Shown: positions 1 to 64,000 of the stretch, one piece after another
How the letters are laid out: the number at the start of each line of letters is the position of its first letter
Numbering within the stretch: position 1 is the stretch's first letter
Assembly (NCBI RefSeq): GCF_022458985.1
Contig: NC_061787.1
Span: forward strand, 23,383,629 to 23,447,628
Direction of reading: 5' to 3'
DNA from: Mugil cephalus
Lineage: Eukaryota > Chordata > Actinopteri > Mugiliformes > Mugilidae
Length of the DNA: 64,000 nt
The notes under the pieces: model-generated
Seen by the model: the letters and a program-made list of their open reading frames with translations, nothing else
Databases searched by the model: none
Told to the model about the DNA's origin: nothing
Program-made: the position numbers and the translations under genes

Positions 1-27
1 TGTGTTAAGTTTAGCAAGGGGTTGGCA

Positions 28-190
28 GGAGCCCCAGCAGCTTGGTGGTTAGCACTTATCCCTCCCAATCAGGAGGATGGGGTTCAAGCCCAGCTTGGCC
101 CTTTCTGGAGGTTGAAAGTTCTCCCTGTTGGTGTCGGTTTCTTTCTGTAGTTGTAGTTTTCTCCCACCTCCAAAGGACAGGCTTGTTGGG
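28..190 (+). repeat. tRNA-headed SINE-like repeat
   Basis: The segment opens with a tRNA-like head. An A-box-like stretch (CTTGGTGGTTAGCAC) lies near 41-55 and a B-box-like GGTTCAAGCC at 81-90. The following part, with CTCCCTGTTGG and TTTTCTCCCACCTCCAAAGG, resembles the body of a very common fish and amphibian dispersed repeat. I infer a decayed copy; no tail or target duplication could be defined. It is not a tRNA gene because no cloverleaf can be closed. Confidence 0.5.
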
Positions 191-279
191 TTTGGTTAAT
201 ATCATCAACATGTGTTGATTTGAGACAACATCAATGATATTGGCCATGCCCTTTAAAAGAACTTTTAACTACTTTCATT

Positions 280-1150
280 CTCATTATTAATTCCACATTA
301 AGGTGTAATTTCTTTAAGTTAAGTTAAAACTTAAATTAGAATTTTAAGTAAATAAATCTTACATTAGTGCTTTTATAGAAGAACTTGGATTAATTTAAGA
401 TATTCTGTCTAGTTTTGAGTCTAATTTTAGTCTTTCAGAGCCAAGAACTTTGTGCTTATTTTGAGAATTCTTGTCAAGCAAAAAAACTTTTTCAGATTTT
501 TTCGCTTTCTATTAGGGCTGTTTTTGCCATATGGACAGATTCGTGTTCGGCCTCAGCAACACTCAACCACCTCATCTTTAGTGCTACATTGACGTACAAC
601 AAACTCCTGGAAAGGTCTCAGTTGTTAGTGAAGCTGCCCAAACCCAGTGCTATGTGCTATGCCTGAGCAGAAGTAGGTGGTGCCTAATACACAACACAAA
701 CTAAACCAATAAAACATACACTGAACTGTACAGATATGGCACGAAATGTTTCAGAAACCACTCTCCCTGCGCTATCACATAGGTCAGAGCCAAAACTCTA
801 ACTTCCTTAGTTACTGTATATATATATTCACGTTACTTTTGACATTGAAACTGCTGATTAATGACAATCATACATCACAAAACTTAGAATAACGGATTGT
901 TTCAACCCGGCGGATATAAGAACATTGAAAACTATGTAAAATTACTTACTTGAAGGCCTAAAAGCCCTAAAGTGACACTCACTTCACCAAATTGTCCTTT
1001 GTAAGCCAAACCACCTTGCATGTGGACAGGTTCCCGTTCATCCCAACAGGCCTCAGCAACACTCTGCGAAAAGGCCTGTTTAGTGAACTTTCTAACCTAA
1101 CAACTTCCAAATGGCACTAATCACAACACCACACACTGGTGTGACAAAAA
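280..1150 (+). repeat. Dispersed repeat X, copy 1
   Basis: This is the first of several diverged copies of a family that recurs at 1516-3210, 9726-10640 and 20190-20700 on the same strand, and at 21595-22075 and 22232-23010 on the other. Landmarks are a TTAAGTTAAAACTTAAATT block near 320, CCTCATCTTTAG near 570, an AGGTGGTGCCTA block near 675, and GGCCTCAGCAACACTCTGCG near 1050 followed by a CTGGTGTGACAAAAACTTTC block. No protein motif is visible. I do not recognise the family; a non-autonomous transposon is the simplest guess. Confidence 0.6.
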
Positions 1151-1384
1151 CTTTCTGAATTTTTGTCTGAGAAATGGATTATAATTTGTCAAACCCTTTG
1201 AAGCCCAAATCTTAAATCTATTATCCGTTCTTTTGGGAGTAAAGTCTGAGTCGTAAGCACACCACCTTATGATTCTGGATGCGTCTTTTAGTTTACAGAT
1301 ATTGATTATTTCCTGCCACGGATTCAAAAAACGGCCTGCTATCTAGTCTTCTGGAATCTCCTGTTTATACCATTGTATCTTCTT

Positions 1385-1515
1385 TTTAAAAAAAATTCTG
1401 GCCTTTAGAGGCATCACAGTGGATTACAGAAGAACATCTAGGAAAGGCAACCCAGTAGGGGATTCGAACTAGGGGCGCCTGCAGCAAGGACTACCGTCTC
1501 AACACATTGAGTTGT
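1385..1515 (-). repeat. Probable tRNA-derived SINE fragment
   Basis: Read on the minus strand, the segment holds a clear Pol III B box, GTTCGAATCCCC (1459-1470 on +). It is preceded by a tRNA-like region with TTGAGACGGTAGTCC and followed by a GGGTTGCCTTTCC stretch and an A/T-rich end. It abuts a copy of repeat X, so it probably inserted into X. The family is not identified. Confidence 0.4.
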
Positions 1516-1763
1516 CCCAACAGGCCTCAGGAACGCTCCGCAAATAGGCCTCTTTAGTGAACTTTTGAACTTACAATTTACCCAAAACATAATACAACAC
1601 ACTGGTGGGACAAAAACTTTCTGAATTCTCTGGAGCACCTCTCTGACATATCTACACTGTTGGCACGTTGCTTTATATTGCACCTCCAACAGAAGAATTC
1701 TTATATACAACATGTCTTTAATGAGGCCCAGTTACACAACCTCCTCATCTTTAGTACTATTGG

Positions 1764-2100
1764 GAGGCAGTAGCTCAGGGGGTAGAGCAGTCGCGCAATA
1801 ACAGAAAGGTTGGCGGGTTGATTCCGTCCTGTCCCTCGTCTGTCTGTTGTGTCCTTGGCACACTTAACCCACCATACTCCCTGGTGTATGACTGCAGGTG
1901 AGTAATGTTGGTGGTGGTCAGAGATTGGCTCACATTGGCAGCCATGTTTCTGTCAGCCTGTCCTAGGGCAGCTGTGACTACTGAGGCGGTAGTTTGCCAC
2001 CACCAGGGTGTGACTGTGTGAGTGAATGAATAATGCATACAATTGTAAGCGCTTTGAGCATTTAAAAATAAATATAAAAGCAGTGCATTATTATTATCAT
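1764..2100 (+). mobile_element. V-SINE-type SINE
   Basis: This is a tRNA-derived, Pol III-transcribed retroposon. The A box reads TAGCTCAGGGGGTAGAGC (1771-1788) and the B box GGGTTGATTCC (1815-1825). The central part, with GGTGGTGGTCAGAG, GGGCAGCTGTGACTAC and CCACCACCAGGGTGTG, resembles the conserved core of the V-SINE group (DANA/Mermaid/HAmo kin). The 3' end carries a LINE-like GTAAGCGCTTTGAGCATTTA followed by an ATT-rich tail (2088-2100). It inserted into repeat X, and its own tail was later hit by a hAT element. Confidence 0.75.
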
Positions 2101-2685
2101 TAGGCCTGGGCAATAAACCGAAAATTTACCAATATCGAAATTTACGACAAAAACTGAATTCATTTTGCCTAGTATTTTTTGTCTTTTGGCTGTGTGTGTA
2201 GGTAGGCTGTGTTCATGTCTCTTTAAAACACTGCACACGTAGTACAGCGTATGTAGTCATGTGACTCCACCCCATCCAGTCTGTAACAAGAAGGGGAAGA
2301 GACGGTGACAAAACAGAGGAGGGTTTAAACGTCGAAGCGGCAGCTGCAGTGCCGGCAGCGGAGGTAGACCTAGTTGAAGAGGAGGAAAAGCAGCAGCTTG
2401 TTCCAAAGAGAAATGCGTTTTCAATCGTGTGGCAGTATTTTGGTTTTAACAGGGAGGATACTGCTCCGAAAAACATAAAATGTGCAAAAACACTGCTGTC
2501 ACAAGCCAGGGCAATACATCTAACCTTTTCCACCACCTGTAATACAATCATGTGGTTGAATTCGTACACATATTTTTTTTTAATTTCTTTTTTAATTTCC
2601 CACATTTATCATCCATTTATCGTTATCGAGGTGAACTGCTCAATATATCGTGACATTGATTTTACGCCATATCGCCCAGCATTGG
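2101..2685 (+). mobile_element. hAT-family element, internally deleted, with 8-bp TSD
   Basis: The ends form short imperfect inverted repeats: TAGGCCTGGGCAATA at the left, and at the right CCAATGCTGGGCGATA read on the minus strand. The element is flanked by a perfect 8-bp duplication, ATTATCAT, at 2093-2100 and 2686-2693, as expected for hAT transposition. At 585 bp it is far too short for a full hAT transposase gene, but it keeps a BED zinc-finger remnant in the middle. I infer a deletion derivative of a ZBED-type hAT transposon that landed in the ATT tail of the V-SINE. Confidence 0.8.
2349..2560 (+). pseudogene. BED zinc-finger remnant of hAT/ZBED transposase
   Basis: The frame begins with an acidic N-terminus, then LVPKRNAFSIVWQYFGF, matching the start of the BED finger in ZBED/hAT transposases, where W and YFGF are typical. 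The expected zinc ligands are only partly present: a KC pair appears, and the GNTSNLFHHL segment with the histidines is readable nearby in another frame. The catalytic domain is absent. It sits inside a 585-bp hAT element and is a remnant, not a working gene. Confidence 0.65.
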
Positions 2686-3210
2686 ATTATCATTACAATC
2701 CAACATATTCCTGGAAAGGTCTCAGTGTTGAGTCAAGCTGTCTTAGACCCAGCGCCATGTACAACAGAACTAGGTGGTGCCTATTTTTGCAAAGTTTGAC
2801 CTTTTTAACCCTTGTATCTTGAGAACTACAACACAACACAAAGCGAACCCATATAACATACACTGAAGCACTCACAAACATGGCAGAAAATAAAAAAATA
2901 TCTTCTGCCTGGTGAATATAAGAATATTGAAGGCAATTAAACATCATTTCCTGAAGAGCAAAAAGACCTGAAGTGACACTTACTCACAATAAGTTGTCCC
3001 GTGAAGTCAAACCTCTTTGACTTTGGACAGGTTCCTATTTGCTGTATCTCTTTGGCCCAACAGGCCTCAGCAACACTCTAAGAAAAGGCCCCTTTAGAGG
3101 ACCTTTGACCTTGCAACTTATCTAAGACACAATACCACACATTGGTGGGACAAAAACATTCTGAATTCGCTGGAGCATCTCTCTGAAATGTATCAAATGA
3201 ACACATGGCA

Positions 3211-3711
3211 TTTTGCCACATATATATGTATCTATCTATATATTTATCTATCTATATAAATATGGAGATCCTCTCCGGTATTTCAGCATCATATCATTCT
3301 GCTAAGCTTCAGAGAAGCTCACTATCATCCTGATACATCCGTCAAAGTACAAAGCATACAACCTCCAGTGCCTCATAGAGAACATGTAGGTATTCATAAA
3401 AACCATGAAAAAATGATTCCATGGTGGGCTCATTTCTTTTGAGCTGGTAGAAAATATTGATATTCAGAAGCAGAGGAGGCCATGAAGACTGAGGCACATG
3501 TAGTTTATGGAGCTCCACATGTCTGACACACAGCACTCCAGGCCATGAAGACTGGTCTTGTTAATGAAACCACGACAGCAGGTGTAGCTTAGCTCAGATA
3601 TTCAGCACTCCAGACAAGAGACCCTTACAATGCTGTTCTACTCTTACAGAATTTTTTTTTCTTTTTTTTATATGTATATATGTATATATATATATATAAT
3701 ATATATATATA
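3211..3711. other. No gene seen; simple repeats
   Basis: About 500 bp without coding signal. A TATC/TA simple repeat lies near 3222-3260 and a TATA-type repeat at about 3663-3712. The 14-base string GGCCATGAAGACTG occurs twice, near 3479 and 3543. I could not assign the rest. Confidence 0.6.
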
Positions 3712-4540
3712 AGTTAATAAACTATCTTCCCAGGCTATGTGAGCTTCTTCAGATTTAGTGGAATGCCAAATTCCTACCATATTTCGAACTGCCTGCTTTC
3801 AACTACTCATCAGATTGATCTATTTAGTTTGACTGAAACGTGGCTGCAGGATGATGAATATGTCAGTTTAAATGAGTCCACGCCACCCAGTCATAGCAAC
3901 TATGAGTTTCTACGTGATTTAGTGCTTAGAACAGATAAAGTCATCATAGTAGATGACTTTAACATCCACACTGATGTTAGCAGTGACAGTCTTAGCTCTT
4001 CATATATGCCATTATTAGATTCAATTGGCTTTTCTCAGAATGTAAATGGATCAAGTCACTTTTTCAATCACACCTCAGATCTTGTTCTAACTTACGGCAT
4101 AGAAACTGAAGGTCTGACAATATATTCTCATAACTCTCCTTTGTCTGATAATTTCCTTGTTACATTTAAAATTACAACATGGGATTACACTGAAATTAGA
4201 AAGACATTTCCTAACTAGATATAAGGAATTAATTCCTTCAGTATTTACCTCAGTGCCTTATGTCAGAGATGTGGATGCCAGCAACCACAATCTAACTCCA
4301 ACATAAAAGGTTTTTTTGTTGATAGTACGACAGCATCACTCAGTACAACTTTAAATCGAATTGCTCCTCTGAAAAAGGTGATAAATCGGAGGAGGGTAGC
4401 TCCATGGTATAATTCACAGTCATGTAGTTCAAAGCAGGGAGTTCGAAAGATGGGAAGAATTTGGCATTCCACTAGTTCTCACATAGCCTGGAAAGATAGT
4501 TTAATAACTTATGAAAAAAAAAAATCTCTGTAAGATTAGA
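3711..4540 (+). mobile_element. L2/CR1-type LINE fragment, copy 1, with inverted ends
   Basis: The frame at 3739-4218 encodes part of an APE-type endonuclease of a non-LTR retrotransposon. It shows LTETWLQDDE (catalytic E), DDFNIH in place of the usual GDFNxH, and LSDNFLVTF in place of SDH, so key residues have decayed. The downstream part (4280-4510) reads like the linker before the RT of L2-type elements (APLKKVI, PWYN). There is no RT. The first ~95 bp (3711-3810) is an imperfect reverse complement of the last ~95 bp (4420-4513), giving long inverted ends. Diverged copies lie at 17453 (+) and 28146 (-). This copy has an extra ~36-bp stretch near 4217 that the others lack. Confidence 0.75.
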
Positions 4541-4542
4541 GC

Positions 4543-4960
4543 ACCCTTTCAAGTCATGTGTTCTGTCAAACAAAGGGCTGTGCTCTCATTCAGTACTGGA
4601 CAACCTCCTCGTTTGTGCACCCACAGAGGAACAGTGTCGCTCTGACTCACTCTCCTTGCGTCACTTATCTGCAGAAGAACACAAGGTAAGTCTGTCAAAA
4701 CCTCAGTGGGTACAGGAAAAGATTATTATTCTGGGCTGTGTTCTCACTGCTGAAGACAAAATCCTGTCAACCAAACGCATAGAAACCATCCCAGATTACT
4801 CCAACCTGGAATCGCCACCCAAACGAAACACAGTTCAATCCCCAAGCATGTATGGGCATGTAACAAAAACGAAAACCGCGTATGTCCACTTCAGTGCTTC
4901 TGTTAATTTCACCACTTCAACCAAACCACACAAACAAGGTGTCCCCTGAAAGCATAGACT
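4543..4960 (+). mobile_element. Retrovirus-like pol fossil (RT piece)
   Basis: A short fragment of a retrovirus-like polymerase. Around 4596-4760 it has the region after the RT active site (DNLLVCAPTEEQC, then a leucine- and lysine-rich helix and an LG-type turn) seen in vertebrate endogenous retroviruses. Related pieces lie at 19983-20185 (+) and 27690-28145 (-). It is broken and far shorter than a complete element; no LTRs are recognisable. It directly follows the L2 fragment in both large arms. Confidence 0.55.
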
Positions 4961-5394
4961 CTGCTGATTACAAAGATATGTGTCTCATCACTGTGCGAAA
5001 ACTCGGTGAGCTAGCCCCCGAAGAGTAGAGAAAAAAAAAATCCCCACACGAAACTGTAAGTTCTATCTTTGCTGTTTGTGGTCAAAAGTTGTATTAAATT
5101 TATACTGAAAATGAGGTGTGACTCTTGGTTCGATATACTATCTTTGGGTTAACTTCATTCATCGACATAATAAAGAGTAGATACAGTATGTGTAATCTGA
5201 CGAGAGAAATGAAGCGTCACCGCATTTAATCAATCTGAATCTAATCTAACTCTGAATTAGCAGCCAAGTAAAACAGACGAGTATTTTACCTGGCTCTGTG
5301 AAATCAAGTGCTTGGTTGTGGCACAACCAATCATGTGAAATATGAATTCATGAATGAAAAACAAGGCAAATGATGAGAATTAAATTAATGATAC

Positions 5395-5464
<70 letters not shown>

Positions 5465-5880
5465 AAATAAAAAACAAAACAAAACACTGTCCTCTTTAAT
5501 CCTGAGCAAAACAATGTAAAATGGGCTACATTTACTAACATTTCTAGACTAATGTGGATGTGCTGAGCTCCTTTTCCTGATGAGTACACTCATTGTAATA
5601 TCAGCTTTAAAATTGGATTTTTTCATGTGTTCTGGTTAAAACATTAACCAACTAATTGTTGTTTCCTGCTAATTTTCATTTTAGGTCATATATGCAGTGC
5701 AAGTTCTGTGTTATGTTGGAAGATAAGAAAATCCTAAACATATATCTAAAATAAGACACAATGAACCTCATTATTCTATTACGTGGAAGTTTTGGAACTG
5801 ATTGTGTCAAAACATTCTGCTGTCTGGAGAAACTGGAAAAAAAGTGGGCACCCCAAAAAAATCACCTGAGATTCAAACTC
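4961..5880. other. No gene seen; AT-rich segment
   Basis: About 900 bp with no supported coding region, mirrored in the other arm at about 26891-27690. It holds a long AT dinucleotide run and two AATAAA-like strings. I cannot assign its origin; some of it may belong to the neighbouring retroviral fossil or to the Penelope-like element that follows. Confidence 0.5.
5393..5459. repeat. (AT)n microsatellite
   Basis: About 67 bp of almost pure AT/TA repeat. The matching site in the opposite arm (about 27289-27305) has only about 17 bp, so this locus has expanded or contracted since the arms separated, or one arm was mis-assembled. Confidence 0.85.
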
Positions 5881-5889
5881 CGCTTTCAA

Positions 5890-8230
5890 AGATGAGGAAG
5901 TAACACCGATAGGCCTCAACACAAAAAGCCATAAAATGCAGAAAACATCATCAACAAAGCAAAAAGTCTCTTATCATAGAATGGATTAGAACAACAGCCA
6001 ACAAAATAGACAAAATCAACATGCAAATAAAAAAAGAAACGGACGGTTTCAAAGAATATTGCACGCTGGACCACAACATGGAAGAGGAAATAAAACGCAC
6101 ACTTAAAATACATATACAAACAGGAATTTTCCAATACCAAACAACGCCACATCAAGAAATTAAACAAACTAATAGAAAGAAAAAGCAGAGACAAACAAAC
6201 TACAAAACCAATGAAAAATGGGTACGGAACCTGTCCAAACGCACCCTCACTGAAACAGAAAAAAAGGGTGCTAGCAAGAGGGCTACATTTCACCATTACA
6301 CCCTCCAAAATACCACACGAACAATACATCCTAGCAACAGAATTAGCATGGCATAAATATCAAGATCAGGGACAAAATGCAGAACTCCGAAATGCAATAT
6401 CAGGAATTTTAAAATCAGTCAAACTCTACCAAGCAGCATCACACAGGAAGAACAAAATGCAATTAAATCGTTAAAAGGAGACAAAAGCATTACCATCCTG
6501 CCGGCCGATAAATGAAGAACAACAGTCATCATGGACACAAAAAGGTATGAAAAACAGATGGAATCCATGTTAGGGGACAGGAACACCTACGAAATACTGA
6601 AAAAGGACCCCGAAATCATTACTAAAACCTTTACTACAAAGTAACAAAATAACACGGGACGCATATGAACACCTGATACCCACAGCCAACATCACCCCCC
6701 AGATATACGGAACAAAAAAATTCACAAAAAAGACACCCCTCTCCGCCCAATAGTTGACAGTATCGGATCAGTAACATACAACCTCCCCAAAGCACTGATT
6801 GAAATCATCAAACCCCTCCTCAGTACAACAGAAGTTGTTTTGAGTTTTTGCAATGTTGCAAAAAAAAAACAACAAAACAAAAAACAACTGGCACAAGAAC
6901 TCAACAGCATAAGAGTAGAAAAAGATGAAATATTCATATCACACGACGTGTTATCACTAGTCACAAAACCCCCAGTTGACGTCACATTACACATCGTACA
7001 GGAACGACTCAAGGAACACCGAAACCCTCAAAAAACACACAAACCTGACAGTTGAAGATATTTCCACACTCTTACATTTTGTTGCTAAATCCACTTATTT
7101 TCAGTTTAAAGGAATCATATACAGACAGACAGAACGTTTCGCAATGGGAGATCCACTATCAGCAACAATGAGCAGTTTTTTCATGGAGGACCTGGAATCA
7201 AAACCATCTACACAGCATCCACACACTGTAAACCCACACTGTGGAAAAGATACGTGGACGACATCTTGGAAAAAAAATAAAAGTCGGACACACACAATGT
7301 CCACACTATGGACAACACTGGAAACATAAAATTCACGCACGAAGAAGAACACAACCGGACCATGTCGTTCCTCGATCTGAACATCCACCACAAAGAAGAC
7401 GGCGTCAAAAAATCACTGTTTACAGAAAACCCACTCACACGGACCAGTACCTCCTCTGGACATCAGAACATCCCACAGCACACAATCACTCAGTCGTCAG
7501 AACACTCTATCAACAGGCCAACAACATCACGGAAGATAAAGACAGATAGGAAGAGGAAAGACACATAGAACACGCACTCACACTTTGTCAATATAATACA
7601 ATACAATAAACAAAAAGAGAGAACAAAGAAACACACTCAGAAAACAGAGGACCAAAAGAAAGACACCATATGCATACCATACATCCGGGGATAACTGAAG
7701 CAATACAACACATCATGAAAAAACATCACATCAACGCAGCAATAAAACCACACAAAAAACTCTGTTAACTCATAGTACACCCAAAAGACAAAATAGAACT
7801 GGACAAAAAATGCAACATCATCTATGAAATATCGTGCAAAACATAAACATGCCCAAAAACATACATTGGAGAAACTGGAAGATCATTCTACACATGGAGA
7901 AATTAACACAAAAAAGAATGCGAAACAGGAGACAGCGGGGAAATCAGGAGCAATCACAGATCACTGCAGGAGAAATTGGAGGCCATAGAAATCAGGAAGC
8001 GAGCACACAAAACTATCAACCGGGACGATGGGGCGTACACCCTGGACCCTGGAGTGAGTGTGTACATGCACACTCACTCTCTGCCCACTCGCTCGTTCAA
8101 TTACACCTCATGCACACACACACACACACATTTCACCCTGCACTGGACAAAAGTGGTAACTTTTTCCCACTTAGGGTCATGAACAAACTAAAATGAAGCA
8201 TTTAAATTTGGGGGCGGGGGGGGACAATTT
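5890..8230 (+). mobile_element. Penelope-like element, copy 1 (RT plus GIY-YIG)
   Basis: A degenerate Penelope-like retroelement of the canonical fish type. In order, on this strand: a charged N-terminal part (6020-6470) with the KWVRNLSKRTLTETEKK block; a segment with ILPADK and RYEKQMESMLGD (6490-6600); the RT core with DTPLRPIVDSIG-like and TYNLPKALIEI residues (6740-6830), FISHDVLSLV (about 6935), QTERFAMGDPLSATMSSFFM (7130-7190) and the YVDD box (about 7250); then FLDLNIHHKEDG and KPTHTDQYLLWTS-like blocks (7370-7480). A GIY-YIG endonuclease remnant with TYIGETGRS lies at 7800-7990. A mirrored copy lies at 24530-26890 and a nuclease-only piece at 16030-16262. The reading frame is broken several times, so the copy is inactive. 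Confidence 0.8.
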
Positions 8231-8538
8231 TGAACAAAAAAATCGATTTAAAAATCGTAAAACAAAAAATCCTGATACTTATGTGAGTTGATTTTCTATC
8301 CCAACCCTAATACACTATACACTTAAGCTGATCAAGTCGGACACGCTCTCTGGAGACACGCCCACTGGAGACTCTCCACAATACACCTAGCGCAAGATAG
8401 AAACAGACACACCAGTGCATGCACACACACATCAAGAGGGGAGAGACATACGGCCAACCCTCACAGCCGTAATAGCAACTTATGTAATAATAAAGCGTTG
8501 GTCACTTCTCTGACAAGTAGTTTCTTTTTTTTTGGCAG

Positions 8539-8628
8539 GACATTGGACTACACAGAAGGAGCACATCCCTGCAAGGTCTAACCCTGTTTCTTCGCGAGGA
8601 TTCATAGAAGTTCTTCAGGACATGCTTG
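8539..8628 (+). other. Exon-like segment of unknown origin
   Basis: A pyrimidine run ending in TTTGGCAG (8520-8538) precedes a 90-bp segment that ends at GGTGAGT, so it has good acceptor and donor consensus. One of three frames is open throughout and reads HWTTQKEHIPARSN and so on to EVLQDML. The same structure is mirrored at 24110-24199 in the other arm. I do not recognise the peptide. It could be a captured host exon, part of a transposon gene, or chance. Confidence 0.35.
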
Positions 8629-8639
8629 GTGAGTACAAT

Positions 8640-9380
8640 AGGAGGCTCAACATATCTATCCAGACAAGAGGATAGATATAATCGCTTGGACTGTGTGTGC
8701 ATTAACAAGAAACAAACGCACGGTAGGGTACGGAATAATTGTGTACACCACTGGAAAGTTTATCAGATGACTAAGCAGGATGAATCCCATTTACTACCGT
8801 TCATTAGAGTGAAGTTAATTAAATTAAAAAAATGTTATCCTCTTGTCTGGATCAGGGTCGAGAGGCTAATAACCAAAGGAAAAAAAAAATGGTAGAAGCC
8901 TCACTCTATGTTGCTTTTGTCTACATGCAGACATGCATGGCAAACGTTTTTGTTTTGTTTTTATAGGTGTTTTATTCAATTGGATAATTCTGCCCAATTT
9001 ACAATGTTAAATTGTATGCTGACATTGTGACATTGTATTTTTTTATATTATATAAACTGTTGTGTTGTGAACTGCACAGGTTTTTTTACAGGTTTTGCGT
9101 ATTTCTGTTTGACACAGCCACTTGAGATATGTCAGCAATGTTGTTGCTGTTGTTACAATTGTAATACACTGCTCAATGACTTGTATATGAAATGGTAAAA
9201 TGTTTCGAATGTATTTGATCATAGGTCAATAACACTTGGAAGTTATTATTGTTATGGAGCTACTTGTTCTGCACTTTGCTGTAGTAAGACAGCAATTCTC
9301 TGCTGCTACTGTTAAATTGTTAAATGGAACAATTTCCAATTATTTTAATAAAGTATGAAGTAAACTTTAAACTTGTTTTG
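8640..9380. other. No gene seen; AT-rich, possible 3' UTR-like end
   Basis: No supported coding region. The stretch is AT-rich and ends with AATAAAG at about 9347, which could be a polyadenylation signal for a transcript including the upstream exon-like segment. The region is mirrored at about 23390-24109. Confidence 0.4.
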
Positions 9381-9725
9381 TATTCTGTGAAATGCAATTT
9401 TAAATGTTATTAACCTTAACTTGAAATGTTAACTTAACAACCCTAACTTACTTTTTTGAGTGAGTAAAATTCTTAGTTGGTATAACGCTAACTTTAAGTT
9501 TTACTAATGGAGAAAACTACTTTATCTGAACAAAAGATTATTAGTTGGCCAAACTGTTTGAAAACATAGACTTGGTACAAGTCTAACTTTCAAGTTTGTC
9601 TCAAAAGGAAAATGTAAAAACAAAACACTATGAGTTTTTGGTTGGGCTCAAAACTCAAACATTGATTGCAATAAGTTGCCTTGAAAATTTGAGTTTTCTC
9701 AACTTTTTCATTTTTAAAGTGTCTG
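9380..9725. repeat. MITE-like teleost repeat
   Basis: A non-coding repeat whose right end reads TTGAGTTTTCTCAACTTTTT followed by CATTTTTAAAGTG. On the other strand this is an ACTTTAAAAATG...AAGTTGAGAAAACTC type of end that I recall from many teleost sequences. Its mirror copy is at about 23010-23390. The left end and any target duplication are unclear, so the superfamily is not assigned. Confidence 0.45.
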
Positions 9726-10640
9726 TATCTTGACGACTAAAATGCAACACAAACCAAACCCAGGAGACATGGACACAAACACCCACAGCCATGGCACAAA
9801 ACTTTCGGAAAGCTCTCTCCCTGCTCTATCACATAGGTCAGAGTTAAAACTCAGTTAGTGATATATTTCTTTTTTCATTGAAATTGTAGATTAATGACAA
9901 TCGTGTGCCACAAAACTTAAAATAACGGATTGCTTCAACTGGCGAATGTGAGCAGGTTCCTGCTTGGCCCAACAAGCCTCAGCAGCACTCTGCGAAAAGG
10001 TCTGTTTAGTGACCTTTCCGACCTTACAACACCACACGCTGGTGGGACAAAAACTTTCTGAATTCTCCGGAGCATCTCTCTGACATATAGCAAATTCTCA
10101 CTGTTGGCACGTTGCTTTATATTGGACCTCCAACAAAAGATCACCAAACTCTTATATACCCACATACAATGTGTCTTTAATGAGGCCCACGTACACAACT
10201 TCCTCATCTTTAGTACAACATTTAGATCCAACATATTCCTGAATCAAGCTACCTCAGACCCAGCGCTATGTGCATACCTGAACAGAACTAGATGGTGCCT
10301 ATTTTTTTTACCAAAACCCACAAAACATACACTGACACACTCACACGCACGGCACAAAATGATTCAGAAACTTCTCTCCCTGCTCAATCACACATGTCCA
10401 AAACAAAGTATCAGTAACTGATAGGTTCACATTTCTTTTGTCACTGAAATTGCAGATTAATGACAATCACGCAAAATTTAGTGCAAAGGATATCTTCCGC
10501 CTGGCGAATTTAAGAATATTAAAGGCAATTTAACAACACATATTGGTGGGACAAAAACTTTCTGAATACGCGTCTCTCTGATATGTACGTTGACATGTTG
10601 CTTTAAATTACACCTCCAATAAAAGACACACGAATATTAG
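9726..10640 (+). repeat. Dispersed repeat X, copy 3
   Basis: This copy carries the CTCTCCCTGCTCTATCACATAGG block (about 9815), GCCTCAGCAGCACTCTGCG (about 9975), the CTGGTGGGACAAAAACTTTC block (about 10040), CTTTATATTGGACCTCC (about 10112), CCTCATCTTTAGTACAAC and the GACCCAGCGCTATGTGC block (about 10258). After the TGACAATCACGCAAAATT stretch it leaves the large arm and ends in a second short CTGGTGGGACA-like block near 10545. It shows X uninterrupted at the point where copy 2 carries the SINE. Confidence 0.6.
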
Positions 10641-10744
10641 TAGCTCACAGATAAAGTTTTGAGTTTTCAGGAAGGAACCATTCATAAGACTTTAAAGGCA
10701 AGGAATTCCCAAGGGATGTTACTTCAGAGAGAGATGGAATTCAT

Positions 10745-12850
10745 AACACTTTTCAAAGAGCCTACAAGAATGTCCCCTTACAAAAGATAAGATCCAAACT
10801 ACACAAAGGTCTTCAAAATCTTGGCCATAGTTTAGATATTAAGGAAAGATGAGAAACAGAGGGGGGCCTCACATTCTCACAGCAGTGGTTAGTGACCAGC
10901 TCTCCCTCCTGGAGGGAATTCAGCTGGAAAAATTAGTCTTGATTCTTTTGTTCTCCAGCTCAAAAGATCCACTAGTATAACCAGACTGCTTGTTGGAGGT
11001 CCTATAGCAAATAATTTTCACATGTTTTGGAGGCTTGGGGCTGTTTTTAAAAGGAAAATCTTTGATTTGAATACATAAAGTAAGACAAATACCTTTTGAA
11101 GGTACAGATATTTTTAGTTGTATCTATAAAGACTCTGACCAGAAAAGAAAGACAAACCAACAAAATATATTTTGGAGAGAATTACATTCAAACCAATGAA
11201 CTAAACTGATGTTTTTGAAGAGAACTGGCCTGAATGGCTCAGCTATGTGTTAACCTGAGACATGATTTTATATAGAATCACAACGATAAGGTCCCTTTAA
11301 TAACAAATGATTTTTTCTTCCCCTTTAATTTCAAGCAGCATCTTTATCCTTATGTGTGATGTGTTTATGTATGACGCTGTTGTTGTACTTAGTGCACAAA
11401 TACTCCCTTTGTCATGTTATGTTTTGTTGTCTTGTTCCCAGTTACCGCATACGTACAGTATGTGTATTTTACGGAAAGAAAGCTAATAAAAAGTAAAAAT
11501 AAAAAAAGTTTAATTTCATTAGAAAGGGATCAATATCTCGGGCTTAACATGCTCAGCGGACACCTGGATGTCTCAGTGAGGCAAACAGTCATTCTCTTGC
11601 ATGGAATCCACTGCATTCCATAGTTTCCATTGTATTTAGCATAACAAAGGATGAAATGAGTTTAATTGCATTAGTCTGGAACATTAGGCAACTTCAGACA
11701 GAAAACAAATGCGATGTTTGGACTGCACTGACATGCAGCCATCCTCCACATAATATTCAACTGAAATACATGGAACCTCAAAAAAAACAACAACGGTATT
11801 TTTATCCCAGGGATCAAATTAAACAGTGCTTTTGGCAGAGCCCATTTTACAGTGCAACCCCCACGACTTTCCAATTCACATGCATAAGCTTTTTAACAAT
11901 CCAATTGTAGGATCGTAACAGGATTACTGAGGAAAAACACTCTGATTACCACAAGCAATGCGATTATACTGTCATAACATTTCACATGACAATAGTCAAC
12001 AATAGCAACAACCCCAAAAGGTTGCAAGAAATTAAATCACCATTGCAAACATTTGCTCCACCCAGGTGCAAACGCCATAGCACACAATATCAAGTGGCCT
12101 AAAGTGTAATCGATACAAGTGGGAACAATAAAACAAGGTGACCGGCTATATCTTAGGTTTCACAGAAACAGACTCATCACAACTCATTAAAAATACAGCA
12201 AAGATAAATAGGACAACACCAAGTCCAAACACCACAAGCCATTCATTCATGATTCTTACCTTAATTCAGACACGATACACAGGGCCCATAAACCTCTCTT
12301 TGGCTGTCATACCTCAGGGTACCCAAGATGTCAGGATGTTGAGAGGAGTTTTACACTGTTTATCCTGGTGGGATGTATTGCAGTTCAAAGTCCCCAGATG
12401 GCCTGTTGGCTTGATATGCAATTTAAACTTTTACTGCTGTTCTTCAAAAAGTAATTAATAAAAAAATATTTAAAAAACAAAATAATGATTCCTAATAATC
12501 AATAACAAAGCTTTTGTGTAACAAAGCGTGCCTCACAGCCACCAGAATTTCCTTTCCCTCACCTGTGGACTAAACTCCCAGATGTCTCTCCTGTCTTAGA
12601 GCATCCCTTTTCAGAAAAAAAAAATCTGTGTGTGGGTATATATATATATACACACAAATTAAGCATCGCTCCCTAACCATTATTAAAAATGACAAAGATT
12701 ATTTTGAGGGAACAATAAAAAGAATTGTTCAAATATAGTCACATTGAATGTAATTATGATAAATTGCTTCTTTTAATAAGTACAATCCTTTAACTACACA
12801 AAGTAGTGTTTTGCTAGTTTACTTGTTAATTTAAGTTAAGTGGGTTGCTA
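10745..12850. repeat. Left arm of inner inverted repeat II
   Basis: This stretch matches the reverse complement of 14445-16030. Anchors are CTTTTCAAAGAGCCTACAAG (10748) against its complement near 16005, the ATACGTACAGTATGTGTATTT segment (11448), the TTAATTGCATTAGTCTGG segment (11660) and the AAGCTTTTGTGTAACAAAGC segment (12508). About 400 bp at 10790-11200 is missing from the other arm. No gene is supported within the arm; short frames near 11414 and 11656 have no motif. Confidence 0.75.
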
Positions 12851-13390
12851 AGTTTGATAGCAAGAATCAAATGAATTCGCAGTTAACGTTAGCATTCTAT
12901 GTTAGCTAAAACTTAGCAAATCCATTTCACAATAACGTTTCGAAATATATCATAAGACTGTTTTGCACAGGCAGGTATTTTTTTGGACAATGGGTCAGAG
13001 TAACATGGCGCAGAAATATATTTATTAATACTACATATATAATTATATATACACTAATTAAGCATCACTACCCATACGTGGCTGGAGCCAGCTAAGACTT
13101 ATTAAGAAGTTATTGTACTCGTTTGGTGTTTGTGATTTCTAATTACCTAGTGCTTGGTTATTAGAATGACAAAGATTATGTTTTGAGAACAAAATTTTAT
13201 AGTCGAATTGAATGTATTTTTTGATAAATTCTTCTTTTAATAAGTACATTCTTTAAACTACCCAAAGCAGTTTTGCTAGTTACTTTTAATTATAAGATTA
13301 AGTTGGTTGCTAATTGATAGCAAGAATCAATATGATGGTCGCAGTTAACGTTAGCATACTAATGTAAGCTAACGTAGCAAATGCATCACT
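12640..13390. repeat. Diverged direct repeat pair, 12640-12930 and 13050-13390
   Basis: Both members contain AATTAAGCATC, ATGACAAAGATTAT, CTTTTAATAAGTACA, a GTTTTGCTAGTT stretch, GATAGCAAGAATCAA and GCAGTTAACGTTAGCAT. The first member also pairs, inverted, with 14440-14700. The family is not recognised; the GTTAGC-type ends suggest a MITE-like origin. Confidence 0.55.
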
Positions 13391-14354
13391 AGCCCTAAAA
13401 GAACACTTAGCTCAAATTGACTGTCACGAAACTTAACACTAAACCAACAAGTATTTTGCTGGCCGTATTTCTCGTTCAGCCCACGTCTGCTTCGGCTCGG
13501 CAGAACTCAGCTCCACACCAGCACTCTTCATTGCTCAGGGTACATCGTATCGGACCTTCTGTGCTTGTCTTCCGTATCAGGTCTGTGCCGTCCACCTTCG
13601 CCAAGTTTGAGTCGGTAAAATAAACTATAGCAAAAAGGGGTGAACTACAACGATTTTAAGTCAAACTTCGATCTTTCATGTTGACAGTTATAGCACGTAA
13701 TTGGGCAGTTATTGAAAACCTTGATTCTGATTGTCCAAACTGAATGCACCTCGACTGCGGTGTGTCAGCGAAATTGCACTGCAATGTGATTGTGTGCATC
13801 ATAAAATAGTGAGATCTGAAGAATCCTGCTATACATGCAAATGAAGATAATATATAATATTTGTCATACACAGGTGCAGCGCCTTGGTATAGGCAATTGT
13901 AAGGCCCACGACATATCATCTACAGATGATAATTGAATATCTAGGATGATATCCTTAAATATTGGGTTGGGGGGACAAAAATAAGAGTCCTGAGGAAAAC
14001 TACCAACTTCGTCGGTATGTTCACGCCAACCCCGGTCACATGGCGGATCATGAACCTCTGACATTTCGTGCTTTCAGAGGACTGTCCAATATACACTGTA
14101 CAAAGAAGGAGTTAAATTTTATTTCATTTCTGAACCAAAATAGACATCCAAAAGAACGCTGCATAAGTTTTGCATGACTTTCACAGTAAGGAATACAGCA
14201 GTGTTCTGTGAAATATACTCAAAGCAATTTACTGCAATTTCACATCTGTGATATTACAATGCATTGTTTTAAAAACACAAATGTGTACTGTAACTTTACA
14301 GCTTTAATGACAAAGCAATTACCATGATATTACAGTGTAATATGAAAAGGTTGT
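13391..14354. other. Loop of inverted repeat II; no gene supported
   Basis: The centre of repeat II. A more GC-rich stretch (13440-13620) has an open frame of 68 codons without recognisable motifs. The remainder includes a segment rich in TTACTGCAATTT- and ATTACAGTGTAAT-type strings typical of fish MITEs. I do not support a coding gene here. Confidence 0.4.
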
Positions 14355-14407
14355 CAAAAGGTTGTAATTCCCCAGTAATTACATTACTGGGGAATTACAA
14401 CCTTTTG
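14355..14407. repeat. Perfect 25-bp hairpin
   Basis: The 25-base arm at 14355-14379 (CAAAAGGTTGTAATTC...) is followed by a 3-base loop (TAC) and its exact reverse complement at 14383-14407. There is no T run, so a terminator is unlikely. It may be the core of a foldback MITE. Confidence 0.9.
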
Positions 14408-14444
14408 CTCTACATCATGACAACAAGGCCCTGTACTTAAGTTG

Positions 14445-14700
14445 TAAACCAACTTAACTTATAATTAAAAGTAACTAGCAAAACACTGCTTTGTGTAGTT
14501 AAAGAATATACTTATTAAAAGAAGAAAAATACATTCAATGTGACTATATTTGAACAATTCTTTTATTGTTCCTTCAAAATAATCTTTGTCATTTCTAATA
14601 ACCAAGCAATAGAAATTAGAAATCACAAACACCAGACAGCACAATAACTCTTAATAAGTCTTAGCTGGCCAGCCACCTATGGTAGTGATGCTTAATTGTG

Positions 14701-14733
<33 letters not shown>

Positions 14734-16030
14734 CTAGGAGATTAGTCCACAGAGAGGGAAAGGAACTTCTGTGGCTGTGAAGGCACGCTTTGTTACACAA
14801 GCTTTGTTTTTGAATATTAGGAATCATATTTTGTTTTTTAAATATTTTTTTTTATTAAATACCTTTTTGAAGAACAGCCAGTAATGTTTAAATTGCATAT
14901 CAAGCCCAACAGGCCATCTGGGGACTTTGAACTGCAAAACATCCCACCAGGATAAACGTCCTATTGTCCTATTTATCATTGCTGTATTTTTAATGAGTTG
15001 TGATGAGTCTGTTTCTGAACTAAGATATAGCCGTTCCCCTTTGTTTTATTGTCACTTGATATCGATACCACTTTAGCCACTTGATATTGTGTGTATGGCG
15101 TTTGCACCTGGGTGGAAGCCAAATGTTTGCAATGGTGATTTAATTTCTTGCAAACCTTTTGGGTTGTTGCTATTGTGACTATTGTCATGTGAAATGTTTA
15201 TGACAGTATTAATCGCATTGCTGTGGTAATAGAGTGTTTTCCTCAGTAATCCTGTTACTGATCCACAATTGGATTGTTAAAAGCTTATGCATGTGAATTG
15301 GAAAGTCGTGGGGTGCACTGTAAAATGGGGCTCTGCCAAAAGCCACTGTTTAATTTGATCCCTGGATAAAAATACCGTTGTTGTTTTTTTTGAGTAGGTT
15401 CCATGTATTTCAGTTGAATATTATGTGGAGGATGGCTGCATGTCAGTGCAGTCCAAACATTGCATTTGTTTTCTGTCTGAAGTTGCCTAATGTTCCAGAC
15501 TAATGCAATTAAACTCATTTCATCCTTTGTTATGCTAAATACAATGGAAACTATGGAATGCAGTGGATTCCATGCAAGAGAATGACTGTTTGCCTCACTG
15601 AGACATCCAGGTGTCCGCTGAGCATGTTAAGCCCGAGATATTGATCCCTTTCTAAAGAAATTAAACTTTTTTTATTTACTTTTTATTAGCTTTCTTTCCG
15701 TAAAATACACATACTGTACGTATGCGGTAACTGGGAACAAGACAAAAAAAACATAACATGACAAAGGGAGTATTTGTGCACTAAGTGCAACAACAGCGTC
15801 ATACATAAACACATCACACATAAGGATAAAGATGCTGCTTGAAAGTAAAGGGGAAGAAAAAAACATTTGTTATTAAGGGAAACTTATTGTTGTGATTCTA
15901 TATAAAATCATGTCTCAGGTTAACACATAGCTGAACCATTCAGGCCAGTTCTCTTCAAAATCATCAGTTTAGTTCAGTCTGGATATTATCTTTTGGCAGG
16001 GGACATTCTTGTAGGCTCTTTGAAAAGTCC
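14445..16030. repeat. Right arm of inner inverted repeat II
   Basis: Reverse-complement partner of 10745-12850. It includes a TA microsatellite at about 14707-14734, where the other arm has a shorter one near 12638. The outer end breaks at CTCTTTGAAAAG (about 16028) straight into a Penelope-like fragment. Confidence 0.75.
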
Positions 16031-16262
16031 AGGGTCCAGGGTGTATGCCCCCTCTTTTATCCAATTTCTCCTGCAGTGATCTGTGATTGCTTGATTTTAA
16101 ATTTTCCTGTTCTGCTTTTTCTTTTTAAGTCCTAATTTCCCCGCTGTCTCCTGTTCGCATTCTTTTTTGTGTTAATTTCTCCAGTGTATGTTTTTGGGCA
16201 TGTTTATGTTTTGCACGATATTTCATAGATGATGTTGCATTTTTTGTCCAGTTCTATTTTGT
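16030..16262 (-). mobile_element. Penelope-like fragment (GIY-YIG part only)
   Basis: On the minus strand this matches the 3' part of the Penelope-like copies at 7800-8060 and 24680-24930. It covers the end of the RT linker, the TYIGETG-like nuclease region and the segment after it. It lacks the RT. It marks the junction between inverted repeats II and III, so element junctions coincide with inverted-repeat boundaries. Confidence 0.7.
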
Positions 16263-17452
16263 AGTCTCGTCTAGTAGTCTTAACACTTAAACAGTGTTAC
16301 ACAATAATAAGATTAAAGCCCTTGAGGATTAACAAGCCAAGAGAACAGCAAATGTCAACAAATGGGCACAACAAAACCATCAATACAGATGTATGTTGTG
16401 GAAAGTGCTTCTTTTATGGTTCCACCCCAGTGCATGCAAGCATGTCCACACGTTCCGTTGAAAACAAATAATGAGTTTATCAAATGCAGTCTAATCAAAG
16501 CTAAAACGTGTCAAATAGATTAATCACCTGCTTTTGACATATCTTGTCATCAGGGCACAACGAGATAGGTAGCTAATAACTTGCTCCATCTCCTCACCAA
16601 CCGCTGTCCGTGCTCCTGGTTCCTGCCACTCCATTTGATCTGATGAGTGTTGGTATCGCAAAAGGCTACATACCATTGTTATGAATCAACTTTAAATTGT
16701 ATTTTAATATTGCTATTGTCAAACATTGACAATGCACTGACAGCTCCTAGAGGACCGGAAGGACACTGGCAGCTTTGCTGAGGAAGGGTCAAAATTTGCA
16801 AGCTACATTGATGGCAAAGAACTGAGGTTTGCCAACATGCAGTGATTTCCATCACCTCTTCATCCAATTGTAAAGCCTTCTTGGATCTCTCCCTTGCTGC
16901 TGTTCACTGGGAGTTCCTACACGTTCCTTTCCCTGTGCCTGTGACATAGACAATAAATATAAATTAAAAGGAAAGCAATGGGGTACACTAAAAAGGTCAT
17001 TGCTTCTCTTAATTCAATTTCAGTAACAATTCAGTAATACAGCTAATCTGTAACATTATAAATATAACTTCCATTTTCACTGCTTTTTGGATGGTAAATA
17101 TGGCAACTTCACTGACATTTGCTACAAAGAGCCACTCAAAAAAAAAGAAAGAAAAATAGACAGATCCATTAATCATGTAAGAATATAAATTATTAATAAA
17201 AACACTGAAAAAAGAGCACCCTCCACTTTGGCTAAAGTGATACAATTTTCCATCAACAGAAACAGGCAACATTTCAGGCTAGCAGGTTGGACAGGGAATT
17301 CAAGACAGCAGAGTTGGGTTTCCTCAAACCAAGAGTAGGAAAACTGCACTGCAGTGTATCTTGATATGTCCACACTACAAGGTAAAGAGAATTGTACATT
17401 TTTGGATGTTGTCTGCTGAAATACAGCTTTTTAATATGATGAAGAACAAATA
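16263..17452. repeat. Left arm of inverted repeat III
   Basis: Reverse-complement partner of 18634-19922. Anchors are ACTTAAACAGTGTTACAC (16285), GATGTATGTTGTGGAAAGTG (16388) and CATATTAAAAAGC-type sequence read inverted near 17430. The arm contains a minus-strand KDZ transposase remnant. An L2-like LINE fragment starts immediately inside the arm. Confidence 0.8.
16679..17373 (-). pseudogene. KDZ (Zisupton-type) transposase remnant, minus copy
   Basis: Read on the minus strand, a segment with SYSWFEETQLCCLEFP and a following LPVSVDGKLY (17200-17340) matches the CPxC...SVDGN region of KDZ transposases. Further on (16679-16935) a NSQWTAAR...KKAL...DEEVMEI stretch matches the hallmark WxAAR...DEEG block of that family. 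The remainder of the transposase, including most catalytic residues, is not visible. The frame is broken, and it mirrors the plus-strand remnant at 18428-19349. Confidence 0.6.
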
Positions 17453-18417
17453 TTCTTCAGATTTAGTGGAATGCCAAATTCCTACCATATTTCGAACTGC
17501 CTGCTTTCAACTACTCATCAGATTGATCTATTTAGTTTGACTGAAACGTGGCTGCAGGATGATGAATATGTCAGTTTAAATGAGTCCACGCCACCCAGTC
17601 ATAGCAACTATGAGTTTTTACGTGATTTAGTGCTTAGAACAGATAAAGTCATTATAGTAGATGACTTTAACATCCATACTGATGTTAGCAGTGACAGTCT
17701 TAGCTCTTCATATATGTCATTATTAGATTCAATTGGCTTTTCTCAGAATGTAAATGGATCAAGTCACTGTTTCAATCACACCTCAGATCTTGTTCTAACT
17801 TACGGCATAGAAACTGAAGGTCTGACATTATATTCTCATAACTCTCCTTCGTCTGATAATTTCCTTGTTACATTTGAATTCACAATATGGGATTACACTG
17901 AAATTAGAAAGACATTTCCTCAGTGCCTTATGTGGATGCCAGCAACCACAATCTAAGTCCAACACAAAAAGATTATTTTGTTGATAGTACGACAGCATCA
18001 CTCAGTACAACTTTAAATCGTATTGCTCCTTTGAAAAAGGTGATAAATCGGAGGAGGGTAGCTCCATGGTAAAATTCACAGTCATGTAGTTCAAAGCAGG
18101 GAGTTCGAAAGATGGGAAGAATTTGGCATTCCACTAGTTCTCACATAGCCTGGAAAGATAGTTTAATAATTTATGAAAAAAAAAAAATCTCTGTAAGATT
18201 AGAGCAGCATATTATTCTTCACTAATAGAAGAAAACAAGCACAACCCCAGATTACAACTCACCAACCTCTTATACCCTCAAACTGCAACAGTTTTTCCAT
18301 GCCACCATTGCCCTCAGGCTTGCTATGGAGTTTTTTTTTTTTTGAAAAGCATCTTGAGACAATTTGTATTGTTATAGGCACTATATAAATAAAATTGAAT
18401 TGAACTGAATTGAATTG
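17453..18417 (+). mobile_element. L2/CR1-type LINE fragment, copy 2, with 3' tail
   Basis: The endonuclease piece at 17471-17956 matches copies at 3739 and 28393 (LTETWLQDDE, DDFNIH, LSDNFLVTF replaced here by SSDNFLVTF). After the same TCTCTGTAAGATTAGAGCA junction (about 18190) this copy continues into a LINE 3' end: TTGTATTGTTATAGGCACTA, then TATAAATAAAATTGAATTGA with a TTGAA-type tail (18380-18417). This tail is characteristic of fish L2-like LINEs. The RT region is missing, so it is an internally deleted copy. It sits between the two arms of inverted repeat III. The inverted left end seen at 3711 is only partly present. Confidence 0.75.
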
Positions 18418-18427
18418 TTAAGTATTC

Positions 18428-19349
18428 ATGATGTTGTTCCAAGGGTGTTATGACTTGCATCATCCACCATATTTGTGTGGAACATGCCAGAGGCAGTGGA
18501 CTCTTAATGTGTCTGATTTGTACAAACTGGACCTTCTGAGCTCCTTTCAGGAACTGGATATAATTTCTCCCGTCTTCCAGAAAGGTCTTTGTAATGTTAA
18601 TGGAGCACTGCACAAGCGTGGAGGAAGAGTAAGTATATTTGTTCTTCATCATATTAAAAAGCTGTATTTCAGCAGACAACATCCAAAAATGTACAATTCT
18701 CTTTACCTTGTAGTGTGGACATATCAGGATACACTGCAGTGCAGTTTTCTTACTCTTGGTTTGAGGAAACCCAACTCTGCTGTCTTGAATTCCCCTGTCC
18801 AACCTGCTAGTCTGAAATGTTGCCTGTTTCTGTTGATGGAAATTTGTATTGCTTTAGCCAAAGTGGAGGGTGCTCTTTTTTAAGTGTTTTTGCTAATTAA
18901 TTAATTTATATTCTTATGTGATTAATGGATTTGTCTATTTTTCTTTCTTCCTCAGCCTCTGCTTTTTTGTCTTTGTAGCAAAAGACAGTGAAGTTGCCAT
19001 ATATATCATTCAAAAAGCAGTGAAAATGGAAGTTATATTCATAATGTTACAAATTAGCTGTATCACGGAATTGTTACTGAAATTAAATTAAGAGAAACTA
19101 TGACATTTTTAGTGGACCCCATTGCTTTCCTTTTAATTTACATTTGTGGCCTATGTCACAGGCACAGGGAAAGGAAAGTGTAGGAACTCCCAGTGGACAG
19201 CAGCAAGGGAGAGATCCAAGAAGGCTTTGCAATTGGATGAAGAGGTGATGGAAGTCACTGCATGCAAACCTCAGTTCTTTGCCATCAATGTAGCTTGCAA
19301 ATTTTGGCCCTACCTCAGCAAAGCTGCCCGTGTCCTTCCGGCCCTCTAG
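18428..19349 (+). pseudogene. KDZ (Zisupton-type) transposase remnant, plus copy
   Basis: Three family blocks occur in order. First, CGTCQRQWTLNVSDLYKLDL with LSSFQELDIISP and a KRGGR end (18478-18632), which fits the N-terminal cysteine and DLF...SF region. Second, the SWFEE...CCLEFPCPTC and LPVSVDG region (18750-18870, partly in another frame). Third, GKCRNSQWTAARERSKKALQ followed by LDEEVMEVTAC (19160-19270), the best hallmark. A GTAAGT donor-like site lies exactly at the end of block one (18634), where the inverted-repeat arm also begins. About 300 residues are represented against more than 800 in typical family members, and the frame is broken. I infer a decayed DNA-transposon gene. Confidence 0.65.
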
Positions 19350-19922
19350 GGGCTGTCAAAAATGAAACCGTTCCTCAGTGTGATGTATGCAAGAGCTCAT
19401 GCAAATAAGTGTGAGGTATTGTTAACATTTTTGTTTCACATGTGCATTGTCAATGTTTACAAGAGCAATATTAACATACAATTTAAAGTTGATGCATAAC
19501 AATGATATGTAGCCTTTTGCGATATCAACACTCATAGATCAAATGAAGTGGTAGGAACCAGTAAGGAGCATGGACAAAGGTTAGTGAGGAGGCGTAGCAA
19601 GTTATTAGCTACCTATCTTGTTGTGCCCTGATGACAAAATATGTCAAAAGCAGCTGATTAATCCATTTGCCATATTTTTGCTTGATGAGACTACATTTGA
19701 TATACTCATCATTTGTTTTCAACGGCACGTGTGGACATGCTTGCATGCACTGGGGTGGAACCATAATAAAAGCACTTTCCACAACATACATCTGTATTGA
19801 TGGTTTTGTTGTGCCCATTTGGTGACATTTGCTGTTCTCTTGCCTTGTTAATTCTCGAGGGCTTAAATCTTATTATTGTATTACACTGTTTAAGTCTTAA
19901 GACTCCTGGATGAGACTGCAAG
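18634..19922. repeat. Right arm of inverted repeat III
   Basis: Reverse complement of 16263-17452. The inner edge is at AGTATATTTGTTCTTCATC and the outer edge near GTCTTAAGACTCCTGGATG. Immediately after the outer edge comes another retroviral pol fossil. Confidence 0.8.
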
Positions 19923-19982
19923 GTTAGCTGAGCTAAAAAATGAGCTACATTGCCCAGGGGGGGGGCTAAAACAAAGTCTTAC

Positions 19983-20185
19983 CTTTCAAGTCATGTGTTC
20001 TGTCAAACGAAGGGCTCTGCTCTCATTCAGTACGTGGACAACCTCCTCGTTTGTGCACCCACAGAGGAACAGTGCCGTTCTGACTCACTCTCCTTGCTGC
20101 GTCACTTATCTGCAGAAGGACACAAGGTAAGTCTCTTAGAACCTCAGTGGGTACAGGAAAAGGTTATTTTTCTGGGCTTTCAGTC
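19983..20185 (+). mobile_element. Retrovirus-like pol fossil (RT piece), copy 2
   Basis: Encodes IQYVDNLLVCAPTEEQC and the following SLLRHLSAEGHKVSL region, the C-terminal side of a retroviral RT active site. It begins at the same CTTTCAAGTCATGTG point as the copy at 4543 and ends at CTGGGCTTTCAGTC, where repeat X begins. A short broken fossil. Confidence 0.6.
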
Positions 20186-20189
20186 TTAT

Positions 20190-20700
20190 TATTAGTTCTA
20201 CATTAAGGTGTCATTTCTTAAAGTTAAGTTAAAACTTAAATTTGAATTTTAAGTAACTGAATCTTAAATTAGTGCTTTTACTGCAGAACTTGTGTTAATT
20301 TAAGATTTTCTGTCTAGTTTTGAGTCTAATTTTAGTCTTTCAGAGCCAAGAACTTTGTGCTTATTTTAAGAATTCTTGTCAAGCAAACAAACCTCATTGC
20401 CAGATTTCTTTGCTTTCTATTTTAATCTATTTCAGCTTTCTATTAGACTATTAGTCTCAGACCCAGCGCTATGTGCTACGTCTGAGCAGAAGTAGGTGGT
20501 GCCTAGTTTTGGAAAATATGACCTTGTCAGCCCTTGTATCTTGAGAACTAAAACACAACACAAACTAAACCAATAAAACATACACTGAAACAGCTACAGA
20601 TATGGCACAAAATGTTTCAGAAACCACTCTCCCTGCGTTATCACATAGGTCAGAGTCAAAACTCTAACTTCCTTAGTTATTGATATATGAGTTTTACTGT
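20190..20700 (+). repeat. Dispersed repeat X, copy 4 (left arm of inverted repeat IV)
   Basis: Carries the TTAAGTTAAAACTTAAATTT block, the AGCCAAGAACTTTGTGCTTA block, the GACCCAGCGCTATGTGC block (20459) and AAACCACTCTCCCTGCGTTA (20620). Its reverse complement is at 21595-22075, giving a fourth inverted repeat around a ~900-bp loop. Confidence 0.7.
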
Positions 20701-21594
20701 ATGTGTGTGTCTCCGTCCATGCAGAATATTTGCAAACAAATCAACAAAAGTGATCACTGAGACTGAATCATTACTAAGTTCTCAACAACCCTCAGTTGTT
20801 GAAATTTTCCACAACACCTTGACACAACATCCCATGAGGGGACGGTTCAATTCAATTCAAAAGTGAATAATATAATAATATAAAAATAGAAAAGGTGAAG
20901 ACAGAGGTCCAATATTCATTCAACTTTGAGCAAGACATGTGAGTCGAATTTATGAATTTTTGAGAACATCGATCACATGAATCTAAAAGGCTTGGATGCT
21001 TTTTTGATAGTCTTTGTTTAGTAACATGAATGTTGTCATATAGAAATTCCCAAAATAATTACTTTCTCTCATACTAAACAGTATTATGCTGCTGCAGCTC
21101 AAAACAATACATAATTACATAGACACACTGCATTGTTTATGTCATCATTTCTAAGCAAAACACTCGTTTTTTAGAATGAACCAGAAACCAGAGCATCAAA
21201 ATGTTTTACAATAAATAAATGATGAAATTCAGTGGAATAACAAGAGTGTTTGCCTTATTTTAAGAGTAAGACCATTTGTGCAACAATGAAATTATTATTT
21301 CATTGCAGGTTCTCTGAACCTGAGAGAACCTGCTGCTTCATATCATGTTAAGATGCCAGTCTATACCACAAACAACATACAACTTAATACAAATAAGCAT
21401 GCTGGATGACAACTGCATGGCCCTTGACTCAACTGCATCCTGAATCACAATGTAGCAAAGGCAGCAAGAACAACAAAAACTACGGTCACGTCAGTTGGCG
21501 GAGGCAAATACATTAAACAGGGTGCCTTTTACAGTCTATTAGAAGAGACTGTGTAGCCCAAGCACATCTCCCAGATAATATTGTGTAGGGAAAT
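20701..21594. other. Loop of inverted repeat IV; no gene seen
   Basis: No coding region is supported. A sub-segment (about 20862-21020, with GTGAAGACAGAGGTCC and GAGCAAGACATGTGAG) recurs inverted at about 22090-22228, so rearrangement here was more complex than one inversion. A TTCAATTCAATTCAAAAG run near 20846 resembles a LINE tail in reverse orientation. Confidence 0.5.
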
Positions 21595-22075
21595 ATATTA
21601 CATCCCTGTGATAACGCAGGGAGAGTGGTTTCTGAAACATTTTGTGCCATATCTGTAGCTGTTTCAGTGTATGTTTTATTGGTTTAAATTGTGTTGTGTT
21701 TTAGTTCTCAAGATACAAGGGCTGACAAGGTGATATTTTCCAAAACTAGGCACCACCGACTTCTGCTCAGACATAGCACATAGCGCTGGGTCTGAGACTA
21801 ATAGTCTAATAGAAAGCTAAAATAGATTAAAATAGAAAGCAAAGAAATCTGGCAATGAGGTTTGTTTGCTTGACTAGTATTCTTAAAATAAGCACAAAGT
21901 TCTTGGCTCTGAAAGAGTAAAATTAGACTCAAAACTAGACAGAAAATCTTAAATTAATACAAGTTCTGCGGTAAAAGCACTAATTTAAGATTCAGTTACT
22001 TAAAATTCAAATTCAAGTTTTAACTTAACTTTAAGAAATGACACCTTCATGTGGAATTAATAATGAGACTGAAAA
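21595..22075 (-). repeat. Dispersed repeat X, copy 5 (right arm of inverted repeat IV)
   Basis: Reverse complement of 20190-20700, with landmarks such as ATAACGCAGGGAGAGTGGTT (21612), GCACATAGCGCTGGGTCTGA (21777) and AAGCACAAAGTTCTTGGCTC (21890). Few differences from copy 4 are visible, suggesting a recent duplication. Confidence 0.7.
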
Positions 22076-22231
22076 TAGTTAAAATAAAACACAGTTTAAA
22101 CAAAGACTATCAAAAAAGTCTGTGATCGATGTTCTCAAAAATCTGTACATTCAACTCACATGTCTTGCTCAAAGTTGAATGAATGTTGGACCTCTGTCTT
22201 CACCTTTTCTGTTATTAAATTATTCACCAAC

Positions 22232-23010
22232 TAAATTTTGCGTGATTGTCATTAATCCGCAATTTCAGTGACAAAAGAAATGTGAACCTATCAGTTACTG
22301 ATACTTTGTTTTGGACATATGTGATTGAGCAGGGACAGAAGTTTCTGAATCATTTTGTGCCGTGCGTGTGAGTGTTTCAGTGTATGTTTTGTGGGTTTTG
22401 GTAAAAAAAATAGGCATCATCTAGTTCTGTTCAGGTATGCACATAGCGCTGGGTCTGAGGTAGCTTGATTCAAAACTGAGACCTTTCCAGGAATATGTTG
22501 GATCTAAATGTTGTACTAAAGATGAGGAAGTTGTGTAATTGGGCCTCATTAAAGACACATTGTATGTGGGTATATAAGAGTTTGGTGATCTTTTGTTGGA
22601 GGTGCAATATAAAGCAACATGCCAACAGTGTGAATTTGCTATATGTCAGAGAGATGCTCCGGAGAATTCAGAAAGTTTTTGTCCCACCAGCGTGTGGTGT
22701 TGTAAGGTCGGAAAGGTCACTAAACAGACCTTTTTCGCAGAGTGTTGCTGAGGCTTGTTGGGCCAAGCAGGAACCTGCTCACATTTGCCAGTTGAAGCAA
22801 TCCGTTATTTTAAGTTTTGTGGCACACGATTGTCATTAATCTACAATTTCAATGAAAAAAGAAATATATCACTAACTGAGTTTTGACTCTGACCTATGTG
22901 ATAGAGCAGGGAGAGAGCTTTCCGAAAGTTTTGTGCCATGGCTGTGGGTGTTTGAGTCCATGTCTCCTGGGTTTGGTTTGTGTTGCATTTTAGTCGTCAA
23001 GATACAGACA
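22232..23010 (-). repeat. Dispersed repeat X, copy 6
   Basis: Mirror of copy 3. Landmarks are GCACATAGCGCTGGGTCTGA (22440), the TTTTTGTCCCACCAGCGTGT block (22675), CGCAGAGTGTTGCTGAGGCT (22735) and the CTATGTGATAGAGCAGGGAG block (22895). A 114-codon frame through it has no motif and I treat it as chance. Confidence 0.6.
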
Positions 23011-24109
23011 CTGTAAAAATGAAAAAGTTGAGAAAACTTAAAATTTCAAGGCAACTTATTGCAATCAATGTTTGAGTTTTGAGCCCAACCAAAAACTCAT
23101 ATTGTTTTGTTTTTACATTTTCCTTTTGAGACAAACTTGAAAGTTAGACTTGTGCCAAGTCTATGTTTTCAAAACGTTTGGCCAACTAATAATCTTTTGT
23201 TCAGATAAAGTAGTTTTCTCCATTAGTAAAACTTAAAGGTTAGCGTTATACCAACTAAGAATTTTTTCTCACTCAAAAAAGCAAGTTAGGGTTGTTAAGT
23301 TAACATTTCAAGTTAAGGTTAATAACATTTAAAATTGCATTTCACAGAATACAAAACAAGTTTAAAGTTTACTTCATACTTTATTGAAATAATTGGAAAT
23401 TGTTCCATTTAACAATTTAACAGTAGCAGCAGAGAATTGCTGTCTTACTAAAGCAAAGTGCAGAACAAGTAGCTCCATAACAATAATAACTTCCAAGTGT
23501 TATTGACCTATGATCAAATACATTCGAAACATTTTTACCATTTCATATACAAGTCATTGAGCAGTGTATTACAATTGTAACAACAGCAACAACATTGCTG
23601 ACATATCTCAAGTGGCTGTGTCAAACAGAAATACGCAAAACCTGTAAAAACACCTGTGCAGTTCACAACACAACAGTTTATATAATATAAAAAAAGAAAA
23701 AACAATGTCACAATGTCAGCATACAATTTAACATTGTAAATTGGGCAGAATTATCCAACTGAATAAAACACCCATAAAAACAAAACAAAAAAGTTTGCCA
23801 TGCATGTCTGCATGTAGACAAAAGCAACATAGAGTGATGCTTCTACCATTTTTTTTCCCCTTTGGTTATTAGCCTCTCGACCCTGATCCAGGCAAGAGGA
23901 TAACATTTTTTAATTTAATTAGCTTCACTCTAATGAACGGTAGTAAATGGGATTCATTCTGCTTAGTCATCTGATAAACTTTCCAGTGGTGTACACAATT
24001 ATTCCGTACCCTACCGTGCGTTTGTTTCTTGTTAATGCACACACAGTCCAAGCGATTATATCTATCCTCTTGTCTGGATAGATATGTTGAGCCTCCTATT
24101 GTACTCACC
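23011..24109. other. Mirror of 8629-9720: MITE-like repeat and AT-rich stretch, no gene seen
   Basis: The first ~380 bp (to about 23390) is the mirror of the MITE-like repeat at 9380-9725, beginning with a CACTGTAAAAATGAAAAAGT end. The rest mirrors 8640-9380, including the complement of the AATAAA signal at about 23384. No coding region is supported. Confidence 0.5.
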
Positions 24110-24199
24110 AAGCATGTCCTGAAGAACTTCTATGAATCCTCGCGAAGAAACAGGGTTTAGACCTTGCAGGGATGTGCTCCTTCTGTGTAGTCCAATGTC
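24110..24199 (-). other. Exon-like segment, mirror copy
   Basis: Mirror of 8539-8628, with acceptor-like and donor-like sites both preserved (complements at 24200-24201 and 24108-24109). The frame that is open in the left copy is interrupted here by a one-base difference, which argues against strong selection on this copy. Confidence 0.3.
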
Positions 24200-24529
24200 C
24201 TGCCAAAAAAAAAGAAACTACTTGTCAGAGAAGTGACCAACGCTTTATTATTACATAAGTTGCTATTACGGCTGTGAGGGTTGGCCGTATGTCTCTCCCC
24301 TCTTGATGTGTGTGTGCATGCACTGGTGTGTCTGTTTCTATCTTGCGCTAGGTGTATTGTGGAGAGTCTCCAGTGGGCGTGTCTCCAGAGAGCGTGTCCG
24401 ACTTGATCAGCTTAAGTGTATAGTGTATTAGGGTTGGGATAGAAAATCAACTCACATAAGTATCAGGATTTTTTGTTTTACGATTTTTTTAAATCGATTT
24501 TTTTGTTCAAAATTGTCCCCCCCCCCGCC

Positions 24530-26890
24530 CCCAAATTTAAATGCTTCATTTTAGTTTGTTCATGACCATAAGTGGGAAAAAGTTACCACTTTTGTCCAGT
24601 GCAGGGTGAAATGTGTGTGTGTGTGTGTGTGCATGAGGTGTAAGTGAACGAGCGAGCGGGCAGAGAGTGAGTGTACATGTACACACTCACTCCAGGGTCC
24701 AGGGTGTACGCCCCATCGTCCCGGTTGATAGTTTTGTGTGCTCGCTTCCTGATTTCTATGGCCTGTGATTGCTCCTGATTTCCCCGCTGTCTCCTGTTTC
24801 GCATTCTTTTTTGTGTTAATTTCTCCATGTGTAGAATGATCTTCCAGTTTCTCCAATGTATGTTTTTGGGCATGTTTATGTTTTGCACGATATTTCATAG
24901 ATGATGTTGCATTTTTTGTCCAGTTCTATTTTGTCTTTTGGGGTGTACTATGAGTTAACAGAGTTTTTTGTGTGGTTTTATTGCTGGGTTGATGTGATGT
25001 TTTTTCATGATGTGTTGTATTGCTTCCGTTATCCCCGGGTGTATGGTATGCATATGGTGTCTTTGTATTGGTCCTCTGTTTTCTGAGGGTGTTTCTTCGT
25101 TCTCTCTTTTTGTTTATTGTATTGTATTGTATTGACTAAGTGTGAGTGCGTGTTCTATGTGTCTTTCCTCTTCCTGTCTGTCTTTATCTTCCGTGATGTT
25201 GTTGGCCTGTTTGATAGAGTGTTCTAACGACTGAGTGATTGTGTGCTGTGGGATGTTCTGATGTCCAGAGGAGGTACTGGTCCGTGTGAGTGGGTTTTCT
25301 GTAAACAGTGATTTTTTGACGCCGTCTTCTTTGTGGTGGATGTTCAGATCGAGGAACGACATGGTCCGGTTGTGTTCTTCTTCGTGCGTGAATTTTATGT
25401 TTCCAGTGTTGTCCATAGTGTGGACATTGTGTGTGTCCGACTTTTATTTTTTTTTCCAAGATGTCGTCCACGTATCTTTTCCACAGTGTGGGTTTACAGT
25501 GTGTGGATGCTGTGTAGATGGTTTTTGATTCCAGGTCCTCCATGAAAAAACTGCTCATTGTTGCTGATAGTGGATCTCCCATTGCGAAACGTTCTGTCTA
25601 TCTGTATATGATTCCTTTAAACTGAAAATAAGTGGATTTAGCAACAAAATGTAAGAGTGTGGAAATATCTTCAACTGTCAGGTTTGTGTGTTTTTGAGGG
25701 TTTCGGTGTTCCTTGAGTCGTTCCTGTACGATGTGTAATGTGACGTCAACTGGGGGTTTTGGGACTAGTGATAACACGTCGTGTGATATGAATATTTCAT
25801 CTTTTTCTACTCTTATGCTGTTGAGTTCTTGTGCAGTTGTTTTTTGTTTTGTTGTTTTTTTTTGCAACATTGCAAAAACTCAAAACAACTTCTGTTGTAC
25901 TGAGGAGGGGTTTGATGATTTCAATCAGTGCTTTGGGGAGGTTGTATGTTACTGATCTGATACTGTCAACTATTGGGCGGAGAGGGGTGTCTTTTTTGTG
26001 AATTTTGTTGTCCCGTATATCTGGGGGGTGATGTTGGCTGTGGGTATCAGGTGTTCATATGCGTCCCGTGTTATTTTGTTACTTTGTAGTAAAGGTTTTA
26101 GTAATGATGTCAGGGTCCTTTTCTTTTCTTCCGTGGGGTTCTTTTTCAGTATTTCGTAGGTGTTCCTGTCCCCTAACATGGATTCCATCTGTTTTTCATA
26201 TCTTTTTGTGTCCATGATGACTGTTGTTCTTCATTTATCGGCCAGCAGGATGGTAATGCTTTTGTCTCCTTTTAACGATTTAATTGCGTTTTGTTCTTCC
26301 TGTGTGATGTTGCTTGGTGGAAGTTTGGCTGATTTTAAATTCCTGATATTGCATTTCGGAGTTCTGCATTTTGTCCCTGATCTTGACATTTATTGGCATG
26401 CTAATTCTGTTGCTAGGATGTATTGTTCGTGTGGTATTTTGGAGGGTTGTAATGGTGAAATGTAGCCCTCTTGCTAGCACCCTTTTTTTCTGTTTCAGTG
26501 AGGGTGCGTTTGGACAGGTTCCGTACCCATTTTTCATTGGTTTTGTAGTTTGTTTGTCTCTGCTTTTTCTTTCTATTAGTTTGTTTAATTTCTTGATGTG
26601 GCGTTGTTTGGTATTGGAAAATTCCTGTTTGTATATGTATTTTAAGTGTGCGTTTTATTTCCTCTTCCATGTTGTGGTCCAGCGTGCAATATTCTTTGAA
26701 ACCGTCCGTTTCTTTTTTTATTTGCATGTTGATTTTGTCTATTTTGTTGGCTGTTGTTCTAATCCATTCTATGATAAGAGACTTTTTGCTTTGTTGATGA
26801 TGTTTTCTGCATTTTATGGCTTTTTGTGTTGAGGCCTATCGGTGTTACTTCCTCATCTTTGAAAGCGGAGTTTGAATCTCAGGTGATTTT
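24530..26890 (-). mobile_element. Penelope-like element, copy 2 (RT plus GIY-YIG)
   Basis: Minus-strand mirror of the element at 5890-8230, with the same order of blocks: KWVRNLSKRTLTETEKK (about 26520), the YEKQMESMLGDRNTYEILKK block (about 26190), FISHDVLSLVPKPPVD (about 25775), MGDPLSATMSSFFM (about 25570), KRYVDDILE (about 25460), FLDLNIHHKEDGVKK (about 25345) and the nuclease remnant near 24850. More of the RT core stays in one frame than in copy 1. It is broken and inactive as read. Confidence 0.8.
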
Positions 26891-27690
26891 TTTTGGGGTG
26901 CCCACTTTTTTTCCAGTTTCTCTTGACGGCGGAATGTTTTGACACAATCAGTTCCAAAACTTCCATGTAATAGAATAATGAGGTTCATTATGTCTTATTT
27001 TAGATATATGTTTAGGATTTTCTTATCTTCCAACATAACACAGAACTTGCACTGCATATATGACCTAAAATGAAAATTAGCAAAAACAACAATTAGTTGG
27101 TTAATGTTTTAACCAGAACACATGAAAAAATCCAATTTTAAAGCTGATATTACAATGAGTGTACTCATCAGGAAAAGGAGCTCAGCACATCCACATTAGT
27201 CTAGAAATGTTAGTAAATGTAGCCCATTTTACATTGTTTTGCTCAGGATTAAAGAGGACAGTGTTTTTTTTTGTTTGATTTTTTTTATACATATATATAT
27301 ATGTATCATTAATTTAATTCTCATCCTTTGCCTTGTTTTTCATTCATGAATTCATATTTCACATGATTGGTTGTGCCACAACCAAGCACTTGATTTCACA
27401 GAGCCAGGTAAAATACTCGTCTTTTTTACTTGGCTGCTAATTCAGAGTTATGATTGATTAAATGCGGTGACACTTCATTTCTCTCGTCAGATTACACATA
27501 CTGTATCTACTCTTTATTATGTCGATGAATGAAGTTAACCCAAAGATAGTATATCAAACCAAGAGTCACACCTCATTTTCAATATAAATTTAATACAACT
27601 TTTGACCACAAACAGCAAAGATAAAACATACAGTTTCGTGTGGGGATTTTTTTTTTCTCTACTCTTCGGGGGCTAGCTCACCGAGTTTTC
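26891..27690. other. No gene seen; mirror of 4961-5880
   Basis: AT-rich mirror of the left-arm segment, with only a short TATA-type microsatellite near 27289-27305. No coding region is supported. Confidence 0.5.
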
Positions 27691-28145
27691 GCACAGTGAT
27701 GAGACACATATCTTTGTAATCAGCAGAGTCTCTGCTTTCAGGGGACACCTTGTTTGTGTGGTTTGGTTGAAGTGGTGAAATTAACAGAAGCACTGAAGTG
27801 GACATACGCGGTTTTCGTTTTTGTTACATGCCCATACATGCTTGGGGATTGAACTGTGTTTCGTTTGGGTGGCGATTCCAGGTTGGAGTAATCTGGGATG
27901 GTTTCTATGCGTTTGGTTGACAGGATTTTGTCTTCAGCAGTGAGAACACAGCCCAGAATAATAATCTTTTCCTGTACCCACTGAGGTTTTGACAGACTTA
28001 CCTTGTGTTTTCTGCAGATAAGTGACGCAAGGAGAGTGAGTCAGAGCGACACTGTTCCTCTGTGGGTGCACAAACGAGAAGGTTGTCCACGCACTGAATG
28101 AGAGCAAAGCCCTTTGTTAGAAAGAACACATGACTTGAAAGAGTG
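27690..28145 (-). mobile_element. Retrovirus-like pol fossil (RT piece), copy 3
   Basis: Mirror of the fossil at 4543-4960, in the same position relative to the L2 fragment. A broken piece of a retrovirus-like polymerase, with no LTR in view. Confidence 0.5.
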
Positions 28146-28851
28146 ATCTAATCTTACAGAGATTTTTTTTTTTCATAAGTTATTAAACTATCTTTCCAGG
28201 TTATGTGAGAACAAGTGGAATGCCAAATTCTTCCCATCTTTCGAACTCCCTGCTTTGAACTACATGACTGTGAATTATACCATGGAGCTACCCTCCTCCA
28301 ATTTATCACCTTTTTTAGAGGAGCAATTCGATTTAAAGTTGTACTGAGTGATGCTGTCGTACTATCAACAAAATAATCTTTTTGTGTTGGACTTAGATTG
28401 TGGTTGCTGGCATCCACATAAGGCACTGAGGAAATGTCTTTCTAATTTCAGTGTAATCCCATATTGTGAATTCAAATGTAACAAGGAAATTATCAGACAA
28501 AGGAGAGTTATGAGAATATATTGTCAGACCTTCAGTTTCTATGCCGTAAGTTAGAACAAGATCTGAGGTGTGATTGAAAAAGTGACTTGATCCATTTACA
28601 TTCTGAGAAAAGCCAATTGAATCTAATAATGACATATATGAAGAGCTAAGACTGTCACTGCTAACATCAGTATGGATGTTAAAGTCATCTACTATGATGA
28701 CTTTATCTGTTCTAAGCACTAAATCACGTAGAAACTCTATGTGACTCTATGTAACTCATAGTAGCTATGACTGGGTGGCGTGGACTCATTTAAACTGACA
28801 TATTCATCATCCTGCAGCCACGTTTCAGTCAAACTAAATAGATCAATCTGA
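28146..28851 (-). mobile_element. L2/CR1-type LINE fragment, copy 3 (cut by gap)
   Basis: Minus-strand mirror of copy 1. The endonuclease piece at 28393-28719 shows TDKVIIVDDFNIHTDVSSDS and LSDNFLVTFEF. A linker piece with APLKKVINWRRVAPWYN lies at 28154-28426. It runs into the N gap before the LTETWL region ends. It lacks the extra ~36 bp found in copy 1. Confidence 0.75.
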
Positions 28852-29351
28852 NNNNNNNNNNNNNNNNNNNNNNNNNNNNNNNNNNNNNNNNNNNNNNNNN
28901 NNNNNNNNNNNNNNNNNNNNNNNNNNNNNNNNNNNNNNNNNNNNNNNNNNNNNNNNNNNNNNNNNNNNNNNNNNNNNNNNNNNNNNNNNNNNNNNNNNNN
29001 NNNNNNNNNNNNNNNNNNNNNNNNNNNNNNNNNNNNNNNNNNNNNNNNNNNNNNNNNNNNNNNNNNNNNNNNNNNNNNNNNNNNNNNNNNNNNNNNNNNN
29101 NNNNNNNNNNNNNNNNNNNNNNNNNNNNNNNNNNNNNNNNNNNNNNNNNNNNNNNNNNNNNNNNNNNNNNNNNNNNNNNNNNNNNNNNNNNNNNNNNNNN
29201 NNNNNNNNNNNNNNNNNNNNNNNNNNNNNNNNNNNNNNNNNNNNNNNNNNNNNNNNNNNNNNNNNNNNNNNNNNNNNNNNNNNNNNNNNNNNNNNNNNNN
29301 NNNNNNNNNNNNNNNNNNNNNNNNNNNNNNNNNNNNNNNNNNNNNNNNNNN
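28852..29351. other. Assembly gap (500 N)
   Basis: Exactly 500 N, a conventional placeholder for a gap of unknown size. It separates the inverted-repeat region from the snRNA array, so adjacency of the two is an assembly inference. Confidence 0.99.
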
Positions 29352-29352
29352 G

Positions 29353-30637
29353 TCTTGTGGGGGCGGTAGGGCTAATAAATTGTACTTAGTTATTTTACAC
29401 TGAAATCAGTATACTTGTTGCCAGACAACGCCACCTCAGGTACTCCCCCCTAAGGACATTACTATTACCAGATCTTCGGTTTTACACAATTTACAGGTCC
29501 GTTGCTCGGCAAGCAAGAGACGTGGCCCATGAAATTAGTCACAATAATATTTTATTAATACAAAGGATCCAAACAAAAGAAAATGCAAAAACAAAAGTCA
29601 GACACACGTGAAAAGAGCACACCCGTGAACGACCCACATCCCTGGAAACGGCACAGCAGACAGGAGGATCTCCTACGATCACCCACACCACTACAGGCCG
29701 TCAGCCCCTGAAAAAAAAAGAAAAGCACCAAATATAATCAGCAAATATACAAAGTTAAAATATCACCAGATGAAATGATAAAACTGCTAATACAAATCAA
29801 ATCGCCAGCATCAATTGAACACAATCGGAATTGAATGAAAAACGAAATCCAAAAGTGTGAACCAGATAAAAGGGGTCACGAAACCCTCACTAAAAAAAGA
29901 GTGGACGCTGGCAACCGAGAACGGGCTGCTACGAGCCGCGGCGAAGGCGAACGAACCAACCACAGGTGGGCGACAAGCGCAATAGGACGGACGGCAGCAA
30001 AGCACCGCAGCACGCCGGAGCCAGCCAAACCCGAGCCGGGAAACAGCTGCACGGACGGACAGGAACTTGAAGCAGGACAAAGCAGCAGAGGTCATGCAGA
30101 CGGAAGGGAGCCAATGGAGGTGATGGACTTGATCCTACTTAAACAAAAAAGGAAATTAAATACCCGATCGCTCCCCCCACAGGACAGGTTAGACTCAGAA
30201 AGAACGAAATACATACCTTATGGTACAGCACCTGTTCATGCAACCAGTGAGACGAGGCAAGAGCAGCGAGCCGCTACCAGCATTTACCTGTGACCACACT
30301 ACATTAAACTACTGATAACGAGAGATCCAGCACAACGAGAAAGGATACGCACCAGACAAGGAGACCACATGGAGCCAGAATCCACCCACAGCCCCTTTGT
30401 CACAGCACAAGAGTGCTATTCTCTTTTCAAGAGAAATAGTTAAGGCTCCCTCAAATACAAAACTGGCAAAACGTACGCGGCCCCCGGAGTTACCTGTTGC
30501 AGCCACACAGGACGTCCCAGAAATTACGCCAGCGGGAGACAGAGGGAGGAGGCGTAGGAGGGGCCGCTCTTTTATCCACGACCCCATCATAATTGACTCC
30601 TGGCCACGCCCAGCCGCATAATTATATGCTGCTACAG
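29353..30637. repeat. 1.29-kb spacer insert, copy 1
   Basis: This block lies between the U2 3' spacer and the CCGGTTACCC start of the U1 upstream region; units at 36900 and 47842 lack it. It begins GTCTTGTGG...GGTAGGGC and ends TATATGCTGCTACAG. On the minus strand it has TATA-like GGATAAAAG (about 30575), a CAACAGGTAAC donor-like site (about 30500), a TTTTTTTAG acceptor-like site (about 29895) and AATAAAA (about 29552). Terminal TGTRGC-type short inverted repeats would fit an old solo LTR, but no clean target duplication is visible. Open frames of up to 152 codons have no motif. Function and class unknown. Confidence 0.55.
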
Positions 30638-30931
30638 CCGGTTACCCTGATTATCCAGCCAAAGGAAACAAAAGCACGCCATATCTTTATTGTCTACCTC
30701 CTCACCAGTAAACAACCACCTATGACACAATTGAGAACGAGGCTCGCCATCTTCTTTCTCGTTCAAATACGGAATAGAAACCGACCCGGAGTTCCGGACA
30801 ACAGCAGCGTAGCAGATGGCTACACGCACCTGTATGACCTGGCTTTGCTAAGGCGTAGATTGTCAGCACTATCAGTCTGCACGGTGTGTCAGGGACAGAC
30901 TCCCCCGCCTGCGACTTGTGCCACCCACGCC

Positions 30932-30971
30932 ATTTCTGGTAGTGGGGGGACTGCGTGCGCGCTCTCCCCTG
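30932..30971 (+). pseudogene. U1 snRNA 3' remnant
   Basis: Only the last ~40 nt of U1 remain: the TTTCTGGTAG Sm-site region and the final stem (GGGGGACTGCG...CTCTCCCCTG). The first ~124 nt are gone. Upstream flank GACTTGTGCCAC is joined directly to the Sm region, so the 5' splice-site-pairing end and stem-loops I to III are missing. The same deletion occurs at 44862 and 58474, so it arose once and spread. Confidence 0.85.
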
Positions 30972-31197
30972 ATAATGTGTAGACTGTAAATCTTACTCCT
31001 GCAACGCTTTCAGTAGACAGCCTGGGACACACACGCACAGAGCGAGAGAGAGACAGAAGGATGAGCTGGATAAAAACAGCATATAGTGGGTTTAGCTTTC
31101 CCCCCGGGGCACATATCCCAGCTGACGTTCTGGGACCAAACCACGATGAGAGTGAGGGTGTGGAGACGGGACACATATTGTCCAAGCCTTTGCGAGT

Positions 31198-31222
31198 ATC
31201 GCTTCTCGGCTTTTGGCTAAGA
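31198..31222 (+). pseudogene. U2 snRNA 5' fragment (split by LINE)
   Basis: U2 nucleotides 1 to 26 (ATCGCTTCTCGGC...GGCTAAGA, one C missing), preceded by the conserved GCGAGT upstream flank. The LINE begins directly after AAGA. The rest of this U2 gene is at 36634. Confidence 0.9.
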
Positions 31223-31513
31223 CTGCGATCGCTCCCTCAGGGTGGTGAAAGTGATTGTCTCTGTGACATAGCTTTTACGCCAACTTTTTTGGAGAACATA
31301 ATTGCACAACTTTGTCTATTTTTAAGGGTTCATCTGTTTATTACAGCTGCATCCTTACGGATAAAGTAGTTCATTTTCTTTGCGTGTTTTGCACACAAGG
31401 TAAGTTTTGCATTAATTTATTGTTATTTATTGGTTTTATTGTTTTAATCCAGTTGTTTGTTAGAAACATTTTATAGCTGTTTTTTAGCACCCCAAGCTGG
31501 TGGTGCCTCCAAA

Positions 31514-32808
31514 ATGTCGGCCAGCTATCCCGGCACACGGAGGCACCACAGGTCCGCTTCTCTTCGAAGGAGGTTGAGGGAAAACACGTGGGGATGTCAA
31601 GATTTGACTTCTCACGGAATCTAATACAAAAGACCTTGAAGTTTACGCAGATGACCTCAACTGTATTCTGCCCTTACCCTTAACAAGGGCTTTGACGTAA
31701 GCTTCTGTTCAGCATTGTTACTCCGTGACTTTTGGATAAGGTACGAAAATGTGAAATCCCAGTTCTCGGCTTTTAATGTGGAGAAACTGACTGATAATAG
31801 CCTGAAAAACGGTTATTGTAGAATGTTCAATGAAACAGTAAATGCTGAGGACATTTGTCATGGCTGGGAAGATTTTGCACTGTTAAAGGCCAGGCTCCCA
31901 AAGGGGTTAAGGATGAGGACGGCATCGGGAAAACTGTGCCTGGAGGGTACCCATTCAACAATGGCAGGACCCCCAGGGCTTCCAGGGCCTGAAACATCTA
32001 CCATCAATGATAGTTCTTGGTGAAAACAGGGGCTATATCCACTACCAGGGACAGCCCAAGCTCTGCCGCAAGTGTGGCGAGCATGGGCACTGGTAGAGGC
32101 ATGTGATAAAATCGTTTGTGGGAAATGTAGAAAAATTTGGGGCACACCTTTGAGGAGTGCCCCAAAATGGCAGAAAGTGCAATCCTGGGGAGAGGGAGAC
32201 CACCTGTTCAGAGATTGCCCAAAAATCTTTTGCCAACAAGTTGAAACTGACAAAACAAAAGGATATGGTACAAAATGGCGGAAGGAGAGAGACGGTTACA
32301 GAGCTGATTGAAGGGGCGGGCCGGAAATTTCAAATCTCCCCCCAAAAACCCCGTCATTGGTGGAGATGTGGAAGAAGGGAGGGGCATGGTCCACCCCCAC
32401 GACTAGCACTGAAACAGAGGAGATGGGTCAGGGGGAGGGTGGACCCACTGGTGGAACATGACAATCAAGAAACCCAAGATGAACCCCTCCCCGATGCCCA
32501 ACCTTCTAAGAGGCTTGCATCAGAATTGTCCTCTGAGTCTCTTGAAAACTCAGAGAAGAGGGGAAGGGTTGAGACCGCATCAGAAGATTCTTCTGAAGAT
32601 TCTTGGTGGGTCAAGAATCTTCCCCTCCGATTCACCCAATGAGGTCTCTTTTTTTAATATTGCTCTACAATAAACCCCCGAAAGACACAAAGCTAAACGC
32701 AACATTGCAGCAACGGCCCCCACCTAGACGTCGAGGGGGAATGGGGCTCAACCACTTCACTCTCAGTCTGTGGAAGTGAAGGAGGGGGCTCCATTCACAA
32801 GAAATTAA
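31514..32808 (+). pseudogene. Keno copy 1 ORF1 (disrupted)
   Basis: Same layout as ORF1 of copy 2: ATG in CCAAAATGTCGG, then the [20 protein letters not shown] block, the CCHC region (about 32060-32225) and the acidic, serine-rich tail with [12 protein letters not shown]. Frames switch several times. For example, the linker after the second knuckle reads differently from copies 2 and 3. I treat it as a disrupted copy, with sequencing error as a real alternative. Confidence 0.7.
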
Positions 32809-32858
32809 CAACATGTGTTTTAGTTCAAACCACTCGTCATAACATTTTAGTCTTTAAA

Positions 32859-35800
32859 ATGTCAAACCTGTTTATTTTAACAATACTCATGGCAATTACC
32901 TTCTCAACCATAAATGTGAGAAGTGTAAAGTCGAGAGTTAGAGCACAGAGTGTTTTATCATTTCTTAGTTCTTTTAAGTCAGATGTGTTTTTATTACAGG
33001 AATGTTGCATACCGTTTTTTAAAACACTACACACAATGGGAGGGCATATGGTCAGGGAAATCAATATGGAGCGGGTCAAATTACAACAGAAATGATGGGG
33101 TGGCCTTTTTAAAATCAAAACATCCTCACATTCTGGTGAAGGGCCGCACGGTGGTGAAAGACGGTAGGGCGCTTTTAGCACATTTGACTTTTATGGGACA
33201 GGATTTTAACCTTCTTAATATTTATGGTTTTAATGAAAGAAATGACAGGTATGACCTTTTGGAAGACTTGCAGTCCCACATGCTGGGTCAAAAACCCATT
33301 GATTTAGGGGGTGATTTTTAAACCCTGCATTTTAAGCAAAGGGGATAGAAGAGGAGCAGGAGACGATTTTAAAACGGACAAGCGTCGGTTTTAAAAAAAG
33401 ACGATGTGTGACGTTTTTAACTACAGGACTGTTTTAAAATCATGCATCCAAGAGAGGAGGGCTTCACCGGGGTTCAGTGGTGACGGCGCCAGAGCCTCTC
33501 CCATAGATTATTTGTTCCCAGGGACTGTGCACCCACGGATCCCTACATTGACACCTGTCTTCTTTTCTGATCACCACATGCTATCTTGCACTTATCACTC
33601 ACTTTGGGTGCGACACCAGGAAGAGGTCTGTGGAAACTCAATTGCTCCCTCCTAGAAACAAAGACATAGTAGTCGGTATAGGGAGCAATATAGAGAGTGG
33701 CAGACCCTTCAGGATTATACAACTCACGAGCAACTGGTGGGAAATGGTTAAAGGGAGGACCCAGACTTTTTTTAGACGAGCAGGGAAAAAAAAAAGTACA
33801 AGAAAACAGATGCATGATGGGACTGCAAAAACGACTTCAACGGTATTTTGATTAAATAAACATGGGTTCAATTTTAATGATGAAATAAAGCAAGTGAAAA
33901 CAGAAATGTCAAATTTGGCAGAAATCCAAAGTAAAGGAATTATTCTTCGAAGTAAAGAACAAGAAATAGAAGAAGGAGAAAAATGTAGGAGATACTTTTT
34001 TAAAAAAATTATGAAAAAGGGGAGGGAATGTCCTAAAACTGAGGGGGCCGGATGGTAGCCTGGCAAGCACTTCAGATGGGGCCCAGCAGGTTGTCATCAA
34101 ATTCTATAAAAAATTTTATACAAGGAAAAAGCTGTTGAGAATGATACAATGACTGAAGTTTTAGATTTTATTGACCGGACAGTTACAGACAGTGTGATTT
34201 TAACCAAGATTTTACCCTTGAAGAGTTTAACAAGGCTATCTTGAGTTTTAAGAGAGGGAAGTCCCCAGGCCCTGACGGACTTCCTGTGAATTTTATCAAA
34301 CGTTCTGGGACTTTTTAGTACCTGACCTGCTTGTTGTTTTTAAAGACTTTAAACGGCTGGACCTTTTACCGGGACAGTTTTAGAGTGGGGGCAGTGACAC
34401 TCCTCCACAAAGACAAAGAAAAAACGGACCTGAAGAACTGGAGACCAATCACGCTCTTAAACTCTGACTGTAAACTTTTTAACAAATTTTTTAGCGACAC
34501 GGATGAGCATGGTTTAGAGGACTTGTTTCACCCGGATCAAGTCTGTGCCATACGGGGAGGAGGATCACAGACGGCCTGGTACTGATCCGAGTACACCATC
34601 GGGTTACGCGAGAGACAGAAACATTCGGCTAGTAGTCCTAAATTTAGACTTTGAGAAAGCCATTGATCGAGTCTCGCACCAGTACCTTTTTAGGGTATAC
34701 TGCAAAAAATGGGCTTCCAGAGAGGTTTATAACGTGGGTGGGACTGTTGTACCGGGGATTAGCAGCAGATTTCTATTTAAAAGGGCATCTTACAAAAGCA
34801 GTCGATTTTAACTGCGGTGTCCGTCAGGGCTGTCCGTTATCTGCCCTCCTCTATGTGGTTTGTAAAAGAACCATTGGCACAGATCTTGAGAAGGGACAAA
34901 AGAATCAATGGAGTGGGAATTCGGGAAGCGGGGGACTCCCCCACCAAGTGCATTTTGTACATGGACGACATAAACATTTTATGCACTGACCTTTTATCTG
35001 TGAACAGACTCTAGATTTGACAGACTGGTTTGGACAAGCCTCTGGCTCAAGACTGAACAGAGAAAAAACTCAAGCACAATTTTACGGAGCATGGACGCAG
35101 ACAAAAGAAAACAGGACTCGATGTGACTCAGACACAGGAAAACCAGAAATATATTGGTATAAAATTTGACAGGGAGGGAGGAGGGAATGCAAAATTGGGA
35201 AACAGACGTGGTAGGAAAGTTAGACAAAGACTAGGATTTTGGGGACTTAGAGGACGGGACGATAGAAGGGAAGGTTTTAATCATTAAAGCTGTGATTTTA
35301 CCTTACTTTTACTAAATCAGTTCTGTTTTTACCCCGCCTAGAAAAATGTGCTTTTAAATCTAGATCGGGCCATTTTTTACTTCATAGGGGGATCAAAATG
35401 GGAAAGACTGAGGAGACACCAAATGAAGAAACAAAAGGAAAAAGGAGGCAAGGGAGAAACCTGACTTACGTCTGTTTCCCCCGGAAGCAGATACACTTCA
35501 CCCCAAATTTGCAAATGCCACAGACCCATCCAGGAATCTCAAGACAGCGGCGATGACAAGATTCGGGATGGGACCTACCTCAGAAGACTGAAAATTATAC
35601 CCAAAGACTTAAGAACACCTGTGTCTTTTAACCTACCACCTGCATATGCTTTTATTCAAATGTTTTTAAAGCATTTAAGTTAGAGGGTGAAAAACCCTAC
35701 AGCTTTTATGTAACCATCGCCATGTCATCTCTTTTTGTGCAGGAACGGGAGCCAGTGAACCCAAATGCGCGGGCTTGCACTCGGCGAGCCCTCCACAGTT

Positions 35801-36474
35801 TGGCGCAATGTAAACCATCCGCTCTCCCAAACAGACTCCGGGACCTGTCATGGATGGTGGCACATGAGATCCTCCCGGTCAGGTCCGTCATGCACTCCCG
35901 GGGCATGGCAAAAAAGTCAACCTGCCCCCCGACCGGGTTGTGGCGCACCTGAGACGGTGAGGCACTTGCTCTGGGAGTGCAGCGCTGCCGAAGCCCTGTG
36001 GGCAATGGCTGGCTCCTTAAATTTCCCGTATTGCCAGCAAGGGAGGTCCTTACAGCCCAGCTGGTGCTGTATGGGGTGAGCCATGACAATAAATCACAGA
36101 GTAAAGAAGAGTTTGCCAAGCAGTGGCTCGCCCTAGCCGCCATCAAAGACGCCATGTGTACCTCCAGAAACTTGCTGGTAAGAAGGCACATGCAGATCCC
36201 CCCCGTGGCTGTGATCCGGATTGCTGCAGCAACGGCCAAAGCTGCCGGAGTTGCAGGCGGCAAGCCAAGGACACTGCCACAAAGAAGAATCGCCTCTGTG
36301 CCTATTCGGAAGAAGGAGCCAGAGTCACACGGGAAAAGGTCAAAGCAGCGGCGGCCTGGCCCTCCGGGAGTGGAAGGTGGGAAGGAGCAACAGGGTGGGG
36401 ATCCCCTCTGTGCACCAGGACGGATACCGAGAGACCCCCTGTTTCGGGGCGGAAATGAGTAGACTTATTAAGGA
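32859..36474 (+). pseudogene. Keno copy 1 ORF2 (disrupted)
   Basis: Starts [20 protein letters not shown] as in copy 2. Endonuclease landmarks ([24 protein letters not shown]) and RT landmarks ([55 protein letters not shown]) are all findable, but across many frame changes. The KAIDRVSH block differs from KAFDRVSH in copy 2. Minus-strand frames of up to 185 codons overlap this gene and are shadows. Confidence 0.75.
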
Positions 36475-36633
36475 CTCACTCCGCTTCTGTACAAAAGAGA
36501 ATATACAAAAAATGTTTTAAAAACATATTTATTTTATCTTAACTAAAATTTAAAAGCAATGTGTGTGTGATGTGAACGATGACTCAAAGCATTTTGTATC
36601 AATAAATAATTTTAATAAAAAAAAAAAAAAAAA

Positions 36634-36786
36634 TCTGTTCTTATCAGTTTAATATCTGATAGGGTCCCCCTATCGGGACCATATATAAGTTGTTTTTGGG
36701 TTTGGGAGATGGAGCAAGGGCTTGCTCTCTCCACCCCAAAGCTTTGACCAGGTTTTTGCAGTACCTCCGGGAGGGGTTTGCACCCC
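36634..36786 (+). pseudogene. U2 snRNA 3' fragment (split by LINE)
   Basis: Resumes at U2 nucleotide 39 (TCTGTTCTTATCAG) and runs through the Sm site and the 3' stem-loops. Nucleotides 27-38 are absent from both fragments. This fragment shows changed bases in the stem after GATA and near CTCTCCACCCCAAAGC, so it is decayed or poorly sequenced. Confidence 0.85.
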
Positions 36787-37187
36787 CCTACACGTGTCAA
36801 CAAACAAGAACGGCTTGGTAAGCTCTGGAAGAAAAGCCGGTTTGCGCTCGCCTCGAAAGGACTTCTTCAGTGGCTTTTATTTTTACACAGAGTTTCTTGG
36901 CCGGTACCCTGATTACCCAGCCAATGGAAACAAAAGCACGCCATATCTTTATTGTCTACCTCCTCACCAGTAAACAACCACCTATGACACAATTTGAGAA
37001 CTAGGCTCGCCATCTTCATCTCGTTCAAATACGGAATAGAAACCGACCGGAGTTCCGGACAACAGCAGCGTAGCAGATGGCTACACGCACCTGTATGACC
37101 TGGCTTTGCTAAGGCGTAGATTGTCAGCACCATCAGTCTGCACGGTGTGTCAGGGACAGACTCCTTCGCCTGCGACTTGTGCCACTC
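36787..37187. promoter_or_regulatory. U2-U1 spacer, short type (presumed U1 promoter)
   Basis: About 400 bp between U2 and U1 without the 1.29-kb insert. It carries the short post-U2 form (CTCTGGAAGAAAAG) and GAGAACTAGGCTCGCC, both typical of insert-free units. It must include the U1 snRNA promoter (DSE and PSE are family knowledge), but I could not pick out the PSE by eye. Confidence 0.5.
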
Positions 37188-37351
37188 ATACTTACCTGGC
37201 AGGGGAGATACCGTGATCAAAAAGGCGGTTCACCCAGGGCGAGGCTCGCCATTGCACTCCAGGTCGTGCTGACCCCTGCGAATTCCCCAAATGTGGGAAT
37301 CTCGACTGCATAATTTCTGGCAGTGGGGGACTGCGTTCGCGCTCTCCCCTG
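37188..37351 (+). ncRNA. RNU1: U1 snRNA
   Basis: Complete 164-nt U1 gene. It starts ATACTTACCTGGCAGGGGAG, where ACTTACCTG pairs with 5' splice sites. It continues with the stem-loop I to III region (TTGCACTCCAGG loop II), the Sm site ATAATTTCTGG and the terminal stem ending CTCTCCCCTG. U1 snRNP starts spliceosome assembly in the nucleus. The gene lies 387 bp upstream of a U2 start that is interrupted by a LINE; the U1 itself looks usable. Confidence 0.93.
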
Positions 37352-37574
37352 ATGATGTGTAGACTGTAAATCTTACTCCTGCAACGCTTTCAGTAGACCG
37401 CCTGGGACACACACGCACAGAGCGAGAGAGAGACAGAAGGATGAGCTGGATAAAAACAGGATATAGTGGTTTAGCTTTCCCCGCGCACATATCCCAGCTG
37501 ACGTTCTGGGACCAAACCACGAGTGAGAGTGAGGGTGTGGAGACGGGACACATATTGTCCAAGCCTTTGCGAGT

Positions 37575-37600
37575 ATCGCTTCTCGGCCTTTTGGCTAAGA
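37575..37600 (+). pseudogene. U2 snRNA 5' fragment (split by LINE)
   Basis: Exactly the first 26 nt of U2 (ATCGCTTCTCGG...GGCTAAGA). The LINE starts with CTGCGATCGC. The upstream ~220 bp is the same as in the intact U2 units, so a transcript started here would be U2 leader fused to LINE RNA. Confidence 0.93.
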
Positions 37601-37886
37601 CTGCGATCGCTCCTCAGGGTGGTGAAAGTGATTGTCTCTGTGACATAGCTTTACGCCAACGTTTTGGAGAACATCATTGCACAACTTTGTCTATTTTAAG
37701 GGTTCATCTGTTTATTACAGCTGCATCCTTACGGATAAAGTAGTTCATTTTCTTGCGTCTTTTGCACACAAGGTAAGTTTTGCACTAATTTATTGTTATT
37801 TATTGGTTTTATTGTTTTAATCCAGTTGTTTGTTAGAAACATTTTATAGCTGTTTTTTAGCACCCCAAGCTGGTGGTGCCTCCAAA

Positions 37887-39181
37887 ATGTCGGCCAGCTA
37901 TGCCGGCACACGGAGGCACCACAGTGTCCGCTTCTCTTCGAAGGAGGTTGATGGAAAACACGTGGGGATGTCAAGACTTGACTTCTCACGGAATCTAATA
38001 CAAAAGACCTTGAAGTTTACCGCAGATGACCTCAACTGTATTCTGACCTTACCCTTTAACAAGGGCTTTGACGTAAGCTTCTGTTCAGCATTGTTACTCC
38101 GTGACTTTTGGATAAGGTACGAAAATGTGAAATCCCAGTTCTCGGCTTTTAATGTGGAGAAACTGACTGATAATAGCCTGAAAACGGTTATTGTTAGAAT
38201 GTTCAATGAAACAGTAAATGCTGAGGACATTTGCTCATGGCTGGGAAGATTTTGCACTGTTAAAGGCCAGGCTACCAAGGTTAAGGATGAGGACGGCATC
38301 TGGAACTGTGCCTGGAGGGTACCCATTCAACAATGGCAGGACCCCCAGGGCTTCCAGGGCCTGAAACATCTACCATCAATGATAGTTCTTGGTGAAAACA
38401 GGGGCTATATCCACTACCAGGGACAGCCCAAGCTCTGCCGCAGTGTGGTGAGCATGGGCACCTGGTAGAGGCATGTGATAAAATCGTTTGTGGGAAATGT
38501 AGAGAAATTGGGCACACCTTTGAGGAGTGCACCAATGGCAGAAAGTGCAATCTCTGTGGAGAGGGAGACCACCTGTTCAGAGATTGCCCAAAATCTTTTG
38601 CCAACAAGTTGAAACTGACAAAACAAAAGGACATGGTACAAAATGGCGGAATGAGAGAGACGGTGACAGAGCTGATTGAAGGGGCGGAGCCGGAAATTTC
38701 AAATCTCCCGCCAAAACCCGTCATTGGTGGAGATGTGGAAGAAGGGGAGGGGCATGGTCCACCCCCACCGACTAGCACTGAAACAGAGGAGATGGGTCAG
38801 GTGGAGGGTGGACCCACTGGTGGACATGACAATCAAGAAAGCCAAGATGAACCCCTCCCCGATGCCCAACCTTCTAAGAGGCTTGCATCAGAATTGTCCT
38901 CTGAGTCTCTTGAAAACTCAGAGAAGAGGGGAAGGGTTGAGACCGCATCAGAAGATTCTTCTGAAGATTCTTCTGGTGGGTCAAGAATCTTCCCCTCCGA
39001 TTCACCCAATGAGGTCTCTTTTTTAAATATTGCTCTACAATCAACCCCGAAAGACACAAAGCTAAACGCAACATTGCAGCAACGGCCCCCACCTAGACGT
39101 CGACGGGGGAATGGGGCTCAACCACTTCACTCTCAGTCTGTGGAAGTGAAGGAGGAGCTCCATTCACAAGAAATTAACTAA
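37887..39181 (+). CDS. Keno copy 2 ORF1, CCHC nucleic-acid-binding protein (one frame break)
   Basis: About 431 codons from [14 protein letters not shown], chosen because this ATG is shared by all copies. Residues ~45-160 form a globular domain ([32 protein letters not shown]) resembling the N-terminal part of ZCCHC3-like proteins. It is followed by [13 protein letters not shown] and three CX2CX4HX4C knuckles at about 184-197, 202-215 and 221-234. The tail is acidic and serine-rich, then basic (PPPRRRRG). The protein presumably coats LINE RNA. In this copy one base is lost within the first knuckle (about 38443); copy 3 reads [14 protein letters not shown] there without a break. Confidence 0.85.
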
Positions 39182-39231
39182 CACTGTGTTTTAGTTCAAA
39201 ACCACTCGTCATAACATTTTAGTCTTTTAAA

Positions 39232-42200
39232 ATGTCAAACCTGTTTATTTTAACAATACTCATGGCAATTACCTTCTCAACCATAAATGTGAGAAGTGTA
39301 AAGTCGAGAGTTAGAGCACAGAGTGTTTTATCATTTCTTAGTTCTTTTAAGTCAGATGTGTTTTTATTACAGGAATGTTGCATACCGTTTTTTAAACACT
39401 ACACACAATGGGTGGGCATATGGTCAGGGAAATCAATATGGAGCGGGTCAAATTACAACAGAAATGATGGAGTGGCCATTTTAATCAACAATCCTCACAT
39501 TCTGGTGAAGGGCAGCACGGTGGTGAAAGACGGTAGGGCGCTTTTAGCACATTTGACTTTTATGGGACAGGATTTTAACCTTCTTAATATTTATGGTTTT
39601 AATGAAAGAAATGACAGGTATGACCTTTTGGAAGACTTGCAGTCCCACATGCTGGGTCGAAAACCATTGATTTTAGGGGGTGATTTTTAACTGCATTTTA
39701 AGCAAAGGGGATAGAAGAGGAGCAGGAGACGATTTTAAAACGGACAAGACGTCGGTTTTATTAAAGACGATGTGTGACGTTTTTAAACTACAGGACTGTT
39801 TTAAAATCATGCATCCAAGAGAGGAGGGCTTCACCTGGTTCAGTGGTGACGGCGCCAGAGCCTCTCGCATAGATTATTTGTTCACCAGGGACTGTGCACC
39901 CACGGATGCTACATTGACACCTGTCTTCTTTTCTGATCACCACATGCTATCTTGCACATTATCACTCACTTTGGGTGCGACACCAGGAAGAGGTCTGTGG
40001 AAACTCAATTGCTCCCTCCTAGAAGACAAAGACATAGTTAGTCGGTATAGGGAGCAATATAGAGAGTGGCAGACCCTTCAGGACTTATACAACTCACGAG
40101 CACACTGGTGGGAAATGGTTAAAGGGAGGACCCAGACTTTTTTTAGACGAGCAGGGAAAAGAAAAAAGTACAAAGAAAACAGATGCATGATGGGACTGCA
40201 AAAACGACTTCAACGGTATTTTGAATTAAATAAACATGGGTTCAATTTTAATGATGAAATAAAGCAAGTGAAAACAGAAATGTCAAATTTGGCAGAAATC
40301 CAAAGTAAAGGAATTATTCTTCGAAGTAAAGAACAAGAAATAGAAGAAGGAGAAAAATGTAGGAGATACTTTTTTAAAAAAATAATGAACAAGGGAGGGA
40401 ATGTCCTAAAACTGAGGGGGGCGGATGGTAGCCTGGCAAGCACTTCAGATGGGGCCCAGCAGGTTGTCATCAAATTCTATGAAAATCTATACAAGGAAAA
40501 AGCTGTTGAGAATGATACAATGACTGAAGTTTTAGATTTTATTGACCGGGACAGTTACAGACAGTGTGATTTTAACCCAAGATTTTACCCTTGAAGAGTT
40601 AAACAAGGCTATCTTGAGTTTTAAGAGAGGGAAGTCCCCAGGCCCTGACGGACTTCCCTGTGAATTTTATCAAACGTTCTGGGACATTTTAGTACCTGAC
40701 CTGCTTGTTGTTTTAAAGACTTTGAACGGCTGGACCTTTTACCTGACAGTTTTAGAGTAGGGGCAGTGACACTCCTCCACAAAGACAAAGACAAAACGGA
40801 CCTGAAGAACTGGAGACCAATCACGCTCTTAAACTCTGACTGTAAACTTTTTAACAAACTTTTAGCGACACGGATGAGCATGGTTTTAGAGGACTTGATT
40901 CACCCGGATCAAGTCTGTGCCATACCGGGGAGGAGGATCACAGACGGCCTGGTACTGATCCGAGACACCATCTGTTACGCGAGAGACAGAAACATTCGGC
41001 TAGTAGTCCTAATTTAGACTTTGAGAAAGCCTTTGATCGAGTCTCGCACCAGTACCTTTTTAGGGTACTGCAAAAAATGGGCTTCCCAGAGAGGTTTATA
41101 ACGTGGGTGGGACTGTTGTACCGGGGGATTAGCAGCAGATTTCTAGTTAATGGGCATCTTACAAAAGCAGTCGATATTAACTGCGGTGTCCGTCAGGGCT
41201 GTCCGTTATCTGCCCTCTCTATGTGGTTTGTATAGAACCATTGGCACAGATCTTGAGAAGGGACAAAAGAATCAATGGAGTGGGAATTCCGGGAAGCGGG
41301 GGACTCACCACCAAGTGCATTTTGTACATGGACGACATAAACATTTTATGCACTGACCTTTTATCTGTGAACAGGACTCTAGACTTGACAGACTGGTTTG
41401 GACAAGCCTCTGGCTCAAGACTGAACAGAGAAAAAACTCAAGCACAATTTTACGGAGCATGGACGCAGACAAGAGAAAACAGGACTCGATGTGACTCAGA
41501 CACAGGAAAACCAGAAAATATTGGGTATAAAATTTGACAGGGAGGGAGGAGGGAATGCAAATTGGACAGACGTGGTAGGGAAAGTTAGACAAAGACTAGG
41601 ATTTTGGGGACTTAGAGGACTGACGATAGAAGGGAAGGTTTTAATCATTAAAGCTGTGATTTTACCCTTACTTTTACTAATCAGTTCTGTTTTTACCCCC
41701 GCCTAGAAATGTGCTTTTAAATCTAGATCGGGCCATTTTTTACTTCATATGGGGATCAAAATGGGGAAAGACTGAGGAGACACCAAATGAAGAAACACAA
41801 AGGAAAAAGGAGGCAAGGGAGTACCTGACTTACGTCTGTTTCTCGGAAGCAGATACACTTCACTCCATATTGCAAATGCCACAGACCCATCCAGGAATCT
41901 CAAGACAGCGGCGATGACAAGATTCTGGATGGGGACCTACCTCAGAAGACTGAAAATTCTACCCAAAGACTTAAAAACACCTGTGTCTTTTAACCTACGT
42001 CCTGCATATGCTTTTATTCAAATGTTTTTAAAGCATTTTAACCTAGAGGGTGAAGAACTACAGCTTTTCTGTAACCATCGCCATGTCATCTCTTTTGTGC
42101 AGGAACGAGAGCCAGTGAATCCACTGCGCGGGCTTGCACTCGGCGAGCCCTCCACAGTTTGGCGCAATGTAAACCATCCCGCTCTCCCAAACAGACTCCG

Positions 42201-42834
42201 GGACCTGTCATGGATGGTGGCACATGAGATCCTCCCGGTCAGGTCCGTCATGCACTCCCGGGGCATGGCAAGAAACTCAACCTGCCCCCGACCGGGTTGT
42301 GGCGCACCTGAGACGGTGAGGCACTTGCTCTGGGAGTGCAGCGCTGCCGAAGACCTGTGGGCAATGGCTGGCTCCTTAAATTTCCCGTACTTGCCAGCAA
42401 GGGAGGTCCTTACAGCCCAGCTGGTGCTGTATGGGGTGAGCCATGACAATAAATCACAGAGTAAAGAAGAGTTTGCCAAGCAGTGGCTCGCCCTAGCCGC
42501 CATCAAAGACGCCATGTGGACCTCCAGAAACTTGCTGGTAAGAAGGCACATGCAGATCCCCCCCGTGGCTGTGATCCGGATGGCTGCAGCAACGGCCAAA
42601 GCTGCCGGAGTTGCAGGCGGCAAGCCAAGGACACAGCCACAAAGAAGAATCGCCTCTGTGCCTATTCGGAAGAAGGAGCCAGAGTCACACGGGAAAAGGT
42701 CAAAGCAGCGGCGGCCTGGCCCTCCGGGAGTGGAAGGTGGGAAGGAGCAACAGGGTGGGGATCTCCTCTGTGCACCAGGACAGGATACCGAGAGACCTCC
42801 TGTTTCGGGGAGCGAAATGAGTAGACTTATTTAA
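39232..42834 (+). CDS. Keno copy 2 ORF2, endonuclease/reverse transcriptase (several frame breaks)
   Basis: About 1,200 codons. The APE-type endonuclease has INVRS (residue ~19), LQE (~45), GGDFN (~147), SRIDYLF and SDHHM (~232). It is followed by a lysine-rich linker. The reverse transcriptase has NWRPITLLN (~525), [12 protein letters not shown] (~594), [11 protein letters not shown] (~652) and YMDD (~698). The C-terminus has a knuckle of form C-x4-C-x7-H-x4-C ([19 protein letters not shown], ~1017). The endonuclease nicks the U2 gene and the RT primes from the nick. Frame breaks occur in homopolymers, for example an extra T after GGDF near 39686, where copy 5 reads GGDFNCI. Sequencing error is therefore plausible. 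Confidence 0.88.
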
Positions 42835-42998
42835 GGACTCACTCCGCTTCTGTACAAAAGAGAATATACACAAAATGTTTTAAAAACATATTTATGTTAT
42901 CTTAACTGAAATTAATGCAATGTGTGTGTGATGTGAACCGATGACTCAAAGCATTTTGTATCAATAAATAATTTTAATAAAAAAAAAAAAAAAAAAAA

Positions 42999-43147
42999 TC
43001 TGTTCTTATCAGTTTAATATCTGATACGTCCTCTATCCGAGGACCATATATTAAGTTGATTTTTGGGTTTGGGAGATGGAGCAAGGGCTTGCTCTCTCCA
43101 CTCCACGCATCGACCTGGTATTGCAGTACCTCCGGGAGCGGTGCACT
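42999..43147 (+). pseudogene. U2 snRNA 3' fragment (split by LINE)
   Basis: U2 from nucleotide 39 to the 3' end, with the GATTTTTGG Sm site, the CAAGGGCTTGCTCTCTCCAC stem-loop region and the AGCGGTGCACT end, all as in intact copies. The GTGTCAACAAACAAGAA 3' box-like sequence follows. Confidence 0.92.
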
Positions 43148-43282
43148 CCTCTACACGTGTCAACAAACAAGAACGGCTTGGTAAGCTCTGCGTACAACTT
43201 GGCTGACTCTGGAAGAAGAAGCCGGATGCGCTCGCCTCGTAGGACTTCTTCAGTGGCTGTATCTTTACACAGAGTTTCTTGG
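43148..43282. other. U2 3' spacer, long type
   Basis: Long form of the post-U2 spacer, with CTGCGTACAACTTGGCTGAC before the GGAAGAAGAAGCCGG stretch. In every unit this long form is followed by the 1.29-kb insert. The short form (36820, 47768) never is. Confidence 0.8.
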
Positions 43283-44567
43283 TCTTGTGGCGGGGCGGTA
43301 GGGCTAATAAATTGTACTTAGTTATTTTACACTGAAATCAGTATACTTGTTGCCAGACAACGCCACCTCAGGTACTCACCCTAAGGACATTACTATTACC
43401 AGATCTTCGGTTTTACACAATACAGGTCCGTTGCTCGGCAAGCAAGAGACGTGGCCCATGAAATTAGTCACAATAATATTTTATTAATACAAAGGATCCA
43501 AACAAAAGAAAATGCAAAAACAAAAGTCAGACACACGTGAAAAGAGCACACCCGTGAACGACCCACATCCCTGGAAACGGCACAGCAGACAGGAGGATCT
43601 CCTACGATCACCCACACCACTACAGGCCGTCAGCCCCTGAAACAAAAAGAAAAGCACCAAATATAATCAGCAAATATACAAAGTTAAAATATCACCAGAT
43701 GAAATGATAAAACTGCTAATACAAATCAAATCGCCAGCATCAATTGAACACAATCGGAATTGAATGAAAAACGAAATCCAAAAGTGTGAACCAGATAAAA
43801 GGGGTCACGAAACCCTCACTAAAAAAAGAGCGGACGCTGGCAACCGAGAACGGGCTGCTACGAGCCGCGGCGAAGGCGAACGAACCAACCACAGGTGGGC
43901 GACAAGCGCAATAGGACGGACGGCAGCAAAGCACCGCAGCACGCCGGAGCCAGCCAAACCCGAGCCGGGAAACAGCTGCACGGACGGACAGGAACTTGAA
44001 GCAGGACAAAGCAGCAGAGGTCATGCAGACGGAAGGGAGCCAATGGAGGTGATGGACTTGATCCTACTTAAACAAAAAAGGAAATTAAATACCCGATCGC
44101 TCCCCCCACAGGACAGGTTAGACTCAGAAAGAACGAAATACATACCTTATGGTACAGCACCTGTTCATGCAACCAGTGAGACGAGGCAAGAGCAGCGAGC
44201 CGCTACCAGCATTTACCTGTGACCACACTACATTAAACTACTGATAACGAGAGATCCAGCACAACGAGAAAGGATACGCACCAGACAAGGAGACCACATG
44301 GAGCCAGAATCCACCCACAGCCCCTTTGTCACAGCACAAGAGTGCTATTCTCTTTTCAAGAGAAATAGTTAAGGCTCCCGCAAATACAAAACTGGCAAAA
44401 ACGTACGCGGCCCCCGGAGTTACCTGTTGCAGCCACACAGGACGTCCCAGAAATTACGCCAGCGGGAGACAGAGGGAGGAGGCGTAGGAGGGGCCGCTCT
44501 TTTATCCACGACCCCATCATAATTGACTCCTGGCCACGCCCAGCCGCATAATTATATGCTGCTACAG
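43283..44567. repeat. 1.29-kb spacer insert, copy 2
   Basis: Cleanest copy, 1285 bp, from TCTTGTGGCGGGGCGG to TGCTGCTACAG. Compared with the insert-free junction (TTTCTTGG joined to CCGGTTACCC at 47840), it adds this block with at most a degraded 4-bp GGCC-type duplication (GGTC left, AGCC right). Near-identity with copy 1 indicates spread by unit duplication and not by repeated insertion. Confidence 0.6.
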
Positions 44568-44861
44568 CCGGTTACCCTGATTATCCAGCCAAAGGAAACA
44601 AAAGCACGCCATATCTTTATTGTCTACCTCCTCACCAGTAAACAACCACCTATGACACAATTTGAGAACGAGGCTCGCCATCTTCATCTCGTTCAAATAC
44701 GGAATAGAAACCGACCGGAGTTCCGGACAACAGCAGCGTAGCAGATGGCTACACGCACCTGTATGACCTGGCTTTGCTAAGGCGTAGATTGTCAGCACCA
44801 TCAGTCTGCACGGTGTGTCAGGGACAGACTCCCCCGCCTGCGACTTGTGCCACCCACGCCA

Positions 44862-44884
44862 TTTCTGGTAGTGGGGGGACTGCG
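44862..44884 (+). pseudogene. U1 snRNA 3' remnant, cut short
   Basis: Same truncated U1 as at 30932 (CACCCACGCCATTTCTGGTAG), but sequence breaks off after GGGGGGACTGCG and continues with a scrambled repeat of upstream spacer (GACTGGCTTTGCTAAGGCG), suggesting a mis-joined or low-quality read segment. Confidence 0.75.
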
Positions 44885-45260
44885 GACTGGCTTTGCTAAG
44901 GCGTAGATGTAAGCACCATCGCTGCACGTTTGTAGGAGCTGACACCCCCAGCTGGATGGAGACAGCAGGTACTTATAAACTGGTATGGGTAGACTTTCCC
45001 GCGCAATACAGCGCGTTCTACCCCAGGTGAATGTGTGAGACTGGACATCTATCGTCAACCTTTGCGAGTATGTCCGCCTTTGGAAACTCGACGCCTCAGG
45101 TGCTGAGAAGTGAGCTGGACATGCTGTTACGCCAACGTTATTGGTAGACTAATCTTGCACAACTTTGTCTAGTAGACGTTCTTGGACACTCACCACGGAT
45201 AAGAGTGAGGTTACGATTACATATTGCTTTCACAAGGACAGTTTGCGAGTAATTCTTTGT
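44885..45260. other. Scrambled U1-U2 spacer, probable consensus error
   Basis: Short pieces of the normal spacer (GCTTTGCTAAGGCG, GGTATGGGTAGACTTTCCCG, CTTTGCGAGTAT-like, GATAAGAGTGAGGTTACGA) appear out of order and with many missing bases. It ends in a degraded U2 5' flank. I see no gene. It most likely reflects a noisy long-read patch next to the gap-flanked LINE copy. Confidence 0.6.
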
Positions 45261-45282
45261 ATCTTCTCGGCTTTTGGTAAGT
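45261..45282 (+). pseudogene. U2 snRNA 5' fragment, degraded (split by LINE)
   Basis: ATCTTCTCGGCTTTTGGTAA with several bases missing relative to the 26-nt U2 leader in other units. It sits directly before the CTGCGATCGCTCC start of the LINE, so the insertion site is the same. Confidence 0.7.
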
Positions 45283-46665
45283 CTGCGATCGCTCCTGGTG
45301 TGAACAGTGATTGTCTCTGTACATAAGCTTTACGCCAACGATTATGGAGAACATCATTGCACAACTTTGTCTATTGAAGGTATCTGTTTATTACAGCGCA
45401 TCCTAGGAAAAGTATTCATTTTGCGTGTTGCACACAGGAAGTTTTGCATAATTTGTATTTATTGTTATGTTTTATCCATTGTTGTTAAACTTTATAGCTG
45501 TTTGACCCAAGCGTGGCCTCCAAATGTCGCCCGCTACCGCACACGAGCACACAGTGTCGATCTCTTCGAAAGAGTTGATGAAACACTGGGGATGTCAAGA
45601 CTTGACTTCTCACGGAATCTAACAAGCTTTAGTTCCGAGATGACCTCACTGTATCACCTATTTAACAAGGGCTTTGACGTAAGCTTCTGTTCAGCATTGT
45701 TACTCCGTGACTTTTGGATAAGGTACGAAAATGTGAAATCCCAGTTCTCGGCTTTTAATGTGGAGAAACTGACTGATAATAGCCTGAAAACGGTTATTGT
45801 TAGAATGTTCAATGAAACAGTAAATGCTGAGGACATTTGCTCATGGCTGGGAAGATTTTGCACTGTTAAAGGCCAGGCTACCAAGGTTAAGGATGAGGAC
45901 GGCATCTGGAACTGTGCCTGGAGGGTACCCATTCAACAATGGCAGGACCCCCAGGGCTTCCAGGGCCTGAAACATCTACCATCAATGATAGTTCTTGGTG
46001 AAAACAGGGGCTATATCCACTACCAGGGACAGCCCAAGCTCTGCCGCAAGTGTGGTGAGCATGGGCACCTGGTAGAGGCATGTGATAAAATCGTTTGTGG
46101 GAAATGTAGAGAAATTGGGCACACCTTTGAGGAGTGCACCAATGGCAGAAAGTGCAATCTCTGTGGAGAGGGAGACCACCTGTTCAGAGATTGCCCAAAA
46201 TCTTTTGCCAACAAGTTGAAACTGACAAAACAAAAGGACTATGGTACAAAATGGCGGAAGGAGAGAGACGGTGACAGAGCTGATTGAAGGGGCGGAGCCG
46301 GAAATTTCAAATCTCCCGCCAAAACCCGTCATTGGTGGAGATGTGGAAGAAGGGGAGGGGCATGGTCCACCCCCACCGACTAGCACTGAAACAGAGGAGA
46401 TGGGTCAGGTGGAGGGTGGACCCACTGGTGGACATGACAATCAAGAAAGCCAAGATGAACCCCTCCCCGATGCCCAACCTTCTAAGAGGCTTGCATCAGA
46501 ATTGTCCTCTGAGTCTCTTGAAAACTCAGAGAAGAGGGGAAGGGTTGAGACCGCATCAGAAGATTCTTCTGAAGATTCTTCTGGTGGGTCAAGAATCTTC
46601 CCCTCCGATTCACCCAATGAGGTCTCTTTTTTAAATATTGCTCTACAATCAACCCCGAAAGACAC
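45283..46665 (+). mobile_element. Keno-type LINE in U2, copy 3 (cut by gap)
   Basis: 5' UTR and most of ORF1 of the same LINE; the rest lies in or was lost to the 500-N gap. The first ~380 bp is error-rich. From about 45665 on it is almost identical to copy 2. Confidence 0.9.
45524..46665 (+). CDS. Keno copy 3 ORF1 (partial, best CCHC region)
   Basis: From about 45665 the frame gives [19 protein letters not shown] through all three knuckles without a break: [28 protein letters not shown] and [14 protein letters not shown] (46042-46195). A one-base insertion at about 46239 then shifts the frame into the acidic tail with [12 protein letters not shown]. The N-terminal ~45 codons are garbled. 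It ends in the gap. Confidence 0.8.
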
Positions 46666-47165
46666 NNNNNNNNNNNNNNNNNNNNNNNNNNNNNNNNNNN
46701 NNNNNNNNNNNNNNNNNNNNNNNNNNNNNNNNNNNNNNNNNNNNNNNNNNNNNNNNNNNNNNNNNNNNNNNNNNNNNNNNNNNNNNNNNNNNNNNNNNNN
46801 NNNNNNNNNNNNNNNNNNNNNNNNNNNNNNNNNNNNNNNNNNNNNNNNNNNNNNNNNNNNNNNNNNNNNNNNNNNNNNNNNNNNNNNNNNNNNNNNNNNN
46901 NNNNNNNNNNNNNNNNNNNNNNNNNNNNNNNNNNNNNNNNNNNNNNNNNNNNNNNNNNNNNNNNNNNNNNNNNNNNNNNNNNNNNNNNNNNNNNNNNNNN
47001 NNNNNNNNNNNNNNNNNNNNNNNNNNNNNNNNNNNNNNNNNNNNNNNNNNNNNNNNNNNNNNNNNNNNNNNNNNNNNNNNNNNNNNNNNNNNNNNNNNNN
47101 NNNNNNNNNNNNNNNNNNNNNNNNNNNNNNNNNNNNNNNNNNNNNNNNNNNNNNNNNNNNNNNNN
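46666..47165. other. Assembly gap (500 N)
   Basis: Exactly 500 N. From flanking units one expects about 530 bp of ORF1 tail onward, ORF2 (3.6 kb), the U2 3' fragment and a U2-U1 spacer, so at least about 4.5 kb is probably collapsed here. Open frames running through N are artefacts. Confidence 0.99.
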
Positions 47166-47316
47166 AAGGGAGATACCGTGATCAAGAAGGCGGTTCACCC
47201 AGGGCGAGGCTCGCCATTGCACTCCAGGTCGTGCTGACCCCTGCGAATTCCCCAAATGTGGGAATCTCGACTGCATAATTTCTGGTAGTGGGGGACTGCG
47301 TTCGCGCTCTCCCCTG
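47166..47316 (+). ncRNA. RNU1: U1 snRNA (5' end in gap)
   Basis: U1 from about nucleotide 14 (GGGAGATACCG) through loop II, the Sm site ATAATTTCTGG and the terminal stem CTCTCCCCTG. The 5' splice-site-pairing end is hidden by the gap. It is followed at 47540 by an uninterrupted U2. Confidence 0.9.
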
Positions 47317-47539
47317 ATGATGTGTAGACTGTAAATCTTACTCCTGCAACGCTTTCAGTAGACCGCCTGGGACACACACGCACAGAGCGAGAGAGAGACA
47401 GAAGGATGAGCTGGATAAAAACAGGATATAGTGGTTTAGCTTTCCCTTCGCACATATCCCAGCTGACGTTCTGGGACCAAACCACGAGTGAGAGTGAGGG
47501 TGTGGAGACGGGACACATATTGTCCAAGCCTTTGCGAGT
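47317..47539 (+). promoter_or_regulatory. U1-U2 spacer with presumed U2 promoter
   Basis: A 223-bp spacer present with little change before every U2 in the array. It starts with a U1 3' box-like GTAGACTGTAAATC and contains GGATATAGTGGTTTAGC, CATATCCCAGCTGACG and GACGGGACACATATTG. A Pol II snRNA promoter (PSE near -55) must lie here by family knowledge, but the PSE cannot be assigned by eye. The same spacer also lies directly upstream of each LINE-split U2. Confidence 0.5.
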
Positions 47540-47727
47540 ATCGCTTCTCGGCCTTTTGGCTAAGATCAAGTGTAGTATCTGTTCTTATCAGTTTAATATC
47601 TGATACGTCCTCTATCCGAGGACCATATATTAAGTTGATTTTTGGGTTTGGGAGATGGAGCAAGGGCTTGCTCTCTCCACTCCACGCATCGACCTGGTAT
47701 TGCAGTACCTCCGGGAGCAGTGCACTC
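47540..47727 (+). ncRNA. RNU2: U2 snRNA (uninterrupted)
   Basis: A 188-nt U2 gene. It has the ATCGCTTCTCGGCC 5' stem, the branch-site-pairing GTAGTA within AAGTGTAGTATCTG (nt ~33-38), stem II (TTTAATATCTGATACG), the Sm site ATTTTTGG (47638-47645) and the 3' stem-loops ending AGCAGTGCAC. U2 pairs with the intron branch site in the spliceosome. One base near the end (AGCAGTG against AGCGGTG elsewhere) is the only notable difference. A 3' box-like GTGTCAACAAACAAGAA follows at 47736-47752. Confidence 0.95.
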
Positions 47728-48127
47728 CTCTACACGTGTCAACAAACAAGAACGGCTTGGTAAGCTCTGGAAGAAAAAGCGGATGCGCTCGCCTCGTAGG
47801 ACTTCTTCAGTGGCTGTATCTTTACACAGAGTTTCTTGGCCGGTTACCCTGATTATCCAGCCAATGGAAACAAAAGCACGCCATATCTTTATTGTCTACC
47901 TCCTCACCAGTAAACAACCACCTATGACACAATTTGAGAACTAGGCTCGCCATCTTCATCTCGTTCAAATACGGAATAGAAACCGACCGGAGTTCCGGAC
48001 AACAGCAGCGTAGCAGATGGCTACACGCACCTGTATGACCTGGCTTTGCTAAGGCGTAGATTGTCAGCACCATCAGTCTGCACGGTGTGTCAGGGACAGA
48101 CTCCCCCGCCTGCGACTTGTGCCACTC
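47728..48127 (+). promoter_or_regulatory. U2-U1 spacer, short type (3' box and presumed U1 promoter)
   Basis: It opens with the U2 3' box-like sequence at 47736-47752, then the short spacer form, then TTCTTGG joined directly to CCGGTTACCC (no 1.29-kb insert). The last ~150 bp (ATGACCTGGCTTTGC...CTGCGACTTGTGCC) precede U1 in all units and should hold its PSE, which I cannot pin down. Confidence 0.5.
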
Positions 48128-48292
48128 ATACTTACCTGGCAGGGGAAATACCGTGATCAAGAAGGCGGTTCACCCAGGGCGAGGCTCTGCCATTGCACTC
48201 CAGGTCGTGCTGACCTCTGCGAATTCCCCAAATGTGGGAATCTCGACTGCATAATTTCTGGTAGTGGGGGACTGCGTTCGCGCTCTCCCCTG
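48128..48292 (+). ncRNA. RNU1: U1 snRNA
   Basis: Full U1 gene of 165 nt from ATACTTACCTGG to CTCTCCCCTG. It differs from the 37188 copy at a few places (GGGGAAATACC, CTCTGCC in loop II flank, GACCTCTGCG). The Sm site and 5' end are intact. It is the only full-length U1 here that precedes an uninterrupted U2 with both genes completely visible. Confidence 0.93.
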
Positions 48293-48513
48293 ATAATGTG
48301 TAGACTGTAAATCTTACTCCTGCAACGCTTTCAGTAGACCGCCTGGGACACACACGCACAGAGCGAGAGAGACAGAAGGATGAGCTGGATAAAAACAGGA
48401 TATAGTGGTTTAGCTTTCCCCGCGCACATATCCCAGCTGACGTTCTGGGACCAAACCACGAGTGAGAGTGAGGGTGTGGAGACGGGACACATATTGTCCA
48501 AGCCTTTGCGAGT

Positions 48514-48701
48514 ATCGCTTCTCGGCCTTTTGGCTAAGATCAAGTGTAGTATCTGTTCTTATCAGTTTAATATCTGATACGTCCTCTATCCGAGGACCAT
48601 ATATTAAGTTTATTTTTTGGGTTTGGGAGATGGAGCAAGGGCTTGCTCTCTCCACTCCACGCATCGACCTGGTATTGCAGTACCTCCGGGAGCGGTGCAC
48701 T
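48514..48701 (+). ncRNA. RNU2: U2 snRNA (uninterrupted, altered Sm region)
   Basis: A 188-nt U2 gene with GTAGTA and both stem-loop regions intact. The Sm region reads TATTTTTTGG (48611-48620), where the sister copy has GATTTTTGG: one substitution and one extra T. This may weaken Sm binding or be a base-calling error. The 3' box-like sequence is at 48711-48726. The long spacer form and the 1.29-kb insert follow. Confidence 0.93.
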
Positions 48702-48836
48702 CCTCTACACGTGTCAACAAACAAGAACGGCTTGGTAAGCTCTGCGTACAACTTGGCTGACTCTGGAAGAAGAAGCCGGATGCGCTCGCCTCGTAGGACT
48801 TCTTCAGTGGCTGTATCTTTACACAGAGTTTCTTGG

Positions 48837-50162
48837 TCTTGTGGCGGGGCGGTAGGGCTAATAAATTGTACTTAGTTATTTTACACTGAAATCAGTATAC
48901 TTGTTGCCAGACAACGCCACCTCAGGTACTCACCCTAAGGACATTACTATTACCAGATCTTCGGTTTTACACAATACAGGTCCGTTGCCGGCAAGCAAGA
49001 GACGTGGCCATGAATTAGTCACAATAATATTTTATTAATACAAAGGATCCAAACAAAAGAAATGCAAAAACAAAAGTCAGAACACGTGAAAAGAGCACAC
49101 CCGTGAACGACCCACATCCCTGGAAACGGCACAGCAGACAGGAGGATCTCCTACGATCACCCCACAACACTACAGGGCCGTCAAGCCCCTGAAACAAAAA
49201 GAAAAAGCACCAAAAAATAATCAAAGCAAATATACAAAGTTAAAATATCACCAGATGAAATGATAAAACTGCTAATACGAAATCAAATCGCCAGCATCAA
49301 TTGAACACAATCGGAATTGAATGAAAAAACGAAATCCAAATTGTGAACCAGATAAAAAGGGGGTCACGAAACCCTCACTAATAAAAAAAGAGTGGACCTG
49401 GCAACCGAGAACGGGTACGGCTACGAGCCGCGGAAGGCTAACGAGACCAACCACAGGTGGCGACAAGGCCAATAGGACGGACGGCAGCAAGCACCGCAGC
49501 ACGCCGTAGTCCAGCCAAACCCGAGCCGGTAAACAGCTGCACGGTACGACCGGAACTTGAAGCAGGACAAAGCAGCAGAGGTCCATGCAGACCGGAAGGA
49601 GCCAATTGGCGGTGATGGACTTGATCCTACTTAACACAAAAAGGAAATTAAATACCACGATCGCCTCCCCCCACAGGGAACAGGTTTAGACTCAGAAAGA
49701 ACGAATACAAACCATTATTGAACAGACACATGTTCATAAGCAACCATTGAGACGTGGCAAGAGCAAGCGAGCCGCTAACCCAGCATATACCTGTGACCAC
49801 ACTACATTAAACTACTGATAACGAGAGATCCAGCACAACGAGAAAGATACCGCACCAGACAAGGAGCCACATGGAGCCAGAATCCACCCCTACCCACATC
49901 CCGCTTTGTCACAGCACAAAGTTCTATTCTCTTTTCAAGAGACATAGTTAAGCGCTCCCGCAAAATACAAAACAGCAAAAGCACGTACCGCGGCCTCCCC
50001 CGGAGTTACCTTTGAGCCACACAGACGACCCAGAAATTACGCCAGCGGAGACAGAGGCGGAGTCGTAGGAGGGGCCGCTCTTTTTATCCACGACCAACCC
50101 CATCATAATTGACTCCTGGCACTCTGGCCACGCCCATCCGCAATAATTATATGCTGCTACAG
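48837..50162. repeat. 1.29-kb spacer insert, copy 3
   Basis: Same block as at 43283-44567, but with frequent single-base insertions and losses from about 48985 on, the point at which consensus quality drops. It is followed by a full U1 (50461), unlike the other three insert-bearing units. Confidence 0.6.
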
Positions 50163-50460
50163 CCTGTATACCCTGATTATCCAGCAACAGTGAAACAAAA
50201 GCACCCATATCTTTAATTGTCTAACCTCCTCCCCAGTAAACAACCACCTATACACAATTTGAGACCTATGCGCCTCCCATCTTCATCTCGTTCAAATACG
50301 GAATAGAAACCGACCGGAAGTTCCGGACACCAGCCAGCGTAGCAGATGGCCTACACCACCTGTAGGACCTGGCTTTGCTAAAGGCGTAGATAGTCAGCAC
50401 CATCAGTCTGCACGGTGTGTCCAGGGACAGACTCCCCGCCTGCGACTTGTGGCCATTCTC

Positions 50461-50633
50461 ATACTTACCTGGCAGGGGAGATACCGTGATCAAAAAGGCT
50501 GTTCACCCACCAGTGCGAGGCTCTGCCATTGCACTCCAGGTCGTGCTGGACCCCTGCATATCCCGCCAAATGTGGGAATCTCGACTGCATAATTTCTGGC
50601 AGTGGGGGACTGCGATCGCGCGCTCATCCCCTG
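50461..50633 (+). ncRNA. RNU1: U1 snRNA (full length, noisy sequence)
   Basis: Starts ATACTTACCTGGCAGGGGAG and ends CATCCCCTG. All U1 regions are present but with scattered extra bases (for example CACCCACCAGTGCGAGG and CCCTGCATATCCCGCC). Given the noise of the whole 49-64 kb stretch, these are more likely errors than mutations. Confidence 0.8.
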
Positions 50634-50859
50634 ATGATGTGAAACTGAAAATCTTACTCCTGCAACGCTTTACCAGTAGACCGCCTGGACACACACGCAC
50701 AGAGCGAGAGAGAGACAGAAGGGATGAGCTGGATAAAAACAGGATATAGTGGTTTAGCTTTCCCCGCGCACATAACCAGCTGACGTTCTGGACCAAACCA
50801 CGAGTGAGCAGTGAGGGTGTGGAGACGGTGACAGCATATTGTCCAAGCCATTGCGAGGT

Positions 50860-50890
50860 ATCTCGCATACTCGGGTGCCTTAGGCTAAGA
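50860..50890 (+). pseudogene. U2 snRNA 5' fragment (split by LINE)
   Basis: Noisy version of U2 nt 1-26 (ATCTCGCATACTCGGGTGCC...GGCTAAGA) joined to the LINE start CTGCCATCTGCTCC. Confidence 0.8.
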
Positions 50891-51202
50891 CTGCCATCTG
50901 CTCCTCAGGGTGGTGAAAGTGATTGTCTCTGTGAGCATAGCTTTACGCCAACGTTATTGGAGAACATCATTGCACAACTTTGTCTATTTAAAAAGGGGTT
51001 TATTTTCCCATCTGTTTATTACGAGCCTGCAACCTTACGGATAAAAGGTAGTTCATTTTCTTTGCGTGTTTTGCACACAAGGTAAGATTTGCATTAAATT
51101 ATTGTTATTTATTGGTTTTAATATTTATTAAATCCCAGTTGTTTTGTTAGAAACATTTTATAGCTGTTTTTTTAGCAACCCAAGCTGGTGGTGCCTCCAA
51201 AA

Positions 51203-52543
51203 ATGTCGGCCACTATCGCACTGACGGAGGCACCACAGTGTCCCCCGCCTTCTCTTCGAAGGAGGTTGATGGAAAACACGTGGTGGATGTCAAGACTTGA
51301 CTTGCACAGGAATCTAAAATACAAAAGACCTTGAAGTTTAACCGCAGATGACCTCAACTGTATTCTGACCTTACCCTTTTAACAAGCAAGGGCTTTGACG
51401 TAAGCTCTGTTCAGCATTGTTTACTCCGTGACTTTTTGGATAAGGTCCGAAAATGTGAAATCCCAGTTCTCAGGCTTTTAATGTGGAGAAACTGACTGAT
51501 AATACCTGAAAACGGTTTTTATTGTTAGAATGTTTTCAATGAAACAGTAAATGCTTAGACAATTGCTCAAGGCTGGGAAGATTTTTGCACTGATAAAGGC
51601 CTGGCTTTACCAAGGTTAAGGATGAGGACCTCCACTGGATCTGTGCCTGGGGTACCCATTCAACAATGGCAGGACCCCCAGGGCGTCCCGGTCCTGAAAC
51701 ATCTACCATCAATGATATCTTCTTGGTGAAAACAGGGGCTATATCCACTACCAGGGACAGCCCAAGCTCTGCCGTGCAAGTGTGGGGTGAGCATGGGCAC
51801 CTGTAGAGCATGTGATAAAAAATCTTTTTTGTGTGAAATGTAAGAAATTGGTCACACCTTTTGAGGAGTGCACCAATGGGCAGAAAGTGCAATCTCTGTG
51901 GAAGAGGGAACCACCTGTCAGAGATTGCCCAAAATCCTATTGCCAACAAGTTGAAACTGACAAAACAAAGGACATGGAACAAAAAGTGGCGAATATGAGA
52001 TAGACGGTGACCATAGCCGATTGAATGGGCGTACCGAATTTTCAAATCTCCCGCCAAAACCCGTCATTGGTGGAGATGTGGGAAGAAGTGGAGGGCATGG
52101 TCCCACCCCCACCGACTAGCACTAAACAGCGGAGATGGGTCAGGTGGAGGGTGGACCCACGGATGACATGACTAATCAAGAAATCCAAGAAGACCCCCCC
52201 ACTCCCTAATCCCCACCAACTCATAGGCTATGCATACAGAATTGGACCTCTGCGATCACTAGACACCTCAGCCAGAGAAGAGGGGCAGGGGGTTGAGACC
52301 GCATCAGAAGATTCTTCTGAATATTCTTCTGGTGGGTCAAGAAACTTCCCGTCCGATTCACCCCAATGAGGTCTCTTTTTTTAAATCTTGCTTACAAACA
52401 ACCCCGAAAGAACACAAAGCTAAACGCAACATTGCAGCAACGGCCCCCCACCTAGAACTCGACGGGGGAATGGGGCTCAACCACTTCACACTCAGTCTGT
52501 TGGAAGAGAAGGAGGAGCACCATTCACCAAGAAATTAACTAAC
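51203..52543 (+). pseudogene. Keno copy 4 ORF1 (frame destroyed as read)
   Basis: Position equivalent to ORF1 of copy 2, from ATG in CCAAAAATGTCGGCC. The knuckle region lies at about 51765-51930. No long frame survives because of scattered indels that also affect non-coding DNA equally, so this is best explained by sequence quality. Confidence 0.65.
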
Positions 52544-52592
52544 ACTGTGATTTAGTTCAAAACCACTCGTCATAACATTTTAGCATTTCAAT

Positions 52593-55500
52593 ATGTCAAC
52601 CCTTTTTATTTTCACAATACTCATGGGCAATTACCTACTCAACCATAAATGTGAGAAGACTGTAAGTCGAGAGTTTAAGAGCAACCAGAGTGTTTTATCA
52701 TTTCTTAGTTCTTTACAGGTCAGATGTGTTTTTAATTACAGAAAGTTGGCATACCGTATTTTTAAACACATTAACACAACAATGGTTGGCAAAAGGGTCA
52801 GGGAAATCAATAATGAGATGGAGCGGTCCAATTTCAACAGAAATGAATGGAGTGGCCATTTTTAATCAGACAATCCTCACATTCCTGGTGAAGGGGCAAG
52901 GCAACCGTGGGAGAAAGACGGTAGGGCGGCTTTTAGCACATTTGACTTTTATGGGACAGGATTTTAACCTTCTTAATATATTAGGGTTTTTAATGAAAGA
53001 AATGACGGTATGACCGTTTGAAGACATTGCAGCCCACATTTCTTGGTCGAAAACCATTGATTTTAAGGGGTGATTTTTAAAACTGCATTTTAAGCAAAGG
53101 GGATAGAAAGGCGCCAGGAGACGATTTTAAAACGGACAAGACTTCGGTTTTATTAAAGAACGATGTGTGACGAATTTTTAAACAACAAGGACAGTTTTAA
53201 AATCATGCCATCCAAGAGAGGAGGGCTTCACCTGGTTCAGTGAGAGACGGCGCAGAGCCACTCGCAGTAGATTATTTGTTCACCCCAGGACTGTGCACCC
53301 AACGGATGCTACAATTGACACCTGTCTTCTTTTCCTGTCACCACATCTATCATGCACAATAAACACTCACTTTGGGGTGCGACAATCCAGGAAGAGGTTC
53401 TGTGGAAACTCCAATGCTCCCAATCCTAGAAGACAAAGACCCATAGTTAGTCGGTATACAGGGAGCAATATAGAGAGTGGCAAGAACCTTCAGACTTATA
53501 CACTCACGAGCACACTGTTGGGAAATGGTTAAAGGGAGGACCCAGACTTTTTTAGACTAGCAGGGAAAAGAAAAAAGTACAAAGACAACAGATGCATGAT
53601 GGTACTGTTTGCGCAAAAACGACTTCAACGGTAGTTTTGAATTAAAATACACATGGGTTCAATTTTAATGATGAATATAAAGCAAGTGAAAGAACAGAAA
53701 ATGTCAAATTTGGCCGAAAAAGCCAAAGTAAAAGGAAATATTCATCGAAGTAAAGAACAAAAATATAGAAGAAAGGAGAAAAAATGTAGGAAGATACTTT
53801 TTTAAAAAAATAAATGAACAAGGGAGGAATGTCCTAAAACTGAGGGGCGGATGGAGCCTGCAAGCACATCAGATGGGCCAGCAGGTTTGTCACAAATTCT
53901 ATTATAAATCTATACAAGGAAAAAGCTTTTGATAATGATCCAATACTGAAGTTTTAGATTTTATTGACCGGACAGTTACAGAAGTGTGATTTTTAACCCA
54001 AGATTTTACCCTTGAAGAGTTAAACCAGGCTATCTTGAGTTTTAAGAGAGGGAAGTCCCCAGGCCCTGACGGACTTGGCCCTGTGAATTTTATCAACGTT
54101 CTGACATTTTAGTAACCCTGACCTGTCTTTTGTTTTTAAAGACTTTAGAACCGGCTGGACCATTTACCTTGACAGTGTTAGAGTAGGGGCAGTGACGACT
54201 CCTCCACAAAGACAAAGACAAAACGGACCTGAAGAAACTGGAGACCAATCACGCTCTTAAAACTCTGACTTAAACTTTTAATCAAACTTTTTAGCGACAA
54301 AAAAACGGATGAGCATGGTATTAGAGCTAGATTCACACCAACCGATCAAGTCTGTCCATACCGGGTAGGAGTATCACAGACGGAGGCCTGGTACTGAATC
54401 ACCGAGACAACCACCATCAGTTACGCGAGAGACAGAAACATTCGGCAGAATTCCTAAATTTAGACTTTTGAGAAAGCCATTGAATCGAGAACCGCACCAT
54501 TACCTTTTTAAGGTACTGCAAAAAAGGGCTTCCCAGAGAAGGTTTATAAACGTGGGTGGGACTGTTTTGTACCGGGGGCTTATCAGCAAGATTTCTAGTT
54601 AATGGGCATCTTACAAAAGCAGTCGATATTAAACTCGTGTCCGACAGGGCTGTCCGTTATCATCCATGCCCCTCCACTATTTGGGTTTGTATAGAACCAT
54701 TGGCACAGATCGTTGAGAGGGACAAAGAATCAATGGAGTGGGAATACGGAAGCGGGGACTCACCACCAATGCATTTTTGTACCTGGACGAACATAAACCA
54801 TTTATGCACAGACCCTTTTATCTGAGAACAGGTCTCAGACTTGACAGACTGGATTGGACAAGCCTCTTGCTCAAGACTGAACAGAGAAAAAACTCAAGCC
54901 CAATTTACGGAGCAAGGACCAACAGAGAAAACAGGACCGATGTGACTCAGACACAGGAAAAAACCCGAAATTATTGGGTGATACAATTTGACAGGGAGAG
55001 GGCGGGAATGCAAATTGGAACAGAACGTAGGTAGGGAAAGTTAGACAATGACTAGGATTTTGGGGACTTAGAGGACTGACATAAGAAGGTAATGTTATTA
55101 AAAAATCAATAAATGCTGTGATTTTAAACACCCTTACTTTTACTAATCAGATTTCTGTTTTAATTAAATTTTAACCCGCCTCAGAAATGTGCTTTAAATC
55201 CTAGATCGGGCCCATTATTTACTTCATATGGGTATCAAAATGGAGAAGACTGATGAGACAACCAAATGAAGAAACAAAAAGGGAAAAAGGAGGCAAGGGA
55301 GAGTACCTGACTTAACGCAAAGTAACTCGAAGCAGAAACACTTTCACCTCCATATTGCCAATGCCACAGACCCATCCAGGAATCCTCAAGACACACGGCG
55401 ATGACAAGATTCTGGATGGGGACCTACCTCATAAACGAAAATTACTACCCAAAGACTTAAGAACACCCTTATGGGTCTATTAACCTACCACCTGCATATG

Positions 55501-56345
55501 CTTTTATTCAAATGTTTTAAGCATTTTAACCTAGAGTTGAAGAACTACCGCTTTTTCTGTAACCAAACGCCATGGTCATCCTCTTTTGTGCAGGAACGAG
55601 AGCCAGTGAATCCACTGCGCGGCTAGCACTCGGGCGAGCCCTCCACAGTTTGGCGCAATGTAAACCATCCCGCTCTCCCAAACAGACACCGGGACCTGTC
55701 AAGGATGGTGGCACATGAGATCCTCCCGGTCAGGTCCTCATTCACTCCCGGGGCATTGCAAGAAACTCACCAGCCCCCGACCGGGTTGTGGCGCACCTGA
55801 GACGTGCTCGGCACTTTGCTCTGGGAGTGCATCTCTGCCGAAGACCCTGTGGGCAATGCTGGCCCTCCTTAAATTATCCCGTACTTGCCAGCAAAGGTAT
55901 GTCCTATAAACTCGCCCAGCTGGGTGCAGTATGGGGTGAGCCATGACAATAAATCACAGAGTAAAGAAATTTGCCAGCAGTGTCCTCGCCCTAGGCCTCC
56001 ATCAAAGACGCCAAGTGGACCGCCAGAAACTTGCTGGAAAGAAGGCACCAATGCATAATCCCCCCCCCGTGGCTGTGATCCGGACATGGCTGCAGCAACG
56101 GCCAAATCTGCCGAGTTTGCAGGCGGCAAGCCAAGGACACAGACACAAAGAATAATCGCCTAAGTGCCTATTCGGAAGAAGAGCCAAGTCACACGGAAAA
56201 GGTCAAAAGCAGCGGCGGCGGCCTGGCCCACCGGGAGTGGAAGGTGGGAAGGAGCACAACAGGGTGGGGATCTCCTCTGTGCACCAGGACAGATACCGAG
56301 AGACCCTCCTGTTTCGGGGACGAAATGAGAGTAGACCTTATATAA
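52593..56345 (+). pseudogene. Keno copy 4 ORF2 (frame destroyed as read)
   Basis: Begins at the same ATGTCAAC point as copy 2 and ends near CGAAATGAGAGTAG. Fragments such as [22 protein letters not shown] (shifted) and CGAPET are recognisable. Indels occur every few tens of bases. Confidence 0.65.
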
Positions 56346-56527
56346 GGACTCCACTCCGCTTCTGTACAAAAGAAGAATCTACACAAAATGTTAAAAAACA
56401 TATTTTAATGTTATCCTTAACTGAAAAAAAATGCAATGTGTGTGTGATGTGAACCGATGATGACTAAAAGCTTTTTGTTATCACTAATAATTAATATTAA
56501 TAAAAAAAAAAAAAAAAAAAAAAAAAG

Positions 56528-56682
56528 TCTGTTCTTATCAGTTTAAATATCTGATACGTCCTCTAATCCGAGGCCATATATTAAGCTGATATATTGGGTT
56601 TGGGAGATGAGCAAACAAGGGCATGCTCTCTCCACTACCCACGCACGACCTGGATTGGCAGTACCCCGGGAGCGGTGCACTC
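56528..56682 (+). pseudogene. U2 snRNA 3' fragment (split by LINE)
   Basis: U2 from nucleotide 39 to GCGGTGCACTC, with noise (TTAAATATCTG, GATGAGCAAACAAGG). The long spacer form and the insert follow. Confidence 0.8.
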
Positions 56683-56822
56683 CTCTACCACTTGTCAACA
56701 AACAAGAACGGCTTTGGTAAGCTCTGCGTACAACTTGGCTGACTCCTGAAAATAAGCCGGATGGGCGCTCTGCCTCTTGTACAATCTCTTCAGTGGCTGT
56801 ATCTTTTACACAGAGTTTCTTG

Positions 56823-58165
56823 GTCTTTGTGGCGGGGCGGTAGGGCTAATAAATTGTACATATTTTGTTTTCACTGAAATCAGTATACTTGTATGCCCCA
56901 GACAACGCCACCTCAGGTACTCACCCTGAAGGACAATACAATTACCAGAATCTTCGTTTTTACACAATACAGGTCCAATTGCCGGTCTAGCAAGAGACGT
57001 GGCCCATGAAATTAAAGTCATCAATATATTATTTATATTACAAAGGAACCAAACAAAGAAAATGCAAAAACCAAAGTCAGACACACGTGCAAAGAGCACA
57101 CCCGATGAACGACCCACATCCCAGGAACCGGCACATCAACGGGAGGATCTCCTACGATCACCCACGACCACTACCAGGCCGTCAGCCCCTGAAACAAAAA
57201 GAAAAGCCACAAAAAATAATCAGCAAAATAACAAAGTTAAAATTATCACCAGATGAAATGAAAAAACTGCCAATAAAAAATCAAATCCGCCAGCAACAAA
57301 TTTGAACACAATCGAATTGACTGAAACAACGAAATCCAAAAGTTTGAACCAATAAAGGGGTCAGAAACCTCCTCACTAAAAAAAGAGCGGTACCGCTGCA
57401 AACACGAGAACGGTGCTGCTACTAGCCCGCGGCGAAGGCGAACGAACCCAACCACAGTGGGCGAACAAGCGCCATAGGAACGGACGGGGCAGCAAATCAC
57501 CGCAGATCCACGCCGGGGGGGAGCCAGCCAGAAAACCCGAGCCGGAAACAGCTGCACGGACGGACATGAACTTGAAGCAGGACAAAGCAGCAGAGGTCAT
57601 GCAGACGGAAGGAGCCAATGGGAGTGATGGACTTGAACCTAACTTAAACACAAAAGGAAATTATATACCCGATCGCTCCCCCCACCAGGAACAGGTAAAA
57701 CTCAGAAAGAACGAAATACATACCTTATGGTACAGCACCTGTTTCATGCAACCAGTGAGAACGAGGCCAAGAGCAGCGAGCCGCTACCCAATCCATTTAC
57801 CTGTGACCACACTACATTAAACAACTGATAACGAGAGATTCCAGCACAACGAGAAAAGGATACCACCAGACAAGGAGACCACATTGAGCCAGAATCCCAC
57901 CCACGAGCCCCCCTTTGTCACAGCACAATAGAGCTATTCTCACTTTTCAAGAGAAATGTTAAGGCCTCACGCAAATACAAAACAGGCAAAAACGTACGTC
58001 GGCCCCCAGGAGTTACCTTGTTGCAGCCACACAGGACGTCCCAGAAATTACGCCAGCGGAGACAGAGGGAGGATGCGTAGGAGGGGCCGCTCTTTTATCC
58101 ACGACACCCATCATAATGACTCCTGGCCACGCCCAGCCCGCATAATTAAAAGCTGCCTAACAAAG
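56823..58165. repeat. 1.29-kb spacer insert, copy 4
   Basis: Noisy copy of the spacer insert between the U2 3' spacer and CCGGTTACCC. The minus-strand TATA-like and AATAAA-like strings are less clear than in copies 1 and 2. Confidence 0.55.
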
Positions 58166-58473
58166 CCGGTTACCCTTATTATCCAGACCAACGGAAACAA
58201 AAGCACGCTCCATATCTTTATTTGTCCCTACCCTCCTCACCAGTTAAACAACCACCTATGACACAATTTGAGAACGAGGCTCGCCATCTTCATCGCGTTC
58301 AAAAACGGAATAGAAAACACCGCCTCGGAGTTCCGGACAACAGCAGCGTAGCAGATGCAACACGCACCTGATGACCTGGCATTGCTAATGCTTAGATTGG
58401 ACATCACCAACCGTCTGCACGGTGTGACAGACAGACACGTTCCCCCGCCCAGCGACATGTGCCAACCCACGCC

Positions 58474-58535
58474 ATTTTTCTGGTAGTGGGGGGACTGCGT
58501 GCGCGCTCTCGCACTCTCCCCTTCTCTCGTCCCAT
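58474..58535 (+). pseudogene. U1 snRNA 3' remnant
   Basis: Same deleted U1 as at 30932: CCAACCCACGCC is joined to TTTTTCTGGTAGTGGGGGG and a terminal stem that here carries about 20 extra bases (CTCTCGCACTCTCCCC...). Non-functional as it lacks the 5' splice-site-pairing end. Confidence 0.75.
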
Positions 58536-58759
58536 GATAAAGTGTTAGACGTAAATCTTACACCTTCAACGCTTTCAAGTAGACCGCCTGGACACACACG
58601 CACAGAGCGAGAGAGATAACAGAAGGATAGCTGTATAAAAACAGGATATAGTGGTTAAGCTTTCCCCGCGCCACATATCCCATCAGACGTTCTGGGACCA
58701 AACACGAGTAGAGTGATGGTGTGGAGACGGGACACATAATGTCCAAGCCTTCAGCGAGT

Positions 58760-58786
58760 ATCGCTTCTCCTACCTTTTGGCTAAGA
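58760..58786 (+). pseudogene. U2 snRNA 5' fragment (split by LINE)
   Basis: ATCGCTTCTCCTACC...GGCTAAGA: the U2 leader with one or two changes, joined to the LINE start CTGGATCAGCTCC. The 3' part lies beyond the window. Confidence 0.85.
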
Positions 58787-59089
58787 CTGGATCAGCTCCT
58801 CAGGGTGGAGACAGTGATTGACTCTGTGACATAGCTTTACCGACACCGCCAACGTTTTGGAGAACATCATTGCACAACTTTGTCTATTATAAGGGTTCAT
58901 CTGTTTATTACAGCTGCATCCCATACGGATAAAGTTAGTTTCATTCTTTGCCGTGTTTGCACACAGATGTACTTTTTGCATTAATTTATTGTTATTTATT
59001 GGGTTTTTAAATTGTTTTAATCCAGTTTTTGTATAGAAACAATTTATAGCTGTTTTATTTTTTAGCACCCAAGTGGTGGAGCCTCCAAA

Positions 59090-60415
59090 AAAGTCGGCCA
59101 ACTATGCCCGGCACACGGAGGCCCCACAGTGTCCGCTCTCTTACGCAGGAGGTTGAGGAAAACACGTGGGATTTCAAGACTTGACTTCATCACGGAATCA
59201 AATACAAAAGACCTTGGAAGGTATTACCGCAGATGACCTCAACGTATTCTGACCTTACCCTTTTAACAAGGCTTTTTGACGTAGAGCTTACTGTTCAGCA
59301 TTGTTACTCACGTGGACATTTGGAAAAGGTCGAAATGTGAAATCCCAGTTCTTTCTTTCTCAGGGCTTTTAAATGTGTAGAAACTGACTTGATAATAGCC
59401 TGAAAACGGTTATTGTTAGAATGTTCAATGAAACATAAATGCTGAGGGACATTTGCTCATAGGTCTGGGAAAGATGTTGCCAAGCACTGTTAAAGGCCAG
59501 CTAACCAAGGTAAAGGAGAGGACGCATCTGGAACTGTGCCGGAGGGTACCCATTCAACAATGGCAGGACCCCCAGGGCTTCCCAGGCCAGAAAACAACTA
59601 TCCATCAATGATAGATCTTGGTGAAACAGGGGCTAAAACTCCACTACCAGGGACAGCCCAAGCTCTGCCGCAAGTGTGGTGAGCATGGGCCCCTGGTAGA
59701 GGCATGTGATAAAATCGTTTGTGGGAAATGTATAGAAATTGGGCACACATTGAGGATGCACCAATGGCAGAAAGTGCAATCTCGGTGGAGAAGGGAGAAC
59801 CACCTGTTCAGAGAAGCCCAAAAATCTTTTGCCAACAAGTTGAAACGACAAAACAAAAGGACATGGTACAAAATGGCGGAATGAGAGAGACGTTACAGAG
59901 CTGATTGACGGGTCGGATCCGGAAATTTCAAATCTCCCGCCAAAACCCGTATTTAGGTGGAGAATGTGGAAGACGGTGAAGGGGCATGGTCCACCCCCAC
60001 CGACTAGCACGAAACAGAGGAGATTGGGTCAGCGGTGGAGGGTGGAACCCACTGGTGGACAATGACAAACAAGAAAGCCAAATGACCCCTCCCGATGCCC
60101 AACCCCTCTAAAGCTTGCATCAGAATTGTCCTCATGATTCACTTGAAAAACTCAGAGAAGAGGGGAAGGGTTGAGACCGCACAGAAGATACTCTGAAGAT
60201 ATCCTTTCTTGGTGGGTCAAGAATCTTCCCCTCCGATTCACCCAATGAGGTCTCTTTTTAAATATTGCACTACAATCAACGCCCGAAAGACACAAAGCTA
60301 AACCAACATTGCCAGCAACGGCCCCCACCTAGACGTCGACGGGAATGGGCTCAACCACTTTCACTCTCAGTCTGTGGAAATTGAAGGAGGAGCTTCCATT
60401 CTCAAAGAAAATTAC
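59090..60415 (+). pseudogene. Keno copy 5 ORF1 (frame destroyed as read)
   Basis: A frame near 59618-59884 reads [20 protein letters not shown] and CGKCIEIGHT, so two of the three knuckles are visible. The ATG shared by other copies appears as AAAAAGTCGG. Dense indels elsewhere. Confidence 0.65.
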
Positions 60416-60470
60416 TAACTCTGTGTTTTAGTTCAAAACCACGTCGTCAAACATTTAGTCCATATTTAAA

Positions 60471-63400
60471 ATGTCCAAACCTGTTTATTTAACAATACTC
60501 ATGGCAATTACCATCTCAACCATAAATGTGATAAGAGTAAAGACGAGCGTTAGAGCACAGAGTGTTTATCATTTCTATTTCTTTAAGTCAGATTTGTTTT
60601 TATTACAAGTAAATGTTGCATACCGATTTTTAAACATTACACACAATGGGAGGGCATATGACAGTGAAATCAAAATGGAGGGGGTCAAATTATCACAGAA
60701 ATGAGGAGTAGGCCATTTTAAATCAACAATCCCACCATTCTGGTGAAGGGGCAGCACGGTGTGAAAGACGGTAGGGACTTATTAGCACATTTTTGACATT
60801 TATGAGACAGGATTTTAAAACCTTCTTAATATATATGATTTAAAGAAAGAAATGACAGGTATTACCTTTTTGAAGACTAGCATGTCCAACATGCTGGGTC
60901 GAACACCATTGATATTAAGGGGGTGATTTTAACTGCATTTTACGCAAAGGATAGAAGAGGAGCAGGAGACATTTTAAAAAACGGACAAGACGTTCGGTTT
61001 AATTAAAGTACGATGTGGACGATTTTTAAAACAACAGGACTGTTTTTAAAATCATGCATCCAAGATAGGAGGGCATCAACCTGGTTCAGTGGTGACGGCG
61101 CCAGAGCCTCTCGCAAAATTATATGTTCACCAGGACTGTGCACCCACGGATGCTACATAGAAACCTGTCCATCTTATCTGATCACCACATGCCTATCATG
61201 CACATTATCACTCACTATTTGGGGTGTGGACAAAACCAGGAAGAAGTCTGTGGAACTCAATCTGCTTCCCATCCTAGAATACAAAGACATAGTTATCGGT
61301 ATAGGGAGCAAATATAGAGAGTGGCAGACCCTTCAGACTTATCCAACTCACGAGCACACTGGTGGGAAATGGTTAAAGGGAGGACCCAACTTTTTTAGAC
61401 GAGCAGGGAAAAGAGAAAATACACAAAGAAAACAGATGCATGATGGGACAAGCAAAAACGACTTCAACGGTATTTTGAATTAAAATAAACATGGTTTCCA
61501 ATTTTAATGATGAAATAAAGCAAGTGCAAAACAGAAATGTCAAAATTTTGTGCAGAAATCCAAAGAAAAGGAAGTATTCTTCGAAGTAAAGAACAAGAAA
61601 TAGAAAGGGAGAAAAATGTACGCGATACATTTATAAAAAAATAAATGAACAAGGAGGGAATGTCTCTAAAACTGAGGGTGGCGGATGGTAGCCTGGTCAG
61701 CACTTCAGATGGTGCCCACAGGTTGTCATCAATTTCTATGAAAATCCTATACAAGGAAAAGCTGTTGAGAATGATAATAATGACTGAAGTTAGATTTTAA
61801 ATTGACCGACCGTTACAGACAGTTTGATTATAACCCAAGAATTTAACCCACGAAGAGTATTAACACATGGCTATCTCTTGAGTTTTAAGAGAGGGAAGTC
61901 CCCAGGCCCTGACGGACTTCCCTGTGAATTTTATCAAACGATCAGGACATTTTAGTACCTGACATGCTTGTTTGTTTGTTAAAGACTTTGAACGGCTGAC
62001 CTTTTACCTGACAGTTATAGAGTAGGGGCAGTGACACTACTCCTCCACAAGAGAAACAGACAAAACGGACCAGAAGAACTGGTAGACCAATTCACGCTCG
62101 TAAACTCTGACTGTAAACTTTTTAGCAAACTAGCGACAAACGGATGATCATGGTTTTTAGAGGACTTGATTCACCCCGGATCAAGTCAGTGCACATACCT
62201 GGGGAGAGGATCACTCACAGACGGCCTGGTACTGAACCGAGACACCAATACTGTTTACGCGAGAAGACAGAAACATTCGGCTAGTAGTCCTAAACTTTAG
62301 ACATAGAGAAAGCCTTTGATCGAGTCTCGCACCAGTAGTACATTTTTAAGGGTACTGCAAAAAAATGGGCTCCCAGAGAGTTAATAAAACGGGGGATGGA
62401 CGTTGTATCCGGGGGATTAGCAGCAGATTATCTAGTTAATGGGCACTACAAAAGCATCGTATTAACTGCGGTGTCCTCAGGGCTGTTCCGTTATCTGCCC
62501 TCCTCTATGTGGTTTGTATAGAACCATTGGCACAGATCTTGAAAGGACAAAAAGAACAATGGCGTGGGAATTCCGGGAAGCGGGGGAACTCCACCACCAG
62601 TGCATTTTGTTACATGGACGACATAAACATTTAATGCACTGACCAATTTATCTGTGAACCATGAACTCAAGACATGAACAGACTTGTTATGACAAGGGCC
62701 TCTGGCACAAGACGGAACAGAGTAAAAACAGCAAGCACAATTTTAACGGCGCCTTGACGCAGACAGAGAAAACAGGACATCGATGTTACTCAACACAGGA
62801 AAACCCGAAAATATTGGGTAAAAAATTTGAACAGGGAGGGAGGAGGGAATGCAAATTGGACAGACCGTTGAAGGGACAGTTTAGACAAAGACTAGGATTT
62901 GGGGACTAGAGGACTGACGATAGAAGGGAAGGTTTTAAATCATTAAAGATGTGATTTAACCCTTTACTTTTACTAATCAGTTCTGGTATTTTAAACCCCG
63001 CCTAGAAATGTGCATTTTAACTCTAGATCGTGCCATTTTTTACTTCATAAGGGATCAAAATGGGAAAGACTGATGGAGACAACCAATGAAGAAACAAAAG
63101 GAAAAAAGGAGGCAAGGGAGTACCTGACTTACGTCTGTTTTCTTCTCGGAAGCAGATACACTTCACTCCATATTGCAAATGGCAACAGACCCATCCATGA
63201 ATCTCAAGACAGCGGCGATGACAAGATTCTGGCTTGGGGACCCTACACTCAGAATACTGGAAAAATCTACCCAAAGACTAAGAACAACCTGTTCTTTTAA
63301 CCTACCACCATGCATATGCTTTTTATTCAAATTTTTTAAAGCATTTTAAGTTAAGGTGCAGAACAACAGCTTTTAAGAACCCTCGCCATGTCATCTCTTT

Positions 63401-64000
63401 TGTGCAGGAACGGTAGCCAGTGAATCCACTTGCGCGGCGCTTGCACTTCGGCGAGCCCTCCACAGTTGGCGCAATGTAAACCATCCCGCACTCCCAAACA
63501 GACTATCTTCCGGGACCTGTCATGGATGGTGGCACATGAAGATCCACCCGTCAGGTCCGTTCATTCACTGCCCCCCGGGGCAAACGGCAAGAAACTCAAC
63601 CTGCCCCCAGACCCTGGTTGTGGCGCAAACCTGAGACAGTGAGCAGCACATGCACTGGGAGTGCAGCGCAGCCGAAGACCTGTGGCAATGGCTGGGCTCC
63701 TTAAATTCCCGTACTAGCCATCAAAGGGAGGTCCTTACAAGCCAGCTGGTGCTGTATGGGGTGACCATGACAATAAATCACAGAGTAACGGAAGAGTTTG
63801 CCAAGCAGTGGCAGAGCTCGCCCTATCCGCCATCAAAGACGCCATAATGGACCCGTCCAAACTGCTGGTAAGAAGGCACACGCAATGATCCCCCCTGTGG
63901 CAGTGATCCGGCATGCTGCCAGCAACGGCCAAAGCTGCCGGGCTGCAGGCCGCAAGCCAAGGACCCAGCCACAAAGAAGAATCGCCTCTGTGCCAATTCG
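60471..64000 (+). pseudogene. Keno copy 5 ORF2 (partial, frame destroyed as read)
   Basis: Starts at the ATGTCCAAACC equivalent of the shared ORF2 start. Endonuclease pieces (near 61013-61480) and the GGTGTCC...CAGGGCTGTTCC motif-B region (near 62470) are recognisable. The YMDD coding stretch TACATGGACGAC is present near 62611. It ends at the window edge. Confidence 0.65.

Follow-up and report, generated by a model that had tools for sequence, protein, structure and literature searches.

The LINEs R1 and R2 occupy part of an essential tandem array, the rDNA, a target that differs from the U2 snRNA genes considered here. As described in the excerpts of the cited papers, Keno is a non-LTR retrotransposon of the Tx1 group with hosts among fish, frogs, lancelet and hydra (PMC4640811, PMC6136364, PMC3706591), and its insertion destroys its target (PMC6136364). 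Utopia uses the same U2 3' site and has several families in Phytophthora U2 arrays, with intact U2 nearby, but it carries a restriction-like endonuclease and its 5' boundaries vary among families; within the excerpt of that paper, the sequence upstream of Utopia in Phytophthora yielded no U2 5' fragment (PMC4640811). Dada-U1 and Dada-U6 likewise target multicopy snRNA genes of fish but are DNA transposons with target-site duplications (PMC3706591).

Here we analyzed a 64,000-nt window of Mugil cephalus at a distance of 3.3 kb from the C18 chromosome end in a teleost assembly of 634.8 Mb (Table 1). The window contains a U1-U2 array with seven U2 positions, two of them intact and five carrying, by BLAST and reading by eye, a 5' junction to one sense-oriented LINE family, although the terminal C18 array is so badly assembled that five of seven is not a measured occupancy. 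A sequence-only reading had proposed that these U2 genes are split by the same LINE at the same site, and this observation proved largely real: the genes it took as intact, at 47540 and 48514, were recovered by covariance-model search, and intact and occupied units adjoin one another in the assembly.

Table 1. Features of the U1-U2 array, in positions of the 64,000-nt window.
Feature	Position	Strand	Match or score
U2 leader nt 1-26 (one base short), split unit A	31198..31222	+	96% to intact U2
Keno copy K1, 5.4 kb with poly(A)	31223..36632	+	
U2 3' part nt 38-192, unit A	36633..36785	+	63.5 bits, covariance model
U1 snRNA gene upstream of unit B	37188..37351	+	159 bits
U2 leader nt 1-26, split unit B	37575..37600	+	100%
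Keno copy K2, 5.4 kb, best polished full-length copy of the window	37601..42997	+	
U2 3' part nt 38-192, unit B	42998..43151	+	98.7%
Spacer insert 'S', 1.3 kb, between U2 and next U1 promoter	43282..44566	+	
Further S inserts	29352-30636, 48836-50161, 56823-58164		
U2 leader nt 5-25, garbled, split unit C	45263..45281	+	weak match, BLAST E 1.4
Keno copy K3, 5' 1.4 kb only, ended by assembly gap	45282..46665	+	
500-N gap	46666..47165	none	
Intact U2 gene, unit D	47540..47730	+	182.9 bits, covariance model
U1 snRNA gene, unit E	48128..48292	+	157.2 bits
Intact U2 gene, unit E	48514..48705	+	183.5 bits, covariance model
U1 snRNA gene, unit F, noisy stretch	50461..50630	+	
U2 leader, split unit F, noisy	50862..50887	+	read by eye
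Keno copy K4, raw-read-like noise	50888..56526	+	
U2 3' part nt 39-192, unit F	56528..56685	+	
U2 leader, split unit G	58760..58786	+	
Keno copy K5, runs beyond window end	58787..64000	+	

The U2 leaders at 31198, 37575, ~45263, ~50862 and 58760 all join the LINE 5' end at about U2 nt 26; four of them were called by BLAST (45263 weakly), the one at ~50862, too noisy for a BLAST call, was recognized by eye, and the 5' junctions are noisy or garbled in three of the five split units. In all three 3' ends visible in the window (36633, 42998 and 56528) U2 resumes at nt 38/39 after the poly(A), which makes three of four visible split units once the end of K5 outside the window is counted. The claim that each split unit resumes at nt 39 thus stands for three of the five, whereas the 3' end of K3 falls in a gap and the poly(A) of K5, just past the window, leads into TCAAATACGG, a stretch of U1 promoter and not of U2. 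A K5-type 3' junction is also present in the second C18 array (C18:22.34 Mb). For this junction, off-target insertion into the U1 promoter is as plausible as a subsequent deletion through 2-nt microhomology (TC). U2 nt 27-38 are absent from the three split units whose 3' end lies in the window, so that 12 nt of the target are lost without a target-site duplication; the consulted excerpts do not describe such a loss as typical of Keno. Many matches in a U2 search of the genome begin at nt 38-41. Judged from the alignments rather than from a separate chance model, the junction pattern would lie far beyond chance.

The LINE 3' target is the published Keno target TCTGTTCTTATCAGTTTAAT (excerpt of PMC6136364). 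Domain searches of K2 identified two ZCCHC3-type RNA-binding domains and CCHC knuckles in its ORF1 pieces, and an APE endonuclease, a reverse transcriptase (RT) and zf-RVT in its ORF2 pieces; the reading frames of this copy are broken. The endonuclease scored 25.9 bits as Exo_endo_phos against a cut-off of 24.5 (39223-39687), and RVT_1 and zf-RVT scored 41 and 39 bits, so that both the APE-type endonuclease and the non-LTR reverse transcriptase of Keno are represented. A 305-aa segment (39677-40591) had four matches among solved chains (E up to 0.01), all to LINE-1 ORF2 protein. The best 10 protein matches were 58-82% identical for a 347-aa piece and 65-81% identical for the piece of a copy on C9, those named by organism being all from teleosts; the names Keno and Tx1 do not appear among the 120 matches listed of 169 for the 347-aa piece or the 120 listed of 431 for the C9 piece. 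No open frame exceeds 368 aa in the 11 whole or partial Keno copies examined, and Pfam returned nothing above a curated cut-off for ten further ORFs, of which eight lie in the window's left half and two in the S spacer.

Together, the published Keno 3' target sequence (excerpts of PMC6136364 and PMC4640811) and the APE endonuclease and RT domains support the assignment to Keno made by the sequence-only reading, and the LINE is best filed as a putative fish Keno, placed by its U2 target and domains. It is highly improbable that it is instead a Utopia element using the same U2 3' site: Utopia and Keno do have a common 3' flank (excerpt of PMC4640811), but the LINE has an APE-type Exo_endo_phos domain in place of a restriction-like endonuclease, it ends in poly(A) and it retains parts of two ORFs, and we rejected this identity. 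Dada was rejected as well, as RT is present and 12 nt of the target are missing without duplication. The locus resembles described Keno in its U2 target, its 3' flank TCTGTTCTTATCAG, its APE endonuclease and its fish host (excerpts of PMC4640811, PMC6136364 and PMC3706591), and differs in being an additional family of copies, from another teleost, with many units of one array occupied.

Comparison among copies is constrained by sequence quality. Raw-read-like noise runs from ~49 to 65.5 kb (onset ~49.0 kb, end ~600 bp within the following copy, beyond the window), within which K4 and K5 have 5.1-5.9% inserted, 1.9-2.4% deleted and 3.5-3.7% substituted bases relative to K2, and the U1 genes, promoters, spacers and U2 3' part have ~3-6% inserted, 0.6-3% deleted and 2-7% substituted bases relative to unit B. 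The spread of 5.3-5.6 kb in LINE length results mostly from this noise. The odd U2 3' part of unit A (36650-36790) has homopolymer-inflated differences, and we rejected real evolution in favor of polishing error because similar homopolymer-inflated garble is found at C18:22.350-22.351 Mb. Since K4, K5 and copies c and d are noisy, whole-identity comparison was dropped and copies were compared only at informative sites and by substitutions in clean context.

At informative sites the five window copies represent four haplotypes. We regard it as unlikely that the high occupancy is an assembly effect, with one or two occupied loci placed repeatedly in a collapsed, gap-filled C18 end. The array does lie at the extreme scaffold end, with two 500-N gaps, a segment that we judge to be garbled (44884-45262) and a ~16 kb raw-read-like stretch with polished sequence on both sides; K4 differs from K2 at none of 30 comparable sites, K3 at only one of five, and K5 is noisy and has its unusual junction in common with the array at C18:22.34 Mb. 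However, K1 (5 of 31 sites), K3 and K5 (9 of 30, three of the nine in clean context) are distinct from K2, and the flanks differ, with U1 deleted and no S downstream for K1, U1 intact and no S upstream for K2, and U1 intact and S on both sides for K4. Occupied and intact units are also mixed over 80 kb without N runs at C18:22.325-22.405 Mb, parts of which are garbled too. Alleles and flanks of the elements do not bear out the concern that every occupied unit duplicates one locus: K1, K3 and K5, unlike K4, depart from K2 at shared variable sites.

A rather doubtful alternative is that Keno inserted once and unequal exchange of the array then multiplied that copy, in which case the five hits would be one hit plus array turnover. 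The 5' junction is identical throughout, K2 and K4 are indistinguishable, the odd K5-type junction is present in both C18 arrays, and the polished copies differ by only 0.4-2.5% (pairwise in clean context among K1, K2, K3, K6, a, b and the C9 copy, part of that being error). Against this, the same junction recurs in the C9 copy, within another array and U2 type, the C18-array copies differ in alleles, and two K2 alleles are common to C9, against K1, K6, a and b. Informative sites conflict, with K2 and the C9 copy agreeing at 1032 and 1052 and disagreeing at 75 and 427, so that independent insertion and gene conversion are not cleanly separable.

The C9 U2 array has 15 full-length intact genes counted and one Keno-split gene, and another U2 array at C18:22.33-22.37 Mb is partly occupied. 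Because C9 is nearly all intact, the window does not fairly represent the U2 supply of the genome, and the framing of the locus as occupancy of an essential-gene array did not hold up. In the C9 split gene the U2 nt 26/Keno 5' junction lies behind a C9-type promoter, which indicates a separate insertion or a move by exchange between chromosomes.

We consider it very probable that a young teleost Keno-type, U2-specific, APE-encoding LINE entered the C18 array repeatedly and was spread by array exchange, with C9 kept almost free. Insertion would occur by target-primed reverse transcription, the LINE endonuclease nicking the antisense strand at U2 nt 38/39, where the poly(A) end of the LINE RNA would prime; a sense-strand cut ~12 nt upstream (26/27) would explain the loss of nt 27-38. 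Read-through from the U2 promoter probably produces the LINE RNA, since that promoter and the leader are preserved ahead of the sense-oriented element. More than one entry into the divergent U1-U2 array on C18 is most likely, after which unit duplication, deletion and conversion would have spread, mixed and damaged occupied units, while the conserved C9 array is almost free most likely since selection or exchange removes split units.

A U2-targeting Keno is of a known kind, and the contrast between U2 arrays is the part worth testing. A literature search on U2-array occupancy listed no paper that appeared relevant beyond PMC6136364; the word Keno also occurs in a manatee paper (PMC9323068). 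For Utopia, the open question has been raised of how a retrotransposon specific to one target persists when that target is essential and low in copy number (excerpt of PMC4640811). If the contrast is true in reads, the same target in two arrays, one split to 15 intact in one and mostly split in the other, would separate selection, exchange and expression. There may, though we think it improbable, be two kinds of U2 array, a conserved, nearly Keno-free one on C9 and a divergent, mostly occupied U1-U2 array on C18 serving as the reservoir of the element. Zebrafish chromosome 4 carries maternal U1/U6 genes (excerpt of PMC11075544), and by this analogy we would guess that the C18 array is expressed as an oocyte type; were it stage-specific in such a way, its tolerance of split genes and its transcription in the germline would account for the burden as well as for the persistence of the element.

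The U1-U2 array fills the right half of the window (C18:23383629-23447628, 3.3 kb from the contig end) and holds seven U2 positions. The Rfam U2 model finds two of these intact (units D and E). In each of the other five (units A, B, C, F and G), the U2 leader gives way at about nt 26 to one and the same LINE in sense orientation (copies K1-K5). The 5' U2/LINE junctions are clean or nearly so in two of the five (31198 and 37575) and noisy or garbled in three, and at 36633, 42998 and 56528 poly(A) is followed by U2 from nt 38 or 39, U2 A38 being indistinguishable from poly(A). Split units therefore lack nt 27-38, a segment that includes GTAGTA (nt 33-38), the part of U2 RNA that pairs with the intron branch site; as this motif is lost, a split unit should not yield a working U2. 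Fish with linked U1-U2 genes are already known, according to PMC4696792.

Positions of array features and assembly gaps in the window
Feature	Positions	Description
Intact U2	47540-47730; 48514-48705	units D and E
U1 remnant	30932-30971; 44861-44884; 58477-58510	U1 promoter kept, most of U1 gone; 23-40 nt from about nt 127 after short filler
Spacer insert S	29352-30636; 43282-44566; 48836-50161; 56823-58164	in some units, separating U2 from the following U1 promoter; the two ORFs tried lack a Pfam match
500-N gap	28852-29351	ahead of array
500-N gap	46666-47165	inside array

The sequence-only reading had all split units resume at nt 39, which holds for three of the five within the window, but the 3' junction of K3 is lost in a gap and K5 joins a U1 promoter instead. 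Just past the window, the poly(A) of K5 runs into TCAAATACGG of this promoter, with neither U2 nt 39 onward nor spacer; beyond it lie U1, a U2 leader in noisy sequence and K6, a sixth copy that reaches the contig end. This type of junction is common to both C18 arrays, occurring between the window and the contig end and at C18:22344730-22349902. The junctions fit target-primed reverse transcription in which a 12-nt stagger would remove nt 27-38, and the sense orientation of the LINE after a preserved U2 promoter and leader suggests that it could be transcribed by read-through from that promoter. In units A and B, the U1-U2 spacer is 96-99% identical to that of intact D and E. The left half of the window contains an inverted repeat of ~5 kb, 96.6% identical (5439-10482 and 22230-27306).

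Eight open pieces from K2 and K3 were scanned against Pfam, with ZCCHC3 RNA-binding domains and CCHC knuckles found in ORF1 pieces and APE endonuclease, RT and zf-RVT in ORF2 pieces; the one piece without a Pfam match matches LINE-1 ORF2 protein chains. No open frame exceeds 368 aa in the 11 whole or partial copies inspected (longest: 347 aa in K2, 368 aa in the C9 copy), and sequencing error may account for part of this breakage, because K3 is open where K2 ORF1 shifts frame. The top named protein matches are from teleosts, and the names Keno and Tx1 are absent among the best 120 of 169 for the 347-aa piece and, for the C9 piece, among the best 120 of 431. As described in PMC4640811, Keno is an APE-encoding, U2-targeting family of fish and other animals, and its 3' flank there and in PMC6136364 is identical to the one here. 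The U2-splitting LINE is best read as a further instance of this known kind.

How many occupied units the window holds depends on the assembly. Promoter, U1, spacer, LINE and U2 3' part are all noisy from ~49.0 kb on: measured against unit B, insertions affect about 3-6% of bases, deletions 0.6-3% and substitutions 2-7%, until polished sequence resumes about 600 bp into K6. The noisy stretch resembles raw long-read sequence, from one read or several, that bridges polished pieces; a single read would place two occupied units in tandem on one molecule, whereas with several the order of units is uncertain. Ahead of K3, the sequence of unit C is garbled. At 36633-36785 and at C18:22350482-22351377, snRNA genes carry homopolymer-inflated garble that mimics divergence, likely a polishing failure. 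Of the 31 sites that are informative when the better copies are compared, 30 can be read in both K4 and K2 and all 30 agree, so unit F may be the locus of unit B or a duplicate of it. K1, K3 and K5 differ from K2 at 5/31, 1/5 and 9/30 sites (three of the nine in clean context). U1 is deleted ahead of K1, K3 and K5 and present ahead of K2 and K4, and S precedes K1, K3, K4 and K5 but is missing ahead of K2; on the downstream side it is present after K2 and K4 and missing after K1. Because informative sites and flanks differ, the window likely contains at least three distinct occupied units, subject to assembly error.

A genome search with an intact U2 scored at least 40 candidates, 40 of 40 matching. 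By taking the 110 kb inspected on C9, we found 15 full-length U2 genes (185-196 bits, few bases apart), not counting stretches of N or a 16th match that is partial (69.8 bits), and one U2 that Keno has entered at the same 5' base as in the window, behind a C9-type promoter and with a Keno copy lacking its 3' end. The minus strand of C18:22.33-22.37 Mb has three full-length U2 genes (149-179 bits), apparently one more that is intact and garbled, and five occupied or rearranged by Keno (a-e). The last count, made by eye from the junctions, excludes three U2 fragments (22367470, 22377262 and 22385895) as well as one 3' junction, garbled, around 22357.8 kb. Split:intact ratios are thus 1:15 on C9 versus 5:2 in the window (Fisher's exact p = 0.0034) or 11:6 on both C18 arrays, counting K6 and the garbled intact gene (p = 0.0008), values that serve as a guide only, as units are non-independent and the C18 counts come from poor assembly.

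This contrast between the two arrays is the promising part of the finding. It could result from the C9 array having been purged of split units or from the C18 array being tolerated or preferred. Nucleotides 1-60 are identical between the two intact window genes and the C9 genes, so both offer the same target and target sequence does not account for the difference in Keno load. The window and C9 genes differ in their 3' half, where one stem, presumably IIb, is changed on both sides (GTCCTC...GAGGAC versus GTCCCC...GGGGAC); this two-sided change suggests that C18 U2 is, or at least formerly was, under selection.

Single U2 matches, full-length or nearly, occur on C21, C3 and C7. Keno pieces with internal deletions lie ~390 bp downstream of intact C9 U2 genes (C9:2367157-2368575 and 2379676-2381093), and at C18:22367300-22367520 an inverted Keno tail and U2 fragment stand head-to-head against a U2 leader plus the 5' end of Keno. 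Four stretches, on C23, C11, C5 and at C18:23.34 Mb, carry a sequence of at least 1 kb that differs from Keno yet ends in a Keno-like ~22 bp (BLAST-called in two of four, by eye in the others) and poly(A), after which U2 follows from nt 38 in three and from nt 54 on C5. This is perhaps a non-autonomous element with a Keno tail, which in three of the four may have spread together with flanking U2/U1 spacer. In a further stretch (L027, 6098-6732), three tRNA matches lie near one another.
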